Assembly: GCA_003116975.1 (NCBI GenBank)
Contig: BGKB01000059.1
Coordinates: 186,001 to 250,000, forward strand
DNA: 64,000 nt
Direction of reading: 5' to 3'
Source of the DNA: Aurantiochytrium sp. KH105
Taxonomy: Eukaryota > Sar > Bigyra > Thraustochytrida > Thraustochytriidae
Position 1 is the first letter of the stretch. Each line of letters starts with the position of its first letter. The notes under the pieces were generated by a model. That model did no database searches, was not told the origin of the DNA, and saw only the letters and a program-made list of their open reading frames with translations. Below, in pieces: positions 1-64,000 of this stretch. Made by a program: the position numbers and the translations under genes.

Positions 1-813
1 GCCCGCCAGACCCGAAGGCATGGCCAATCGACGCGTATCCTCGGCACCTTTTACATCACCCAATCTATAGGCCTAGATCGCTTCCGAAATAAAGACGACA
101 CGATCTTTCTTCGTACTGTTAAAATTGAAAAAATACAACTTCTTCTTTTGTCTTTGCCTCCTCGTGTGCGAGGGAAAATGTGAAAAAAAATTGCCAAGCT
201 GACATTTCGTCCTAGCCTATCCAGCGTTCTGCGTGCGTACTAGTGAGTCAGACGCCCGCTTGTCAACGAACCAACTTTAACCTGCCACTCACTCTACGTG
301 GAGTAAAATTCGCAAAAACTCACAAACCCGGCGAGTTGAAGCTCGCAAATTTGCCATCAGGTGTCCCAAGTAACTCGCAAACTCGGCGACTTGAAGCTCG
401 CGAGCGTGCAAATCTCGCAGGTGTCCCAAGTGGCCTAAGTTTGCCCCAAAAGAGCTGTTGGGTCACTTTGCGCCATAAGCCCGAGGCTCGTCTGGACAGG
501 TTTAGGTTGGTCGACGCGCGCCATCCCTTGCGAAGCCCGACTCGCGCGAAACGCCGCGCCGCGTACGCTACGCGTCGCAGTCCTGCGAGAGGCTCGCCCG
601 CGAGCTCTACTTGCCTCCCCTGAGACGGTCGCAGGCGAAACAAGGCGCAGTTGGGCCGGGGCTGATCGAGCGCGCGAGCAAGCGGCAGTCTCCGCGGGGC
701 GGCCGGCCGTCGAGACCGAGAAGCAAGCCTTGCAGAGCTGCGAGCGACCGCGCGCGCGCGTATAGAGCACTTGCTCGCCCGCTCGCTTGCTTGCTTTGCG
801 GACGAAGTCTAAG
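1..813. other. Upstream region of the LC8 gene, no gene seen
   Basis: No ORF here has protein-like composition; the open frames are short and of biased composition. The region holds two imperfect direct repeats (311-430). Close to the ATG at 814 it has a GC-rich stretch with alternating CG (about 748-759), a TATA-like tatagag at about 761 and a CTCG/CTTG microsatellite (about 774-795). It is probably the promoter and 5' leader of the light-chain gene. Confidence 0.6.
311..430. repeat. Two imperfect 50-60 bp direct repeats
   Basis: Two adjacent copies share the cores 'ttgaagctcgc' and 'aggtgtcccaag'. The first runs to about 370 and the second from about 371 to 430, with small indels and substitutions between them. 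They lie about 400-500 bp upstream of the LC8 start. Their function is unknown. Confidence 0.7.
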
Positions 814-1113
814 ATGGCGCCGACAGCGAGCTCAGCCCCTGTGACGTGTGACGTAAAGGCCTGCCATATGGCGCCGGAGACGCGGGACAAGGCCCTTGGG
901 TTTATTGCCGATGCAGTCGCCCAGGGCAAGGTCGAGAAAGATGTTGCAACACAGATCAAGCGAAACATGGATGCACAAGACGCGGCGGGAACCTGGCACT
1001 GCATTGTAGGCCAGGATTTTGGAGCCTCTCTTTGCTTTGAGAACAAACATCTCCTTTTCGTCAAGGCTGACGAGAAACACATTCTCCTTTTCCGATCTTT
1101 TGACCAATTGTAA
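814..1113 (+). CDS. Dynein light chain, LC8/DYNLL type
   Basis: A 99-residue protein of the size of LC8 light chains, which dimerise and act as a hub on dynein intermediate chains and many other partners. The family signature WHCIVGxxFG is present (WHCIVGQDFG, about residues 64-73), followed by the beta-strand segment ENKHLLFV and the terminal ILLFRS strand. Upstream are the two helices, including the DVATQIKRNMD segment that corresponds to the IAxxIKxxFD of LC8. The sequence is divergent: the usual YVTHE segment reads SLCFE. An in-frame extension reaches 787, but only through a TTG codon. The ATG at 814 sits in a good AAGATGG context and gives the expected length. The gene converges on the PH-LRR-MyTH4-FERM gene, with 295 bp between the stops. 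Whether it serves axonemal or cytoplasmic dynein cannot be told. Confidence 0.93.
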   Translation: MAPTASSAPVTCDVKACHMAPETRDKALGFIADAVAQGKVEKDVATQIKRNMDAQDAAGTWHCIVGQDFGASLCFENKHLLFVKADEKHILLFRSFDQL

Positions 1114-1408
1114 AGTCAGTTTCACGAACACATCCAAATAATTTCAAACGTAGGTAGTTCCTCTTTCTCTTAATTCCATTCATTGTGCGATTTGCTCCGA
1201 GACGAGATCCAAATCAACAGCAATCAACATTCAACGCTTTTTGAGCTTTCTATCTATCTGTACGCTACTTCACATGTAAGAGGACACGAAAGGAGAGAAG
1301 AGCGACTTGGCTACATGACACTCGCAACGCAAGGACCGACGGCCACAGCCAACAAAGACGAAGGTGTTTCTCTTTCTTGTAACTTTCCCGATGCAGGACT
1401 CGCTTCAA

Positions 1409-4400
1409 TCATGGCCTCGGGGGACGGGGGGCGGAGACAGCTGCAGCAGAAGAAGAAGAATGAGAGGAAGTCGGCATGAGGACACGATCATGCAAAACTG
1501 TCGCTGTTGTCGAAAGGTCCATAAGCTTGTCAAGAGAGCCGTCGAGCTCAACAGGGTCACCACGTTCATTGTACAGGGGCGGTGGCGGCGGCGGCCAGGG
1601 GAGGATGGGAAAGTGGTGCGCAAACTCAACCATTTGCAGCACGGTGTCAACATGCGGATTTCCTCCGCAGAGATTCGTTGTGCATTGGCTCACGATTGCC
1701 TTGTAGAGCCTTTGTGGGGCTGCCATCTGACACTCCAACTGATCCATACTGCGCGTGGAAAGATGGAGACCGGTCGTGCCGTGTAGCTGCAGGCGCATGA
1801 TTTCATCCACTGGAGTCCACCACAGCAGCGCAATGGCACGCGTGGTTTGCGCGTCTTTCGTAAGCGCCAGCAAAAACAGTCCCCGTGCATTCAACACGAA
1901 TCTAGCACGCAGGTGTTTTGTCTCACCGAAATCTTCTAGTGACATGGCCTTTCCTGCACGATGAAGCATAACGGGCTTGACGTCCCTAAAAACGAGACCA
2001 TTCACCAATGGCCATGTCTCCGTGTAAGCAAGCAAACCGCGTTGAAGGTCTGCCTGCGTGGGCGCCTCCGCACCTGCAACAATGGCTTGAGCCAAAGCTT
2101 GCGATACATGCGCTGCAAATCGATCCACCGCGTGTTGGAATCGCACCATCCACGGCGTCGTGTGCCGCTTGCCCACCCTGCGCCGAACGGCTTTTGGAAC
2201 GTGACCGAGACAAACATGCGCACGCTCCGGCGCGTCGAGATCGAGCCACTGATCGAGTCCACCAGAAATTTGCACACTTGCAGCGAGACTTGCAACATAC
2301 GCCAAGGCCTCCGGATTACTTGTACACATTTCCCCACGCTGTAACGAAGACATACGTTGCCAGTAAAGCAATTCGGCGCGGAGATCGTCTGTCGAGGAGT
2401 AAAACCACAGGGATGGCGCGCAAATGTAGGACTCCAAGCGAATACGAATCGTCCCGCCGGGGTACATTTCCCCCATTGATCCCCCTGGCGGGGATTGCGA
2501 CACAGACGTTGCGCTCGCCACTGCAGCCGCCAAAAGGCCCGAAGGTGACGAGGGCGGGGAGTGCGCCGCCAACGAGGACGAGGACGACGACGACGAAGAG
2601 AAATCCTCGTGACGCAGAACTTCTGCAACGGCAAGTCGCCACCGCCACCAGTAAGCATCGCACTGCCACGAAAGAACCTCGGTGTCGCCTTGCGCGTTGG
2701 TGTATGTAAAGCAAAAGTCTTTCCAACGCAGCGTGGTGTCGTGACGGCTGGTCTCCGAGGTTCGCGTTGGGTGCCGCCGAAGACGACGACTCGCCACGGC
2801 ATCAACTTCAGCGAGCAGGTCCTCGAATGAAGTAAAAGGGGACACGCTAATCTTTGTCCCGGAACCGTTCCAGCAGTGCACATCAATGTCTACGGACTCG
2901 GCATCATTCAAGGTCTGGCGCAAAAGATCGAGACGCAGCGAGGCGTCTGAGGCGAACAATCGACGTACCTTGCGGTCCGCAGCCGACACGGAAAGGCGCT
3001 CTTCCAAGGCGTCTGTAGCCCAGCGAATCATATGGTGCGGGTCGAGATCGCCATGCAGCCGCTGCTCCAGCACCTCGAGAAGAACGTCACACATTTCTGC
3101 GCTGGGCTCCAGAACACGCAGAGAGAGAACAAGTAGCTTCCAATACACGTCCTGCGAGCGTAGAGAGGGATTACACATTGTCTGACAAATCAACTGCGCA
3201 ACGAGTTCGTCCACGAGTCCAATCTCGCGACTTGCAAAGGCAATTCCCATGGCTTCGTGGGCCGCCCCGTAGCCCTTCGGATCATCAGAAGCCCGTTTTG
3301 CGTCTCCGCTTGCCTGCAGCAAAAGCGCATTTACGCGGCGCGCTCCATTCGCATAGGCGCGTTCCACCCTGGCCTCCCCCGCGGACTTGAAGAAGCGAGT
3401 CGGGGCATCGTAAGCGTCCTCGGTCCCATGATCGTCTGGCACGCCGCGCGCGAATACTTGATTTTCACGACGTGTCTTTGAGAGCGGCCGCGTGATTGGG
3501 TAGGCACGAGGGGAATCGCTGTACTGTAGACGCAGTTCGCGGGGAGACCAGCGCGAATTGAGCCGTTCAAAGCGCAAGAGCTCAATGACAAGGCCCGCGA
3601 AAGAAGCCGGGTCTTCCTCATAGACTTTGAGCTGCGCTAGATCTGCGCGGCGGGGTCGGAGAACGGCCGAGCGGGCCGACAGGTCATTGTGGACGATGCC
3701 CGCGAGGCGAATGCTTCCCGCCGACACTTCTTCCTCGCTGAGATCTTGCGAGAGGATCAAAGAGAAAGTCTCAGTATCTTGCGCCACAGCCGCAGCCTGC
3801 AAAGCCGCGCTCTCAAAACTCGTGAGCTGCGAGAGAGACGGCATGAGGCCCAGGGTAAATTTCCCCTGCTCTGCGGCCGCGACGCAGCGTTCCACGTCGC
3901 CAAAAAGTGCGGCAACATAGGCTCTCAAAACCAGAGCGTCCGAGGGTGTACACTGCGCGAGGCGAGCCAGCGCCCATGCCAGGACAGGGCTGATATGCGA
4001 GTCGAGTCGAGAGCGCGGGCGCACAGCCTCCTCGGGGTCAGCACGAGCAAGCTTGGCTTCCAGTATAAAACGTTTGATCTCTGACCTCTCTGAAGGTACA
4101 AAGAGATCGAGCCGCGCAAACTTGGCTGCAATGGTGCGAAGCTGCGCGCGGACACTGTCCGAATTACGGCCCAAGTCTTCAATGACGAGGAGAGCGCGAA
4201 CGGCGTCCAGCAGAGACTGCTCCTGTTCGGCTCGCGTCGTCTTGCGAGTGACGTGAACGAGGGAGCGCGAATTGCCATTTGCTAACTTGGATTTCTCGGG
4301 TTGCAAGGAATGCGAGCCAGGTCCGGAATACGTCAAGGAAGCATCTTTTCCAGTAGAAGAAGGTCGTAAAACGACAGACACTGGCGACTGCGAGTCAAAG

Positions 4401-6202
4401 CTCGACTCCGTCAATGCCTTATCTTTTGAAATCTCCACCGGCAAATCTTGGTGTTTCGCCAATGTTGTGCCAGCGTCCGTCTTTTCTTCTGAGTCGCCCT
4501 TTGGGCGGTGCACGTCGACGACGTGCAGCAAAACGAGCAACGAATTGCCATCTTGGAAATGTTCCAACAAGGCTTCTGCGCAGTCTCGACTATGCTCCAG
4601 AGTATCGCATAAAAACTCCAATGTGGCCACTTGCAAATTGTCTGCGCGCAGAGGCTCACCCTCGTGGGGCTCAATGCGGGCCTGGCCGGCGTAGATGCCC
4701 AAAAGATTCGACACCGCACTGAGCACGCGAAAGGGTGAAATCTCCTGGCCAAAAACGACCTCAAGACGAGGCGGGCGCACGCGCGAGCTACGAGGGCGCA
4801 AGCTGCCAGCAGATGGCGACCCTGCAGGTGTAAAGCCGAGATCCACGACTTGTCCGCGGCGGAGATCCTCATCGTCGCCGTCCATGGCCATGAGCATGCG
4901 CTCGCGCTGGCGTCGACCAAGCTTGATTATTTGCGGTGAGCCAAGTCCGCTGCACTGGGTGAGAAAACGTTTGATGGCCGCTGGGGCAAAAAGATTATCC
5001 TGGAGATCAAGAAGATTTAGACCGCCAACAGAAGACGCGTTCCGGTTGTCAATGAGACCTTGTACCACGGCCTGGAGCGTGGCATCTGCTGTTGCTCCAC
5101 ACGAATGTAGGATCATAGACTCGAAAAATGGTAGCCCGCCAAGCGACTTGCACAGCGCTTCGACGCCAAAATCCCCTAATGGGTTCTCGCTGATATCCAG
5201 ACTGCGCAAGTTCAAAGCGCGACCGAGCGTTGACCCAAGCGCGCGGCCCCCTACAAAGCTAATCTGGTTTCGCGCGAGTCGCAGATCCCGCAAACGCGGC
5301 AAACACACGATTGTCTCGGCAATGCCTGCAGCACCTTCGTCCCCAAGTAGATTTTCTGTGAGGTCGAGTTCTTCGAGATTGACGGAAATGCTCATCAGAG
5401 CCTTGCACAAATGGCGCGTGGAGAGCGGACCGAGTCCACAGCTAACAAACTGAGCGCCGCGCAATGCTTGACAGCGCTGCATGGCCTCGAAGAGGCGCGA
5501 GGCGCGTTGCTCCTCGAGTACGCAGTCTGTGCACCGAAGCACCGCTGTATTTGCGGTGAGTAGCAAGGCCACCGCTCGGGTGCTTTCGGGCGTCTCGAAA
5601 AAGTCTGGCCCATCGAGCTCGAGCTCGAAGGCACCTCCACGCGCGGCTTCGCGCAGCGGGCGGCTCACAGAGGCCGCGAGGTCCGCGTTGAGCCCCTCTT
5701 GCTCGCAGAGCGCCTCGAAGGTGCACACAGTTGCTGCATTGCGCAGCCACTCTTCCCAGGCGGCGACGTCGGCTGCTTCGACGCCCAGAACACACACCGA
5801 CTCGCTCTCACCCTCGCGTCGCAGCACGAGCACCTCGTGGTAGTCGTCGCAGGTCACAGTCTGGCACTCTTCGCGCAGGTCGTCGTCGCCGGCGGCCACC
5901 TGCAGCCCCACGAGGCCGCACACGAGTCGGCCCTCGCGGGGGGCGCTAACGGCGTCGCCATCGTCGTCGTCGCCGTCGTGCGCCTGCCCCGCCTCGCCCC
6001 CTGCGCCGCCCTCCGCCTCGGCCGGGGCCCCGCGCGCGCCGCTCACGAGCGCGGCGCCGCCGCTGCCCGCGCCATCTTCCGCGCCCAGGAAGGCCTCGCC
6101 GGCATCCTGCGTGCCGAAGGCCACCAGCGCGCGCCGCGCCCAGTCCACCGCGAGGAAGTTCTCCTCCCAGTGCCGCGCCCCGACCTTGCACGCGCCCCAC
6201 AT
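1409..6202 (-). CDS. PH-LRR-MyTH4-FERM domain protein
   Basis: A predicted 1,597-residue cytoskeletal or membrane adaptor. A PH-like domain is inferred at about residues 1-165 from a strand-rich stretch followed by a terminal helix with the invariant-type Trp (AAWEEWLRNA). Ribonuclease-inhibitor-type LRRs follow at about 245-420 (NLEELDLTENLLGDEG and similar). A helical region of unknown class comes next. A MyTH4 domain lies at about 975-1080 (LVDELVAQLICQ, then YWKLLVL), and a FERM-like region runs to about 1517. The tail is proline- and serine-rich. MyTH4-FERM tandems bind microtubules or cargo in myosin and kinesin tails; there is no motor domain here. The frame is open up to an ATG at 6709, but the extra 169 codons cross microsatellites and a duplicated TATA-like element, so I place the start at 6202. 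If 6709 is used the protein has 1,766 residues. A poly-Ser run lies inside the FERM-like part. Domain order is read by eye; the LRR and MyTH4 parts are the surest. Confidence 0.85.
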   Translation of the reverse strand: MWGACKVGARHWEENFLAVDWARRALVAFGTQDAGEAFLGAEDGAGSGGAALVSGARGAPAEAEGGAGGEAGQAHDGDDDDGDAVSAPREGRLVCGLVGLQVAAGDDDLREECQTVTCDDYHEVLVLRREGESESVCVLGVEAADVAAWEEWLRNAATVCTFEALCEQEGLNADLAASVSRPLREAARGGAFELELDGPDFFETPESTRAVALLLTANTAVLRCTDCVLEEQRASRLFEAMQRCQALRGAQFVSCGLGPLSTRHLCKALMSISVNLEELDLTENLLGDEGAAGIAETIVCLPRLRDLRLARNQISFVGGRALGSTLGRALNLRSLDISENPLGDFGVEALCKSLGGLPFFESMILHSCGATADATLQAVVQGLIDNRNASSVGGLNLLDLQDNLFAPAAIKRFLTQCSGLGSPQIIKLGRRQRERMLMAMDGDDEDLRRGQVVDLGFTPAGSPSAGSLRPRSSRVRPPRLEVVFGQEISPFRVLSAVSNLLGIYAGQARIEPHEGEPLRADNLQVATLEFLCDTLEHSRDCAEALLEHFQDGNSLLVLLHVVDVHRPKGDSEEKTDAGTTLAKHQDLPVEISKDKALTESSFDSQSPVSVVLRPSSTGKDASLTYSGPGSHSLQPEKSKLANGNSRSLVHVTRKTTRAEQEQSLLDAVRALLVIEDLGRNSDSVRAQLRTIAAKFARLDLFVPSERSEIKRFILEAKLARADPEEAVRPRSRLDSHISPVLAWALARLAQCTPSDALVLRAYVAALFGDVERCVAAAEQGKFTLGLMPSLSQLTSFESAALQAAAVAQDTETFSLILSQDLSEEEVSAGSIRLAGIVHNDLSARSAVLRPRRADLAQLKVYEEDPASFAGLVIELLRFERLNSRWSPRELRLQYSDSPRAYPITRPLSKTRRENQVFARGVPDDHGTEDAYDAPTRFFKSAGEARVERAYANGARRVNALLLQASGDAKRASDDPKGYGAAHEAMGIAFASREIGLVDELVAQLICQTMCNPSLRSQDVYWKLLVLSLRVLEPSAEMCDVLLEVLEQRLHGDLDPHHMIRWATDALEERLSVSAADRKVRRLFASDASLRLDLLRQTLNDAESVDIDVHCWNGSGTKISVSPFTSFEDLLAEVDAVASRRLRRHPTRTSETSRHDTTLRWKDFCFTYTNAQGDTEVLSWQCDAYWWRWRLAVAEVLRHEDFSSSSSSSSSLAAHSPPSSPSGLLAAAVASATSVSQSPPGGSMGEMYPGGTIRIRLESYICAPSLWFYSSTDDLRAELLYWQRMSSLQRGEMCTSNPEALAYVASLAASVQISGGLDQWLDLDAPERAHVCLGHVPKAVRRRVGKRHTTPWMVRFQHAVDRFAAHVSQALAQAIVAGAEAPTQADLQRGLLAYTETWPLVNGLVFRDVKPVMLHRAGKAMSLEDFGETKHLRARFVLNARGLFLLALTKDAQTTRAIALLWWTPVDEIMRLQLHGTTGLHLSTRSMDQLECQMAAPQRLYKAIVSQCTTNLCGGNPHVDTVLQMVEFAHHFPILPWPPPPPPLYNERGDPVELDGSLDKLMDLSTTATVLHDRVLMPTSSHSSSSAAAVSAPRPPRP

Positions 6203-6236
6203 GCTGCGCGCGAGCAGCTCGCCTCGTTCTCGTTTT

Positions 6237-6350
6237 GCTCTGCTCTGCTCTGCTCTGCTCTGCTCTGCTTTTTCAAAACTCTGCTTTTTCAAAACTTGTT
6301 CTGCCTTGCTCTGCTTTTGCTCTGCTTGCTTGCTTGCTTGCTTGCTTGCT
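6237..6350. repeat. CTCTG and TTGC microsatellites in a 5' leader
   Basis: (CTCTG)n runs at 6237-6269 and (TTGC)n at about 6325-6350. Between them a 'ctctgctttttcaaaac' motif occurs twice. On the coding (minus) strand they read GCAGA and GCAA repeats, ending about 35 bp before the ATG at 6202. Confidence 0.85.
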
Positions 6351-6365
6351 GGGCGCCCGCATCGG

Positions 6366-6409
6366 GTATAAAATAGAGCCCGGACTCGTATAAAATAGAG
6401 CCCGGACTC
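6366..6409. promoter_or_regulatory. Perfect 22-bp tandem duplication carrying TATAAAA
   Basis: Two exact, abutting 22-bp copies (6366-6387 and 6388-6409) each contain 'tataaaatagagcc'. The plus strand has the canonical TATAAAA; the minus strand reads TATTTTATA, so the element could work either way. It lies 164-207 bp upstream of the ATG at 6202. No plus-strand gene lies downstream, so a minus-strand role is more likely. Promoter function is inferred. Confidence 0.5.
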
Positions 6410-6815
6410 TGCCGAGCGCGTTGTGAAATCATCCGCAGACCTGTCAGGTGCGGAGGGAACGCAACTTGCGAACGACGACGCGATGCCGACGACTACTTGA
6501 CGCCAAGGAAGGTAATCGGGGTTCTTTTGCTCCGCGTGATGATGATGAAGATGAGGTTGAGGATGAGGATGACGACGACGAGGAACTTCAAGAGAAAAGA
6601 AATGGAGTTTCCTGATTGCTGACTTTGACTTTGAGCTGCTGATGTTGTTATCGACGGGCAAAACGCTGCTGTTTGGATAAGCTTTCGCTGCTTGTGAGAC
6701 AAGGCGCATTGGGCGTGTAAATTTTAAAAATTCGCAATCTTCAATAGTGTTCCGATTATTCCACTTGGACTCATCTTGCGACCCTCGTTGCCTTGTGACC
6801 AGTCATTCTCACCAA

Positions 6816-9800
6816 CTACGCCACATTCCCGTGGTCCACGAAACGCAGCGCAACAAGCTGGCCATCGCGAAGACTGACAATGACAAACGCCTTGGTAGGG
6901 ATTCGGTGCGTGCTGAGAGCCTTGATGGGCTGGTCAAACGTGTAGGTTGTCAAAAGAGTTCCGAGATCATCCCATACGCGGACAGTCCGGTCTTTGGAGG
7001 CGGACACCACGCAATGCTTACCCGAAGAAGGATTCGAGAAACTGGATACATACAAGATGCGGCCCGTATGGCCGCGGAGTTTGCGCTCACTTCCGTTGAG
7101 ATTGATGAGGCGGATGACCTTTTCGCGATTCGCCAGCACAATCGACGGCTTCTGCGTATGCGCTTCCGTAAAAGCATAAACTGCCGCCACACGTGAATCG
7201 TTGTCGATTTCCTGCGCTGGGGTAGGCTTCTTGCGCGACATGACCGTCGAGGACACCTTTCGCGTCTTGTCAAAATCCCACACGCGGACGTTTCCGTCCA
7301 AGTCACACGAGAGCAGTCTCGGGGCGCGCTCTTCGCTGAACGACTGCAAAGTGTGAATGGCCGAGTCGTGCGCACGCCAGCGACAAATGGGATCTCCCGT
7401 TTCGATGTTGTGGACTGCTACCGCCCCGTCTTCACCCGAGCTGGCAACAAGATTTGCATCCATGTTTCTCGGATCAAAGACGCAGACGCTAAGCGTCTGA
7501 CCCTTGTGCGCTTTGACAGAGAGAACCTTGTTGGACGGAATCGACCACACCGCGACAAGGCCCGAATCGAGTCCCACAACGCAGCGAGCATGCCGCGACC
7601 GCGGCTCGTCGTCCACGGCGACACAAAGCACGTTCGCGCCCGAATCCCATCGCATGTTGATCACCAATGTCGTCGGATCCATGACAGCCACCTGTGTCCC
7701 ATGTACGGTAATGACCTGCCAGCCACGGTTCCCGTCCGTGTAAGCAGCCAATGCCTGAGCAGCGCCAAAGTTATCCAAGGTACGGGTTGAAGCCGTGGAC
7801 GAGAGCAAGGCGACCTCGGGCAAGTGGTTCGATAGGACGACCTGCCCATCCGTGGCTGCGCTTACCACCCACACCTCCTTTTCTTCGTCAATGTAGGCCG
7901 TCACGTCCAATACAGGCCCATCATGGATCTCGGCAATATGAAGCAGCTTTCCTGCGACGGGATCCCAAATCTTGACAACACCGTCCACATCGCCCGTCAC
8001 GCAGCGCACTTCGTCTGTCGCTGCGTCCTCATAAACGTCGACGCAAGTGAAGGGGCTATTAAAGTGCTCGTCATGCTGAAGCATGTGTACCGTGACGCCC
8101 TCCATGACATCCCAAATGCGCAGCGAACCATCCTCATCGCCACATGTCAGCGCATAGACTGTGCCGTCATGAAAGTAGGTCACGGACGCCCGGAAAATGT
8201 GCGCGTTTTCCTCCTGCCCGTGCGTCTCCACCGTAAGACTGACGTCCACGCGATCTCCGGTGTCGAGCGAGTACACGCGGGCCTCGTGCAAATGGATGCC
8301 GAGCGCGTACCACTCGTTGCTTTGAGCGTCAAGGAAGAGTTCGAGATCCACCAGGGGCCCAGCGTCGGCCTCACATTGGATGAGCTTTTTCCGCTGTCCG
8401 TTAAGCCCGTTCCACATGCATATTTGCAGGTCGTTGGCAGACACGATATCTACAGTCCCGTCCAGTTGATAAACCAGACCAATCGCATTGATGTCGGTCT
8501 CGTGAGCGTCCTCAATGCACCGAAGCTCCTCGCCGGCGGGCAGCGTGTAGACCACTACATTCTTGCCAACGCCTGCGACCACGCGCGCGCCGCCGCCGGG
8601 CTCCACATATGCAACCACCTTGGATGTTTCTCCGTCATGGTGTTGCGACGGAACAATTGACGACACTAAGGATTTGTTTTCTGCATTCCAAATGCGGATT
8701 CCTTCGGCTGACGCAGAAACGATGTGCAGTTCGTGCGTGACGGCGTCTTCGAATGTGTCCACGGACGTCACCTGATTGGTATGGCCGTGCAAGGTGTACT
8801 TGTTTTCAGGCGAGTATGCCTCGTCTGGACGAAACTCGATGTCATCTTGTTCGGCCATGGATGGCTGCGTGTCTTCCATACTCTCGCCGAGCTGGCTTGA
8901 CGCAGGGTGCGCATTGCCTTGGGAGTCGGCAAAAGAGTCCACCTGGGAGTCAACAAGGGAGTCAGCGTGCGAACCTGCGCGAGAATCTGCACGCGAGCCG
9001 TGACGAGTCCTTCTCGGCCCCTTCCTCAGTTTCACAATGCGTTTGCCACGTTTAGCAGCCGCTACCGACGCCGATGCCGTCTCAAAGGAGTCGAACGAAC
9101 TTCCGCCCCCCCGTCCGGGGTTTCGTCGGGGCTGCGATGGCTGAAGAATTCGCAACGGCGCCAGGGCATGCAATCCTGGCGTCCGCATGCGCGCCGTGTT
9201 TAACTCCGCTAGCAACGGGTCGCCTGGCTCGAGATTTGGGGCAAGTCGAAGCCAAAGAATCTCCTCGAGATGGTCTGGCGAACTCTCATACGCCACCAAA
9301 CTCTGCCCTACGGCCTGGACAATACGAGAACAACGAAATGAAGATGGCTGGCGCAGCCAAAAGATGAGATCGGCCGCCGACGTCTCAAGCCCAATACGAA
9401 TGAATTTGAGGCTGCAGACAAGCTCCTCGAGAGCGTCGACGTCGCCTACTGCCTGGAGGGCACCGGGCAGCTCGAGGAATTTACGCATGTTCACGGCACC
9501 AGTCTCGAAGCGAAACGGCTGGGCCTGTGGGAACCGGTTCTGAGTCAAGTACCACATCTCGCCGTTGACCTCAGTCTTGAAGACGGGTCGCTCCAGCGCG
9601 GCCGGAGACTCTGCGCCAAAATAGTCTGCGAGGGCTCGATACGCGGAAAGCATTTTTCCATCATACCGCGCTAGTGCAGCGCGACGAAGCTCACGATGAG
9701 CCCAGTTACCCCTCCACAGAAATGGGCGCAGTTCCGTCAGGAGCTTGATTACCCTACGTTGCGGGAAACGTGCAAGCGGTGGCACAAAGTCCGTGTATGC

Positions 9801-12041
9801 TTCTGCAAGAAGGTCGTCCCGAAGTGAGAGCAGATCTTCGAGCTCTGTCTCTTCGAGCCCGGTGTGCGAGGCCGTGATGAGCGCCAGCGCGGACTGCACA
9901 AAGTGCAGCCCATGGTCTGCCTCAAGGCGCGCAAACCAGACTGCAAAGATTTCGTCAATTTCCGTGGCGCTTGCGTAATGTTCGAGAGGAGGATCCCAGG
10001 ATGCGAGTCTTCTCGCCTCCTCGTAGAGGACGCGAAGTGCAAGCGGCGAGGGGTCGCGCAGGCTATTGACCCCGTACAGGACGGATTGCTTTTGACGGGG
10101 CCGGAGCACGCGACCTTCGGCATCGAGATAGGCGTCAAGGAACTCCTCCACCTCTTCTGGCAAAAATGCAGGCATTTTCACGAGCACCGCCTCGTGCTTG
10201 TCTTGCACGCTACGATGAAACGCCCGCGCGGGCGCGCTCGCAGACCGAGCGGAGACGATGAGCCGCACATGGGGTGGGAGCGACTTGGCCGACAGGGGAA
10301 TCCAGGAATAATCACCGTCGGACAGCTGGTCAATGCCGTCCAGCACGACCATGAGAGGCTGATCCTCTGTGGCGAGCGAAAGAAAGTCGAGAAAGGCATG
10401 GCGCACATCGCGGGGCTTGACAGGAATCTCGGGCGCCGACGCCAGGTCCGTGCCACAGTATACGTCTCGCAGCTGCGCATAAAGGGTGCGTAGAAGACTT
10501 GCTGTCACGGTAGAGTCGTGCGTGGCTCCAAGGAACCGAGCAGCTACGACGTTGTCTCTCCCGCGATTCGCGACGCCGTCCGCGACGTCGACACAGATCT
10601 TGCTCAGCGCATACGTCTTGCCCGAGCCGGCCCCTCCTGTGACGAAGACGAGGCGCTTTCGGCTGCTACGAATCGAATGCAACAACTCCGTACGACCCAC
10701 GAAACTCTTGGCGTAGAGCGCGGCATGCGCGGCGTGCATGCGAACGGCCTCAAAGACGGGGTCGCGTTTGTAGATGCCATTTACCAGCGTGTGCTTGATA
10801 CTGCCAATAATCTTTTCCTCTAGCGTCGTGAGCAGATCCCGCAGGTACGTGCTGTGTGCTGGGCACGAGACGGGGTCCAGACCTCCCTCGTAGGGGACCT
10901 CGTAAACACGGCGATGGTTCTCGTGAATTGCGTCGAGGCAGGCGGTCTTTAGCTCGTTGAGACGAGTGAGTGAATACCCGTCTGGGTCAGACTCCTCGGT
11001 TTCGTAGTAAATACTGTCTTCTTCTAGACCTTCGCCTTCGAGCTCGCGGATGACGAGAAGAGTCTTGTGTTTGTCGGAGTGGTGAAGAATGCCCTCGGTG
11101 ATCTCCTCATCCACGACGCTTTGCTCAAATGCCTTAGCTTTCTCTTCGGTGAGAACGTCATCGATTTCGAGGCGCTGTGCAGCGTGCCGCAGCTCCTGCT
11201 GCAGCTCGCGAAAGATCACCCACCAGTCGGCATTGTTGGCCGCCATGCGATTATTTCTCGACGTGCCACGCACATCTGACATGTGACGAAGTGTGTACAT
11301 TAATGGCAGTTTATTCTCGTCGAGGGAAAACCACGTGGTGAGGAGATCTGGGTTGGCGGCCTCGTCGACGAGCTTTTCAAAGACTTCGGCTTCGATTTGT
11401 GTCGGGAAGGGGCAGAAGCCGTAGCGATTGCCGATGAGGCCGAGAAAGTTGAATGCAAGCGACCTTGATTTGCACCGCTCCAACTCCTGGAGCGAGAAAT
11501 CACGCGAGTTGTGCGCGCGGTCCGTGATGGCCCAGCGCATGTCCTGGTACTGGAACTTGAAGCCGTGCATCCGGCAATACTTGCTGATGCGTGGTTCGAG
11601 CAAGCCCACGATGCAGTCGCGCTCGAAGCGCATGTCGCGAAAGGTGCTGCTCACGAACAAGTGAACAACATTGGGCTCAAAGTCGAGGTCCTTTGGGACT
11701 GCCATGCTTTCGCCGCGCATCATGCGGTCGCGCACGTCGGGCTCGCGGCCCTTGTACCTAATGAGGTCGACGTCACTTTCGAGTGGTCTTGGGTAAAACT
11801 TGACGGCGTCCTGGACGGCGCGCAGCTCATCGAACTGGTCGCGCACGGGGTCTTCTTGGCCGCTTTTGGCGCCTCGGGCCTCCTTGACGAGCCGCTTCTT
11901 GTTCATGAAAGCCTTGGAGAAGGCGCGCATCGACAGCCTGCGCAGCGCCGAGCGTCGCTTGTTCTCCTCTGCGCCATCGACCTCGTCGCCGGTCGACTTT
12001 CTCCTCCCCGCTTGCGGCGCGCTGTTCCTCGCCCCGGGCAT
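6816..12041 (-). CDS. DUF4062-NACHT-WD40 protein (NWD1/TEP1-like)
   Basis: A predicted 1,741-residue signal-transduction NTPase. DUF4062 lies at about residues 124-240, with its typical start LFVSSTFRDM. A NACHT-type NTPase follows: P-loop GGAGSGKT at about 467-475, Walker B-like LMVVLDGIDQL at about 563-573, and an arginine-bearing VSAR strand after it. A winged-helix or helical middle and a Ser/Asp-rich linker with repeated DS pairs (about 1010-1045) come next. From about 1080 to the end are WD40 repeats; at least eight blade ends are visible (IRIWNAE, LRIWDVM, VKIWDPV, VRVWDFD and others). In animals NWD1 and TEP1 share this architecture, and the class assembles as STAND oligomers on ligand sensing. 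The ORF extends upstream only through a GTG at 12233. The ATG at 12041 is the first, and the extension is a Cys/Arg-rich low-complexity translation. The sensed ligand is unknown. Confidence 0.9.
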   Translation of the reverse strand: MPGARNSAPQAGRRKSTGDEVDGAEENKRRSALRRLSMRAFSKAFMNKKRLVKEARGAKSGQEDPVRDQFDELRAVQDAVKFYPRPLESDVDLIRYKGREPDVRDRMMRGESMAVPKDLDFEPNVVHLFVSSTFRDMRFERDCIVGLLEPRISKYCRMHGFKFQYQDMRWAITDRAHNSRDFSLQELERCKSRSLAFNFLGLIGNRYGFCPFPTQIEAEVFEKLVDEAANPDLLTTWFSLDENKLPLMYTLRHMSDVRGTSRNNRMAANNADWWVIFRELQQELRHAAQRLEIDDVLTEEKAKAFEQSVVDEEITEGILHHSDKHKTLLVIRELEGEGLEEDSIYYETEESDPDGYSLTRLNELKTACLDAIHENHRRVYEVPYEGGLDPVSCPAHSTYLRDLLTTLEEKIIGSIKHTLVNGIYKRDPVFEAVRMHAAHAALYAKSFVGRTELLHSIRSSRKRLVFVTGGAGSGKTYALSKICVDVADGVANRGRDNVVAARFLGATHDSTVTASLLRTLYAQLRDVYCGTDLASAPEIPVKPRDVRHAFLDFLSLATEDQPLMVVLDGIDQLSDGDYSWIPLSAKSLPPHVRLIVSARSASAPARAFHRSVQDKHEAVLVKMPAFLPEEVEEFLDAYLDAEGRVLRPRQKQSVLYGVNSLRDPSPLALRVLYEEARRLASWDPPLEHYASATEIDEIFAVWFARLEADHGLHFVQSALALITASHTGLEETELEDLLSLRDDLLAEAYTDFVPPLARFPQRRVIKLLTELRPFLWRGNWAHRELRRAALARYDGKMLSAYRALADYFGAESPAALERPVFKTEVNGEMWYLTQNRFPQAQPFRFETGAVNMRKFLELPGALQAVGDVDALEELVCSLKFIRIGLETSAADLIFWLRQPSSFRCSRIVQAVGQSLVAYESSPDHLEEILWLRLAPNLEPGDPLLAELNTARMRTPGLHALAPLRILQPSQPRRNPGRGGGSSFDSFETASASVAAAKRGKRIVKLRKGPRRTRHGSRADSRAGSHADSLVDSQVDSFADSQGNAHPASSQLGESMEDTQPSMAEQDDIEFRPDEAYSPENKYTLHGHTNQVTSVDTFEDAVTHELHIVSASAEGIRIWNAENKSLVSSIVPSQHHDGETSKVVAYVEPGGGARVVAGVGKNVVVYTLPAGEELRCIEDAHETDINAIGLVYQLDGTVDIVSANDLQICMWNGLNGQRKKLIQCEADAGPLVDLELFLDAQSNEWYALGIHLHEARVYSLDTGDRVDVSLTVETHGQEENAHIFRASVTYFHDGTVYALTCGDEDGSLRIWDVMEGVTVHMLQHDEHFNSPFTCVDVYEDAATDEVRCVTGDVDGVVKIWDPVAGKLLHIAEIHDGPVLDVTAYIDEEKEVWVVSAATDGQVVLSNHLPEVALLSSTASTRTLDNFGAAQALAAYTDGNRGWQVITVHGTQVAVMDPTTLVINMRWDSGANVLCVAVDDEPRSRHARCVVGLDSGLVAVWSIPSNKVLSVKAHKGQTLSVCVFDPRNMDANLVASSGEDGAVAVHNIETGDPICRWRAHDSAIHTLQSFSEERAPRLLSCDLDGNVRVWDFDKTRKVSSTVMSRKKPTPAQEIDNDSRVAAVYAFTEAHTQKPSIVLANREKVIRLINLNGSERKLRGHTGRILYVSSFSNPSSGKHCVVSASKDRTVRVWDDLGTLLTTYTFDQPIKALSTHRIPTKAFVIVSLRDGQLVALRFVDHGNVA

Positions 12042-12258
12042 CCTCCTCCCCGCTCTCTCCCGCGCGCGCTCTCGCCGCCTCCGGCCTGCTCCGCCGCCTC
12101 TGCCTCTGCTGCAGCTGCACGTGCAGCGCGTGCAGCAGCAGCGCGTGCAGCAGCAGCGCGTACGTCTCCTACGCACAACCAGAGCAACACACAAGCAAGC
12201 GAAGCGCGCGCCCAGATCAGCCCAGCCAAGCACAGCCCGCTCAGCTCCCGCGTTGCCG

Positions 12259-12280
12259 CTCTGCTCTGCTCTGCTCTGCG
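12259..12280. repeat. CTCTG microsatellite upstream of the NACHT gene
   Basis: About four to five copies of the pentamer also seen at 6237-6269 and, in the complementary sense, at 56029-56067. On the coding strand of the NACHT gene it reads GCAGA and lies about 220 bp before the ATG. Confidence 0.8.
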
Positions 12281-12936
12281 CGCCCGCGCCGGCCTCGTGC
12301 AGGCGTGCCGTCGCTGTCCGCGCGGTCTTCGCCCGAGTTCTCGTTCTGCGCGTCGCTCTCGCTCTCGCTCGCGCCGCGGCGTGGACCCCTCGCTTGCTCT
12401 CTCTCTCTCTCGCGTCCGTCAGTTGGCGGCGTTAATTAGTTAGTCATGTGTGCGCGCGTGTGTCACTGTGTATCACGTCAGCGCGGTGTGCGAGATCGAG
12501 TACGTGAATGACCCGCCCCGCCTCCTCGGCACCTCGCCGTCTTCGACACAGGCTCCGCAGACGCCGCGAGCGGGCTTCACGCACGCACGCACGCACGCTC
12601 GCTCGCACGCGCAGCCGGCCTTGCCGCCGCTCGAGGCCTTCGTCCGCGTACTCTCGGGCGAGCGGTTGATCGATTGGCCAAAGATCGATTGATCACTCAC
12701 AACATCTTCCGCGTGAACCGCATCTTGCGTTCCCCAAGCCAGCGTCGCTCCGGTCGGGAATCGAGCGCGCGCTTCTCTCCCGCGCCCGAGGCTACGCTTC
12801 TTTCCCGCGCCGCTCGCACCGAGCCCGCTCGTCCGCCTGCCCGCTCAGGCCCCTCGCGCGCGCGGCCTCGAGCGTGTCCTCGGGTTTGGGACGCCGCGCC
12901 ATGGCACATCACATCTCTCGCCTCCCTTGGTCTTGG

Positions 12937-12968
12937 TCCAGCTCCAGCTCCAGCTCCAGCTCCAGCTC
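12937..12968. repeat. CTCCAG hexanucleotide repeat
   Basis: About five copies of a CTCCAG hexamer. On the minus strand it encodes a Leu-Glu dipeptide run in an ORF that I reject as a gene. Confidence 0.8.
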
Positions 12969-13239
12969 GAGACCAGCGCGAAGCCGGGTACGCTTCGCGA
13001 GACCACCATAGCACCGCGCCGCCCCGGCCACCTTGTTTCGCTGCAGCGCTGCCGAGGCCACGGCCTTCACGGTGGCCGCGAACGAGCGTCGCGTCTTCGT
13101 CAAGTTCTCGCTCGCTGTTGTCTTGAAGGCCCTGCGTGAAGGTATCGCTCGGACGCACTCGCCCGTCGACGTTCCCACCCCACGCCGTTCGACGCCCCGC
13201 CTCGCGGGTGCTGACATGGCATGAAACACACCGCGCGAC

Positions 13240-13287
13240 CTGACATCGCATCACATCCCGTCGCATCGCATCGCATCTCATCGCACG
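13240..13287. repeat. Degenerate GCATC pentamer repeats
   Basis: Several 'catcg', 'catcac' and 'catctc' pentamers in short tandem. They are the reverse complement of the GATGC satellite unit at 58626-58823, so the same simple repeat occurs twice in the window in opposite orientation. Confidence 0.65.
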
Positions 13288-13568
13288 AGCCGAAACGACC
13301 TCGCCCGCTCGATCTCGGATCCATCACCCGATCCGCCCTCGGTTCCCAGCCCGAGCCAGCGCCGGCTGCAGCTGCAGAAGATCGCTCTTGTCTTGCCAAT
13401 CTTACTCGCTCCGCGCGAAGACGGCCCTTGGCGCCCTCCAGCCCGACGATGAGCCCCGCCATCTCCGCGTGCTCGAGCGGCTCGAGCTGAGCCGCGCGGG
13501 GAGCCCGAGGTCCTCGCAGCCGAGGCAGGCCGCCGGACGCAGACCAGGATACCTCGCGCGAGAGCGCC

Positions 13569-15194
13569 ATGCGCGGCTCGCGGGCGTCGGCGAGGCAGCC
13601 GCCGCCCTCCCGCGCGGAGGCGCGCTGCGAGACGCGCAGGGTCCTGGCCGCGCTCTCCGTGCTCGTGTGCGTGGTCGTCGCGCTGCAGCTCGTCGTCCTG
13701 GGCGGCATCGGGCGCAGGATCGACGCCGTTACCGGCGAAGACGACGAGGCCCAGCGAGCCGGAACCGCCACGGCGCTCCGCGTGACGCGCGGAGCCCAGG
13801 CTTCGGGCGAACGGCTTGGGCTACCCTTGCAACCCGCTGCAGGTGTCGGGGTGGAAGCGGCAAGATTTCGACCCCAGCGCATGCCCCAGCGCACCGCTGC
13901 AAGCGTTAGCATCGACGCCAGCCTTCAGACATGCCAGCCTAATCAGTCGCCGATGAAGGAGCCCCTCGCTGACATCTTACGCAAGGGTGCGTTCGATCAG
14001 CATTGCAGCGCGAGAGTCTCCTTTGAGAAACTCATGTGCGCCCTACAGTGCGATGCGGAAGAGCCCGAGCTTGAAAATGCCTTTCGCACCATGAGCGCCA
14101 GCACCTTCTCGCTAGCGTACATGAACGATCTATGCAAAGATGGCGTCGTCACGGCTCTCATCTGGATTTACCAGGGAGTCCCAAAGTTCAAGACCTGCGG
14201 CGGGATGGACCACGTTCCCAGCAGCGCGCTTTTTGGGACAACCAAGGCGCTTCTTTCTGCGCTGGCATGCATCAGTGAGGTCCCAGACGTGATTTTTGCA
14301 CTCGACACACGAGACTGGGCAGCTCCCGACCAACGATCCGCGGTCCCGGCGTGGCTGCAACCTCTGCCTGGAGTAGCGCGATATGTAGGAAGTCCTGGTC
14401 ATCCTGCCATACTTCTTCCCACCAACGCTTTTCTTCGCGCAACTACACATTGTAACATAGGGGATGCAACTGATATCTTTGGCAAGCTTCGAGTCTGTAG
14501 GATCATGGACCTCGCCCCGTCCTTTCAAGGCCGCAGCTGGGACCAGAGAGAGAACACGATATTTTGGCGCGGGAGCTCCACGGGGGTGCCCCTCGACAAG
14601 CACGTATTCGCCTATTTGCCGCGCCCGGCCTTGATTCGCAATTTCTTCAACGAAGATGGCTTTGACGTTGGCTTTGTTGGATCACACCCCCCAAACTCTG
14701 TCCCGGGGTACTACACATTCTTCTCTGCGCACAAGAAGCCTTCTGTGAGAAGTCGCGAGTTCGCCAACTACAAGTATCTTCTGAACTGCGATGGCCATAC
14801 AGCCAGCTGGGGCGTAGCGCAAAAACTCACCACAAAGTCAGCTATTCTCTGGATTGACTCTCTCTTTCGATACCGCGAATTTTACTATACGCACCTGCGC
14901 CCTTGGCAGCATTACATTCCGATAGATGCTGACTTGAGTAACCTCAAGGCGACACGTGACTGGCTTTTTACTCCTGCCGGAAATGAGTTTGCCCGCGCAT
15001 TAGGGGAGCGCGCATACAATCTTTTCGCAACAAGACTGCGCCCTGAAGCTACATATTGCTACCTCTCGAGGCTATTAGCGTCCATGGCGCTATACCAAGC
15101 CACGGTACCTACACCTATTGCGCTTCAGGAAGCAGGGCTTGACCCCGCCACTTTCGAGGATATTGCAGAATTTCAGGCCCTCAAGCGAACTTAA
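13569..15194 (+). CDS. GT90 (CAP10/POGLUT-like) glycosyltransferase, type II membrane
   Basis: A 541-residue protein with a short basic N-terminal tail and one hydrophobic anchor at about residues 24-48 (LAALSVLVCVVVALQLVVL). This is the layout of Golgi type II glycosyltransferases. After a variable stem, the catalytic part shows family 90 hallmarks: IFWRGSSTG at about 334-342, then FANYKYLLNCDGHTASW from about 397, then QKLTTKSAILWIDS and HYIPIDADLSNL. GT90 enzymes transfer glucose or xylose (POGLUT on EGF repeats, CAP10 in fungal capsule synthesis). Which sugar and acceptor apply here is unknown. The EGF-like proteins encoded at 44-50 kb are a conceivable but unproven type of acceptor. The ATG at 13569 is the first in frame. 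The gene diverges from the NACHT gene and converges on the giant HECT gene. Confidence 0.92.
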   Translation: MRGSRASARQPPPSRAEARCETRRVLAALSVLVCVVVALQLVVLGGIGRRIDAVTGEDDEAQRAGTATALRVTRGAQASGERLGLPLQPAAGVGVEAARFRPQRMPQRTAASVSIDASLQTCQPNQSPMKEPLADILRKGAFDQHCSARVSFEKLMCALQCDAEEPELENAFRTMSASTFSLAYMNDLCKDGVVTALIWIYQGVPKFKTCGGMDHVPSSALFGTTKALLSALACISEVPDVIFALDTRDWAAPDQRSAVPAWLQPLPGVARYVGSPGHPAILLPTNAFLRATTHCNIGDATDIFGKLRVCRIMDLAPSFQGRSWDQRENTIFWRGSSTGVPLDKHVFAYLPRPALIRNFFNEDGFDVGFVGSHPPNSVPGYYTFFSAHKKPSVRSREFANYKYLLNCDGHTASWGVAQKLTTKSAILWIDSLFRYREFYYTHLRPWQHYIPIDADLSNLKATRDWLFTPAGNEFARALGERAYNLFATRLRPEATYCYLSRLLASMALYQATVPTPIALQEAGLDPATFEDIAEFQALKRT

Positions 15195-15726
15195 GCCTAG
15201 GCGGCATGCCTTGTCATTGAAATGCGGAGTGAAATATTCTCGACTTGGCTCCCACGAAAATGGTGGTCAACCACAAGGATTTATATTCAGCGTCTGCATT
15301 CTCTCTCTACGTGGCGCGCGACTCACCTACCATGGGCTTGATATAGCATCGAAAGAAGAAAGTCCTAACCAAACCAAAAAAGAGAGAAAGAGACACCTGC
15401 CACGCATCAAGCACTTGAGTCGCTCTTAAACTTCTGTGCCGCCACCACCTGAGAAAACAATACATGACAGCCCTTTTTTTTTTTTGCCAAATTTGCAACG
15501 TCGATGTTTAATTTTTTGGAAACCTTGAAAATCCAGGGTTTTTCGTCGCACAGATCGCAGATGCGAGCATACAGAGCCTTGCGACTTAATCGATTCCAAA
15601 GAGATTAGCCGAATGGTATTGCTTGGGATTAATCAACTTGACCTAGCGTTGAACGATTCACAATTCTTCAAAGAGATTTCTTCTTTTCTATTCAGAAAGG
15701 CCTAGATAAAAAGACAAAGTGCGCTC
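15195..15726. other. Convergent intergenic region, no gene seen
   Basis: About 530 bp between the GT90 stop and the stop of the HECT gene. It is AT-richer than the coding DNA, with a poly-T run (about 15475-15486). It presumably holds both 3' untranslated regions. Nothing coding was recognised. Confidence 0.6.
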
Positions 15727-18700
15727 TTACAGGCGTCGCAGATTGGAGCTACTGTCCACGCGCTGAATATCTCCCTCAGGATCAATGTATTCGCCAAAAG
15801 GGTCCTCATCATCCACATTGGCTGCACCTGATATGAGTTGAGTGAGGGAGAATGGCCGCGCGGGATGTTGTGCTGACGCGCGCGCCAGGCTCTGTCGTAG
15901 TTGTCGGCGCTGAAGCAGCAATGCATCCCCGGAATGCACATCCTCTAATCCTTGGCCACCCAGGCCACCGTCCACATCAAAGCCTCCCAACGGTGTCACC
16001 CGCCTCCGGGCGCTACCAGACAACGTCTCTGCAATCGTATCAAGCGGGAGCGGCCTGAACTGTCCGTCGTCCGGGGATGGCGTGAGGTCGTGCACGCCCA
16101 ACTGCGCAAAGTCAGTCTCTGGCGGCGGAGGAGGAGGCGGCGGCGGCGGTGGCGATGGAGGCAATGCGTCGTCTGCGTGCCCCGCAGCCGCATCTTCGAC
16201 GTCGTCGTACACGTCCTGGCCATAGCTGTCCTCCGCGGCATCGTCGTCGTCATCGTCATCGTCGATCTCGAAACCGAGTCGCATGCTCATACGACCCGTC
16301 GTGGTTTGGTCACCGTCAATCTCGGTGCATTGAACCGCGTACAAAAGCTTGCGGCGCATCACTTCCTTGCTCGAGTACGCAGGGAGGTCAATGGTAAAGT
16401 AACACGTGTGCGCATAGGGAAGCATGTCATCTGGACTCATTTCTGGGCGTCCGTACGCCGAGCGTGGCGGATGGAACGAAGAGACCTTGTGTGGCTGATC
16501 CCACGATTCACGGTCCAAGGGAAGCCGCGCGCGGCCCCAGACAAACTTGAGGTAATCGGAACGCTGCTCGTCAGAGAACTCGTCGAGCACAGTCCAGAAT
16601 GCCTGAATGTGAGCATCCGTTTCGGCACAGTCAGAATACACCGTCATGCGCTTGAGAAGCTCAATATCGATACGTGGGCGCCCGCACACCATAAGCTCGA
16701 GCTCTTCCCAGCGGAACAGCATGAGAAGCCGCTGCGGCACGATTGTCGCGAGGCCGCGCCGAATCGCCTCAACCTGAAGGTCGAATTCGTGCACCTTATA
16801 GTCTAGCACACGATGCGCCCAGTCAGCATAGTTCTCCGGCGTAACCTGTAACAACCGCCCATTCGGCACAAGCTCCACCTCACGGCCGTCGAGCGCAATG
16901 GCCGTGTAGTACATGGGCTGCTGCTCCAAAAAGGCACCAGGGTCAGGGCATCTAGGGTCCGTATTCGTTACAGTGAGAATGTCCACTGCGCGAAGGTCCT
17001 CGACAGACGGCACCTGATTCACAAGGGGTTTCCATACGAGACTGGGTAGCCGCAAATCGAGCAGCTCACGGTTACGAATCGCAATGCCCATGAGTTTGCC
17101 GAGAAACTCGAACATGGAGATCTGTACAGGTGAGATCGCTGCAGGATTTGGCAGCCAGCGATCTCGGTTGACGCGAATCTCGTTGGCTCGATTGGAGCAA
17201 GGCAGTAAGAGACCGACACCGGGAAGCGTCTGCAGCTCCTTGCAGTACTCCGAAAAGCTCTGGCGATATGGTCCGCCATCGTCATGACTTGCCATGCCGC
17301 GCATCACGCACTTGTACAGTTTGCCATGCGCGCGCAAGGTCTTTGCCGGCATTGGGTGAATCGCACGGAAAGCTTGAGCAAATACCGTATGCCGTCCATG
17401 CACGTCGGCAAGATGTCGCTTCGACATTGCCTTGCCAAAGTCCAGGACCACATCGAATTTATGAATATCCTCCGCCTTGGTTGACGAGACAGCGTCCAGC
17501 CAAAGAGGACCCTTGAACTTTTCAAAGAGAATGCCGCAGCATTCCGAAAGATAGGCTGCAGTGCTCGTTGCGTCTCGCCAGGCGCTCAAATCGAGCAGTC
17601 CCAACGCCTCGTGAACAGCCTTGTTCAACGATCGCACCAAATCAAAACGCTGTGCAATATCCAGTAAGATCGCGTGCAGGGCGCTGCGCTCCAGACGAAG
17701 ACCATCGCCAACATGAACCATTTCACCCGAGCCAGTATCAGACTCGGCCCCAGTCGCGCTTGCGCCGCTACGAAGGTCGCTCAGAACAGACGCGCGCTCG
17801 CGGACAAGCGCGATGAGCTCTGTAGAAACAGGCCGTTTCTTGGGCTCACCGCGCTTGGATTGCTTCTTCCGCTTCCCTCGCGAAGACGTCGCCACGGAAG
17901 GCGCCGCCAGCGTACTCGAAAGAGCTTGCTGTCGCAGAGAGGTTGCGCTTAGCGCTGCCCCTGTGTCCGTCAAGGAGAGACGTGCGCCGCGACGCAACAG
18001 AGGAGCCATAGGAATGGGCGGGGCGTCTTCGTATGCAGACTCGCCAGCTTCGAGGCTTGCTTCGAAACTCGCCGTTTCCGCAACTGAAGGCAGATCGTCG
18101 GCGTCACCGCCAGTGGACATGCTGGAGACCTCACGAATGTCGAGAGGAGCAATGGAATACAGTTCATCCCACGAAAATTCGAGCAGTTGAGCAAGATCCG
18201 TGTTCGAGTCTGCAACGGCGGTATTCACGTACGCGACCAGAGCTTCGTCTTGGCGGCGCGTCCAGCCTCGCTGACGCGCGAGATAGGCTTGGTATTGCTC
18301 ATCCATGGCGCCCTTGGCCAATGGGCCAGTCTCGTCGCCAGCACCTCCATCTACGCCCTCGGCGCCATCCGTCGATGCGTCCAAGTCCGCATTCGCTCCG
18401 TGAATGCTGCTTGGATCAAAAGCTGGTGTAACGCGTACCTTGTAGCCCCAATTGCTAATGGGTGAGAGCTGGACGTTCTCGCCAAGCTCAACTCGCTGGA
18501 TCGAGACACGCTGATAGTTGGTGCTTAGCGACACCGCAGGAATCACGCGCGACGGCAAACCGCAGATTGTGCCGAGCACACGACCATTTTGCAAAAATGT
18601 GACAGTGCTGTTTGGGGTGTCAAGACTGACCGTCACGATATCCCCGGCCTCGAGTTTCTGCCCGCGCGTTTCTCCACGCATGCGCACTCCGTTGGCAAAG

Positions 18701-21700
18701 AGTTCGCCCGTGCGCTTCAACGCCCAGGCTCCTGGCTTTGATAAAGGGGTGATGGCCTCGAGCTCGTTTCGATCGCCGCCAAAACCCTCCGGCGCGATCA
18801 CTCCAATCATAAGCTTCTTTCCCGAAATATCGTCGATACGAAAGCATACATTCATGCAGCCCGTCGTCTCATCCGTTTCGTAGTTGAGGCGCTGGGTCCC
18901 ACACTTGGAGCTTCGCGATACCCTTGCAATGGAACGATTGTTGTTGAACACCTCCACGCCGGCACCTGGAGTTTGTGGAGCAAATCCAATGCTTACCTCG
19001 TCCCCCTTGGCACCAAAGTGTACCTTGCTGCGATGCGAGCTCCCGTGCGATCTTGACGCTCGGTCGTCGAGTTCTCGGCGCGAAAGGCCCGATGGGCCCT
19101 CGCGACCTGAGATAGCACCTCGGCGCCTTGACGGAGGATGCAAGTTCAAACTGAGACACTCCCAGGGCAGCCAATATTGCGTACCAAGCTGCTCCCACAT
19201 GACTTGGCAGGGGAGATCATCGCCATCGTCAATACGAATCACCTCGCCTACATCACCCGCAGACACGCTTTCGTAGCGCTGTGAACACCGTACCTTGTCG
19301 TGGACACGGCAATTCCGGGACATGTAGCGCGCGTACTCGTTCGGGGACATGAAGTCACTCGACTCGAGAAAGGGAGCCTGTCCTGCCCTTGTGCCGCCAC
19401 GCGAGCTATTATCTCCAGTCGCAAAGAGTCCATCGATATCTTCTTCGTCCGAATCGTCGTCGTCCAGCATCTGCCCGCTCGCCCGGACAGCATCTGCATC
19501 TCCTGTTGAGGGGGCGAGATCGGGAGGCCAAAGCGAAGACGACAAACCAGCAAGAAGAGATGATGATTCTCGTGAAAGAGAGTTGCGCGACCTGCGAAGA
19601 CCGCCGCCACCTTGATAGGCTCCAACACGAGCTCCTGCATCCTCTCGACCGAGTGTTCGCAGGTCTTGGCCCCCGATCTCAAGCACAGACACAAGCTCCA
19701 AATGTTGCAGAGGAATGTCAAGGTCTTGTTTGAAAGATGCTTGTGAACGGCCTTGCGATCGAACAATGGCTCGTCCCGAGGCACGGACCACCTGGACCTC
19801 GACCAAAGACCCAGGTCGCACGCTCGGAGGAAGACCCGATGTATTGAGCGCAATACGCAACGGCATTCCAGGCACGATGACTCCACGGAGAAAATCGACA
19901 TAGGCCTCGTCCGAAGCAAAGCTTGCACGCTCTCGCCAAGGAATACTGGTGAGACGGTTTGTGCGCGACATCACAGCGAGGAACCGCCTGCAGTCTTCGC
20001 ACGGAACGGGCGGCTTTGAGCACTTGTCACAGTACAAAATGTCCTTGAGCCGGACACGACGTCCTTGCGCCTCGCGGGCAGGCCCGGCCAACATAGGAAG
20101 GCCCGCCATGTTGCGAGCGAAGAAAATGGCACAGTCCGGACACTGGCTGCCGCCGTCGGGCCCGCACATGCCGTGCGACGATGTCCAACCGACGATTTCT
20201 GACCATGACCTGCCGCAATAAAACTTGGCCCGAAAGTGCTTTCGCGTACCAAGCCATACGTACGCACCTGCGCGATTCCGCAAGGCTGCCACAGCCACAT
20301 CCTTGCGCACCGTGCTTCCTGCCGAGTCGACCGACGACAGCGATGTCGTGCTCGCACTGTGGCGATGAGTCCCTTGAGACATGAGTGATTTACCTTGAGT
20401 TTCAACCGAGATCGCAACAGTTGACCCGGAGATCACCGAGAGATTTGGAGGCATTCCATTCGCACCCCGGAATTCGCGACCATCCACGTGCACGACAATG
20501 GCTGCCTTTGTGTTGCCAGCATCCAGGCAGGATCGAGGATCCCAACGCAACATAAGCGCTGTCGCACCTGGAATTGTAAGACGCGAAGTTTGGCCAGAGC
20601 CCTCAGCGCCCGTTAGTTCTGCCCCCGAAACGGCAGCTGTTGCGGCTGCAAGCTTAGACAATGACGACGAGGATGCGGCCATTGTGGGAGGTTTACCCAT
20701 GCTGCTTTCTAGACGCTGCGACGAGGCCCTCGAGTCTGCGCCATCCATCGACGCCAAATCGTCTTCGCTGACGCGTGAGTGCGTCCGCTGCCGCGACAAC
20801 AGTCGTTTGCTTTGACTCGGGATGACTCCCGAATGCTGATTTGCTTTGTTCTGTCCAAAAGGCAGTCGAGGGGAGTGCACAAAGTTCGCAGCGTCGCGAA
20901 ATACTGGGTGAGTGCTCTCCAAACGATCGCCCTTGACGTGCTGACACCATCGCACAAACTGATCCTTGAGAAAGCGCTCTGGAGGAAGCATCTGACAAGC
21001 AAATGCCTTGAGCAGCTCTGTTGCGGTTACGAGTGAGTCCAGCCACTCTGCATTATCAAGCGATCCACTGCCGCTGACGATGGCAGAGGATTCGGCCGAC
21101 TGGCCCACAATACTTTCAATGCTTTCCCGCACACCGTGGTACGAGATACCTTTGCCAAGAAGTCGCTTCTGGCTCAGGGTGAAGTCTCCACGCCGTCTCC
21201 GAAAGGTCAGACAAATTTCGTTCATTGCCAAGATTGACTCCGACACACGCCCTCCCGGACTTCCAGGGCTTCCTCTTGCATCCAGACCTGTGCCCAAGGA
21301 CCTGCCAGCTCCGAATCCTTTCGTGGGAGAAATGCTCAAAGGATCAGCGTCGAGGGGCGGGAAGCGCACCCCGTTGTACATATAAGGCTTTGAAAAGACG
21401 GGGACTGTGGTGTCACCCAACTGCCCCTGGAGGGACGCATCGCCAAAGGGGTCTCCGCCCTGTACATTCCCATCAGCATCAACTGGGACGCCCAGAGGGC
21501 CAGACATTCCAATCGCCGTCAATTCACAGCGCGTGTTCGGATCGAGGGACGCCAAGAAGTGATCCTCCACAGCGATGAGCTCATCGCCGACGGCCACATC
21601 CTTTGACAGGACTTTGATATTCTCCTTTTCGGCCCCGTCAACTTCCTCCCCAGCCTCACTGGTCGTGGGCTGCGCGCGAATCGAGCTCACGCAGAGACGC

Positions 21701-24700
21701 CCATTGAAGAGCTCAAAAGAAAGAACGGGCGGAATCGATGCCCGCTGTGCTCTGATTTGCACCGTAAAATCCTCCCACGAAGCATCTTCCTTCAGTGCGC
21801 GCCGCGGTGAATCGATCAGCAGAGACTCTCCATCGAGCCCGTCCTTGCGAGACAGATCGTCCACGGAGACGAGACACTTCAGCAAACGCTGGAACCGGAT
21901 CCCAGCCACCGTTCCCTTCTCGTCGTGCTCGAGACGGAGAAGACCGTCTGCGCCTCTCGGGCCAGACACTACGCCGCCGTCATCCTCGTTGTTGGACACC
22001 GATGCGACAGCTTCCGTTGGACTCGCCGCGCCTGGTGTAAGAAGGCTTTCGGGCCCTTCGCCCCCTCGACCTCCTGGTCTTGGTGGCGTTAGTCCAAGTC
22101 CCAGCGTTGGGTCCGGGCTCTGACCAATAAAAGGAATGGATCCAGGCATGCCCGTGGCAGAATCTGGTGCGCCTCCGAGCTCTGCGCCAGCCATGCGACG
22201 GCGTCTGCTCGCGCTCGCCCGATAATTTGCGCTACCGACCAATAGCGAGCTCGAAGCGCGCGATGTTGCTGGCGTACTCGCCCCTCCCGCTGCAGTGGGA
22301 TCAGCACTGGCATCACCCGGCCAGGCCCGCGAAGATTCCACGCCGAATTGCCAAACAGATTCCGCACCCCGTGCGGGCCCTCGTGTCACTGCAGCCTCTG
22401 TGTTTCCACTATTCCGGGCTTGCGCTGTTGAAGGTTGAGCGGAGCTCATGGTTTCAGCATTGTCCCGCGAAGGAGTCACGCCCCCTGCAGCTTCAGTGCC
22501 CGCGCCCGAAGACGGTGCCATCGATGCCGACGTTGTGGTCCCCGCCGTTGCGTCGGCAGCGTTTGAGGACGTAAGAAGCGCTTTGGTTTTCACCAAGTCA
22601 CGAAGCCGGCGCTGGCGGGCCTCATTCATTTCATTCACCTTGGTCTCCAACACCGCTTGAAGCAGGACAAGCGCCTCCGCCTTGGTCCGGGGTAGAGACT
22701 GGTTGGCGAACCCGCCGCCAGTAGTTGCTGCGGCGCACGAGCACAGGAGCGAGACAACGTCGACAACGGGAAGCCAGGCCTCGTAGATGGGCGAAGTGAT
22801 CTCGTCGAGTTTGCCAGAATCGCCGTCAATGCAAAAGATACCGTAGTCACAGACGCGTCGAAGTGCACGAAGGAATGAAGGACTCCGCAAGACCTGCATT
22901 GCTGGCACAATGTTTTCCCGTAGCAGAACGGTCAGCAGCCAACATGCCTGACGCAGAGCCTCTTGCACACGCATACCGGATTCCGTTTTCATTGCAAAAA
23001 CGTCCTCCGCGCTCTGGCGCAAATACCTCGACCGCCCCTCACGCTCTGGCGCATCAACGACTTGCATAGTTGCGCACCACCCAGCACGACCGTGCCAGAG
23101 TCGGGTGCGGTGCGGCCCACTCTCAAATGGATCTGGAACGCTCTTGGGCATGAGGTAAAAGACCTCCACAGGCTTGAGAGCCCAACTTTCCTCGATTTTC
23201 TTCTTGCCTGGCGTGTATGCCACATTGAGCCGGCCGCGCCGATTAATGACGCCCAGGTACTGGCCTTGCGAGATAAAGACCTTGCCGTCGACAGGGACAG
23301 TCTGAATTTCTTGCGTGTTGGGGTCAAAGTGAATCGTCCCGCACGTCGGCTGACTGGCTGTCCCAGCTACAACGAAAAAGGTGCTCGTGTCACCTGCACG
23401 CTCAAACACCAGCACTTCCCAGGATCCCTTGCCACCAGCAGGCGGTTCGGCAAGGCGGAGCTTGATTGTACGGATGTAGCCGTCTGCGGTCGCCGGACTG
23501 TTGATGATACTCACCTGGGCAGAGTCTGCCTTGCCGCTTTGCGGAATATCTCCCCGGTATCGATCAGCGATGAGAATGTATTGACCCGGTTGTTCGTCGA
23601 GCATGTCGTCCGCCGCTGGGGTTGTTGACGCGTCTGGTACCTGACTTTCTTCCTGGTTCGGTCCTGCGTGTGAAGAATCCGCCCCTCCAGCTGGCGTCGC
23701 CGCACCTGAGCTACTTGATCCGGCAAGGTGTCGTACATATGAGCCTTCGAGCCGGCGGTCAAAATCCCCGTCGTCGTAGAGGATATCGAAATGTCCGCTA
23801 TCGTAGACCCGGGCAATTCGCCCCTGGTACCACCGTGCACCACGACGAAATCGTCCCTCAACGCGCTCGCCGAGCGCAAAGGCTGGTCCAGATGCGCGCC
23901 TCGATCCGTTGGTGTCCTCGGTAGTGGAGAGAGGCATGATTCGGTTCCGCGGCACCTGCGACTCTTTGTCTCCGTCATCATAGTGAATCTTGTACGTGCC
24001 GTCCGGCTGGATCGCGGCGATCACACCGGTGTACCAATTCGCTCCGCCTCTGAAACGAGCCTTGACAACATCCCCCACTTGCAGCACGGCATTGGTCGAC
24101 TGCGTTGATGACTGCACAGACCGGCCTCCTGAGCTCGAGGAGGTGGTACTGTCGCGACGACTCCTTGGCCCATCGCCGCCTTGCGCAGAACCACCTGCAG
24201 CAGCACGACGAGCTTCCCTCGCCTCGCGGACCTGCGCAAGTGCGGTGGCCGCGTCACGATCCTCGGCCTCGCGTGCAGCCTTTTCCTGTCTCATGCGCTC
24301 TCGATGAATCTGAGCACCGAGTGAGAGCTGATGACCGACTGCGACAAAGACGGTAATGCACGATTCCAAAAGAGATTCCTTCACGCGGGCTTCATCCGAG
24401 CCGGACGCCCATGATGCAATGGCGTCCACGGCGCGTCCCTCGTAAGATTCTCCTCCGCCGCTGCCGCTGCCGCCGCTGCCGCCACCTCCGCCGCTGCCGC
24501 CTCCGCCGCTGCCGCCAGCGTTGCCCGTGCCTCCGCCACTGCCATTGCCAAATCCGCCTCCGCCGCCGCTGCCAACGCTGCTTCGGAACGCTAGATTGAT
24601 CGTTCGCTGCAGCGCCGGGCCCTGCAAGAGATACTGTGGGATGGATCTATTCGTGCACAAGGTCCAATCAACGACCATTTTTTCGAGAGCGCGACGGCAG

Positions 24701-27700
24701 TACCGATCGTAAAGCGTCTCAAAGACTTCTCGACCAATGGCACCCAGCCAGCCCCCACTCGAAATGTACCGCGGGTCAGACAGAATTGCCATGGCAAGCA
24801 TCTGCACTTCACTGTCCCGTCTCGCAGAGTCCTGCGAGAGCGGCGACGGCTGACTCGCATCCTCTGCGGCCGACGAGTCCATGACCTCGTAAAGTACATT
24901 GATCTTTTGAATCATTTGCTGGCTCGCACTGAGGCCTGAGGACTGAAGGCCAGCAGAGCTTGCAAGCGCATCTCGCGTCGAGCTCGAGCGTTCACGCTCG
25001 GTCGACTCGCCAATGTCGTCGCCATCCTCAAAGCCTTCAGCACGATCCATACTGAGCATTCGCTCTGCGTCAAAGCTCGAGACGTCCAAAACCTCTTCGG
25101 CCTCACCCACAGATTCCGTCATCCGCTCGGTCCAGGATGAACCGGGTGAACGAATTCCAGATGCCGGAGAAGCGGCCGAAAACGACTGCACCTTGGAGAC
25201 GCCCTCGAATAAGAGCTCTGCAATGCGTGCAGCTCTTACCTCGAGGTTTGCATCCGTGCCGTGTCTGAAAATATGACGCTGAGGCACAGCAGCTCCGCGT
25301 TTTGCCGGACCCGAAGCCGTTGTGCACATGTGCTGCATCGTCATCTTCACATCCGCGCGGTTTCCATACGCCGCAACACAAGGATAAACGCCCCACGTCG
25401 CGCGCTTGTCAATACCGTAAAAGACGCGTGTCAGCGGCTTGTCATTGACAGCGACACTGAGGGTTCCCATATCCATGTCAAGGAAAAACTTGATGACGTC
25501 GCCAGGGTGCACTCTTGTTTCTTGTGCGCCCTCCCACTGCACGCTCGCGCCCTCGTGGATGCGATGACCGTTGTAGGCTTGCAAAAGCCAAAAGTCCGTC
25601 GATGGCTTGAGCAAGTTTTCTACGGCGGATCCTGTGTCGCGTTGGCCAAACTCTGATCCAAGATGCGCCAGCGTGGTAATGCCAAACATCGCCGTCTCGT
25701 CATCCTTGACGTCCTCGTCGAGCACGACTTCCCAGGAATGTTTTCCCGTGACCATGGGACTCATGCCCACGGCGACGGCCCGATGTTGCTTTCCTGCAGC
25801 CGCAAACGTGATGCTGGCCGACCCTTGCACGTTCTCCGATTCCTCGGGAAAGAGACGCAGTCGCTGGGCAATCACGTCACTTAACGCCCACCGCACAGGC
25901 TCGCGCGACATCTCTTGCACGTGCGTTCGTGCTCGCGTTTCCTGAAGCAGTTGCTCCATCAGAGCGTCGCCGAGATGTTCCACGAGCGCCTGATTGTCGA
26001 GCAAGATAGAAACGGCCTTGGCAGCGCGAGCACGGACGTCGGCGTGAACCAAGTTGAGGGGCGCACTTGCCAAAATACGCTTCAAGGCATGGACCAGATC
26101 CCCGTGAAGCGCACTGAGCAAGGTTGTCGGCGGGCAAAGTGGAATTGGCTCGAGGTTTCCGAGCTTCTCCGCGTGAATGAGCGTGGCATCGTCATTCGGC
26201 GAGCTCGATGAGAATGCTCCCGTCGGGACGCGCATCCCACCGCTTGCGCTCGCCGTCCCGTCGCCAGATTGCGACACCGATCCGTGATCATCCTGCGACG
26301 ATGCAGCTTTGGCCTCCGCCACCGTCGCCACCTCCTCAGAGCTGTTGAGCGAGTCGCTGCCGTAGATGGGGCGCACATGGAACTGCTGGTCGAGGGTGTC
26401 AAGGGTAGGGCTACTTTCGGTGACGTGGTGACGAGCGAGAACTCGCAACTGCTGGATGCGAGAATCGCATCCGCCAGCGTGATTCGAGGTAATCTCGAGT
26501 CGGAAGACACGATCAGACTTTCGCACGTCACTTTCGTGAACAAGGTCGACCCAGCGTGTGGCTTGCTGGAGTTTGAGGACACGAATGGTACGAAGGCTTT
26601 CGGGTGTTGGCCCAAGGCGGATCTCAATCTTTTCGGGCGAGTAATTCTCGAAAGCATCGTTGGTGAAGATGCTAATCGTGTGAAGCATAAATCCACTCGG
26701 GCAAACCATTTGCACCCAATGCGGCGTGTACCCGTCGCTTTCCCAATAGTTGGGCGAGGCATCGAGAAGATATTGAGCATGACCCACCGAACCTGTCGGA
26801 TGACCCGTTGAGACTTGGATCTTCATACGCGCGGTAATGTCGAGGGGACGCTGAGTACGGCGTCGCGTTTTGGGCTTGCGTCGCGTTTGCGCTCCCGACG
26901 CGTTTGCGTTTGACTGTGGAACTTTGCCCAAAACGACAACTTCGTTCCTTGACATGAGACCATTCGATGACGCCGCCACGGCGCGTCCTCCCGTGCGCGG
27001 GCTCTCAAAGACGCCGCCAAGCACCGCAAGCGCGCCCATGGCTTCCACAAGCTCTGCGCTGTGTGCGCACGATGGGTGATCTGCATAGCGGTCAAGCGCT
27101 CCTGTAATCCAGGTTGCCACGGTCTGCGCCCAGGCGTCCACAGAGCATAGCGAATGAATGAGTTCCACCAATTGCATGGCCATGGCCCGCGCTTCAAAGC
27201 CTGTCCGCTGCAAACCACTACGCCCGCCTGCCACATGCAAGGCCTCGCCAATCTTTCGCATGATGAGCGACACGAGCACGTTACCTTCGGGACCTTCGCG
27301 GCCCAACCTCCAGTTTCCGAACTCCTTGGCGAGAGGCAAAGCGTACTTGCTTGCCGCCATTGGCGGAACTTCCACGAGCAAGGCCGCGAGCACCCGACCC
27401 GAGGCAATTTGGAGCGAGAGCGTCGATGTGTCTGTGATGCAGGCACGTAAAAGGAGCGTGACTGCATAAGGCGCCGTCAGCCTCGCGCGACCCACGGGGG
27501 AGGCGCATGCAGCATATGCCAGCGAAAGCACCTCGAGAGCGCGCACTGTAACCTGCTCGTTTAGGGTAATGTCCAGAAGAGGCTCCTTACGGCCATCAAT
27601 GAATTGAAGTGCTGCAATGAGATCTGCAAAATTTTGACCCTGGCCGGTCACCGAGTCTTCCGCAGCATCGGCGTCGGCGTCGTCGTGGTCGGCATCAGCG

Positions 27701-30700
27701 ACTTGATCCACATCCTCCCAGTCAACAAGTAGCGACAGCGGGAAAGAGAGAACTAGGCCACCCTCAGCTGCTGTTGGCAAGTGCGCATCGGCCATGCTAA
27801 TTTTAGTAGTTGACGTTGGTTCGATCTTCCGTGAGCTCGACGGGATATCGACCGCAGCGTTTGCAAACGCAAGATTGCTCACAACGACGCCGCGAGCAAC
27901 ATGGCGACGGGAGCCCATACCCCAGTCAGGGCAGCCACCAATGTACAGCGGGGCCTGCATTGCCAACGCGTGCCGCGTATTAATCCGAACGGAAGCCTTC
28001 GATCCAGACCCCTTCCTGAGCAACGCCATGCCTTGCTGAATTTCTTCATCGCTGAGCCCGAGCCCTGGAAGAATTCGCGCCGCGAGCTTTTCCGTTTCCG
28101 AGTTGGACTTATCCACGCCGCTCGCGAGAATGACGTGCTGCGCGCTTGCAGAGAGTCCTCGATGGAGGCTGCGAGAATCATAAGGCACTTGAAGAAGGGC
28201 GGAGATAGTCACCGCCATTGGGAAAAAGGAAAGCTGCAAGTCCGGATCTTCGTCCGCATCCGCGTCCGCATCTGCGTCCTGATGGAGGCGACGAAGGTTG
28301 ACACAAACGCAAGCCACCTGATACTTTGCACCAAGAACGAAGCCAACGTGGCCAGCAAAAGGTCCTCGCAAGATTCGGACATAATCCCCAGTGCTGAGGT
28401 CCGGAACGAGCAGCTTCTCATGACGCAGGTCTGCTGGAAGCTTACCGACCTCGCTTAAGACATCATCGAAAACTTCGACCGTGTAAATGCACTCTTGCTC
28501 ATTGCCTTGGTCCCGGGCGATAGCTCCCTTGGCATCTGTGCTCACGAGATGCAGTTCGAGGGAATTGTGGTCTCGGATGATGATGCCGACCTCGCACTCA
28601 ACGTCGTCAGGAAGAGCGAAATCAGAGACGAGGCAAAGATTGACGCCGGACAAATCTCCAATCGAGACAGTCAAACGTTGCTCTGCATCCATACCCACCT
28701 CAAGATGACTGAATCGCGCCATGTCATCTCCAGAAGATCCTGCCGATGGTGGACCGGCAATATAGTGCGATGTAGAAACTCCGATTGCGTCAACTTCCAC
28801 TTGGGGGTTTCCGAGGGAGAAAATTCGTCCAGGCTGAAAGTCTCCAGCTCGAGGTTTGGAGACGCATACCTGAAAACGAATGGAGCTTTCTCGAGCCTCG
28901 AGCGATACGTGATCAGCAATGAAGCTAAATTCTTCCGTTCCAAGTACATAGGCGAGGTTTGCCGGGTTCTCCGCACAACTGTGCTCCCCTGATGCCTTTT
29001 CGTCGACTTCGATCTCGTCTTGAAGTTCCCTCTTGTTGTTGGGCAAGCCGGTTTCCACTCGAGAGCAGCCAACGCCAAGCGAGGTATTGGCCATTGAAGA
29101 TTCGAGAAGAGCCACGAGGACATCAAGCAAAGACTGTTGCAGACTACTTCCCGAAGTGAAACGAGTGCTCTCCTCGGCTTCCTGCCCGGTCTCGCACACG
29201 CAGCGGCGCAAGAGTAGCTCAAAACATTTGCCAGCAATGGAGCGTACAAGCTCAGCATCATAATTGCTTTTGAAGTCATGAAAGAGAACTGCCCGCAGGC
29301 CTGCCACAACATCGCTCTCGGCAACGAGATCAAAGTCAGCTTCAACATAGTCGAGTGATATGACGTGGAGGTATTGCTGAATCTGGCCAAGAATTTGCGT
29401 CAAAAGCGCCTGCAGGTTGCGTCTGTGCCAGGGGGTCAGCTCGACATCATTCTCTACCTTGCGTTCTCCCCGCAGCGCCTGTGCAACCGATGTCTGCTGC
29501 CGCAGACCGAGGTGCAAAAGAGCACCAACAGATCGCAGAAATGCGAGAAAGCTGCGGGCGACACCTTCGCGCAAGCCCAGACTGCACCCAGGCAAGTCGG
29601 TCATGAAATGAGACTCGGACGGCCCCCCAGGCGTGGTGGCAACGAGCGCCATGTCCGATGGAAACGCTTGCATGTCCTGAGGACTGGTACCAAACCTGAC
29701 ATTCCCGTCTTGCGCATGAGCTGCATTCTTTTCCTCGGCCGCGGACTTGTCTGCCGCCGCGAAAGCAGCGGACGTTGCGGTTGACTTGGCCTCGCGAAGT
29801 GACAAGTTTGGCGATGCCATGAGAAGAGCCGCTTCCGTCGCAATGACGGCAACGTCTTCCTTTTTGTCAGAACGGGCAGCAGCAAGAATTCTGCGTCCCG
29901 AATCCAAATCAAGATGGTGCGAGATACCCATTCCACGAAGTGCGCGAGCTGTCGAAGAAAGCACAGTGTCAAACAGACGGCGCCCTTCCCGATGTCGCAA
30001 CTCGGTGCGCGCAAGCGCTGTAAGGTTATTGATAAAGTCAAAACCTGCAGTCCGCATGAGAGCTCGCTCGTTGCGGCTCGCCAGCACAACGCGTAGGGTT
30101 TCGCCATCGATGGGAACCGCTGCCTGAAGAAACATGTTCACAGACTCGGAAAGAGACTGGTCATGTTCTTGTGCGAGAATGTCGACGTCGCCATCAGCTT
30201 CAATGATAGAACCACGACGAATACCGCCGCTCAGTCGCTCTCGGCGTCGTGCAGGGGCATGAAAGTTAAAGTGACCCGATTTGGCGGATGTTGTCGATGT
30301 CGAGCTCGACGCCGAACGCGCAGACAACAGGTGCGGCGGCGTATTCATGGGACTTTCCGCGCCAGCAAAGTGGTTCGAGCCGGCACGATTTAGTCTCAAT
30401 GGAGGGATGCGCCCAAAACCATCGCCATCTGGTGCTGGTGGTGCGTCCAACGTGTCTCGGCTGAGAGACCGATCGCGGCTAAAAGTACGATCGCGGCTAC
30501 CCACGCGATCGCGGCCGAGATCCGACTCTTGCGACCCAGGCCGCGTAAGGGTCGAGCTTCGCGTTCTCGTTAGCGGGATAGCCATTTTCTGCGCCGCGGA
30601 ACGGTGCTGATCCACGAAAGAACGCAGCGAGGAAAGGGCGCGCAATGCCCCAAGAAGCACATCCCAGCGCTTTTGGTCTTGCAGCATGCGCTGGGTCTTG

Positions 30701-33700
30701 GGGCAGTAGTGGCGTCGCAGACGATGCCAACGGGCGCGTGCAGCATCTCGTTTCGCCGACCGCTGCGAAAAGACGCGAGACGTGGGAGGAGCCACATCGA
30801 CGATGAGGAATCGTGCTCTTTCCGCGACAATTTCACAAATCGATTCGTACAGAGGCTCTTCCGGATCCTCTTGTTCTCCGGCCCGAGCAATTTTTTCGAG
30901 CAATCTGGCACGAAGGGGCGAGCCTTCGGGCAAGCTTGCCTCCACATGATGCTGCACCTGACCGTTCACCACGAGCTGATCTGCCCAGCGACGAATGTAC
31001 TGCGCCGCGCTCCAGACCTTGAGCAGACGGGCAGAAGGTAAGTCACCCGTGCCTTGTGGGGGTGCACTAAGCTTGCCCTTGGCAAGGCGCAGGGCTTCTC
31101 GCTCCAGGCCGTTAACGCGAATCAGGGCCGCCCCGAGCGCTGCAGCTGCGCGATGAGTGAAGAAACCCTGATCCAAAGGAACACGCTGGCTTCGTAGGCA
31201 CTGGAAGAGCGCACCTCCCAAGTTGGGAGGCGGAAATTCGGGAGCTATCATCTCCAAAAGCATTGAAGTGGCACGCGTGCGGTCATCGTCGCTCATAGAG
31301 TAGAGACGAAGGCGTGAATTTGACTGCGTGCGCCCACGAGGACGCAAAGAAGGTTTTGTCGTCGTGCCCGCAGGGCCCGAGAGCGTTGGGCCTTGTGCGT
31401 TTGACCGGCCGTTGGCCCCGCGACGTTTCCACAACTCCGTCCCGGGGTTTGTATCATTCTCCCTCGTCACTGAGGACGCTTCACTGGGCGCGCTGGCTTG
31501 CTTAGACTCGATCTGTTTGCTTGGTAGGCTCTTGTTTGTGTCGGCTGTAGATTTACGAGGTGCCATGGGCGGCAAATCGGACTTGCGCGCGGACGGGCTC
31601 GAGTGGACGCTGCTGACCCCGACAGCTGCGAGACTTGCCGCATTTGCTGTTGTGGCAGTATTGTTCAATGCCGTGGTTGCATCTGCTAGGCCGCCACTCA
31701 AGATCGGATTTTGCACCCATCGCAGATTATGCATTTCCACGGCGCTGAGAAGCGCGTTGCTACCTACCATGGTATTAATGATTGCCGAAACAAGGTCGCG
31801 AGCCATTCCAGCGAGATGATCGATCCAGGGACGCACCACCACAGTGCGAACCTCTGATATCCGAGCAACAACACGAAATTTGTAAGCCCAATGCATCTCA
31901 CTGCCTTCAGTGAAAGTCACCACACAGCGACTTGCGGGAATGTGAAGAGGAGGATGGCCATAGATACCAGGGTACGATGCTGGATCGGAAAGCGAGCAAG
32001 AGCCGCTGTAGCGCTCCTCGCCAAAGCGCATCGATGCTGGGCACTCTTCGAGTCCGGTTCCCTGGAAGGCATCCTTGGCTTCGCCCCCGTCTGGGATGCG
32101 GAGGAAGCGTATGTAATGAACACCTTCGTACATATTGGTCCGCTCATCAAAGTAAATATACAAGGAATCCGCGCCGGGAACGTTGATTTCCCAGCGACGC
32201 TCAAATGAGTCTCTTGCTCCTGCTCCTCCTCCTTCCGAATCGTACTCTAGCGTTTTGGTGTAAGTTTTGGACCAGGCATAGGTCCACGGTTTCTGACTTG
32301 CCATGGAAGTTTGCTGCGCCGCGATGGCGGCGGCTGTGACAATTGTGCTTCCTCGTCGCTGCATTTCGGCCCGAAGATTGCGCTTTTTGTTAACAACAGC
32401 GGCAGCAGCACTCGATGAGGTGTGCATGGTACTCAACGTGGTCGCTCCTTCAGAGGCTAGCACAGAAGAAAACTGTACAACAAGACCAACAAACGCGGTT
32501 AACGACCCGAGTAGGTGATCTGCGCTGAGTAATGCCGATGCTGTGGCTGTTCGAGTAAAGTTAGACCGGCAAAGAAATTCAAGCCAGCCACAAACCACGG
32601 GAAATACACGTCCGACGAGGCTATGCTGCACAAGTTTGTCGAGCAAAGCAAAACGAGTGGTGACGTCTGCGTCAAAGTTGGTTGATTTGGCCGCGTGTAG
32701 GTGTGCAGCAGCTTCGCATGAGGCAGACAAGATCGCAGAGCACTTTTCCAATACGACCGAAAAGATGTCGACGATTTGTACTAAACTCGAAGGCATGACC
32801 GCCGTTGATGCGTCACAAAGTCCACTACTGAGGATTGATACCAACAGACCACAGCCCGCATCGCAGAGATGCCCAAGAGGATCATTTTCGAGGGCTTTTG
32901 GCCACGGCCCACTTCGTGCAGTGACAGCGCGAAGCGCATCCAGACGATCAAACGAGACCTTTTCAACAACAGTGAGGATGCGAGGAAGAACACTGGCAGC
33001 CTCCCCGAGCTGCTTTTCAAAGGGCAGCAGCATCAAGTTTGCGGTCAACGACTGCACGACAATGCACAAGGCGCGTGAAAGCGCTGGCTTTCCACGAAGC
33101 GCGGCGACGTTGATGTTTGCGAGCTCGTGCTGAACGAAAGATGCTTGCGCGGTGTTGCCTGGAAGAACGAGCTTGAGGGTATGGGCTAGCGTATCTGCGG
33201 CGAGCTCCTGGACCTCGCTCATCCCCTTGAACGATGGATCTGCTTGGACGAGGGCAAGGATCACCTTCAATAAGGCCTCGCACATACCCGTGTCGATGGC
33301 TTCACCCGCATGACCGCGCGCAGCCCAGCTGGTCGTCGAAATAATGCGCAGACATGCTCGCACCCCAGCGCGGCTCACTGCGCCCTTGTCATCGTCCGTG
33401 TTGAAGTCAATCATGAAGGTCTGCAACATCTCAATGAGCTGAGGAAAAGCCTTGCCTTCCAGCGCGATGGAGAAGGCCTCGGTAGCGCTCGGGACCAGCT
33501 CTTTGACGAGGCTATCTTCCGCCGAGACAAGGTCTTGATCACGATTGGCTTTCTTGCAGTCGTCCATGACTGCCTCGAGAATACTCTTGTTCTGTGCGCG
33601 GACTGCAAAGGGTGCGCCAAGACGAGCGATGCCTGATAGAGCCTGCACGCACATTTCGCGGCGCGAAAGGCGATCCTTTACGGGACTTACTTGCCATGCA

Positions 33701-36700
33701 AGCCGATCAAAGGATGGGAGGCCATCAATGCTAAAAGCCTGGCAGGTGTTGATAGCGGCTTCCCAGACCCAGACGACGCCGTGCACACGCGAAAAATAGT
33801 AGCCGTCGCGATGAGCAGCGGTTTTAGAGACTTGACTTTGGAGCGCTCGGGATTTTGCCATGTTGGGCCCTGGCCAGCCTTTGCGAAGCCAGAAATGACT
33901 GGCTGGATCCCCGGCCGATTCCTTTTCTCCCAAGCTGGGGAGGAGGGCCAAGGGGAAGATTCCACAGCGCGTCTGTCTTCCCGGGTCAGATGTTGCTGAA
34001 GCAGCTGTAGAGGCGTTGGCGCTTGCGTCGACTGCAACAAGGTCGTCGCCATTCGTGAAGATGCGCCAGGACGCGAGATGGTTGACGTTGGGAAAGTCAA
34101 CTGTCTCGGCAGGCACATTCACTCGCCACAGTTTCACAAGAGCCATGCCCTTGGCAGGATCAAAGGCTCGAATAATGACGGATGTTTTCTGCCGACTCGA
34201 ACGAGGCGTATTGCATTTGAGAGGCAAGAGCGGCGCTGCGCGCTCTACACAATAGATGAGTCTCCCGTCACTCGTGAGAGGCGGGAGCCCCCCGGCGCGT
34301 TGTGGCCACGTGACCGCTGACGAAACAGATCCCCCGGGCGTGGCGCGGTCTGGTGAGCGGAAGCGAGTGTCTTCCTTGGCATCATTCTTCTGCTCAGCCG
34401 TTTGGCGTGAAGCGTTTTTCTTTTTAGTCTTTGGTGAGTAGGCGCACTGGCGAGTCTCGGCTGCCGCTGCCGAGGTCTCGCCGTCAAAACGAGGCACTTG
34501 ATTGTGCTGTGCATCGTCGACTTCCTCGTATATTGACGTGTTGCAGTTTCCTTCTTCTTCGTCGTCGTCGTCCTCCTCCTCCTCATCTTCGTCGTCTTCG
34601 TCATCGCCCAAGCGAAGATCAAGCAGACTGGCGCCTGCGCTCCAAGCAACGGGCTGCCAGTTCGTCTCGGTAGGCGGACGAAAGCGCAGACGCCCGCGCC
34701 CAAGCGGGGCCTCTTCTTCGTTTTCCTTTAGAGACCCAAAACAGACATCAACGCAGGGTTCACTTGGATCTGAACCTTTGACAATAGGAGCATCTGTTTC
34801 ATACACTCCGCGCTCAAGGACAATGAGCGGTCGCGCGAATAGAATTGGGCCGTCAATGACGAAAGCGGTACCAAAGGGAAAGAGCCAGGACCCATTTTTG
34901 GAAAACATGATGCGCACCTTGCCTTCTGCAGCGGAGTCTGTGCTGTCAAGCACGCAGCCTATGACATCTCCCTCCTTGCATGTTTGCCCCCAGCTGCGCG
35001 AGGCTCCGTGTTCGTCCGTGACTGTAGCTCTGCTGACCTGCATTGTCCACGCTGCGCCGAGGGTGTCGTCGGCTTGATCGTTGAAGTAGGCAGGAGTTGC
35101 CCAGCCGATGGAGATGCTTCCAGCGCGTTGAATGGTGGCCTCAAAATACCAACATCCGCGTCCCGCGACCCACGAAGAGCCGCAACCGACCCAAGACGCT
35201 GCTGCGCTCAAAGGGCCATCTTGCTTCGACACTTCGAGACGGACCATGTCTGCGGCATTCTCAGATGTGACAGCGCGCGTTCGGAGGTGCTCGGCACCTC
35301 GCACGCCCACCACCTGTTCGTGAATCACTTCCTTGACGTCGGTGAGTCTGAAGCGGAGCGCGCTGGGAGAAGGCGTGGCCCAAGGCGTCAATGTCGTGGC
35401 ATCGAGTTGTTGCGCTTCCACCCACGCGCTGCCTCGGCGACGAAGGAGCACGAGAAGCCTGTTGTCTGCAAGCTCCGTGACCATGCCTAGCTGGGCGCCT
35501 TTCACTTGTATGTCCTGGGCCATCCCGGACCAGTCAAGAGGCTGGTGCGCGTATACGTGCCCTGCCACGGCTGCAGATGATCCGAGCCCGGCGCATCCAG
35601 CTCCCACGCGAGCAATGCCGCCAACTGAGTCGCCGCAAATGTACAGGAATCGTCCATCGTGAGAGACAGAAATGCTGTCTGCAAAAGAGCCTTTCATGGG
35701 AGCGCCCCTGCGACGCTGCGGCGCAGTGTATGCGGCAGCATTTTGCGCATGCTTTGCAGGAAAGGGATCCGCCGATCCGCTGACGCTCGAGTCTCCTGCC
35801 GCCGTGTGAGGAATGTTAACATCGGCCGAATCGGAGACGCGAACGAGACTATGCGGCGCAAACCAAATGCCAACGTCACCGCGCGGACCGCAAACCCGGA
35901 ACGGTTTGCTCGAACCATCATCAAAGCAGATGCGACCCACTTCACCTCTGCGTAGCGCTTCGCACGATTCTGCGCTCGAAGAAAGGCGGACGAGGTCACC
36001 GACAGCTAAATGGTCGGCAAAAAAGTCAGGTTCAGCACATTTTTTGGACTCTGGACGGATGTCATTATCAAAAGCATCTTCCGGAACACCACCATCGTCG
36101 CTTGCGCTGCCGTCGTAGCCCCGAACCGACCTCTGGGTATCTGCAGCAACGTGTTTGTTTGTGCTTCTCTGCTCTACGTCTGCAGACGTGCCCGACGAAA
36201 AGGTTTTCCAGCGAATATGGGCAGTAAAGCGTGGCGAGCTGGTGTCATCGCCGAGCCAGGCCGGAGCCTTTGCCTGACGATGGTCGGCCATGTCCAGCGG
36301 GCAATACAGGACTGCTGCGCACAGCCGACGCAGCATGTCATTGAGGACATCGTCGAATGACTCGAGGGCGTCATCGGAGCGAAACATGATGCGTCGCAGC
36401 GTCGCGACCACACTGTCGAGAGCGCCGCGCTGAAGCGAGAGAGCGAGGAGAAAGAGATCGACAGCATCACGGCTGGATGAAGCGCTCTGCGCGTCGTCGA
36501 GGTCGACGCGCTCTCCCAATCTACAGAGAGTTTCGCCAAGGGCTTCAAAGGTCTCGTGTTCCCAAGGAGCCATATCAGAGAGAATACCAAGAGGCATCTT
36601 GGCAAAGAGTTCCATGAGGTGCGAGCAAGTCGTGGCGATGAGACTTTGCGCGGCTTCGGGTGTGGCCGTTGAGAATGCGTGTTCGAGTGTGCTCATTTGC

Positions 36701-37608
36701 ATCTCCATGATGGCCATAAAGGTGAAAGCGCTCGAGGGCATTGCCTTTTCACGACTTAGAGTGACCTTGCTTGATGCCATGTGCGAACCGGGCGAGACGC
36801 TTGGCTGCAGGCTCGCAATGAGCTCGTCGAGGCGGTCCTCACTTTCAGTCAGGTCCACCAGGTTCTCCGCAAAAGCAGCATCGCTTTCGCACTCTGCGGA
36901 ATATTCGCTGCGCACGAGATACATGGCAACTTCGCGCTTCGACCGTCCGTGCAAAGATGCTTCTTCCGAGGTCGGGTTTAAAGAGGACGGGGAAGCGAAT
37001 GTGGGCGAGGAGGAGGCGTAAGCCGTTTTCAGAACTGTAAGCGAGGCCTGCATTGCATTTGTAAGGATAAGTCTCGCCACATTGGCCGGACTCGGTCGAG
37101 CATGGTCGGAGAGTCTGAGCTCGGGAATTTCGTTCACGATGGTGTTGTGCGAGTTCAAGCCCGCCTCGTCGGCCAAGAGGACATCAGAGAGCGCAGCCTT
37201 GCGAGCCACATCGAGCGCATTGGTCTGGGAAGACTGTATCGAAGCTTCTTCCGTTGCCCCCGGGGGAACGTTGACGCCCTTGCGCGCACGGCCGTTCGGA
37301 TTGTTTTCCTTGTTTTCCGTTGGGTCTTCGGTCGCTGAGACAAAGGTTTGTCGTTCTCCATAACCCTGTGTTTGAAAATTGGCTTCGCAGGCGTGAGTTT
37401 TGCACGTGTGGCCTGCCCAGTCCTCTGGGTCCATTATGCCGAGCACTGCGTCGTCAAGATAGGGCGGAAGCGAGCCCTCTACAAGGCTTCGCATGAATTC
37501 TAGAGCGACTTCATTACTCGTCGTCGAGCTACTGCGTGCATTTTCTTGTAGCGCGTCTTCTTTGCGTAGGGGAACCGCAGTGTTCTTGGCGGCCTTTGTG
37601 GGCTCCAT
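15727..37608 (-). CDS. Giant HECT-type E3 ubiquitin-protein ligase (7,293 aa)
   Basis: One unbroken ORF of 21.9 kb. Domains read by eye: an MIB/KOW-like beta segment (about residues 533-595); SPRY 1 (about 787-973) and an acidic run (about 1000-1016); a CUB-like beta domain (about 1773-1927); a concanavalin/LamG-like segment (about 2890-3046) followed by a KOW-like one; an APC10/DOC-type domain (about 3594-3740); SPRY 2 (about 3913-4097); a Gly-rich linker (about 4345-4387); two Tudor-like repeats (about 4508-4623, YTGVIAAIQPDGTYKIHYDDGD type); a PDZ-like GDELIAVED motif; a Cys-rich, probably zinc-binding cluster (about 5793-5886); an MIB-like segment; SPRY 3 (about 6177-6373); and HECT (about 6740-7093). 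The catalytic Cys is residue 7069, in LPYAHTCYFTIDLPAYSS. HECT ligases take ubiquitin from an E2 onto this Cys and pass it to substrate. A tail of about 224 residues follows the Cys, with poly-Asp and poly-Pro runs; in most HECT proteins the chain ends about 35 residues after the Cys. The APC10/DOC, SPRY and MIB-like set recalls HERC and HECTD family giants, but I see no RCC1 repeats. The ORF extends 8 codons further only through a GTG; the first ATG is at 37608. Confidence 0.93.
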   Translation of the reverse strand: MEPTKAAKNTAVPLRKEDALQENARSSSTTSNEVALEFMRSLVEGSLPPYLDDAVLGIMDPEDWAGHTCKTHACEANFQTQGYGERQTFVSATEDPTENKENNPNGRARKGVNVPPGATEEASIQSSQTNALDVARKAALSDVLLADEAGLNSHNTIVNEIPELRLSDHARPSPANVARLILTNAMQASLTVLKTAYASSSPTFASPSSLNPTSEEASLHGRSKREVAMYLVRSEYSAECESDAAFAENLVDLTESEDRLDELIASLQPSVSPGSHMASSKVTLSREKAMPSSAFTFMAIMEMQMSTLEHAFSTATPEAAQSLIATTCSHLMELFAKMPLGILSDMAPWEHETFEALGETLCRLGERVDLDDAQSASSSRDAVDLFLLALSLQRGALDSVVATLRRIMFRSDDALESFDDVLNDMLRRLCAAVLYCPLDMADHRQAKAPAWLGDDTSSPRFTAHIRWKTFSSGTSADVEQRSTNKHVAADTQRSVRGYDGSASDDGGVPEDAFDNDIRPESKKCAEPDFFADHLAVGDLVRLSSSAESCEALRRGEVGRICFDDGSSKPFRVCGPRGDVGIWFAPHSLVRVSDSADVNIPHTAAGDSSVSGSADPFPAKHAQNAAAYTAPQRRRGAPMKGSFADSISVSHDGRFLYICGDSVGGIARVGAGCAGLGSSAAVAGHVYAHQPLDWSGMAQDIQVKGAQLGMVTELADNRLLVLLRRRGSAWVEAQQLDATTLTPWATPSPSALRFRLTDVKEVIHEQVVGVRGAEHLRTRAVTSENAADMVRLEVSKQDGPLSAAASWVGCGSSWVAGRGCWYFEATIQRAGSISIGWATPAYFNDQADDTLGAAWTMQVSRATVTDEHGASRSWGQTCKEGDVIGCVLDSTDSAAEGKVRIMFSKNGSWLFPFGTAFVIDGPILFARPLIVLERGVYETDAPIVKGSDPSEPCVDVCFGSLKENEEEAPLGRGRLRFRPPTETNWQPVAWSAGASLLDLRLGDDEDDEDEEEEDDDDEEEGNCNTSIYEEVDDAQHNQVPRFDGETSAAAAETRQCAYSPKTKKKNASRQTAEQKNDAKEDTRFRSPDRATPGGSVSSAVTWPQRAGGLPPLTSDGRLIYCVERAAPLLPLKCNTPRSSRQKTSVIIRAFDPAKGMALVKLWRVNVPAETVDFPNVNHLASWRIFTNGDDLVAVDASANASTAASATSDPGRQTRCGIFPLALLPSLGEKESAGDPASHFWLRKGWPGPNMAKSRALQSQVSKTAAHRDGYYFSRVHGVVWVWEAAINTCQAFSIDGLPSFDRLAWQVSPVKDRLSRREMCVQALSGIARLGAPFAVRAQNKSILEAVMDDCKKANRDQDLVSAEDSLVKELVPSATEAFSIALEGKAFPQLIEMLQTFMIDFNTDDDKGAVSRAGVRACLRIISTTSWAARGHAGEAIDTGMCEALLKVILALVQADPSFKGMSEVQELAADTLAHTLKLVLPGNTAQASFVQHELANINVAALRGKPALSRALCIVVQSLTANLMLLPFEKQLGEAASVLPRILTVVEKVSFDRLDALRAVTARSGPWPKALENDPLGHLCDAGCGLLVSILSSGLCDASTAVMPSSLVQIVDIFSVVLEKCSAILSASCEAAAHLHAAKSTNFDADVTTRFALLDKLVQHSLVGRVFPVVCGWLEFLCRSNFTRTATASALLSADHLLGSLTAFVGLVVQFSSVLASEGATTLSTMHTSSSAAAAVVNKKRNLRAEMQRRGSTIVTAAAIAAQQTSMASQKPWTYAWSKTYTKTLEYDSEGGGAGARDSFERRWEINVPGADSLYIYFDERTNMYEGVHYIRFLRIPDGGEAKDAFQGTGLEECPASMRFGEERYSGSCSLSDPASYPGIYGHPPLHIPASRCVVTFTEGSEMHWAYKFRVVARISEVRTVVVRPWIDHLAGMARDLVSAIINTMVGSNALLSAVEMHNLRWVQNPILSGGLADATTALNNTATTANAASLAAVGVSSVHSSPSARKSDLPPMAPRKSTADTNKSLPSKQIESKQASAPSEASSVTRENDTNPGTELWKRRGANGRSNAQGPTLSGPAGTTTKPSLRPRGRTQSNSRLRLYSMSDDDRTRATSMLLEMIAPEFPPPNLGGALFQCLRSQRVPLDQGFFTHRAAAALGAALIRVNGLEREALRLAKGKLSAPPQGTGDLPSARLLKVWSAAQYIRRWADQLVVNGQVQHHVEASLPEGSPLRARLLEKIARAGEQEDPEEPLYESICEIVAERARFLIVDVAPPTSRVFSQRSAKRDAARARWHRLRRHYCPKTQRMLQDQKRWDVLLGALRALSSLRSFVDQHRSAAQKMAIPLTRTRSSTLTRPGSQESDLGRDRVGSRDRTFSRDRSLSRDTLDAPPAPDGDGFGRIPPLRLNRAGSNHFAGAESPMNTPPHLLSARSASSSTSTTSAKSGHFNFHAPARRRERLSGGIRRGSIIEADGDVDILAQEHDQSLSESVNMFLQAAVPIDGETLRVVLASRNERALMRTAGFDFINNLTALARTELRHREGRRLFDTVLSSTARALRGMGISHHLDLDSGRRILAAARSDKKEDVAVIATEAALLMASPNLSLREAKSTATSAAFAAADKSAAEEKNAAHAQDGNVRFGTSPQDMQAFPSDMALVATTPGGPSESHFMTDLPGCSLGLREGVARSFLAFLRSVGALLHLGLRQQTSVAQALRGERKVENDVELTPWHRRNLQALLTQILGQIQQYLHVISLDYVEADFDLVAESDVVAGLRAVLFHDFKSNYDAELVRSIAGKCFELLLRRCVCETGQEAEESTRFTSGSSLQQSLLDVLVALLESSMANTSLGVGCSRVETGLPNNKRELQDEIEVDEKASGEHSCAENPANLAYVLGTEEFSFIADHVSLEARESSIRFQVCVSKPRAGDFQPGRIFSLGNPQVEVDAIGVSTSHYIAGPPSAGSSGDDMARFSHLEVGMDAEQRLTVSIGDLSGVNLCLVSDFALPDDVECEVGIIIRDHNSLELHLVSTDAKGAIARDQGNEQECIYTVEVFDDVLSEVGKLPADLRHEKLLVPDLSTGDYVRILRGPFAGHVGFVLGAKYQVACVCVNLRRLHQDADADADADEDPDLQLSFFPMAVTISALLQVPYDSRSLHRGLSASAQHVILASGVDKSNSETEKLAARILPGLGLSDEEIQQGMALLRKGSGSKASVRINTRHALAMQAPLYIGGCPDWGMGSRRHVARGVVVSNLAFANAAVDIPSSSRKIEPTSTTKISMADAHLPTAAEGGLVLSFPLSLLVDWEDVDQVADADHDDADADAAEDSVTGQGQNFADLIAALQFIDGRKEPLLDITLNEQVTVRALEVLSLAYAACASPVGRARLTAPYAVTLLLRACITDTSTLSLQIASGRVLAALLVEVPPMAASKYALPLAKEFGNWRLGREGPEGNVLVSLIMRKIGEALHVAGGRSGLQRTGFEARAMAMQLVELIHSLCSVDAWAQTVATWITGALDRYADHPSCAHSAELVEAMGALAVLGGVFESPRTGGRAVAASSNGLMSRNEVVVLGKVPQSNANASGAQTRRKPKTRRRTQRPLDITARMKIQVSTGHPTGSVGHAQYLLDASPNYWESDGYTPHWVQMVCPSGFMLHTISIFTNDAFENYSPEKIEIRLGPTPESLRTIRVLKLQQATRWVDLVHESDVRKSDRVFRLEITSNHAGGCDSRIQQLRVLARHHVTESSPTLDTLDQQFHVRPIYGSDSLNSSEEVATVAEAKAASSQDDHGSVSQSGDGTASASGGMRVPTGAFSSSSPNDDATLIHAEKLGNLEPIPLCPPTTLLSALHGDLVHALKRILASAPLNLVHADVRARAAKAVSILLDNQALVEHLGDALMEQLLQETRARTHVQEMSREPVRWALSDVIAQRLRLFPEESENVQGSASITFAAAGKQHRAVAVGMSPMVTGKHSWEVVLDEDVKDDETAMFGITTLAHLGSEFGQRDTGSAVENLLKPSTDFWLLQAYNGHRIHEGASVQWEGAQETRVHPGDVIKFFLDMDMGTLSVAVNDKPLTRVFYGIDKRATWGVYPCVAAYGNRADVKMTMQHMCTTASGPAKRGAAVPQRHIFRHGTDANLEVRAARIAELLFEGVSKVQSFSAASPASGIRSPGSSWTERMTESVGEAEEVLDVSSFDAERMLSMDRAEGFEDGDDIGESTERERSSSTRDALASSAGLQSSGLSASQQMIQKINVLYEVMDSSAAEDASQPSPLSQDSARRDSEVQMLAMAILSDPRYISSGGWLGAIGREVFETLYDRYCRRALEKMVVDWTLCTNRSIPQYLLQGPALQRTINLAFRSSVGSGGGGGFGNGSGGGTGNAGGSGGGGSGGGGGSGGSGSGGGESYEGRAVDAIASWASGSDEARVKESLLESCITVFVAVGHQLSLGAQIHRERMRQEKAAREAEDRDAATALAQVREAREARRAAAGGSAQGGDGPRSRRDSTTSSSSGGRSVQSSTQSTNAVLQVGDVVKARFRGGANWYTGVIAAIQPDGTYKIHYDDGDKESQVPRNRIMPLSTTEDTNGSRRASGPAFALGERVEGRFRRGARWYQGRIARVYDSGHFDILYDDGDFDRRLEGSYVRHLAGSSSSGAATPAGGADSSHAGPNQEESQVPDASTTPAADDMLDEQPGQYILIADRYRGDIPQSGKADSAQVSIINSPATADGYIRTIKLRLAEPPAGGKGSWEVLVFERAGDTSTFFVVAGTASQPTCGTIHFDPNTQEIQTVPVDGKVFISQGQYLGVINRRGRLNVAYTPGKKKIEESWALKPVEVFYLMPKSVPDPFESGPHRTRLWHGRAGWCATMQVVDAPEREGRSRYLRQSAEDVFAMKTESGMRVQEALRQACWLLTVLLRENIVPAMQVLRSPSFLRALRRVCDYGIFCIDGDSGKLDEITSPIYEAWLPVVDVVSLLCSCAAATTGGGFANQSLPRTKAEALVLLQAVLETKVNEMNEARQRRLRDLVKTKALLTSSNAADATAGTTTSASMAPSSGAGTEAAGGVTPSRDNAETMSSAQPSTAQARNSGNTEAAVTRGPARGAESVWQFGVESSRAWPGDASADPTAAGGASTPATSRASSSLLVGSANYRASASRRRRMAGAELGGAPDSATGMPGSIPFIGQSPDPTLGLGLTPPRPGGRGGEGPESLLTPGAASPTEAVASVSNNEDDGGVVSGPRGADGLLRLEHDEKGTVAGIRFQRLLKCLVSVDDLSRKDGLDGESLLIDSPRRALKEDASWEDFTVQIRAQRASIPPVLSFELFNGRLCVSSIRAQPTTSEAGEEVDGAEKENIKVLSKDVAVGDELIAVEDHFLASLDPNTRCELTAIGMSGPLGVPVDADGNVQGGDPFGDASLQGQLGDTTVPVFSKPYMYNGVRFPPLDADPLSISPTKGFGAGRSLGTGLDARGSPGSPGGRVSESILAMNEICLTFRRRRGDFTLSQKRLLGKGISYHGVRESIESIVGQSAESSAIVSGSGSLDNAEWLDSLVTATELLKAFACQMLPPERFLKDQFVRWCQHVKGDRLESTHPVFRDAANFVHSPRLPFGQNKANQHSGVIPSQSKRLLSRQRTHSRVSEDDLASMDGADSRASSQRLESSMGKPPTMAASSSSLSKLAAATAAVSGAELTGAEGSGQTSRLTIPGATALMLRWDPRSCLDAGNTKAAIVVHVDGREFRGANGMPPNLSVISGSTVAISVETQGKSLMSQGTHRHSASTTSLSSVDSAGSTVRKDVAVAALRNRAGAYVWLGTRKHFRAKFYCGRSWSEIVGWTSSHGMCGPDGGSQCPDCAIFFARNMAGLPMLAGPAREAQGRRVRLKDILYCDKCSKPPVPCEDCRRFLAVMSRTNRLTSIPWRERASFASDEAYVDFLRGVIVPGMPLRIALNTSGLPPSVRPGSLVEVQVVRASGRAIVRSQGRSQASFKQDLDIPLQHLELVSVLEIGGQDLRTLGREDAGARVGAYQGGGGLRRSRNSLSRESSSLLAGLSSSLWPPDLAPSTGDADAVRASGQMLDDDDSDEEDIDGLFATGDNSSRGGTRAGQAPFLESSDFMSPNEYARYMSRNCRVHDKVRCSQRYESVSAGDVGEVIRIDDGDDLPCQVMWEQLGTQYWLPWECLSLNLHPPSRRRGAISGREGPSGLSRRELDDRASRSHGSSHRSKVHFGAKGDEVSIGFAPQTPGAGVEVFNNNRSIARVSRSSKCGTQRLNYETDETTGCMNVCFRIDDISGKKLMIGVIAPEGFGGDRNELEAITPLSKPGAWALKRTGELFANGVRMRGETRGQKLEAGDIVTVSLDTPNSTVTFLQNGRVLGTICGLPSRVIPAVSLSTNYQRVSIQRVELGENVQLSPISNWGYKVRVTPAFDPSSIHGANADLDASTDGAEGVDGGAGDETGPLAKGAMDEQYQAYLARQRGWTRRQDEALVAYVNTAVADSNTDLAQLLEFSWDELYSIAPLDIREVSSMSTGGDADDLPSVAETASFEASLEAGESAYEDAPPIPMAPLLRRGARLSLTDTGAALSATSLRQQALSSTLAAPSVATSSRGKRKKQSKRGEPKKRPVSTELIALVRERASVLSDLRSGASATGAESDTGSGEMVHVGDGLRLERSALHAILLDIAQRFDLVRSLNKAVHEALGLLDLSAWRDATSTAAYLSECCGILFEKFKGPLWLDAVSSTKAEDIHKFDVVLDFGKAMSKRHLADVHGRHTVFAQAFRAIHPMPAKTLRAHGKLYKCVMRGMASHDDGGPYRQSFSEYCKELQTLPGVGLLLPCSNRANEIRVNRDRWLPNPAAISPVQISMFEFLGKLMGIAIRNRELLDLRLPSLVWKPLVNQVPSVEDLRAVDILTVTNTDPRCPDPGAFLEQQPMYYTAIALDGREVELVPNGRLLQVTPENYADWAHRVLDYKVHEFDLQVEAIRRGLATIVPQRLLMLFRWEELELMVCGRPRIDIELLKRMTVYSDCAETDAHIQAFWTVLDEFSDEQRSDYLKFVWGRARLPLDRESWDQPHKVSSFHPPRSAYGRPEMSPDDMLPYAHTCYFTIDLPAYSSKEVMRRKLLYAVQCTEIDGDQTTTGRMSMRLGFEIDDDDDDDDAAEDSYGQDVYDDVEDAAAGHADDALPPSPPPPPPPPPPPETDFAQLGVHDLTPSPDDGQFRPLPLDTIAETLSGSARRRVTPLGGFDVDGGLGGQGLEDVHSGDALLLQRRQLRQSLARASAQHPARPFSLTQLISGAANVDDEDPFGEYIDPEGDIQRVDSSSNLRRL
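24440..24580. repeat. Gly-rich codon repeat inside the HECT gene
   Basis: GCC/CGC-type trinucleotide repeats encode a Gly/Ser linker (GGGGSGGGGGSGGSGSGGG on the minus strand), about residues 4345-4387 of the ligase. The frame stays open. It marks a flexible linker between the SPRY 2 region and the Tudor-like repeats, and a likely site of length variation. Confidence 0.85.
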
Positions 37609-38699
37609 TGGATCGCTGCCGGTTCGAGGCACGGGGCCCGAGGCTCGACTCGTTGTGAGTTGAAGACGAGCACACGGATGCGAGCTTCAGTCCCTCAGAC
37701 TTTCCCGGCTGCACAGGCCTAAACTGGTGCTGTCTGCGCGAGCTCTCGAGAGATCTACGAGGGGTGGCCTCCTACGCGCTCGCGCACGCGGTGTTCCCGG
37801 GGCTGCCCAGGCCTCTGTCGCTCTGGTTGTCGAGTTGTTGCTGTTGTTCTTCTTCTTCTTGGTGTTTTTGTTGAGAGCTTTGCACCAAGTGCGCCCGGGC
37901 CAGGTCGCGAACCAGCCGCAGACGGCGCTCGCCGAGGTCGCACCGCGCGACGCGGCGCAGGGACCCGCGGCGCGCGACCACCGCGTGCCTGCAGGCGTGA
38001 CGCCCACGCGCCAGCCTCTCGCGAAAAGTCGAGCGGACGCGCGAAGGACGACCGCTAAAAAGGCGGTTTGCGAGTAGCGAAGATCATCAAAAAAAATTAT
38101 CCCATTGATGGCATAGTATGAATGGGGAGCGATAAAAGAGGTCTAACGCTCCGTTGGAGGCCGCCCAGCCAAGCCGCCGTCGCGAAGCCTACTCTCCGAC
38201 GCTGATGTGATTGCAGCCAGAAATGGCTTGCCATTGGGAGAGAAAACAAAGAGCTATGGAGAGAGATGATGTCAAGACGCGGGAGTATGGTTTTTCAATG
38301 TATTTGCAAGCTTGGACGGTTGAGACGGAGATGAGCACACTAAAAAAAAAATGAATGTGGAGCTTTGATAGTCCATTTTTGTTTTTGGAGAGCCCCGAGC
38401 TCATAAATGTGGACGCGAGGAGTGACGGCGTGGATCTCGGCAAGTCGCTTTGCTTTCACACGCTCAAGCTACATATTGCGCTAGTGCAAGCAACAGGTGA
38501 GCCAAAACAAAGAGAAAGAAGTAAACACATGCTCGGTTGGCAAGAGAGTTGTCTTTCATTGTCTGCTCCTTTCGAAAACAAGACGATGCGAGAGACAGTC
38601 GAAGTCCCGAAGTCGCCACTCTGAAAAAAAGAGTTCAAGTACGATCAAGGTCTTGCTTGTTCTTGTTCTTGTTCTTTTTCTTTCCTTCGATCAGAAGGA

Positions 38700-38870
38700 T
38701 TTTGAGAGACAAGCGAGAGAATTTTTTTTCCTGATTTCTTACAAAGCTCTGTAAGAAACCCAAGTCAACAAAAATCGATTGAAAAAAATTGCCGGATGTG
38801 AAGCCAGGCCAAGAGAGAGGTTTCCTTCCCTGATTCTTATAAAAGCCTGCAAGAGTCTCATACACCAAGT
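38700..38870. repeat. Imperfect ~100-bp direct duplication
   Basis: 'gagagaatttttttt cctgatttcttacaaagc' (about 38718) and 'gagagaggtttccttccctgattcttataaaagc' (about 38812) begin two diverged copies about 100 bp apart. The second contains a TATAAAA. Their function is unknown. Confidence 0.45.
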
Positions 38871-39802
38871 TCAAGTCCAACACTACCTCGGTAGCTCAGG
38901 GGGTAGCGATCCACAGCTTCTCGGATCGTTCGCTCCCAAGACCATTCGGAAAGAAACGAAAAGCTCGCACGCATCCAACAGCAAACCGTGGGTCTACTTC
39001 TGGAGAAAAGGTCAGTCTGGCAGCTGATTGGCGCACTTGCAGCTGCTAGGCGACATAATTTGCAAAGTGATTGCCGTCCGTCTTGCCGCTGAAGCACGGG
39101 CCAAGGCACGCACCCTCCTCCACATTAACGCTCTCTGGCTGGCGTCTGCTCTTTGGCTGGCCAGCTAGCCAGCCAGCTCCGTGCCAATGAACCCGTCAAT
39201 CGCCGTGGAACCTACCACGCCGCGCCGTTCTCTATTCCGCCGCGATCACACGTACACCGTCAGCCTCGTCTGCGCGCGATGCGTGTCGCACGCTGGACGC
39301 AGCCGGCGCTGGACGCTGCCGCTGACCTGCTGCAGCTGTCTCCGCATCCGGCGCCGAACCGCCGCTTGCATGAGTGTCAACCTCCCGCGTCTTCACGTCC
39401 GTCCCGGCCCTTCCTCCGCTGCTCTCCGCCCTCGCGGAAACGCGCGCGCGCTCCGGCGTCCCCGCGCTGCCTCTCCGCGCCGCTCTGCCGCGCCCGCTGC
39501 AATGCGGCTCTGCTCCTCGCCGCTCTCGCGCGCCGTGTCCGCGTTCTGCCGCGCCGTCTCCGGCTCGGGTAAGTGGCACAAATGTGCGGCGCCGCGCCTC
39601 CGGGCTGCGACGCTTGTGGTGTTTGGAGGCGAGGAGGAAGAACTCTTGCCACTCACTGAGCTTCGCGCGGCTGAAGCAGAAGAAGTCGAAGAAGTCGAAG
39701 GAGAAGAAGACGAAGAAGGAGCCTCGGAAGCAGACCCGAAAGGACGAGCCGACCGTCGACCCACCCATCCGACCCGCCGACCATCGCGCTCGCGATCTTC
39801 TG

Positions 39803-39847
39803 CTCGCTCACTCGCTCGCTCGCTCGCTCGCTCGCTCGCTCGCTCGC
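39803..39847. repeat. CTCG tetranucleotide microsatellite
   Basis: About ten CTCG units lie about 170 bp upstream of the SYLF gene ATG at 40016, followed by CTGT/CCTG-rich sequence (about 39972-40003). Confidence 0.9.
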
Positions 39848-40015
39848 CCTCGCGCTTGCACTCGCGCTCGTTAGATCGTTCGACCGCAAAAGTCATATCC
39901 ATTTGCGGCGGCGCGGGACGCGGAGAGACTTCGCTTGCGCTCGCGCTCGGGATCGAGCTTAATTCCTCGCGTGGCTGTCTGGCTGTCTGCCTGCCTGCCT
40001 GCCGGCGCTCGAACG

Positions 40016-41068
40016 ATGGGTATCTCAGACCGCATCAAGCTGCGGAGCACGGTGCCCAATGCGGCCAAGACGCTGAATGAGATGGCGAACCCCAAATATG
40101 TGTCCCAGGACAAGGCAATCCCGCGGATGCTCTTGCAGCACTGCAAGGGCATTGCCTTCGTGACGGTGTACAAGGCCGGCATCATGATGATCGGCGGCAA
40201 CGTTGGCGGCGGCTGCGTTGTCGTCAAAGTCAAGGACTCTTCTCAACCCGGCGGATACCGCTGGAGCGCACCTCTGAGCGTGCAAGCCGGAGGTCTCGGG
40301 GGTGGCTTCGTCTTTGGCGCGGAAAAGATCAGCAGCGTCATCATCTTGAATACCACTTCCGCCATCAAGGGATTCACTGGCGACAAGCAGATTTCGTTCG
40401 GCGGTAGCGCCAGTCTTGCCGTTGGGCCGGTGGGAAGGAACGCCGAGGCAAGCGTTGGACTAAGTGACAACAAAAAGATTGTTCCAGCGTATAGCTACTC
40501 GCTCGCCAAGGGCGCCTACATTGGCGGCACGCTGGAGGGAGCAATTCTCAAAGTGAATGATTCTGACAACCGCGAGTTCTACGGCCGTGATGTCACACCG
40601 GCCGAGATTCTCGGCGGCCATGTCGATCCTCCTCCCATTTGCAACGTTCTCTACGAGACTCTTCACGAAATCATGGGCGTCGTCATGGACTCTGGCACGG
40701 GAGCCTCGTCGCCGCAGGGCCCTCAGCGGACCTCGCTGGCGCAGGGGGCGTCACAGGGTCTTGGCGCTTCGGGCAAGGCGCTGCTTCGTTCCGGTTTTTC
40801 CGACGCTGACAATGAAGGAAATGATGGCCTTCCTCCCGGATGGAAGCAAGCCTACGCTGAGGACGGCCGCGCTTACTACTACAACGACAAGGGGGAAACT
40901 TCTTGGGAGCGGCCAGCGGCACCACGCAGGCCGGGTCCGCCGCCCCCGCCTCCTAAGGCGCAGCCTCCCGCCAGTCTTCCCGCAGGATGGCAGGAGCTCA
41001 CCGCCCCGGATGGCCGCAAGTACTACGCCAAGGGTTCTACGACGCAATGGGAGCGGCCAACAGCTTAA
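40016..41068 (+). CDS. SYLF-domain protein with two WW domains
   Basis: A 350-residue protein. The SYLF (Ysc84, DUF500) domain fills about residues 20-230: IPRMLLQHCKGIAFVTVYKAG, then a Gly-rich GGNVGGGCVVVKV strand and the conserved GGLGGGFVFGAEK and KGAYIGGTLEGAIL motifs. SYLF domains bind phosphoinositides and actin in Ysc84/Lsb3 and SH3YL1 and act in endocytosis. Two WW domains follow: about 269-299 (LPPGWKQAY...YYYNDKGETSWERP) and about 319-350 (LPAGWQELT...YYAKGSTTQWERP), each with both signature Trp residues. They are separated by a proline stretch, RPGPPPPPPKAQPP. SYLF proteins elsewhere usually pair with SH3 or FYVE domains; WW pairing is less familiar to me. The frame is open upstream to 39935 only through a TTG, and the ATG at 40016 begins MGISDRIK. 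A tandem AATAAA lies 137 bp after the stop. Confidence 0.93.
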   Translation: MGISDRIKLRSTVPNAAKTLNEMANPKYVSQDKAIPRMLLQHCKGIAFVTVYKAGIMMIGGNVGGGCVVVKVKDSSQPGGYRWSAPLSVQAGGLGGGFVFGAEKISSVIILNTTSAIKGFTGDKQISFGGSASLAVGPVGRNAEASVGLSDNKKIVPAYSYSLAKGAYIGGTLEGAILKVNDSDNREFYGRDVTPAEILGGHVDPPPICNVLYETLHEIMGVVMDSGTGASSPQGPQRTSLAQGASQGLGASGKALLRSGFSDADNEGNDGLPPGWKQAYAEDGRAYYYNDKGETSWERPAAPRRPGPPPPPPKAQPPASLPAGWQELTAPDGRKYYAKGSTTQWERPTA

Positions 41069-41205
41069 TGCAGGGGTCCAAATAGTTCTTCTTCCCCTTC
41101 CTTTACAGGATTCGTTGCGATCTTGACTTCACGCGTAGTTTAGTTCACGCGTTCACTATTTGCTCGTTTGCGCCAGTCAGGTTCCATCTTTGCAATTTGA
41201 AGATA

Positions 41206-41215
41206 AATAAATAAA
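41206..41215 (+). terminator. Candidate polyadenylation signal of the SYLF gene
   Basis: Two overlapping AATAAA hexamers (41206-41211 and 41210-41215) lie 137-147 bp past the SYLF stop codon and before the TATA-like element of the next gene. The role is inferred from position and sequence. Confidence 0.4.
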
Positions 41216-41282
41216 ATTCGCTGCGCGCATGCAATCCAAGATGCACATGCCATTGTCCTTTTGGCCCTCTTGATCGCTTTCC

Positions 41283-41289
41283 TATAAAA
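41283..41289 (+). promoter_or_regulatory. TATA-box candidate for the WD40-like gene
   Basis: An exact TATAAAA lies 228-234 bp upstream of the ATG at 41517, in an otherwise mixed-composition spacer just after the previous gene's candidate polyadenylation site. The orientation fits the downstream plus-strand gene. Confidence 0.45.
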
Positions 41290-41516
41290 TTCAGCTCCCT
41301 TGTCCTGCTGCCTTGCCTGTGCGGCCGTCAAAGATATTAAGATCTTGTTGCCTGCAGAGGAGCCCACATCCAATCGACAAATCGAAGAGACGTGCGCGAT
41401 GCGGCATCGGCAGTACCCAAACCTGTCTGGGCCAGCCTGCGCGGGAGCGAAGACGCGGAGGCGGCGCGCAGGCCAGCTCTTCCGTCCGGAGAGCAGCAGC
41501 ACAACGGGCAGCAAGG

Positions 41517-43082
41517 ATGGGCAACGAGATCGCCTTTTGTTGCTCGACGCAGCGTGGCGGCGGCGGCGGACTCTGGAGCGAAGATGACGATCTCTTGTTC
41601 GCGGCGCCCGAGCGCGCGCGGGAAGACCCCGTCAAGCTGCAGCTGCGCGCGCTCGGAGAAGGGTCGCCGCGACGCTGCGTGCACGTGGGCGAGGCATGCT
41701 CAGAACAGCTTGCAGGCATGGCACGTCGCGCGGCGGCCCTGGCAAGGCGCAAGTCGGACTCGAGCACGGAGAGCGCCTCAACCCTGACAAGCAAGGCTGA
41801 GGAGCTCGAAGCAGACAGCAATCGCGAACTGCGTGCTTTTGCAGGACCGCAAGCGACTCGCGTGCTGACGACGTACGAGCTCGGTACCGGACGCTTTGCT
41901 ACGAGCATTTGGCGAATCGAGCCCGTGTCCATGGACTCATTACGCAAAGTCTCATCCTCTGCATCAGGTCAGCCCCTCAGGCGAGGACACCTCCGTCTCG
42001 AAGCATGCACGCTAAGTCCGGCCGATATGAGATTCCACTGCAGTCACTTGTTTCTTTTCGGACGGAAACTTCTCTTGGCAGTGGCGGCATCATTGAAAAG
42101 TGATATTGAAGACAAAAGCGCCGATACACCGACTTGCGCAATTCGACTTTACAGTCTCGAGGAACTTCCAGCGATACCCACCTCACTCGAAAACTCATTA
42201 TGTCTCATAGGAGAACTTTGGGCTTCTGCCTCAGAGTTGCGTGGCCACGTGGTCCACATTCATGGCCATCAGGGTACCTTGGTGTGCGCGGACGAACATG
42301 GTTCCCTTGTCATTTGGAAACTTCAAATGAATACGGAAGATCCTCATAACGTCACCTCCTCGTCCACTTCCGCTGCACCCTTTTCCTCTTCAGATAAAAA
42401 TGTTTCCATCTCGGGTATTCCATCCCATGTGGAGCAGCTTGACGCTCCAGTGGTCGCATTGCAGGTGCGCGGGCCCCCAGCAATTGGAATGGTCAATGTG
42501 TTTGCCAGCCCAAGCGGCCCCTTTTCCGCTACTTTCCCCTTGTCGAGTGCGAGTGGGCACACGAGCGAAATTGCGGTCGTGACGAGTTCTGGATCTATTC
42601 GAGGCTTTCGATTTTCTTGGGACAAAGGCGCGGCAGAGTCAACCTTTTCTCTCTACTCTCGTGCGTCGCCAACGGACGCTGAGGAAACGCCTGTTAGCGC
42701 CGTGGCTTTTGCCCCTCAAGTTTTTTCTTCCCAACGCCATCTTCAGAACCTGGATGGCCAGCATACGTATTCTCTCGTCTTTGTTGCGTCTCATGATGGC
42801 TCTCTTTGCGTATACGATTTACGGAAACCGATGGACGACGCACGAATTGCAGTCTTCAAATGTGAAAATCCTATTCGCAACCTAGCGTTTGGGGCTTTTT
42901 CAAACGGCCCGCTCGTACTTGGCGAATCGAACTCGCAATTCTGTATTCGTAAAATGGATCTCGGCGGTTCCTACATGCCTACTGTGTGGCGACCAGGATA
43001 TGCGTCAAAGCAGATTATCGTAGAGCCGGGCCATGCAGTGTTCGCGCTCTCTGAGCGCGGGCATGTACTAAAGATCGACTGA
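41517..43082 (+). CDS. WD40-like beta-propeller protein with acylation-type N-terminus
   Basis: A 521-residue protein. The N-terminus MGNEIAFCC has a Gly2 and a sequence fitting the N-myristoylation pattern, with two adjacent cysteines that could be palmitoylated; this suggests membrane attachment (inference). Residues 10-150 are low-complexity and charged. The rest shows WD40-like strands: HGHQGTLVCADEHGSLVIWKL, then SGHTSEIAVVTSSGSIRGF, then LVFVASHDGSLCVYDLRKP, then a terminal VFALSERGHVLKID. The number of complete blades is unclear and I cannot assign it to a named family. In-frame codons upstream to 41313 start with TTG, whereas the ATG at 41517 has a good AGGATGG context. It lies tandem to the SYLF gene and is followed at 43265 by the first unit of the repeat array. 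Confidence 0.82.
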   Translation: MGNEIAFCCSTQRGGGGGLWSEDDDLLFAAPERAREDPVKLQLRALGEGSPRRCVHVGEACSEQLAGMARRAAALARRKSDSSTESASTLTSKAEELEADSNRELRAFAGPQATRVLTTYELGTGRFATSIWRIEPVSMDSLRKVSSSASGQPLRRGHLRLEACTLSPADMRFHCSHLFLFGRKLLLAVAASLKSDIEDKSADTPTCAIRLYSLEELPAIPTSLENSLCLIGELWASASELRGHVVHIHGHQGTLVCADEHGSLVIWKLQMNTEDPHNVTSSSTSAAPFSSSDKNVSISGIPSHVEQLDAPVVALQVRGPPAIGMVNVFASPSGPFSATFPLSSASGHTSEIAVVTSSGSIRGFRFSWDKGAAESTFSLYSRASPTDAEETPVSAVAFAPQVFSSQRHLQNLDGQHTYSLVFVASHDGSLCVYDLRKPMDDARIAVFKCENPIRNLAFGAFSNGPLVLGESNSQFCIRKMDLGGSYMPTVWRPGYASKQIIVEPGHAVFALSERGHVLKID

Positions 43083-44041
43083 GAGAAGGTCTGCAGAGGT
43101 TTCACGTTCGCGCCAATTGCGCACAAACCAAGAGCCTTCATTTCATCATTACAAAGCTCTTCATCTCGTCGCAAGGTCAAGTTTGAAGATTAGATCGAGC
43201 AGCTCCATACTAAGCACCAGGACAAGATGTTGCATTTCTCGGGTGAAATCCGGAGCTGGGCGTGAACGTTGTCGTCAGAAGTGGCTCTTCGTAAGTCGAA
43301 AGCTGCAGCGTCACCCCTCGCTGTCAATTGGTTCGAGTGAAGTGAGCATGTATATTACGCAATCACCGCAATCCTGATCTTCCGAGTTCAGTTCCATGCC
43401 CAGTCAAGCTAGCCGAAGCGGAAATAACACACAAGAAAAATCAGTGAAAGCACGGTATTCCGTGTTGTTGTTGACTGGTTGGTGTGTTTGCATCCTTGAC
43501 CGCTGGCAAGACGCACGGAAAGTGCCAAGGTATCATAATATACCCTGCCTCCGCCAAGGTTGCGGCGACCGACGCGATCTTGCAGCCCGATTTTGGATCT
43601 TGGGGCTGGGTCGTCCGGTCTTGACACTTTCTTCGTCACCGTCCAAGCCAACCTTGCCATTCTCGGTCTGTATTTTGATCAGATTGAACGACAGGAGATG
43701 AAGCTTTAATGTAAGCGCGGTGAGCTTTTTTTTTTTTTTTTTGATTCGCTGTCTGGTCAACCAAGATTGACTTGCAAGGAGAGGTGGCCGCAGCACGTGC
43801 AAAAATCTAACAAGTAGCTGCTACCCGCACCGCACACCAGCCATCAAATTGGTCTCTCGAGACGGACGGACGGTCAACGGTGATTAAACCAGGGCAACGG
43901 CGGTATGGGTGGGTGTACAGAATGAAGAATGACTGGCCAAGGCGCCGACAGAATAGGAAGAATCGCGTGACACTATGCAATCAATAGCTGAGCAAGCTTT
44001 GATTTGTTTCTGGCAAACTCGCAACCTGGTGAATCGACCAG
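43083..44041. other. Gap before the first EGF-like membrane protein gene
   Basis: About 180 bp of unremarkable sequence after the WD40-like gene, then from 43265 the first repeat unit's 5' part. It includes a poly-T run (about 43727-43741) and sequence recurring about 2.5 kb and 5.3 kb further on. The minus-strand frames here also occur in the other units, but only as DNA-level repetition. Confidence 0.6.
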
Positions 44042-44983
44042 ATGTCTTGCCAATCTACTTGCAACGCGATCTGCGAAACAGGCAGCTATGCAGTCTCCTC
44101 TATCTGTATGAACGGCGTTTGTACGCAGGCCACCTGCAGGCGCCCGGGCGGCATTTGCCTTGGAGGAGAAGGGTGCAACTGCATTCTTGGCCACGTCGGA
44201 GAACTGTGCTTGCTGACAGTGGTCGTTGGTGTGGTGGTGATTGTGATCCTTGTCTTGAGCATTGCATACTGCGTGCAAAAGCACAAGAAGAAGAAGACTA
44301 CATCAGCTGCGCTTGTCTCCGCGTCCTCTGAATTGAAAGATGGTGATACAGTTGAGCATGCGATTGAGGTGAATGATGGCTCTGCTGAAGAGGAGAAGCT
44401 TTTTCAGCCGAGCGCACGTGCACTTGCGCGCGGCCTCATCAGCGTGATCCTTCTCGCCATTGTGCTCTCTAACACTGTCAAGATGTCGGAGGTAAAGACG
44501 ACATATGATGCTAAACTTGCCGAAATGACTACGACTTTCAGCGCTGATTTGTCGACCCTGAGGGTCGAGGTAGATGGTTCCATTCCCGGTCTTCCTTCTT
44601 TTCCGATTGCAGAAGACAGTATGACCTGGGAAGAGTATTGTGTGGCCGTCGAGAATTTCGAAGCCGTTATAGAGACATTTCGAGATGTGGGGCTTCTAAT
44701 TCCAGGTCCCGTGCAGTGCTCTTATGTAGCTCCAGCACGCTCCTTTATCATTGCAGCCGTTACCATGTACTCGGTGGCAAGCGTCTGCGCGTTGCATTCG
44801 CGTGGAGACACTTTTGGCATGGTCACATCCATGCTTGGTTGGGTATTCGTTGTCACTGGCGTCAGCTTCTGGTTTGCCGTTCTCGGAGCCTGGACCGGCA
44901 TCGAGACTGGCGTTGGCATTCTTCTCAGTATCGCTTTGTTCGGCGTCACGATCATCACATGCGTGCTGCCGAAGCGCCCGTAG
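44042..44983 (+). CDS. EGF-like multispan membrane protein, array copy 1
   Basis: A 313-residue protein of a family I do not recognise. Residues 1-56 carry ten cysteines and end in CNCILGHVGELC, which fits the EGF-type C-x-C-x5-G-x2-C signature. There is no classical signal peptide. A hydrophobic segment follows at about 57-79, then HKKKK. This fits a reverse signal anchor with the Cys domain outside and the Lys run inside. Further spans lie at about 127-143, 233-253, 258-283 and 290-311, with one roughly 90-residue loop between spans 2 and 3 that should also face out. The chain ends VLPKRP. The predicted layout is five spans, N-out and C-in. A cell-surface receptor, adhesion or structural role is possible but unproven. 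The gene lies in the first of three tandem repeats. Its start is supported by the same ATG context in copy 3. Confidence 0.8.
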   Translation: MSCQSTCNAICETGSYAVSSICMNGVCTQATCRRPGGICLGGEGCNCILGHVGELCLLTVVVGVVVIVILVLSIAYCVQKHKKKKTTSAALVSASSELKDGDTVEHAIEVNDGSAEEEKLFQPSARALARGLISVILLAIVLSNTVKMSEVKTTYDAKLAEMTTTFSADLSTLRVEVDGSIPGLPSFPIAEDSMTWEEYCVAVENFEAVIETFRDVGLLIPGPVQCSYVAPARSFIIAAVTMYSVASVCALHSRGDTFGMVTSMLGWVFVVTGVSFWFAVLGAWTGIETGVGILLSIALFGVTIITCVLPKRP

Positions 44984-45321
44984 ATGGTTTCTCTTTTCCG
45001 CAGTGCGTAGACTTTCGCATAAAATCAATCTTCAGCAGTTTCTCAGTGTTGCTATACCTTTAGATGAGGTGTTTGGTCGAGAGCGTACGTGAGCTGCTTA
45101 CTTCATGCAGCACTCAAATCACGCTATTGCAGCTTTTCCATCCGACATTTAATGGGAAGGGCGTGTACTGGATTTAGTGAGCAGATGTTTCTTGGTTTTC
45201 CTGAGTTTCTACCTAATGTTCGGAGATTCCAAATGAGCCAACGTGGACAAAACATCTCAGCCTTTTCAGAACGAAAAGTTGTTCTTGTCAGCGATTGATC
45301 TGATCTGAATGTTTACCTTTA

Positions 45322-45770
45322 TTGATCCACAATAATGAAGTGGACATTCCCAAAGACCTGATGCCAGGCGGGAAACTGCTATAAGAGAGGTAGACACCCG
45401 ACGACAAACGTCGGAGGGGCACGACGCAAGAACATAACGTCGCGCGTGCACAACACGCCGGGTGCATTCGGTGTGTACACCCAAAATAACCCTAGTATAG
45501 TCATAGACCTACATAGCAGAAATGGACCAGGGTCACGACCCTGGGACCACTGAGCCGAATAGACCTGGCAGCGACCAAACCCGATGCCAGAAGCCGGCAG
45601 AACCGAAACCCACCAGAACCACACCAAAGCTTTCTCCGAGCAGCAGCGTGAGAAGCAATCAAACTACCTTCCCGTTTCGTGCTAGCCACGGAACGGAATT
45701 TCTTTTACGTTTATTGAAATCAGCTTCTTCTTTCTATTATTTCAGACCTCTGAGGACTCCCCGTCAAAAA
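45322..45770. mobile_element. 449-bp insertion with 7-bp target-site duplication, array unit 1
   Basis: Units 2 and 3 run directly from the 'cagcg(c/t)tcgat..' segment into the 'cgtgtcctcgc' or 'cgcgtccttgc' segment. Unit 1 has 449 bp in between, flanked by the direct repeat accttta (45315-45321 and 45771-45777). This is the signature of an insertion with target-site duplication. Inside is an 8-bp inverted repeat, ccagggtc/gaccctgg (about 45528-45545), and no recognisable protein domain. The class is unknown; it could be a short non-autonomous element or a lone terminal repeat of a larger element. It looks like a non-coding relic and postdates the array duplication. Confidence 0.6.
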
Positions 45771-46324
45771 ACCTTTAAAAAAAACGTGTCCTCGCTCGCT
45801 CACTTCGGCGCTGACAAGTAGTACGTGGAAAACCAGACTGGTCGACTTCAACTGGCGCTAGCGAACGTTGTTGTCAAACGTGGATAATCGTAGAATTAAT
45901 TTTCTCAATTCGTTTGACCGCAATCGCCGCAACTCTGACCTTCCTTGCTTTTACACGTCCAAGCAAGCTAGCTGAAACGAGTACAACATAGGCTCAATAA
46001 GAATGAAAAACAGCGAAAACACAGTTTTGCACCCAACAAAGCAGCGCTAAAGTATAAGCGTTCACTGGGTGCTTCTTTTTGACTTCCGAGACGCACGGAA
46101 GGTAGGCTGCTGTTCGTCCACGTTGCGGCGACAGACGCCCGGTCTTTAAGTTGCAGCCAGGTCTCGCATCACCCCGGCCATGGGTCGGTGGTCTCGACAC
46201 TTTCTTCGTCACCGTCCAAGCTAACCTTGCTATCTTCGGTCTGTACTTCGATTAGATCGATCGATCGAAACATGGAGATGACGTATCAAGCGTGGTAAGT
46301 TTTTTTTTAATTCGCTGTCTAGAG

Positions 46325-46677
46325 CAACCACGATTGACTTGCAAGGAGAGATGGCCGCAGCACGTGTAGAAACTCAATATAAGGTAGTTGCGCCATCAAC
46401 CGGTAGCGTATCCCCCAAGTTAGTAACGTGAAGGATAAAAAACCAACACCCCAAAACCAATGTTCTAAAATGATCATAGAATGCCGTTACCCACACTTTT
46501 CCTCACCCACACCTTTGGCCGTAAAAAAGAATGCCCGTTTCTTTTTCAATTCTTCAAGTCAAACGAATCGTCTGACTGGGAGTTTCGGTACTCCGAACGA
46601 AGTTGAACACGCTGGCGCTGGTCAATCAAGATTGACTCACAAGCAGAGATGGCCGCAGCACGTGTAGAAACCTAACA
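46325..46677 (+). repeat. Local direct duplication within unit 2
   Basis: The motif 'gcagcacgtgtagaaac' with about 30 bp of flanking sequence occurs at 46325-46380 and again at 46622-46677, about 297 bp apart. Units 1 and 3 have it once. The intervening sequence has no counterpart in the other units. Confidence 0.65.
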
Positions 46678-46829
46678 AGAAGTAGATGTTTCCCTCACTC
46701 CAGCCATCAAATCGGTCTCTTGAGATGGACGGGTGGTCAATGGTGATCAAACCAGGGACAACGGCGGTAAGGGCGGGCATACAAAATGACTGGCCATGGC
46801 GACGAAAGAAGAGCGCTTGACGTGATTCT

Positions 46830-47190
46830 GCCGAATTAGAGGTAATTTTTTATAATGAAAAAATAAATGTAAAAGAACATCCGCTTCGCGGGTAACACGA
46901 AACGAGATGGTTGAATGTATCATGAGCAATTCTCGCTGCTACTCGACTATCGTCGCTTCCAATATCCAGGGCGCGATTCTTGTCAGCGCTCCCCATTTCC
47001 CAACGAATACGTTCCGTTGTGGACCAGGACAACCCATACTTTTGCGTTGACCCAGCGCGGAGTCACTTGCTCTCGCTTGGCTACCTGGTCGATGTACCTT
47101 TGCATCAATTCTCTGAAGTAGCTTTCCTCCTGGCGCTGGATCACTTAGACTACTCACTCCATCTTTGTAGTCAAGTAAAGAGGAAGGATT
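46830..47190. other. Extra segment in unit 2 with protein-like minus-strand stretches
   Basis: About 360 bp lies between sequence aligning to the 'gaagaatcgcgtgac' and 'atagctgagcaagc' parts of unit 1. It is absent from units 1 and 3. On the minus strand, 46986-47144 is an open 53-codon stretch of ordinary protein composition (for example YFRELMQRYIDQVAKREQ), and a neighbouring stretch also looks protein-like. I do not recognise a family. It may be a decayed fragment of a gene or element brought in by insertion. Confidence 0.4.
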
Positions 47191-47253
47191 GCGCGATAGC
47201 TGAGCAAGCTTGGGAAAGTTGCTGGCAAACTCGCAACGTGGTGAATCGATCGT

Positions 47254-48246
47254 ATGCCCTGCATAACTACTTGCGGCCATTCCTGCACTCAAGACCTTAC
47301 TACAGGATTGCGCAACTGTAGCTCCTCTATCTGTAGGACCGAATGCGACTGCATTGGTGGCCACTTTAGAGAACTGTGCTTGCTGCCAGTGGTGACTGGT
47401 GTGGTTCTAACTGTGCTGGTCGTCATGAGCATTGCATGCTGTGTGCAAAAGTGCAAGAAGAAGAAGAAGAAGAAGGAGGAGGAGGAGGAGAATACATCAG
47501 CTGCACTTGTCTCGGCGTCCCCTGAACTAGAAGATGATGTTACAGTGGAACATACAGAAGATGCTGTTACAGTGGAACATACAGAAGATGCTGTTACAGC
47601 GGAGCATGCGATTGAGGTAAATGATAGTCCTGCTGAAAAAGGAAAGTTTTGTCAGCCGAGCGCACGTGCACTTGCGCGCGGCCTCATCAGCGTGTTTCTT
47701 CTTACCATTGTGCTCTCTGGCTCTGTCAAGATGTTGGAGGTAACGACGACATATGAATATCGACCTGCTGAAATGTCAGTTGCCGAAATATCTACGACTT
47801 TCAGCGCTACTTTGTCGACTCTCAAGGTCGAGCTAGATGGTTCCTTTCCCGGTCTTCTTTCTTTTCCGATCGCACAACGCAGTATGACCTGGGAAGAATA
47901 TTGTGCGGCCATCGAAGATTTCGACGACGTTATAGATACATTCCAAGATGCGGGGCTTTCAATCCCAGGTTGGGAGCAGTGCATGTGTGTAACTCTGGCA
48001 CGTCCGTTTATCATTTCTGCCCTAGCCTTGTACTCCGCGGCAAGTGTTTACGCGCTGCATCCGCGTGGCGACTATTTAGGCATGGTCACATCTATGCTTG
48101 GTTGGCTCGGCGTTGTCGGTGGCGTCTGCTTCTGGATCGCTGTTCTCAGAGACTGGACCGGCATCAAGACTGGCCTCGGCATGCTTTTAAGCATCGCTTT
48201 TTTCGGAGTCACGCTCATCACACGCGTGCTACCGAAGCGCCAGTAG
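47254..48246 (+). CDS. EGF-like multispan membrane protein, array copy 2 (diverged)
   Basis: A 330-residue paralogue of the proteins at 44042 and 49452. The Cys-rich N-terminus keeps the spacing of Cys 3, 7, 11, 22 and 27. It then lacks about 14 residues that hold two cysteines in the sister copies, leaving eight. The closing motif reads CDCIGGHFRELC, with Arg in place of the conserved Gly of the EGF signature. The first span and its following basic run are kept, but the run is expanded to KKKKKKK followed by EEEEE (GAA/AAG repeats). A 27-bp in-frame repeat (about 47534-47610) gives three copies of a V-T-(V/A)-E-H module. The remaining spans and the terminal VLPKRQ match the family. The frame is open throughout, so it is probably functional but evolving faster than copies 1 and 3. 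Confidence 0.76.
   Translation: MPCITTCGHSCTQDLTTGLRNCSSSICRTECDCIGGHFRELCLLPVVTGVVLTVLVVMSIACCVQKCKKKKKKKEEEEENTSAALVSASPELEDDVTVEHTEDAVTVEHTEDAVTAEHAIEVNDSPAEKGKFCQPSARALARGLISVFLLTIVLSGSVKMLEVTTTYEYRPAEMSVAEISTTFSATLSTLKVELDGSFPGLLSFPIAQRSMTWEEYCAAIEDFDDVIDTFQDAGLSIPGWEQCMCVTLARPFIISALALYSAASVYALHPRGDYLGMVTSMLGWLGVVGGVCFWIAVLRDWTGIKTGLGMLLSIAFFGVTLITRVLPKRQ
47534..47610 (+). repeat. 27-bp in-frame minisatellite in array gene 2
   Basis: About three tandem copies of a 27-bp unit encoding VTVEHTEDA-type repeats in the cytosolic loop. The sister genes have a single TVEHAIEVND. The length change keeps the frame. Confidence 0.8.
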
Positions 48247-49451
48247 ATGCTTTCCCCTTTTCTGCGGTGCGTAGACTTTCGCATAAAATCAATCTTCAGC
48301 AGTTCCTGAGTGTTGTTATAGCTTGAGAGGAGGTGCTTATTCCAGAGCGTGCGTGAGCTGCTTACTTCATGAAGCACTGCATCTTTTCCATCCGACATTT
48401 AATGGAAAGGGCGTGTGCTGGATTTCGTGAGCAGATGTTTGCTGGTTTTGCTAAGTTTCTACCTTATGTTTGGAGATCCCAAATGCGCCAACGTGAACAA
48501 AACATCTCAGCCTTTTCAGGACGAAAAGTTGTTCTCGTCAGCGCTCGATCTGATCTGAGACTTTACCTTAAAAAAAGCCGTGTCCTCGCTTGCTCAGTGC
48601 GGCGCTGACAAGCAGTACGTGGGGAAGCAAACAGGTCGACTTAGAATGGCGCTGGCGAACGTTGTTGTCAAACGTAGCTGTTCGTGAAGTTAGCTTCCTC
48701 TCGCTGTCAATTCGTTGGACTGTGAGTGACCGCAATCGCCGCAATTCTGATCTTCCTAGCTGATACACGTCCAATCAAGCTAGCTGGAATGAGCTCAATA
48801 AGAATAAAAAAAACAGTGAAAACACGGTTTTGCACCCAACAAAGCAGCCCTAAAACATAACTGTTCAGCGTGTGTCCTTCCTTTTTGACTGCCGAGACGC
48901 ACGGAAGGTATACTACTCGTCCAGGTTGCGGCGACAGACGCCCGGTCTTTAAGTTGCAGCCACGTCTCGCATCAGCCCGGCCATGGGTCGGTGGTCTCGA
49001 CACTTTTTTCTTCACCGTCCGCGCCCACCTTGCCATCTTCGGACTGTATTTCGATTTGTAGATCGATCGATCGCCAGAGAGAAAAACGGAGATGACGCAT
49101 GAAGCGCGGTGAACTTTCTTTTTGATTCGCTGTCTGCCAGCTGGTCAACCGGAAGCGATTCACTAGCAGAGATGGCCGTATCACGTGGGTGCAGAAACCT
49201 AAGATGAAGTAGGAAGTATATACCTGCACTCCAGCCACCAGACCGGTCTCTCGAGATGGACGGGCAGTCAACGGTGGGATTCGGGGACATCAGCGGTATG
49301 GCCAGGTGTACAGAGTGACTGGCCAAGGCGCCGCAGCCGACAGAAGAAAAGTGTTCAAGTGGGCGACGCGTGCCGCCGCGCGGACACGCGGTCGGACCTG
49401 AGCAGGCTTCGAAAAGTTTCTGGCAAACTCGCAACGTGGTGGAACGATCGG
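48247..49451. other. Spacer between array genes 2 and 3
   Basis: The 3' part of unit 2 and 5' part of unit 3, junction at 48657/48658. Nearly all of it aligns with the corresponding spacers of the other units. No independent gene was recognised; conserved open frames on the minus strand follow from the DNA repetition. Confidence 0.6.
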
Positions 49452-50420
49452 ATGTCTTGCCAATCTCGTTGCAACGCGATCTGCGAAACAGGCAGCTATG
49501 CAGACTCCTACGTCTGTATGGACGGCGTTTGTGTGCAGGCCACCTGCAGGCGCTTGAACATTATGTGCCATGAAGGACAAGAGTGCAACTGCATTGGTGG
49601 CACCGTGGGGGAGCTATGCTTGCTGACAGTGGTCGTTAGTCTGGTGGTGATTGTAATTTTTGTCTTGAGCATCGCATACTGCGTGCAAAAGTACGAGAAG
49701 AAGAAGAAGAAGAAGAAGACCACATCAGCTGCGCTTGTCTCGGCGTCCTCTGAATTGAAAGATGATGGTACAGTTGAGCATGCGATTGAGGTGAATGATG
49801 GCCCTGCTGAAGAGGAGAAGCTTTTTCAGCCGAGCGCGCGTGCACTGGCGCGCGGCCTCATCAGTGTCGTCCTTCTCGCCATTGTGCTTTCTGACACTGT
49901 CAAGATGTCGGAGGTAACGACGACATATTACTCCCCAACATTTTCCAAAATGTCTACGATCTTCAGCGCTGATTTGTCGACACTGAAGGTCGAAGTGGAG
50001 GGCTCCATTCCCGGTTTCCCTTCTTTTCCGATTGCAGAAGACAGTATGACCTGGGAAGAGTATTGTGTGGCCGTCGAGAAATTTGAAAACCTTACACAGA
50101 CATTCCGAGAAGTGGGGCTTATAATTCCAGGTCCTGTGCAGTGCTCTTATGTGGCTCCAGCACGCTCCTTTATCATTGCAGCCGTTGCCATGTACTCCAT
50201 GGCAAGTGTCAGCGCGCTGCATCCGCTTGGGAACACTTTTGGCATGGTAACATCCATGCTTGGTTGGGTCTTCGTTGTCGCTGGCGTCTGCTTCTGGTTC
50301 GCTGTTATCGGAGGCTGGGCCGAAGCCTGGACCAGTATCGAGGCTGGCGTCGGCATTCTTTTGAGCATTTCTACTCTTGGAGTCACGATCATCGCATTCG
50401 TGCTGCCGAAGCGCCCGTAG
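49452..50420 (+). CDS. EGF-like multispan membrane protein, array copy 3
   Basis: A 322-residue paralogue very close to copy 1. The first 56 residues keep all ten cysteines and end CNCIGGTVGELC, fitting the EGF-type signature. A first span (about 57-79) is followed by KYEKKKKKK, then an acidic linker, a second span, an outward loop of about 90 residues, and three further spans ending VLPKRP. One insertion relative to copy 1 lies between the last spans (WAEAWTSIEAG against WTGIETG). The frame is open upstream to 49359 only through a GTG. The ATG at 49452 aligns with the start of copy 1. Function is unknown; the regular spacing of Cys and spans across copies argues for selection on the protein. 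Confidence 0.8.
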   Translation: MSCQSRCNAICETGSYADSYVCMDGVCVQATCRRLNIMCHEGQECNCIGGTVGELCLLTVVVSLVVIVIFVLSIAYCVQKYEKKKKKKKTTSAALVSASSELKDDGTVEHAIEVNDGPAEEEKLFQPSARALARGLISVVLLAIVLSDTVKMSEVTTTYYSPTFSKMSTIFSADLSTLKVEVEGSIPGFPSFPIAEDSMTWEEYCVAVEKFENLTQTFREVGLIIPGPVQCSYVAPARSFIIAAVAMYSMASVSALHPLGNTFGMVTSMLGWVFVVAGVCFWFAVIGGWAEAWTSIEAGVGILLSISTLGVTIIAFVLPKRP

Positions 50421-50844
50421 ATGGTTTTTTCTTTTCCGCGGTGCGTGAACTTTCGCATGAAATCAGTCTTTCGCAGTTCCTGAGTGTTGTTATACCTTTA
50501 GAAGAGGTGCTTAGTCGAGAGCGTACATGAGCTGTTTACATCATGCAACACTCAATCTCGTCCGTTCGTTATTGCATCTTTTCCATCGGGCATTTGAAGG
50601 GAAGGGCGTGTGCTGGATTTCGTGAGCGGATGTTCGCTGGGTTTCATAAGTTCTGTCCACTAAAACCTCATCCATTAAAAGAGATCGGAGATTCCAAATG
50701 CGCCAACGTAAACAAAACATCTCAGCCTTTCCAAGACGAAAAGTCATTCTCGTCAGCGTTCGATTTGTACTGAGTCTTTTCCTTTTCAAAGCGCGTCCTT
50801 GCTCGCTCACTTTGGCGCTGACAAGCAGTACGTGGAAGACCTCA
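50421..50844. other. 3' spacer of unit 3, convergent gap
   Basis: Unit 3 sequence shared with the other units, lying between array gene 3 and the stop codon of the convergent minus-strand gene. Nothing coding was recognised. Confidence 0.6.
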
Positions 50845-51573
50845 CTAGTCGACTTGAACTGGCGCTAGCGCAACCAAGCTTCCTGGTAGGATCATCTGAA
50901 GCTGCTGTGCAGCAGTAGTTGCGGTGCGACGCGAAGGAAAGGTAGCTACAAAGGTGAGGTCTTGTCCGTCATAATAAGCCTCGAAAGAGATGGCTTCATC
51001 GCAGACTGCCTCAGCGTCTCGGCGTTGGGCGCCAATAACTTTTCGGAGAGTCAAAAGGGTCCTGATTTCATTCTCGCTTGCGCGAATCCCTTTGGGGGCG
51101 TCGGCTGCGTCCTGGAAACGGTCGCTTGCCTGCGGGAACTTCGAATTGGAGTCTCTGGTCTTTCCTGCGATGGCTTGTTCTTTCTTGCTAATGTCTTCGT
51201 GAGTATCGTTGTTGTTCTTGTTGTTGTTATTGGCTGCATTTTTCATCCAGGCCGGAAGCACAAGAGCACGGCCTCGTCCGCGGCCCATGGGCACGCACGC
51301 GGTCGCGGAAGCCGACGTGCTCTGTGAAGCCGTGGCAAGGCTTGCCAGCACCGCAGACCGGCTTTTGGACTCGAGCGTTTCTCGCCGTTGCTCCGAGGCG
51401 CGAAGATCGGCCTCGGCGCGCCGGGCCCGCTCGAGACTCGACTCTCGCTGCGCGCAGGCCTGCACAATCTCCTCATAGTCGTTGGGCTCGAGGGGGTCGT
51501 AGGGGGCGTCGCCCGAGGCCTCGAGGACTGCGTCAAGGACGGCGTCTTGAATGTGGCGTGCTGTTGATGTCAT
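50845..51573 (-). CDS. Small protein with SPF45/DRT111-like N-terminal motif
   Basis: A 242-residue protein. Near the N-terminus, APYDPLEPNDYEEI (about 23-36) followed by a charged helical stretch recalls the 'YDPxxPNDYE' segment of splicing factor SPF45/RBM17 and plant DRT111. A GRGRGRALVLPAWMK motif follows (about 97-111), then an Asn-rich run, then a C-terminal part of mixed alpha-beta composition (LTFVATFPSRRTATTAAQQL). I see neither a G-patch nor a clear RRM, so the resemblance is limited to the motif and splicing is only a possibility. The ATG at 51573 is the first in frame. The last eight codons and the stop lie inside the right edge of tandem array unit 3, and fragments of this 3' end recur at 45838-45863 and 48632-48657. 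Confidence 0.75.
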   Translation of the reverse strand: MTSTARHIQDAVLDAVLEASGDAPYDPLEPNDYEEIVQACAQRESSLERARRAEADLRASEQRRETLESKSRSAVLASLATASQSTSASATACVPMGRGRGRALVLPAWMKNAANNNNKNNNDTHEDISKKEQAIAGKTRDSNSKFPQASDRFQDAADAPKGIRASENEIRTLLTLRKVIGAQRRDAEAVCDEAISFEAYYDGQDLTFVATFPSRRTATTAAQQLQMILPGSLVALAPVQVD

Positions 51574-51784
51574 CGTGTTTGAGGTTTTGCACTATTGCAC
51601 AGGTGGCAGTATTATGATGATACGGATGAACACAATCGCACTCCACAAGCTAATTTTGTGAAGACACTGCGCTTGGGCTCGGCATCCTTTTCAAATGCTG
51701 TTGATACCATCTGGGATCACAAGCAAGCGCGAAAAGCAGTAGATTGAACAACTTTATATTTGTGATCTTGAAGCGGAGGCTACT

Positions 51785-52855
51785 CTAGCGGTCGCCATTG
51801 CCGATGTTGGCGCCGCACATTTCCTGGGCAAGCGCATTAGCAACTGCGCGGTCCTGATCGTACGCAGAGTTGTGAAAGATGTTGTTGTAGTAGTCGTCAG
51901 CATCGGGGAAATCGTCGACAGAGTAGGTGCTGTCGCAGACAGCGTCGAGGAAGGGCGTGTTTTCGGTCTCGAAGAGTCGGATGCAAATGACTCGAGGGGC
52001 CGTGCTGCCGAGTCGCTCGATCATTTCCGCCTTGAGACGGACATAGTTGTTGACATTTTGGGGCTTGAGAATCTGGCCGTCCGTAAAGAGGAGCATGAAG
52101 CTGGGCACCTCGCTGGAAGCAAGCTTGCTCGCCACACCCTTGAAGACAGGGGGGAACTTGGTGCCATACGCACGGTTGCCAGAATTCAGCTCGAGCGCCA
52201 ACGTGAAAAACTCGCTCACGAGGTCGCCAGGAACATTGGCAGTGGGGCTGTCGAGCTGGACGCGCCAGTCGATTGCTGTTCTCTCGAGCTCAAGGATGCC
52301 AAAGTTGACATCCTTGCTAAAGGGCATCTTGAGCGCTGTGAACGCAGCGCTCTGAACAGCGGTCACGGCCTTTCGAAGAGATGCAAGGGGATATCTGGTT
52401 GCAAAGGTGCTGTCTACAACTGCAAGGACGCGCGCCGAGCATTGCGACGGCAGACGAAAGGCGTAGCAGGTTGCCCCAAAGAGATCTTCGCTGCCACGAG
52501 CGACAGGTCCAGTTGTTTCATCTCTGTTTTCGGATGCCCATCCCACAGGCAGACGCAAGGCGCTCAGGCGTTGATAATCTTTTCTCGGAAAGTAGCAGGT
52601 GAAAGAGTTATAAGAAGGTTCCCACGAGAAGGCTTCGACGCTGTTTCCGAAGGTCTCAAAGCAGGCATCGAGAGCTTCTTGCTGGGTCCGTCCATCAAGC
52701 AGAGTCCAGAATCCGCTAAACCACAAAGCGTCTTGGTCCCTGCAGCGGCCATGAAAATATGATCCGCTATCATAGGCGGGTACTACCTGGGCCTTCACAA
52801 ACTTGACGTTCGCCAGGGCCAGCGCGAGCGTCGTCGCGCCTACTATTGTCTTCAT
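51785..52855 (-). CDS. Secreted eight-cysteine vWA-like protein, paralogue A
   Basis: A 356-residue protein. Residues 1-23 form a signal peptide (MKTIVGATTLALALA then VKAQ). After the conserved PAYDSGSYFHGRC comes a Cys-containing domain (to about 140: DACFETFG, FTCYF, TCYAF). A vWA-like alpha-beta domain follows (about 140-340), with strands VLAVVDSTFA and SFMLLFTDGQIL. The metal site of typical vWA domains (DxSxS) reads DSTFA here, so metal binding is doubtful. Eight cysteines are kept in all three paralogues of the cluster. vWA domains usually mediate protein-protein adhesion, so an extracellular or cell-wall role is inferred. In-frame codons upstream to 53029 start with GTG; the ATG at 52855 begins the signal peptide. 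A 241-bp stretch is identical to paralogue B. Confidence 0.85.
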   Translation of the reverse strand: MKTIVGATTLALALANVKFVKAQVVPAYDSGSYFHGRCRDQDALWFSGFWTLLDGRTQQEALDACFETFGNSVEAFSWEPSYNSFTCYFPRKDYQRLSALRLPVGWASENRDETTGPVARGSEDLFGATCYAFRLPSQCSARVLAVVDSTFATRYPLASLRKAVTAVQSAAFTALKMPFSKDVNFGILELERTAIDWRVQLDSPTANVPGDLVSEFFTLALELNSGNRAYGTKFPPVFKGVASKLASSEVPSFMLLFTDGQILKPQNVNNYVRLKAEMIERLGSTAPRVICIRLFETENTPFLDAVCDSTYSVDDFPDADDYYNNIFHNSAYDQDRAVANALAQEMCGANIGNGDR

Positions 52856-53519
52856 CTTGGTCCGCTTCGCTGATAGTCTTCCGCACGCGCTTCGAATCCC
52901 TTTACGTGTTTGTCTCCCTTCTCGCGCCTCGAGTTTCTCCCCATGCGCGCCGCCTTCGTCGCGAAGGAGCTTTGATTGCTTGACATTAAAGGTCTGTCCT
53001 CCACGTTTCTGCAGAGCAAGATGGAGCACGTCACGTCACGCCGCTGCCGCGGCAGCACGCGCAGTGCTAGCCTTTCTGCTGGCCGGGACCTAGGTCGCGC
53101 GCGATCTTGCCCTGGATTCCCACCTGGCGGTTTACTTACTCGTTTCTGTGCGGCTTTCTTCCTCCTCAGGATCTTTTTCTTGTCCCTTCATGTCCATCGA
53201 TGGCTGTGGCATGCACGGCGCTTGAATGCATCGGCTCTAGTGTGCGTGAGAGCGCAAAGTCTATCGCTTGAGACAACGACGAGGACAGCGACGAGGACAG
53301 CGACGAGGACGCGGCCTGTCGGGAGGCGTGCCTGGATCTCGAACAACCGTCATACCTTTGTGGTGGATGGGTGCAAGGTCAGTCAGTGGCCGTCAAGGAA
53401 CGACCGACACGAATTGAATGTTTTTCAAGGAAGAGAGAAAAAGAAGCGAGCAGCACATGCGTAAGGATCTTGTTCCCTAAAAGCGTCTCAAATATAAAAA
53501 AAATGAACGAGTTTCAATT
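52856..53519. other. Gap between vWA-like paralogues A and B
   Basis: About 660 bp with no gene recognised. It includes three tandem 'gacgaggacagc'-type 12-bp repeats (about 53277-53312) and AT-rich sequence near 53480-53520 that is probably the 3' region of paralogue B. Confidence 0.55.
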
Positions 53520-54590
53520 TTAAAAGACGCCGCCGTTGACGATGTTGCCGCCGCACATTTCCTGGGCAAGCGCGTTGGCAACTGCGCGGTCCTGGTCGTA
53601 CGGAGAGTTGTAAAAGTAGTTGTAGTAGTAGTCGTCAGCATCGGGGAAATCGTCGACAGAGTAGGTGCTGTCGCAGACAGCGTCGAGGAAGGGCGTGTTT
53701 TCGGTCTCGAAGAGTCGGATGCAAATGACTCGAGGGGCCGTGCTGCCGAGTCGCTCGATCATTTCCGCCTTGAGACGGACATAGTTGTTGACATTTTGGG
53801 GCTTGAGAATCTGGCCGTCCGTAAAGAGGAGCATGAAGCTGGGCACCTCGCTGGAAGCAAGCTTGTTTGCCACACCCTTGAAGACAGGGGGAAACTTGGT
53901 GCCATACGCACGGTTGCCAGCATTCAAGTCGCCAAAAAGGGAAAAGATCTCGGCCACGAGGTCGCCAGGAACATTGGCAGTGGGGCTGTCGAGCTTGACA
54001 TGCCAGTTCAGAGCTGTTCTCTCGAGCCCAAGGATGCCAAAGTTGACATCTTGGCTAAAGGGCATCTTGAGCGCTGCGAATGCAGCGCCTCGAAAGGCAT
54101 CCACGGCCTTTTCGATGGCCGGAGTGGGGTATCTGGTTGCAAAGGTGCTGTCCACGACTGCGAGGACGCGCGCCGAGCATTGCGACGGCAGACGAAAGGC
54201 GTAGCAGGTTGACCCAAAGAGATCTTCGCTGCCGCGAACCACGGGTCCAGTCGTTTGATCGACAAGTTCGGAACTCCAGCCAGTGGGTGTGGGCAAGGCG
54301 TAGAGACGAGCAAATTCATCCGTCGTAAAGTAGCACGTAAAGGAGCCGTAGGTAGGTTCCCACGAAAAGGCTTCGACGCCGTCGCCAAAGGTTTCAAAGC
54401 ACGCATCAAGAGCCTCCTGCTTGGTGCGTCCTCGCATGTAGGTCCAGTACCCGCTGAACCAAAACGCGTTCACATCCGCGCAGCGGCCGTGAAAGTACGA
54501 TCCGCTGTCGTACGCGGGCACCTGGGCCTGCACGGACTGCGCGTTCGCCAGGGCCAGTGCGACCGTCGTCGCGACCACTGCCGCCTTCAT
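53520..54590 (-). CDS. Secreted eight-cysteine vWA-like protein, paralogue B
   Basis: A 356-residue protein of the same length as paralogue A. Signal peptide MKAAVVATTVALALA then VQAQ, then PAYDSGSYFHGRC, the Cys-rich domain and the vWA-like domain (VLAVVDSTFATRYP, SFMLLFTDGQILKP). All eight cysteines of the family are present. The C-terminal 110 or so residues are almost identical to paralogue A, including silent sites. The middle (for example NFGILGLERTALNWHVKL against NFGILELERTAIDWRVQL) has diverged. That pattern points to gene conversion or partial recent duplication. The degenerate metal site DSTFA is shared. The ATG at 54590 directly starts the signal peptide. Confidence 0.87.
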   Translation of the reverse strand: MKAAVVATTVALALANAQSVQAQVPAYDSGSYFHGRCADVNAFWFSGYWTYMRGRTKQEALDACFETFGDGVEAFSWEPTYGSFTCYFTTDEFARLYALPTPTGWSSELVDQTTGPVVRGSEDLFGSTCYAFRLPSQCSARVLAVVDSTFATRYPTPAIEKAVDAFRGAAFAALKMPFSQDVNFGILGLERTALNWHVKLDSPTANVPGDLVAEIFSLFGDLNAGNRAYGTKFPPVFKGVANKLASSEVPSFMLLFTDGQILKPQNVNNYVRLKAEMIERLGSTAPRVICIRLFETENTPFLDAVCDSTYSVDDFPDADDYYYNYFYNSPYDQDRAVANALAQEMCGGNIVNGGVF

Positions 54591-55303
54591 CTTCTTTTGC
54601 CCGCTGCCTCGCTCGCTGCCTCGGTGCGTACTCCGCTGGTCTGTTCCCGCGCGTCGCGCGTCGCGCCTCGCAGCTATCTCGCCCGCACCGCGACCTCGCG
54701 AAGGGGCTTTGCTGTGCCCTTCTCGCCGCTCTTTTCGCAGTCGCTCGCGAGGTCTTGCCTCGCCATCACGCTCGGCACGCGCCGCTCTAGGGTTTCCGCT
54801 GACCGGCGCCTACGCCCGGCCTTTCGGGGACGCCGCCGCTCTGTCCCTTGTACTACCGTAAGCGCTAGCAGGGCCCTACGTCTAGCTCGTACTCACTCGC
54901 GCCACTTCTCTTTCTTCCCGCTTCATTCCTTTCGGGGCTCTCTCAGCCACCCGCCAGCTCGCGCCGTCCATGGCGTGTCGCAGCGCGCCACCTCGCGTCG
55001 CACCTGCCTGCTTCTGCGCCCGCTGCTGCCTCGGCGCGCGGGGACACGCCGCCAGACGCGCGCCCTTGCAGACAGGGTCCTGCGCTGAGTCGCGTCGCGT
55101 CTGCCCCGGCCGGCCGCGTGCTGGTGCTCACCGTGAGGCAGGACAAAGTACATTCACTCTTTCGACAAAACAGATTAGCAATCAACCATCAATTCTAATC
55201 ACGACCAATCCTGGTCACTCCACGCGCGCTCGCACCGGGCCGAAGCCAAGCCCAGCCCAACGCGCCCAGCCTGTAGCCTCGCTGCCCGGGCTCGCGGCGT
55301 GCA

Positions 55304-55340
55304 CATGCATGCATGCATGCATGCATGCATGCATGCATGC
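55304..55340. repeat. ATGC tetranucleotide microsatellite
   Basis: About nine perfect ATGC units. The repeat is its own reverse complement in register, so it can fold into a hairpin. Confidence 0.92.
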
Positions 55341-56028
55341 TGCAGCTGCGTGAATCTATTGAAGACGGGAGGAAGCCTTTCAGAGGCGCTTGCCTGCTTT
55401 TGCTTACTGCTTGCTTGCCTTCCATTTCTTCGTCCGCTGCAGCTGCTCCCTCTTTTGGCGGCGCAGATCCGAGGCAGCCGTGTCGATGTGTGTGCGCGCG
55501 TGCGTGCGCCAGCCACCGTGCGCGCACGCTGCGCCAGAAGCACGCGTGGCGTCCGTCGAGATCGCGGGCCGCTCGCTCGGTCTCGCTTGATGTCGCTCGG
55601 TCTCGCTTGATGAGCAAGAAGATATACTCGACGGAAGGTGAAAAAGGGCGACGCGAGGTTGGATGATGGCGCCCTCCCGAGTCCGAGCTCGAGCTTGAGG
55701 AGCTCGAGGCCGAGGCCGAGGTTGGCAGCGGCAGGGCTGGCCGCGAAAGCCACCCGCTCTCGGCCTCCGCGTCGCCCAGCTTCGCTTCTCCGCCTCGCCC
55801 CGTGCTTCTTGTCCCGGAGGTCTGCGCGCAGGTGGGCTCGAGGGAGCCGGCCTCCGGAAATGGCATGGACGCGGGTGCAGGGTGGCCCGTGCCGCCCTTT
55901 TCTCTCTCCCTAACGCGGCCTCGCCCGGCCCGACCGCGGCGAGAGGGAGCAAGCGGCGAGCAAGGGCGCTCTGCAGCGCGGACCCGGCCGGCCGGCCGGC
56001 CTGACAGAGCCGAGCCGAGCTGATCAGC

Positions 56029-56067
56029 GCAGAGCAGCGCAGAGCAGAGCAGAGCAGAGCAGAGCAG
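56029..56067. repeat. GCAGA pentamer microsatellite
   Basis: About seven to eight GCAGA/GCAGC units on the plus strand. The same pentamer, as CTCTG, occurs at 6237-6269 and 12259-12280 upstream of minus-strand genes. Confidence 0.85.
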
Positions 56068-56506
56068 CGGCACAGCCTGCTCGCTCTTTATCTGGTTGTA
56101 ATCTTGAAGAAGTGTGTGCTCTTGCGGGCCGCCATATTGGCGCTGACTGACGCGGCCTTCACTGTCAAGTTTGTCATGTCATCACGCCATGTATACTGAC
56201 AGTGAGAGGGCGAACTTGAAAGGGGCCGAAGCGCAAGTTCAAGGACCGCGTGACTCGACCTGCCAATGATGGCATCGGCCGGAACGGGGAGCACGAGGAG
56301 TCGGCTGAGAAACACACGCGAGACGAAGCAAGCAAACTATGGTGGTTGTCATCATGGGACTCTCCCCGGCACACGGGTTGACAGTGTACAAGATTGCCTC
56401 ATCGGTGAGCGTAATAGAACAACGGCTTTCAGCATGTCTTCTGTAATCTGGAAATCAATATAGTGGTGGGTGAAGCATGCGTGCAAGCGACACACATACA
56501 ATGTAA

Positions 56507-57553
56507 TCAAGGACAAATCTCTTGGACGAGAGCATTCGCGAGAGCGCGGTTTTCATCATACTCGGAATTATAGCGACTGTCGTAGTAGTCATCGGCATTC
56601 GGGAACTGGCTGACTGAGTATGAGCTGTCGCACACAGCATCAAGGAAGGGGGTGTTCTCCTCTTCCACGATGCGGATGCAAATAATGCGCGGCGCCGTGG
56701 CGCCGAGACGGTTGAGCATCTCAGCCTTGAGCGCGATGTAGTTGTCCACGTTCGAGGGCTTGAGAAGGTGGCCGTCCGAGAAGAGGAGCATGAAGCTGGG
56801 TTTGTCGGCCGATGCGAGCTTGTCCGCCACGCCCCTGAACAAGGGAGGGAACTTTGTGCCATAGGCGCGGTTGCCGGCGCCAACATCGATGTCGAGGAAC
56901 TTTTCGACGAGGTCTCCCGGGACGTTGGCCGCGGGGCTGCCGAGGCGTACGCGCCAGTTGATCGAGGTCCGTTTGAGCTCGAGAATACCAAATTTGACGT
57001 CCTTGTTGAACGGCAGCTTGATCGCTGCGAATCCGGCGCTGCGAATCGACTCGATCGCCTTTTCAACGGCGGGCTTCGGGTACTTTGCGGCAAACGTAGT
57101 GTCGACGGCTGCGAGGACGCGCGCCGAGCATGTGGATGCGAGGCGAAATGCGTAGCAGGTGATCACTCCTTCTTCGCTGCCGCCATTGACCGAACTCCCG
57201 TACACGATTTCACCTCCGGGGTTGTCAAACCAAAGGAATGGGATGCCCGCTTCAAGAAAGGAATTGTACTGCTCGTCCGTAAAGTAGCAAGTAAAGGTCC
57301 CCTCAATCCTATTCCACGACATGGCTTGGACGGAGGTTCCAAAGTTTTCGAAGCAGGTGTCGAGTGCTTCTTGCTTGGTCCGGCCGAAGATTGGCGTCGA
57401 GAACCCATTGAAGTAGGCCTTGTCCACGTCTGTGCACCGTCCATAAAAGTACGATCCGCTGTCGTAGGCCGGCTGTGCGTGTGCGACGTGCACAGCAGGC
57501 AGCGCCATCGCAAGCGCCAGCGCGACCTTCATACCTTGGGAAGCCGTCCTCAT
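56507..57553 (-). CDS. Secreted eight-cysteine vWA-like protein, paralogue C
   Basis: A 348-residue paralogue of the proteins at 51785 and 53520, more diverged. The signal peptide is best seen from Met8 (MKVALALAMALPAVHVAHAQ), which aligns with the starts of A and B. The true start may therefore be 57532 rather than 57553. Conserved blocks: PAYDSGSYFYGRC, LDTCFENFG, FTCYF, ITCYAF, STCSARVLAAVDTTFA, SFMLLFSDGHLLKP, IICIRI, DAVCDSSYS. All eight cysteines are in place. The metal-site position reads DTTFA, again unlike DxSxS. It does not share the identical tract of A and B. Secretion to the surface or wall is inferred. Confidence 0.86.
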   Translation of the reverse strand: MRTASQGMKVALALAMALPAVHVAHAQPAYDSGSYFYGRCTDVDKAYFNGFSTPIFGRTKQEALDTCFENFGTSVQAMSWNRIEGTFTCYFTDEQYNSFLEAGIPFLWFDNPGGEIVYGSSVNGGSEEGVITCYAFRLASTCSARVLAAVDTTFAAKYPKPAVEKAIESIRSAGFAAIKLPFNKDVKFGILELKRTSINWRVRLGSPAANVPGDLVEKFLDIDVGAGNRAYGTKFPPLFRGVADKLASADKPSFMLLFSDGHLLKPSNVDNYIALKAEMLNRLGATAPRIICIRIVEEENTPFLDAVCDSSYSVSQFPNADDYYDSRYNSEYDENRALANALVQEICP

Positions 57554-58170
57554 CGTGCTTCGCTTGGTGATTCAAATTGATTAGACCTTTGTAAGCTTGC
57601 TTGTTCTGGTTCGCGAGCAGTCAGTTTCCTCTCCGCGTCGAGAGACAGCGCGCGCGGGGGGAGGAGGGGGGGGGGGGGTGTTGTCGCGGAAAAAATAGAC
57701 CATTCTTTACCGGTGTACTTGCATTCCTTCAAATGGGCCGGTCATTTGAGTTTTCTGTAGGAGAAAGAGAAGGAGGGTTTACGTTGAGCCTCTACAAACG
57801 AACGCAGCATGGCGCGGAATGAGAAAGCAGCCTTTTACCGGATCTTCTGTCGGACATCCGTGGTGCGTAACGATCGAGATGAATCACACAGAAAGCAGTC
57901 TGTCTGGCAGGCAGTGCTACTTCTCCATTTCCTGACACAACGGCTATCTTGCCGATTCCATCAGCACCGGGGGGGGGGGGAGCGTCGGACTTTGACGAAA
58001 CTGATCGTGGGTGTCCATTTCTTGGCCTTGGAACAAAAAATGCACTCCTTTTCAGGCTGGCCAGTCCGTGAGTGAGACTCGACTGAAAAGTTCTGTGGTT
58101 GAAAAAAGAAGAAAAGGCTGAGGGACGCCTTTTGTAACGGGTCTTTTACCGCAGTGGCAGGCGATGCGAG

Positions 58171-58311
58171 CTACTTTGGCCTGCTCCGGACGATGACGTC
58201 CTTCTCGTCCTCGCTGCGAACTTTACGGTCAGCCCCCGGATCGTTATTTGTCTTGGGAAGGTAACCGTCCATCGATCGAGCGATGGTGTGGTCACCGATT
58301 TTTTGGACCAT
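58171..58311 (-). CDS. Possible 46-residue small protein (doubtful)
   Basis: A 46-codon frame from the ATG at 58311 with ordinary, hydrophilic composition (begins MVQKIGDHTIARSMDGYLPK, ends VIVRSRPK), unlike the repeat-driven frames around it. The frame stays open upstream to 58431 without another ATG, through HCFGCSQ. It could therefore be the last exon of a spliced gene, a small protein, or chance. No family was recognised. Confidence 0.22.
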   Translation of the reverse strand: MVQKIGDHTIARSMDGYLPKTNNDPGADRKVRSEDEKDVIVRSRPK

Positions 58312-58625
58312 CTGCGAGCAGCCGAAGCAGTGCGAGTTCCTCCCTCTCTCGCCCCCCGAAGAGCAGGAGTAGTGAGTTCGAGCCAAGCAAGGTGAGCCAC
58401 GCCGAGCTTCCGTCCACCTGCTCACTGTCAAACATTTTTGTTTGTGTCACCCACCCACTGCTACTCGATCTTGCTGGCCGGGCTGATCAGCGGTGCTGCT
58501 GGCGGCTGATCAGCGGTGATCGCCGCGTTCCGACCGTTTGTCGTTGTTGCGCTCACGCCCGCCGCCGGAGAGAGAATGATTCATCACGACTGACTCGACT
58601 CTGGGCTTCGTTCGCCTCGCGGCGC

Positions 58626-58823
58626 GATGCGATGCAATGTGACGTGATTTGATGCGATGTGATGTGATGTGATCTAATGTGATGCGATGCGATGCGATGC
58701 GATGCGATGCGATGCGATGCGATGCGATGTGATGCGATGCGATGCGATGCGATGCGATGCGATGCGATGCGATGCGATGCGATGCGATGCGATGCGATGC
58801 GATGCGATGCGATGCGATGCGAT
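58626..58823. repeat. GATGC pentanucleotide satellite
   Basis: About 28 nearly perfect GATGC units run from 58680 to 58823, preceded by degenerate GATGT/GATTT units from 58626. Purity rises from left to right. The frame coincidences give Arg-Cys-Asp-Ala-Met and Arg-Ile-Ala-Ser-His pseudo-proteins on the two strands. Confidence 0.95.
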
Positions 58824-59311
58824 CCGCCGTGCTCTGTTTCACTGCGTTCCTGCTGCAGCAGTCTCAGCCAGCCAGCCTCAGCCTGTCTCAGGCTGCCATC
58901 TTTCCTTTGGCCCATTCGCCTTCGTTGGCCCATTGTCGACATGCCGTTTCTCTTCCTCAGCTCCGTGCAGGGGTTTGACCAACGCTCTGGACCCGAGGCT
59001 CCGGCGTTGGCCGGAAGGGTCTCGCGGCCACATCGGGGTGACCCAAGAGGACAGCCAGTCGTCGACCCGTCGCGACCGCCGGAAGGCGCCCTACCACTCC
59101 ATTTCATTCCCCTCGCATTCCGAGCCGCCGCCGCTGCCGCGGTCGAGCCTTCTCACTCCTGAGAAGATGCTGCGAAGACTGCGATGACGAGATCGCGGTG
59201 GCGGCGTGCGCCTTACTTATCGAGCGATGCGAGCTGCAGTGCAGCTGCTGCAGCTGCTGCAGCAGCTGCTTGGTCCAAGATCCCGTCGCCACTGGCCAGG
59301 CCTGCCTGGAC

Positions 59312-59362
59312 CCAGCCAGACCAGGCCAGACCAGGCCAGACCAGGCCAGACCAGACCAGGCC
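59312..59362. repeat. CCAGACCAGG 10-bp tandem repeat
   Basis: Four to five copies of a CCAGACCAGG-like unit, just after CAG/CTG-rich sequence. Confidence 0.85.
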
Positions 59363-59507
59363 ATCCCGCCAGCATGCGATGGCGGCTGCCTTCGACGCGA
59401 GCGAGACGTCCACGCCGTCGCCGGTGGCCTGGTCGGTCTCGCCTTGGCTTGGCTTGGACTAGGCTCGGACGCGGCTCGGCTTGGACTCCTCGCTTTCCTC
59501 GCCGTTC

Positions 59508-59546
<39 letters not shown>
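59508..59546. repeat. TTTC tetranucleotide microsatellite
   Basis: About nine TTTC units, a polypyrimidine tract on the plus strand. Confidence 0.9.
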
Positions 59547-59548
<2 letters not shown>

Positions 59549-60977
59549 CCTCTCCACTTCCGCTGGAGAGCCCCAACAGTAATTTTTCACGCATCCACTT
59601 CCAGCCAGCATTCCGGAAAAGAACGCGGGAAAAAAAACCACCGGCAGCGGTGCGGGCCCCGGGAATACTAACGTGAATCTCCAACCGTCTCGACTCGAAA
59701 CGAATCAAGGGCGAGAGAGAGAAGGATAACGAGAGGCTGCTTGCAGGTGCGGCGCCGGCTCGATGGACGCCTGGATGGACTCCGCGAGTCCAGACGACCA
59801 GGCCCGCCCGGCTCGGCTCGGCCGATCTCGGCGCGTCGGGTTCGGGCCGCTGCCGGCACCACGCGAGCCAACGGGCAGCCCGTCGAGGCTGCGAGTCGGC
59901 CCGAGGAGAAGGGGACTTCAACTTGCGCGCCATCATGGATCGCCCAACTTCGAATTTTGTTTGAGTTGCGAAACTAAAATGAAAACAAGAGGCGAAAGCC
60001 GACGGCGGACGCGCCCGTGACCCACGACGCCCGTCCTGGCTAGCCAGCCGGCCCGCAGCCCCGCGCGTAGGTCGTGGCTGCGGGTCAAGCCGCGCCGTGA
60101 CGCCCTGGCGCCGCCTCGCCGCGGCAGCGCACACCCCGCTTCTGCGGCCCGCAGTGCGCGCTGCGGGCGCCGGGGGCTGGCTGTGCCCGCCCTGCATGCT
60201 TGCGTGGAGTGTCTTGCTTGCGTCTGCGCCTACGCCTGCGACGCGTGCGACGCCCGATACTACCTTCCCTTCCTCGGCAAGCGGCGGCAGGCAGGCAAGG
60301 CGTTGCCAGGGCCGCCCTCGCTTCCGGCTGCACACGAACCGGCCGGCTGCTGCTGCAGAAGTCGAGGCAAGGCAGGGCAGGGCAAGAGCAAGGAAGGCAA
60401 GGCCGCCGACGCGGCATCAACGCGGCCACGCCTGTCACCGGTCCCCGTTCATTTCTCTGTATCTCCTCCATTTTTCAGCCAGCCAGTCCAGGGGACAAGC
60501 GCGCAGTCCAGTCAGTCCAGCCTCCCCCTCGCTCCCCCACAGCACACGGGTCAGTGGCCGGCCGCGCGCGCCATTTGTAGGGAGCCCCGGCCACCGCTGC
60601 GGGGACCAGCTGCGGCGACGAGGCCGCTGCGGGGCCGGCCCGCCGGGACTCTGGCGCGAGACACAGAGAGCGCCGCGCGGCCGCCGCGTCTTCGGCCGCT
60701 CTTCCTGCTGCTGCTCCTCGCCTCCTCTTCCGCGCCGCTCTTCTCGCTCCCCCGAGCCGGCCGCTGCGCCGCCACCGCTGCGCCGCCACCGCTGCGCCGC
60801 TCCAGCCTCGTCCACCCCGCTCCGCTCCCGTCCTCGCAGGACGCGGCGCGCGCGCGTCTCCTCCAATTTCCTCCCTCCCTCCTTCCTTCCCTCAGCTCCT
60901 CGTTCTTTTTCTCAGGCGAGGCGCAAGACAGACGCGGGCGGCGCCGCGGTTTTCTTTCGCCGTCCACTCGCGGCGCT

Positions 60978-61015
60978 GTCTCGTCTCGTCTCGTCTCGTC
61001 TCGTCTCGTCTCGCT
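60978..61015. repeat. TCTCG pentanucleotide microsatellite
   Basis: About seven TCTCG units lying 340-380 bp before the GT77-like ATG. Confidence 0.9.
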
Positions 61016-61149
61016 CGACTCGCTCGTCCCTCGCTCCCTCTCGCTGCGGCGGCTGCGGGCAGGCTGACTCGCCCCGGCGGGAGCCGAGCAAACGGGAATC
61101 GAGTTGAGGATCGCCGGTCGACGCGGATCGAGCGTCACGGTGCGGCCGG

Positions 61150-61288
61150 ACGAACGAACGAACGAACGAGGCGGCAAAGCCTAGCACGAGAGGCGACAGG
61201 CAGAGGAGCAAACAAACCCCTTTCTGGCCTCTCGCGGGAGCGCCGCCACGCGACTGCGAGCACGCGACGGCGAGCGAGCGAGCGAGCG
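61150..61288. repeat. GAAC and GAGC microsatellites before the GT77-like gene
   Basis: GAAC units at 61150-61169 and GAGC units at 61271-61288, the latter ending about 70 bp before the ATG at 61359. They probably lie in the 5' leader. Confidence 0.8.
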
Positions 61289-61358
61289 CGGCGGGACGGC
61301 TTGGGCTCGAGGCTGAAGTCTTCTTCTTCAAGGGCAGCTGGCGCGGAGTTGAGCGAGG

Positions 61359-63023
61359 ATGGCCAAGGCCGAGTACGAGCGCGTGCCCAGCGACGAGGCG
61401 GAACGCAAGGATGAGAGGCCGCGCAACAGACACGCGGCGGCGGCGGGAGGGACGCCGGGGTTCCTGGGCATGACGCTGAGGAGCAGGGTCGCATGCGTGG
61501 TTGGCGCCATCGTGCTCGTCTTTGCCATGCTGGCCATCTTCTCCTCCACAGAACAGGCCCAGGCCGTCAAGGACCACATGAACAACGCAGCCTCGGACGC
61601 CATGCTCTCGGTGGGACTCAGCCCCATGAACGGCAAGTTCTTCATCAAGAACCCGCCCTGCGCCGTCGCAAACAGCACCGAAACCCTCATCTCCGCAAAT
61701 AAGGCCGGCAACATTGTCGAGTTCGCACGCCACGTCAAGCGCGACGAGGACAGTTTCGTCACCGTCACGTTTGCCTCGTACACGTACCGCGACGCGCTCA
61801 TTAACTGGCTCATCGCCTCGGAGCGCGCAAACATCCGCTCCGTCGTCGTCGTCTGTCTTGACGTCGCGCTCCTAGACTACCTCTTCGCTCGAGGCATTCC
61901 CTGCTTTCATGCATACGCCAGCGAGAGCGAGAGCGAAAGCGAAGCCCTCACGCCCGTTGAAGATAGGTCCGACGCCTACGACGCCGAGGAGGCCAGCGCG
62001 ACGGACTCTTCCTACAACGATGCAGAAACCGAGTCCACCAACGACAACGACGACGACGACAACAACGATACCGGCGATCTCATGCTCGAAGCCATCGAGG
62101 AGGAGAGGGAGGTCGACGAGGCCACGGAGCTCACCGCGTCCACATCGTCATCCTCGGGCCTCGAGGCCGACGATCAGAGCACGGGCAAGCTCAGTCGCGG
62201 CAAAATTCACAAGCTCTGGATCATGCGCGTCAACTACCTGAGCGAGCTCCTCCATAACGGCATCGACGTCCTGTTCTCCGATCTCGATGTTGTCATCGTG
62301 CAAGACCCACGCCCGTTCTTTGCCCAGGCCGAGATCGTCGCATCGCGCGGCAAATTCCCTGCTTTCGCCCTCAAGCGATGGGGCGCCACGGCCTGCATGG
62401 GTTTCATTTACTTCAAGTCCACCCCTAACGTCAAGATCATCATTGAGGACATGATCGAGGCTCTCCAGCGCCACAGCGATGATCAGATCGCAGTCAATAT
62501 GGCGCTGCTCAAGCGTCTTGGAAGGAGCTCCAGAAAGGTCTTTGGCAGGAGAAATGGTGATCTTTACGAGCCAAAACATACGACTTCCATTATTTCCGGC
62601 AAACCCGGTCAGGTCAAGCTTATGCTCTTGTCCCACCACGCCTTGCCTCGCTTTTGCACACATCTTTCCATCAAGGACTGGAACCGCGACATTGTGGCTG
62701 CGCACTGCCGTCCTATCCGCCACGTCAGCAAGAGCCGCGAATATTCTCGTGATCTGGCCATGGCCCGCTATAACCTCTTTTGCGACACGGATGCACTCGC
62801 AGGCCATCGCAAGGCAGGCATGTATTCCACGTACAGCCGGAAAAAGCATAGGAACGTCACGGCCTTTAATGACCCCACGCCAGAGTCCATGCTCATCGCA
62901 GCAATGACCCCATCTGACCACGTCGCTTTCGCCAAGTGGCTCGAAGCCACCTCCGAGTCCTGCGACTTTGGTTCCTTTATCAACTTGCCGGCCCAGTACG
63001 GCGTCGGACCCGAGGACCTTTAA
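61359..63023 (+). CDS. GT77-like nucleotide-diphospho-sugar transferase, type II membrane
   Basis: A 554-residue protein. A basic, disordered tail (1-40) is followed by one hydrophobic anchor at about 43-61 (VACVVGAIVLVFAMLAIF), a Golgi type II layout. The luminal part begins with a Rossmann-like unit (TVTFASYTYRDALINWLIAS, then SVVVVCLDVALLDYLFARGI). The catalytic DxD-type motif is LFSDLDVVIVQDP at about 306-318, followed by AFALKRWGATACMGFIYFKS and SDDQIAVNMAL. This pattern matches the nucleotid_trans (PF03407, GT77) family, which includes plant arabinosyl- and xylosyltransferases. Sugar and acceptor are unknown. Between the two halves sits an acidic Ser/Glu/Asp-rich insertion (about 187-285) that is not typical of the fold. 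The ATG at 61359 has a good AGGATGG context and is the first in frame. Confidence 0.9.
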   Translation: MAKAEYERVPSDEAERKDERPRNRHAAAAGGTPGFLGMTLRSRVACVVGAIVLVFAMLAIFSSTEQAQAVKDHMNNAASDAMLSVGLSPMNGKFFIKNPPCAVANSTETLISANKAGNIVEFARHVKRDEDSFVTVTFASYTYRDALINWLIASERANIRSVVVVCLDVALLDYLFARGIPCFHAYASESESESEALTPVEDRSDAYDAEEASATDSSYNDAETESTNDNDDDDNNDTGDLMLEAIEEEREVDEATELTASTSSSSGLEADDQSTGKLSRGKIHKLWIMRVNYLSELLHNGIDVLFSDLDVVIVQDPRPFFAQAEIVASRGKFPAFALKRWGATACMGFIYFKSTPNVKIIIEDMIEALQRHSDDQIAVNMALLKRLGRSSRKVFGRRNGDLYEPKHTTSIISGKPGQVKLMLLSHHALPRFCTHLSIKDWNRDIVAAHCRPIRHVSKSREYSRDLAMARYNLFCDTDALAGHRKAGMYSTYSRKKHRNVTAFNDPTPESMLIAAMTPSDHVAFAKWLEATSESCDFGSFINLPAQYGVGPEDL

Positions 63024-63312
63024 GACACATTGTCTCTAATTCTTGCGCGCCCGCCGATCACCCTAGCCAGGATCTTGCCTGGCTCATCGCTGGCTCTGAA
63101 TTTCCATGCGTCTTGGTCGCCTGAACCAGCCAGCATCCATAGTTTTTTTCCAGATGCCTCTAACGGTGCTGCCAAGACCTCGTCTCGGGACTGACTGAGA
63201 GCCCAACCCGATCTTTGAAAAAAAAAAAATGACGGACTGGTAGTAGCACCAATTCTCTTTTCTTTTTCACATCCATCCGGTTTTCAACGGCGCATATATC
63301 CGATGCCCTGTA

Positions 63313-63341
63313 CAATCAATCAATCAATCAATCAATCAATC
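63313..63341. repeat. AATC tetranucleotide microsatellite
   Basis: About seven AATC units about 290 bp after the GT77-like stop codon. Confidence 0.92.
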
Positions 63342-63839
63342 TCAACGAATGGATCTCCCCTTTTCTTCTGCTTTTCTCTGCGATGATCAAGATTAACATT
63401 GGAAAAGGCCTAGCCAAGTTGCAGATGAGTGATAAGAGGGCCTGCATATTTTGCTTCGTCGACGGATCGCACGGCGCCTTTGCGTCGAGGCCTAGTCGTT
63501 TCTGATCAATCTTTCGTCTTCTGTGATATGAAAACGCCACCTTGAGAGAGAACGAACTCTTCTACCCAGCCGAATACACAACGTCGGGCCGCCTACCTAT
63601 GATCGGCCGTCATGCGTGCGTCCACCAACGAAGGTATACCGGCCAGTCAGCCAAACATGGCACCTTGCACCCTGTGACCGAAACTGACAGGCCAAAAGAC
63701 CTGGCTGGCTGCTGAAGAGAAGGGACCTGAGGAGCAACTTTTCTTTTCTCCCTTCCCGATTTTTTTTTCCCTCTTTTTTTTTTTTCAATTCAACTCCGAC
63801 GTGACGTTCTTTCCCGTTTTAGTCGGTTTTTATCAGGCC

Positions 63840-63846
63840 TATAAAA
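63840..63846 (+). promoter_or_regulatory. TATA-box candidate at the window's right end
   Basis: An exact TATAAAA followed by GC-richer sequence with CAGG and CGCG runs. It resembles the arrangement upstream of the WD40-like gene. It may be the promoter of a plus-strand gene that begins beyond 64000. Confidence 0.35.
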
Positions 63847-64000
63847 TTTCGGGTTGTTGCGAAGTCTTGGGGTGGCAGGGAAGCAGGCAGGCTGGCTTGG
63901 GTTAGCGGCCAAATCTACAACAGCAGCTACAGCTCTGCGGGCTCGACAGGCGCGCGCGCGCGGATTGCTGGGCTCCGCTGCCCCCCTCATCTCCCGCCCT

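Follow-up and report, generated by a model that had tools for sequence, protein, structure and literature searches.

Among HECT-type E3 ubiquitin ligases, HERC2 is very large, has its HECT domain near the C-terminus and carries a CPH domain ahead of a DOC domain, together with MIB, ZZ and cytochrome b5 domains. HECTD1 combines ankyrin, MIB and BTHB domains. HERC1 is not known to have a CPH domain or Tudor-like repeats. The Large HERCs each contain more than one RCC1-like domain, and SPRY is characteristic of HERC1 (PMC6692442). HECTD3 is far smaller (861 residues); besides DOC it is described with a helical domain and a beta-rich unit, and the word SPRY is absent from that paper (PMC13196369). 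Marin 2010 (PMC2837046) unites HECTD3, KIAA0614 and the Large HERCs in one group and finds DOC among HECT E3s only in HECTD3 and HERC1. Frames of extreme length are on record in Plasmodium, namely a predicted 22,500-bp HECT frame, HEUL, in Plasmodium yoelii (PMC5548792) and a 1 MDa PfHEUL (PMC12007708).

We analysed a window of 64,000 nt (G000:C59:186001-250000) of Aurantiochytrium KH105, whose genome assembly comprises 76.0 Mb in 367 contigs. The minus strand holds an uninterrupted frame at 15727-37608 that begins with ATG, reaches a stop only after 7,293 codons and predicts a protein of 785.5 kDa. Judged by sequence comparison, this diploid protist very probably encodes here, in a single frame, a very large E3 ubiquitin ligase of the HECT type that belongs to the HECTD3/Large-HERC group. 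Shown directly are the open frame, the selection seen between haplotypes, the domain content, the catalytic motif and how the HECT domain groups. The protein was searched against Pfam in three overlapping pieces covering its whole length. Its features are as follows (amino acids numbered from this ATG).

15727..37608, minus strand: predicted giant HECT E3, single open reading frame, 7,293 aa
34861..35151, minus strand: SPRY domain 1, aa 820-916 (PF00622, 35.1 bits against a cut-off of 26.3; 41.1 bits in both haplotypes in the genome search)
31864..32211, minus strand: CUB-like segment, about aa 1800-1915, placed by eye, unconfirmed
28342..28389, minus strand: weak KOW-like motif, aa 3074-3089 (PF00467, E 0.0033, below cut-off)
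26431..26871, minus strand: DOC/APC10 domain, aa 3580-3726 (PF03256, 61.1 bits; present in both haplotypes)
25348..25743, minus strand: SPRY domain 2, aa 3956-4087 (PF00622, 30.0 bits; 36.1 bits in both haplotypes in the genome search)
23962..24084, minus strand: Tudor-like repeat 1, aa 4509-4549 (PF18359 Tudor_5, the best of two stretches)
23725..23883, minus strand: Tudor-like repeat 2, about aa 4576-4628 (matched at 49% by Tudor_5 of HECT paralogue C102; weak 53-BP1_Tudor match)
21139..21756, minus strand: PDZ-like segment, about aa 5285-5490, placed by eye, unconfirmed
19981..20169, minus strand: Cys-rich stretch with three CxxC pairs, aa 5814-5876 (from the sequence itself; no Pfam family)
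19153..19359, minus strand: CPH (Cul7) domain, aa 6084-6152 (PF11515, 71.1 bits)
18514..18810, minus strand: SPRY domain 3, aa 6267-6365 (PF00622)
16324..17184, minus strand: HECT domain, aa 6809-7095 (PF00632, 197 bits against a cut-off of 23.9)
16402..16404, minus strand: predicted catalytic cysteine codon, Cys7069, motif HTCYFTIDLP (aligned with the SSTC motif of HECTD3)
15730..16290, minus strand: acidic and proline-rich tail of 187 residues, aa 7107-7293, downstream of the HECT domain

A HECT domain above its curated cut-off and the predicted catalytic cysteine together identify a HECT-type E3. The first-pass annotation had proposed three SPRY domains, an APC10/DOC domain and two Tudor-like segments, and the profile searches recovered them all. 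PF00622 matched at three places, the third of which scored 24.0 bits in the protein search (cut-off 26.3) and 30.3 bits, above the cut-off, in both haplotypes in the genome search. The Tudor_5 score of 32.4 bits (cut-off 31) belongs to the whole protein, two stretches together, with the second stretch positioned by its match to paralogue C102 and not by the Pfam output. The Cys-rich stretch is possibly a metal-binding module.

Three further segments from the same annotation fared less well. An MIB domain found no Pfam match at E<=1 and a CPH domain is present instead; the MIB-like piece, given without coordinates, was probably the CPH/Cul7 domain. Neither the CUB-like nor the PDZ-like segment had a Pfam match. 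In phmmer searches against the HECT paralogues of the genome these two pieces gave nothing significant, with no match at E<=1 for the PDZ-like one, and their single-sequence AlphaFold models were unreliable (mean pLDDT 35.0 for the CUB-like and 29.7 for the PDZ-like piece).

Among solved structures, human HECTD3 (PDB 9r85; E 5.6e-43) matches the HECT domain best. Another search ranked HECTD3 (1.1e-41) ahead of HUWE1 (2.6e-30) and TOM1 (6.2e-28), so that by search scores the protein does not fall with TOM1, HUWE1 and PfHEUL. PyHEUL resembles it as a HECT ligase from a frame of similar scale (22.5 kb, predicted), but is described as a TOM1 homologue.

We also built a HECT tree of 26 rows, 22 from this genome and 4 human (HECTD3, E6AP, HACE1 and TRIP12). 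The giant HECT falls in a clade supported at 100/100 with HECTD3 and five other giants of the genome (C6, C14, C13, C77 and C28), and E6AP, HACE1 and TRIP12 lie outside it. The nearest paralogue is the RCC1-bearing C6, at a support of 92/93 that falls short of the star of the tree program. HECTD3, the one outside reference behind the name of the group, has a long branch and pairs only weakly with C14 (88/71). HERC1, HERC2, HECTD1, HECTD4, HUWE1 and TOM1 are not among the rows of the tree. On its HECT sequence we provisionally place the protein in the wider HECTD3/Large-HERC group, which the tree represents by HECTD3, with an architecture of its own. With this grouping the HECT domain is no orphan.

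The assembly contains 44 HECT matches, mostly in near-identical pairs, as would be seen where both haplotypes of a diploid had been assembled. Besides the giant frame, HECT matches occur in frames open for 5,817, 5,152, 4,851, 4,921, 6,035, 3,205 and 3,486 codons (one haplotype each). Giant single-frame HECT genes are therefore usual in KH105, and neither the size nor the open frame is new. The emphasis first placed on exceptional size and absence of interruption was overstated, given these seven HECT frames of 3,205-6,035 aa and the 22,500-bp frame of Plasmodium yoelii (PMC5548792). The average of 4.7 exons per gene reported for KH105 (PMC5924542) speaks against a generally intron-poor lineage. 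Introns also seem to exist as judged by the APC10-like gene of the genome, whose two match stretches, 92 bases apart, each have an open frame of their own (34 and 177 codons).

The six giants of the HECTD3/Large-HERC group carry differing sets of modules. For example, a BTHB domain is found in C77 and ankyrin repeats in C28. C6, a single frame of 5,811 aa, has the closest HECT domain among the paralogues (38% over 478 aa) and shares SPRY with the giant HECT, but it bears RCC1 repeats, SH3 and UBA and shows no DOC, CPH or Tudor match at E<=0.01.

Some additional long frames were seen. In C102 (L048, G000:C102:198001-204000; 3,482 aa) the Pfam HECT match is split in two stretches, and by eye an insert resembling a Mind-bomb SH3-type repeat precedes the catalytic-cysteine motif. 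A giant open frame of 6,950 aa (G000:C6:258336-268475 and C15:560260-570408) was matched twice by SPRY and not by HECT. A phytoene-synthase domain lies in a 1,318-residue open frame present in two copies; a crtIBY fusion of 1,268 aa has been reported for Aurantiochytrium KH105, a diploid (PMC5924542).

How, then, does the architecture compare with the described ligases? HECTD3, the nearest solved HECT, has DOC upstream of HECT as here. Both domains are present in the giant frame, but instead of about 860 residues it has 7,293 and adds further modules. HECTD1 is distinguished by ankyrin, MIB and BTHB, none of which appeared in the Pfam search of the giant protein.

HERC2 is alike in its CPH and DOC, its very large size and a HECT domain near the C-terminus. 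In the giant frame, however, DOC comes before CPH, which is also the reverse of CUL7 by PDB chain positions, and RCC1, ZZ, MIB and cytochrome b5 had no match at E<=1 in a Pfam search of the whole protein. It has instead three SPRY domains, Tudor-like repeats and the 187-residue tail. HERC1 is alike in joining SPRY and HECT in a giant protein, but the giant frame lacks an RCC1-like domain and has CPH and Tudor-like repeats. As a Large HERC should contain at least two RCC1-like domains and no RCC1 family matched here (E<=1), we do not file the protein as a Large HERC.

The first-pass annotation had called the arrangement unfamiliar. That holds against HECTD1, going by its domains as listed above, and against HERC1 and HERC2 (PMC6692442). 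The combination of CPH, DOC, three SPRY and Tudor-like repeats without RCC1 repeats, together with the conserved tail, seems unusual. Judged by title, none of the 4 papers returned by a literature search deals with thraustochytrid HECT ligases; the architecture may have been described earlier. Overall, the giant HECT frame looks like a real, conserved gene under selection, whose product is of a known enzyme class and combines its attached modules in an unusual way.

Against the PDB, DOC matched APC10 (E 1.9e-13) better than HERC2 (1.8e-6) or HECTD3 (7.4e-4), which counts against the placement in the HECTD3/Large-HERC group. One of these solved DOC structures is listed under HERC2, whereas Marin 2010 (PMC2837046) names HECTD3 and HERC1. 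The best match of CPH was HERC2 (9l8y, E 2.9e-13), followed by CUL7 and its relatives. In the genome search, PF11515 had 2 matches, the two haplotype copies of this gene, and DOC was found in this gene and in the APC10-like gene only. A search for relatives on viral contigs yielded 4 stretches that fitted a pattern, none of which was confirmed.

Two accounts of the origin of this module set were considered. The modules may have been shuffled independently as the lineage expanded its HECTD3/Large-HERC group, the likeness to HERC2 being convergence. We hold this to be close to an even prospect, though just short of one. Six giants of the group with differing module sets in one genome speak for it, as does the SPRY of S. 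rosetta HERC2, which has been called likely convergence (PMC6692442). Nonetheless, no other gene of the genome yielded CPH, so that a private gain is a less simple explanation.

Alternatively, the gene might descend from a HERC2-type ligase (CPH, DOC and HECT) that predates the split of animals and stramenopiles; the RCC1 propellers would then have disappeared and SPRY and Tudor-like modules been added. The proximity of CPH to that of HERC2, the match of DOC to HERC2, the confinement of PF11515 to this gene and of DOC to this and the APC10-like gene, and the RCC1 repeats of the sister paralogue C6 are consistent with such a descent. Against it stand the RCC1, ZZ, MIB and cytochrome b5 domains, which had no match at E<=1, the order of DOC and CPH, which is reversed in CUL7 and in HERC2, the greater proximity of DOC to APC10 and the mobility of SPRY and DOC as modules. 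We regard this descent as tentative and somewhat improbable.

Whatever its origin, the giant HECT protein most likely works as a ubiquitin ligase by way of a thioester, with many modules that bind substrates, where we infer catalysis and substrate binding from the domains. Ubiquitin would move from an E2 onto Cys7069, forming a thioester, and from there to lysine residues of the proteins held by the ligase. Recruiting and holding substrates or partners would fall to the DOC, SPRY, CPH and Tudor-like modules arrayed on a long scaffold, and the acidic and proline-rich tail may regulate the C-lobe or bind partners.

HECT proteins need their catalytic site at the C-terminus for activity (PMC4327156), and 224 residues follow Cys7069, compared to 32-65 where measured in the other HECT loci of the genome. 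The 32-65 range comes from a motif scan that covered 28 of 30 HECT loci (2 had no match) and 6 of 9 joined or window frames, some loci and frames being the same genes; the scan missed the giant HECT gene, its C88 copy and C13, so that the 224 is a count made from Cys7069 outside the scan. Such an extension is unusual in the light of PMC4327156 and counts against reading the protein as an active ligase. The tail is conserved, with 185 of its 187 residues identical between haplotypes, and it tests the rule that a HECT cysteine must sit near the C-terminus.

A bolder proposal is that the gene is an RCC1-free sister of HERC2, that a machine of CPH, DOC and HECT had arisen before animals and the unicellular lineages close to them, and that, as the strongly conserved tail would show, a working HECT C-lobe can tolerate, and is perhaps controlled by, a long C-terminal extension. 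HERC2 has been reported in choanoflagellates and animals (PMC6692442). We consider this proposal unlikely. The genome's single-frame HECT giants, eight at the least, of which six fall in the HECTD3/Large-HERC group and differ in their modules, provide material to date the group and to ask how the CPH and DOC modules of HERC2 came together. As genetic methods exist for thraustochytrids (review, PMC8467673), the giant HECT gene could be tagged or removed whole.

Finally, we turn to the evidence that the ligase is encoded by one frame, as the first-pass annotation had claimed. About 261 stops would be expected by chance in a 21.9-kb frame of this base composition (log10 P about -115). On the other haplotype (G000:C88:201182-223057) the corresponding ATG opens the same frame, there 7,291 aa long, which bears the claim out. 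The two proteins are identical at 7,115 residues over 7,295 alignment columns, and the frames differ at 627 of 21,867 aligned bases (97.1% identity).

These differences fall at codon positions 1, 2 and 3 in the numbers 102, 73 and 452. The dN/dS is 0.123 overall and ranges from 0 to 0.33 per block (25 blocks of <=300 columns each along the frame), and all 4 gaps between the frames are multiples of three. The flanks differ from this: gap lengths are not divisible by three in 7 of 11 cases in the 1-kb 5′ flank (94.6% identical) and in 5 of 5 in the 3′ intergenic stretch (87.1% identical). The excess of third-position differences, the overall dN/dS and the gaps within the frame together form the signature of one continuous translated frame under purifying selection along its length. 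An illusion of the assembly, or a pair of genes merged into one reading, is highly improbable and was rejected: the same frame on C59 and C88 excludes an artefact of one contig, and two genes are at odds with a dN/dS not above 0.33 in any of the 25 blocks, with gaps that are all multiples of three and with the absence of an internal stop where a first gene could end.

The window as a whole has no Rfam match. Outside the giant frame it contains several other long frames. On the plus strand (44042-50420), three adjacent frames resemble tandem duplicates in their similar starts and single membrane-spanning stretch; two of them were scanned and had no Pfam match above the cut-off. On the minus strand (51785-57553), three adjacent frames appear to be tandem copies for a secreted protein, sharing a signal-like start and an AYDSGSYFxGRC motif, and again the two scanned had no Pfam match. 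Also on the minus strand, within 1412-12233, a single-frame NACHT and WD40 protein of 1,805 aa (6819-12233) is adjoined by an LRR and MyTH4 protein of 1,766 aa (1412-6709).
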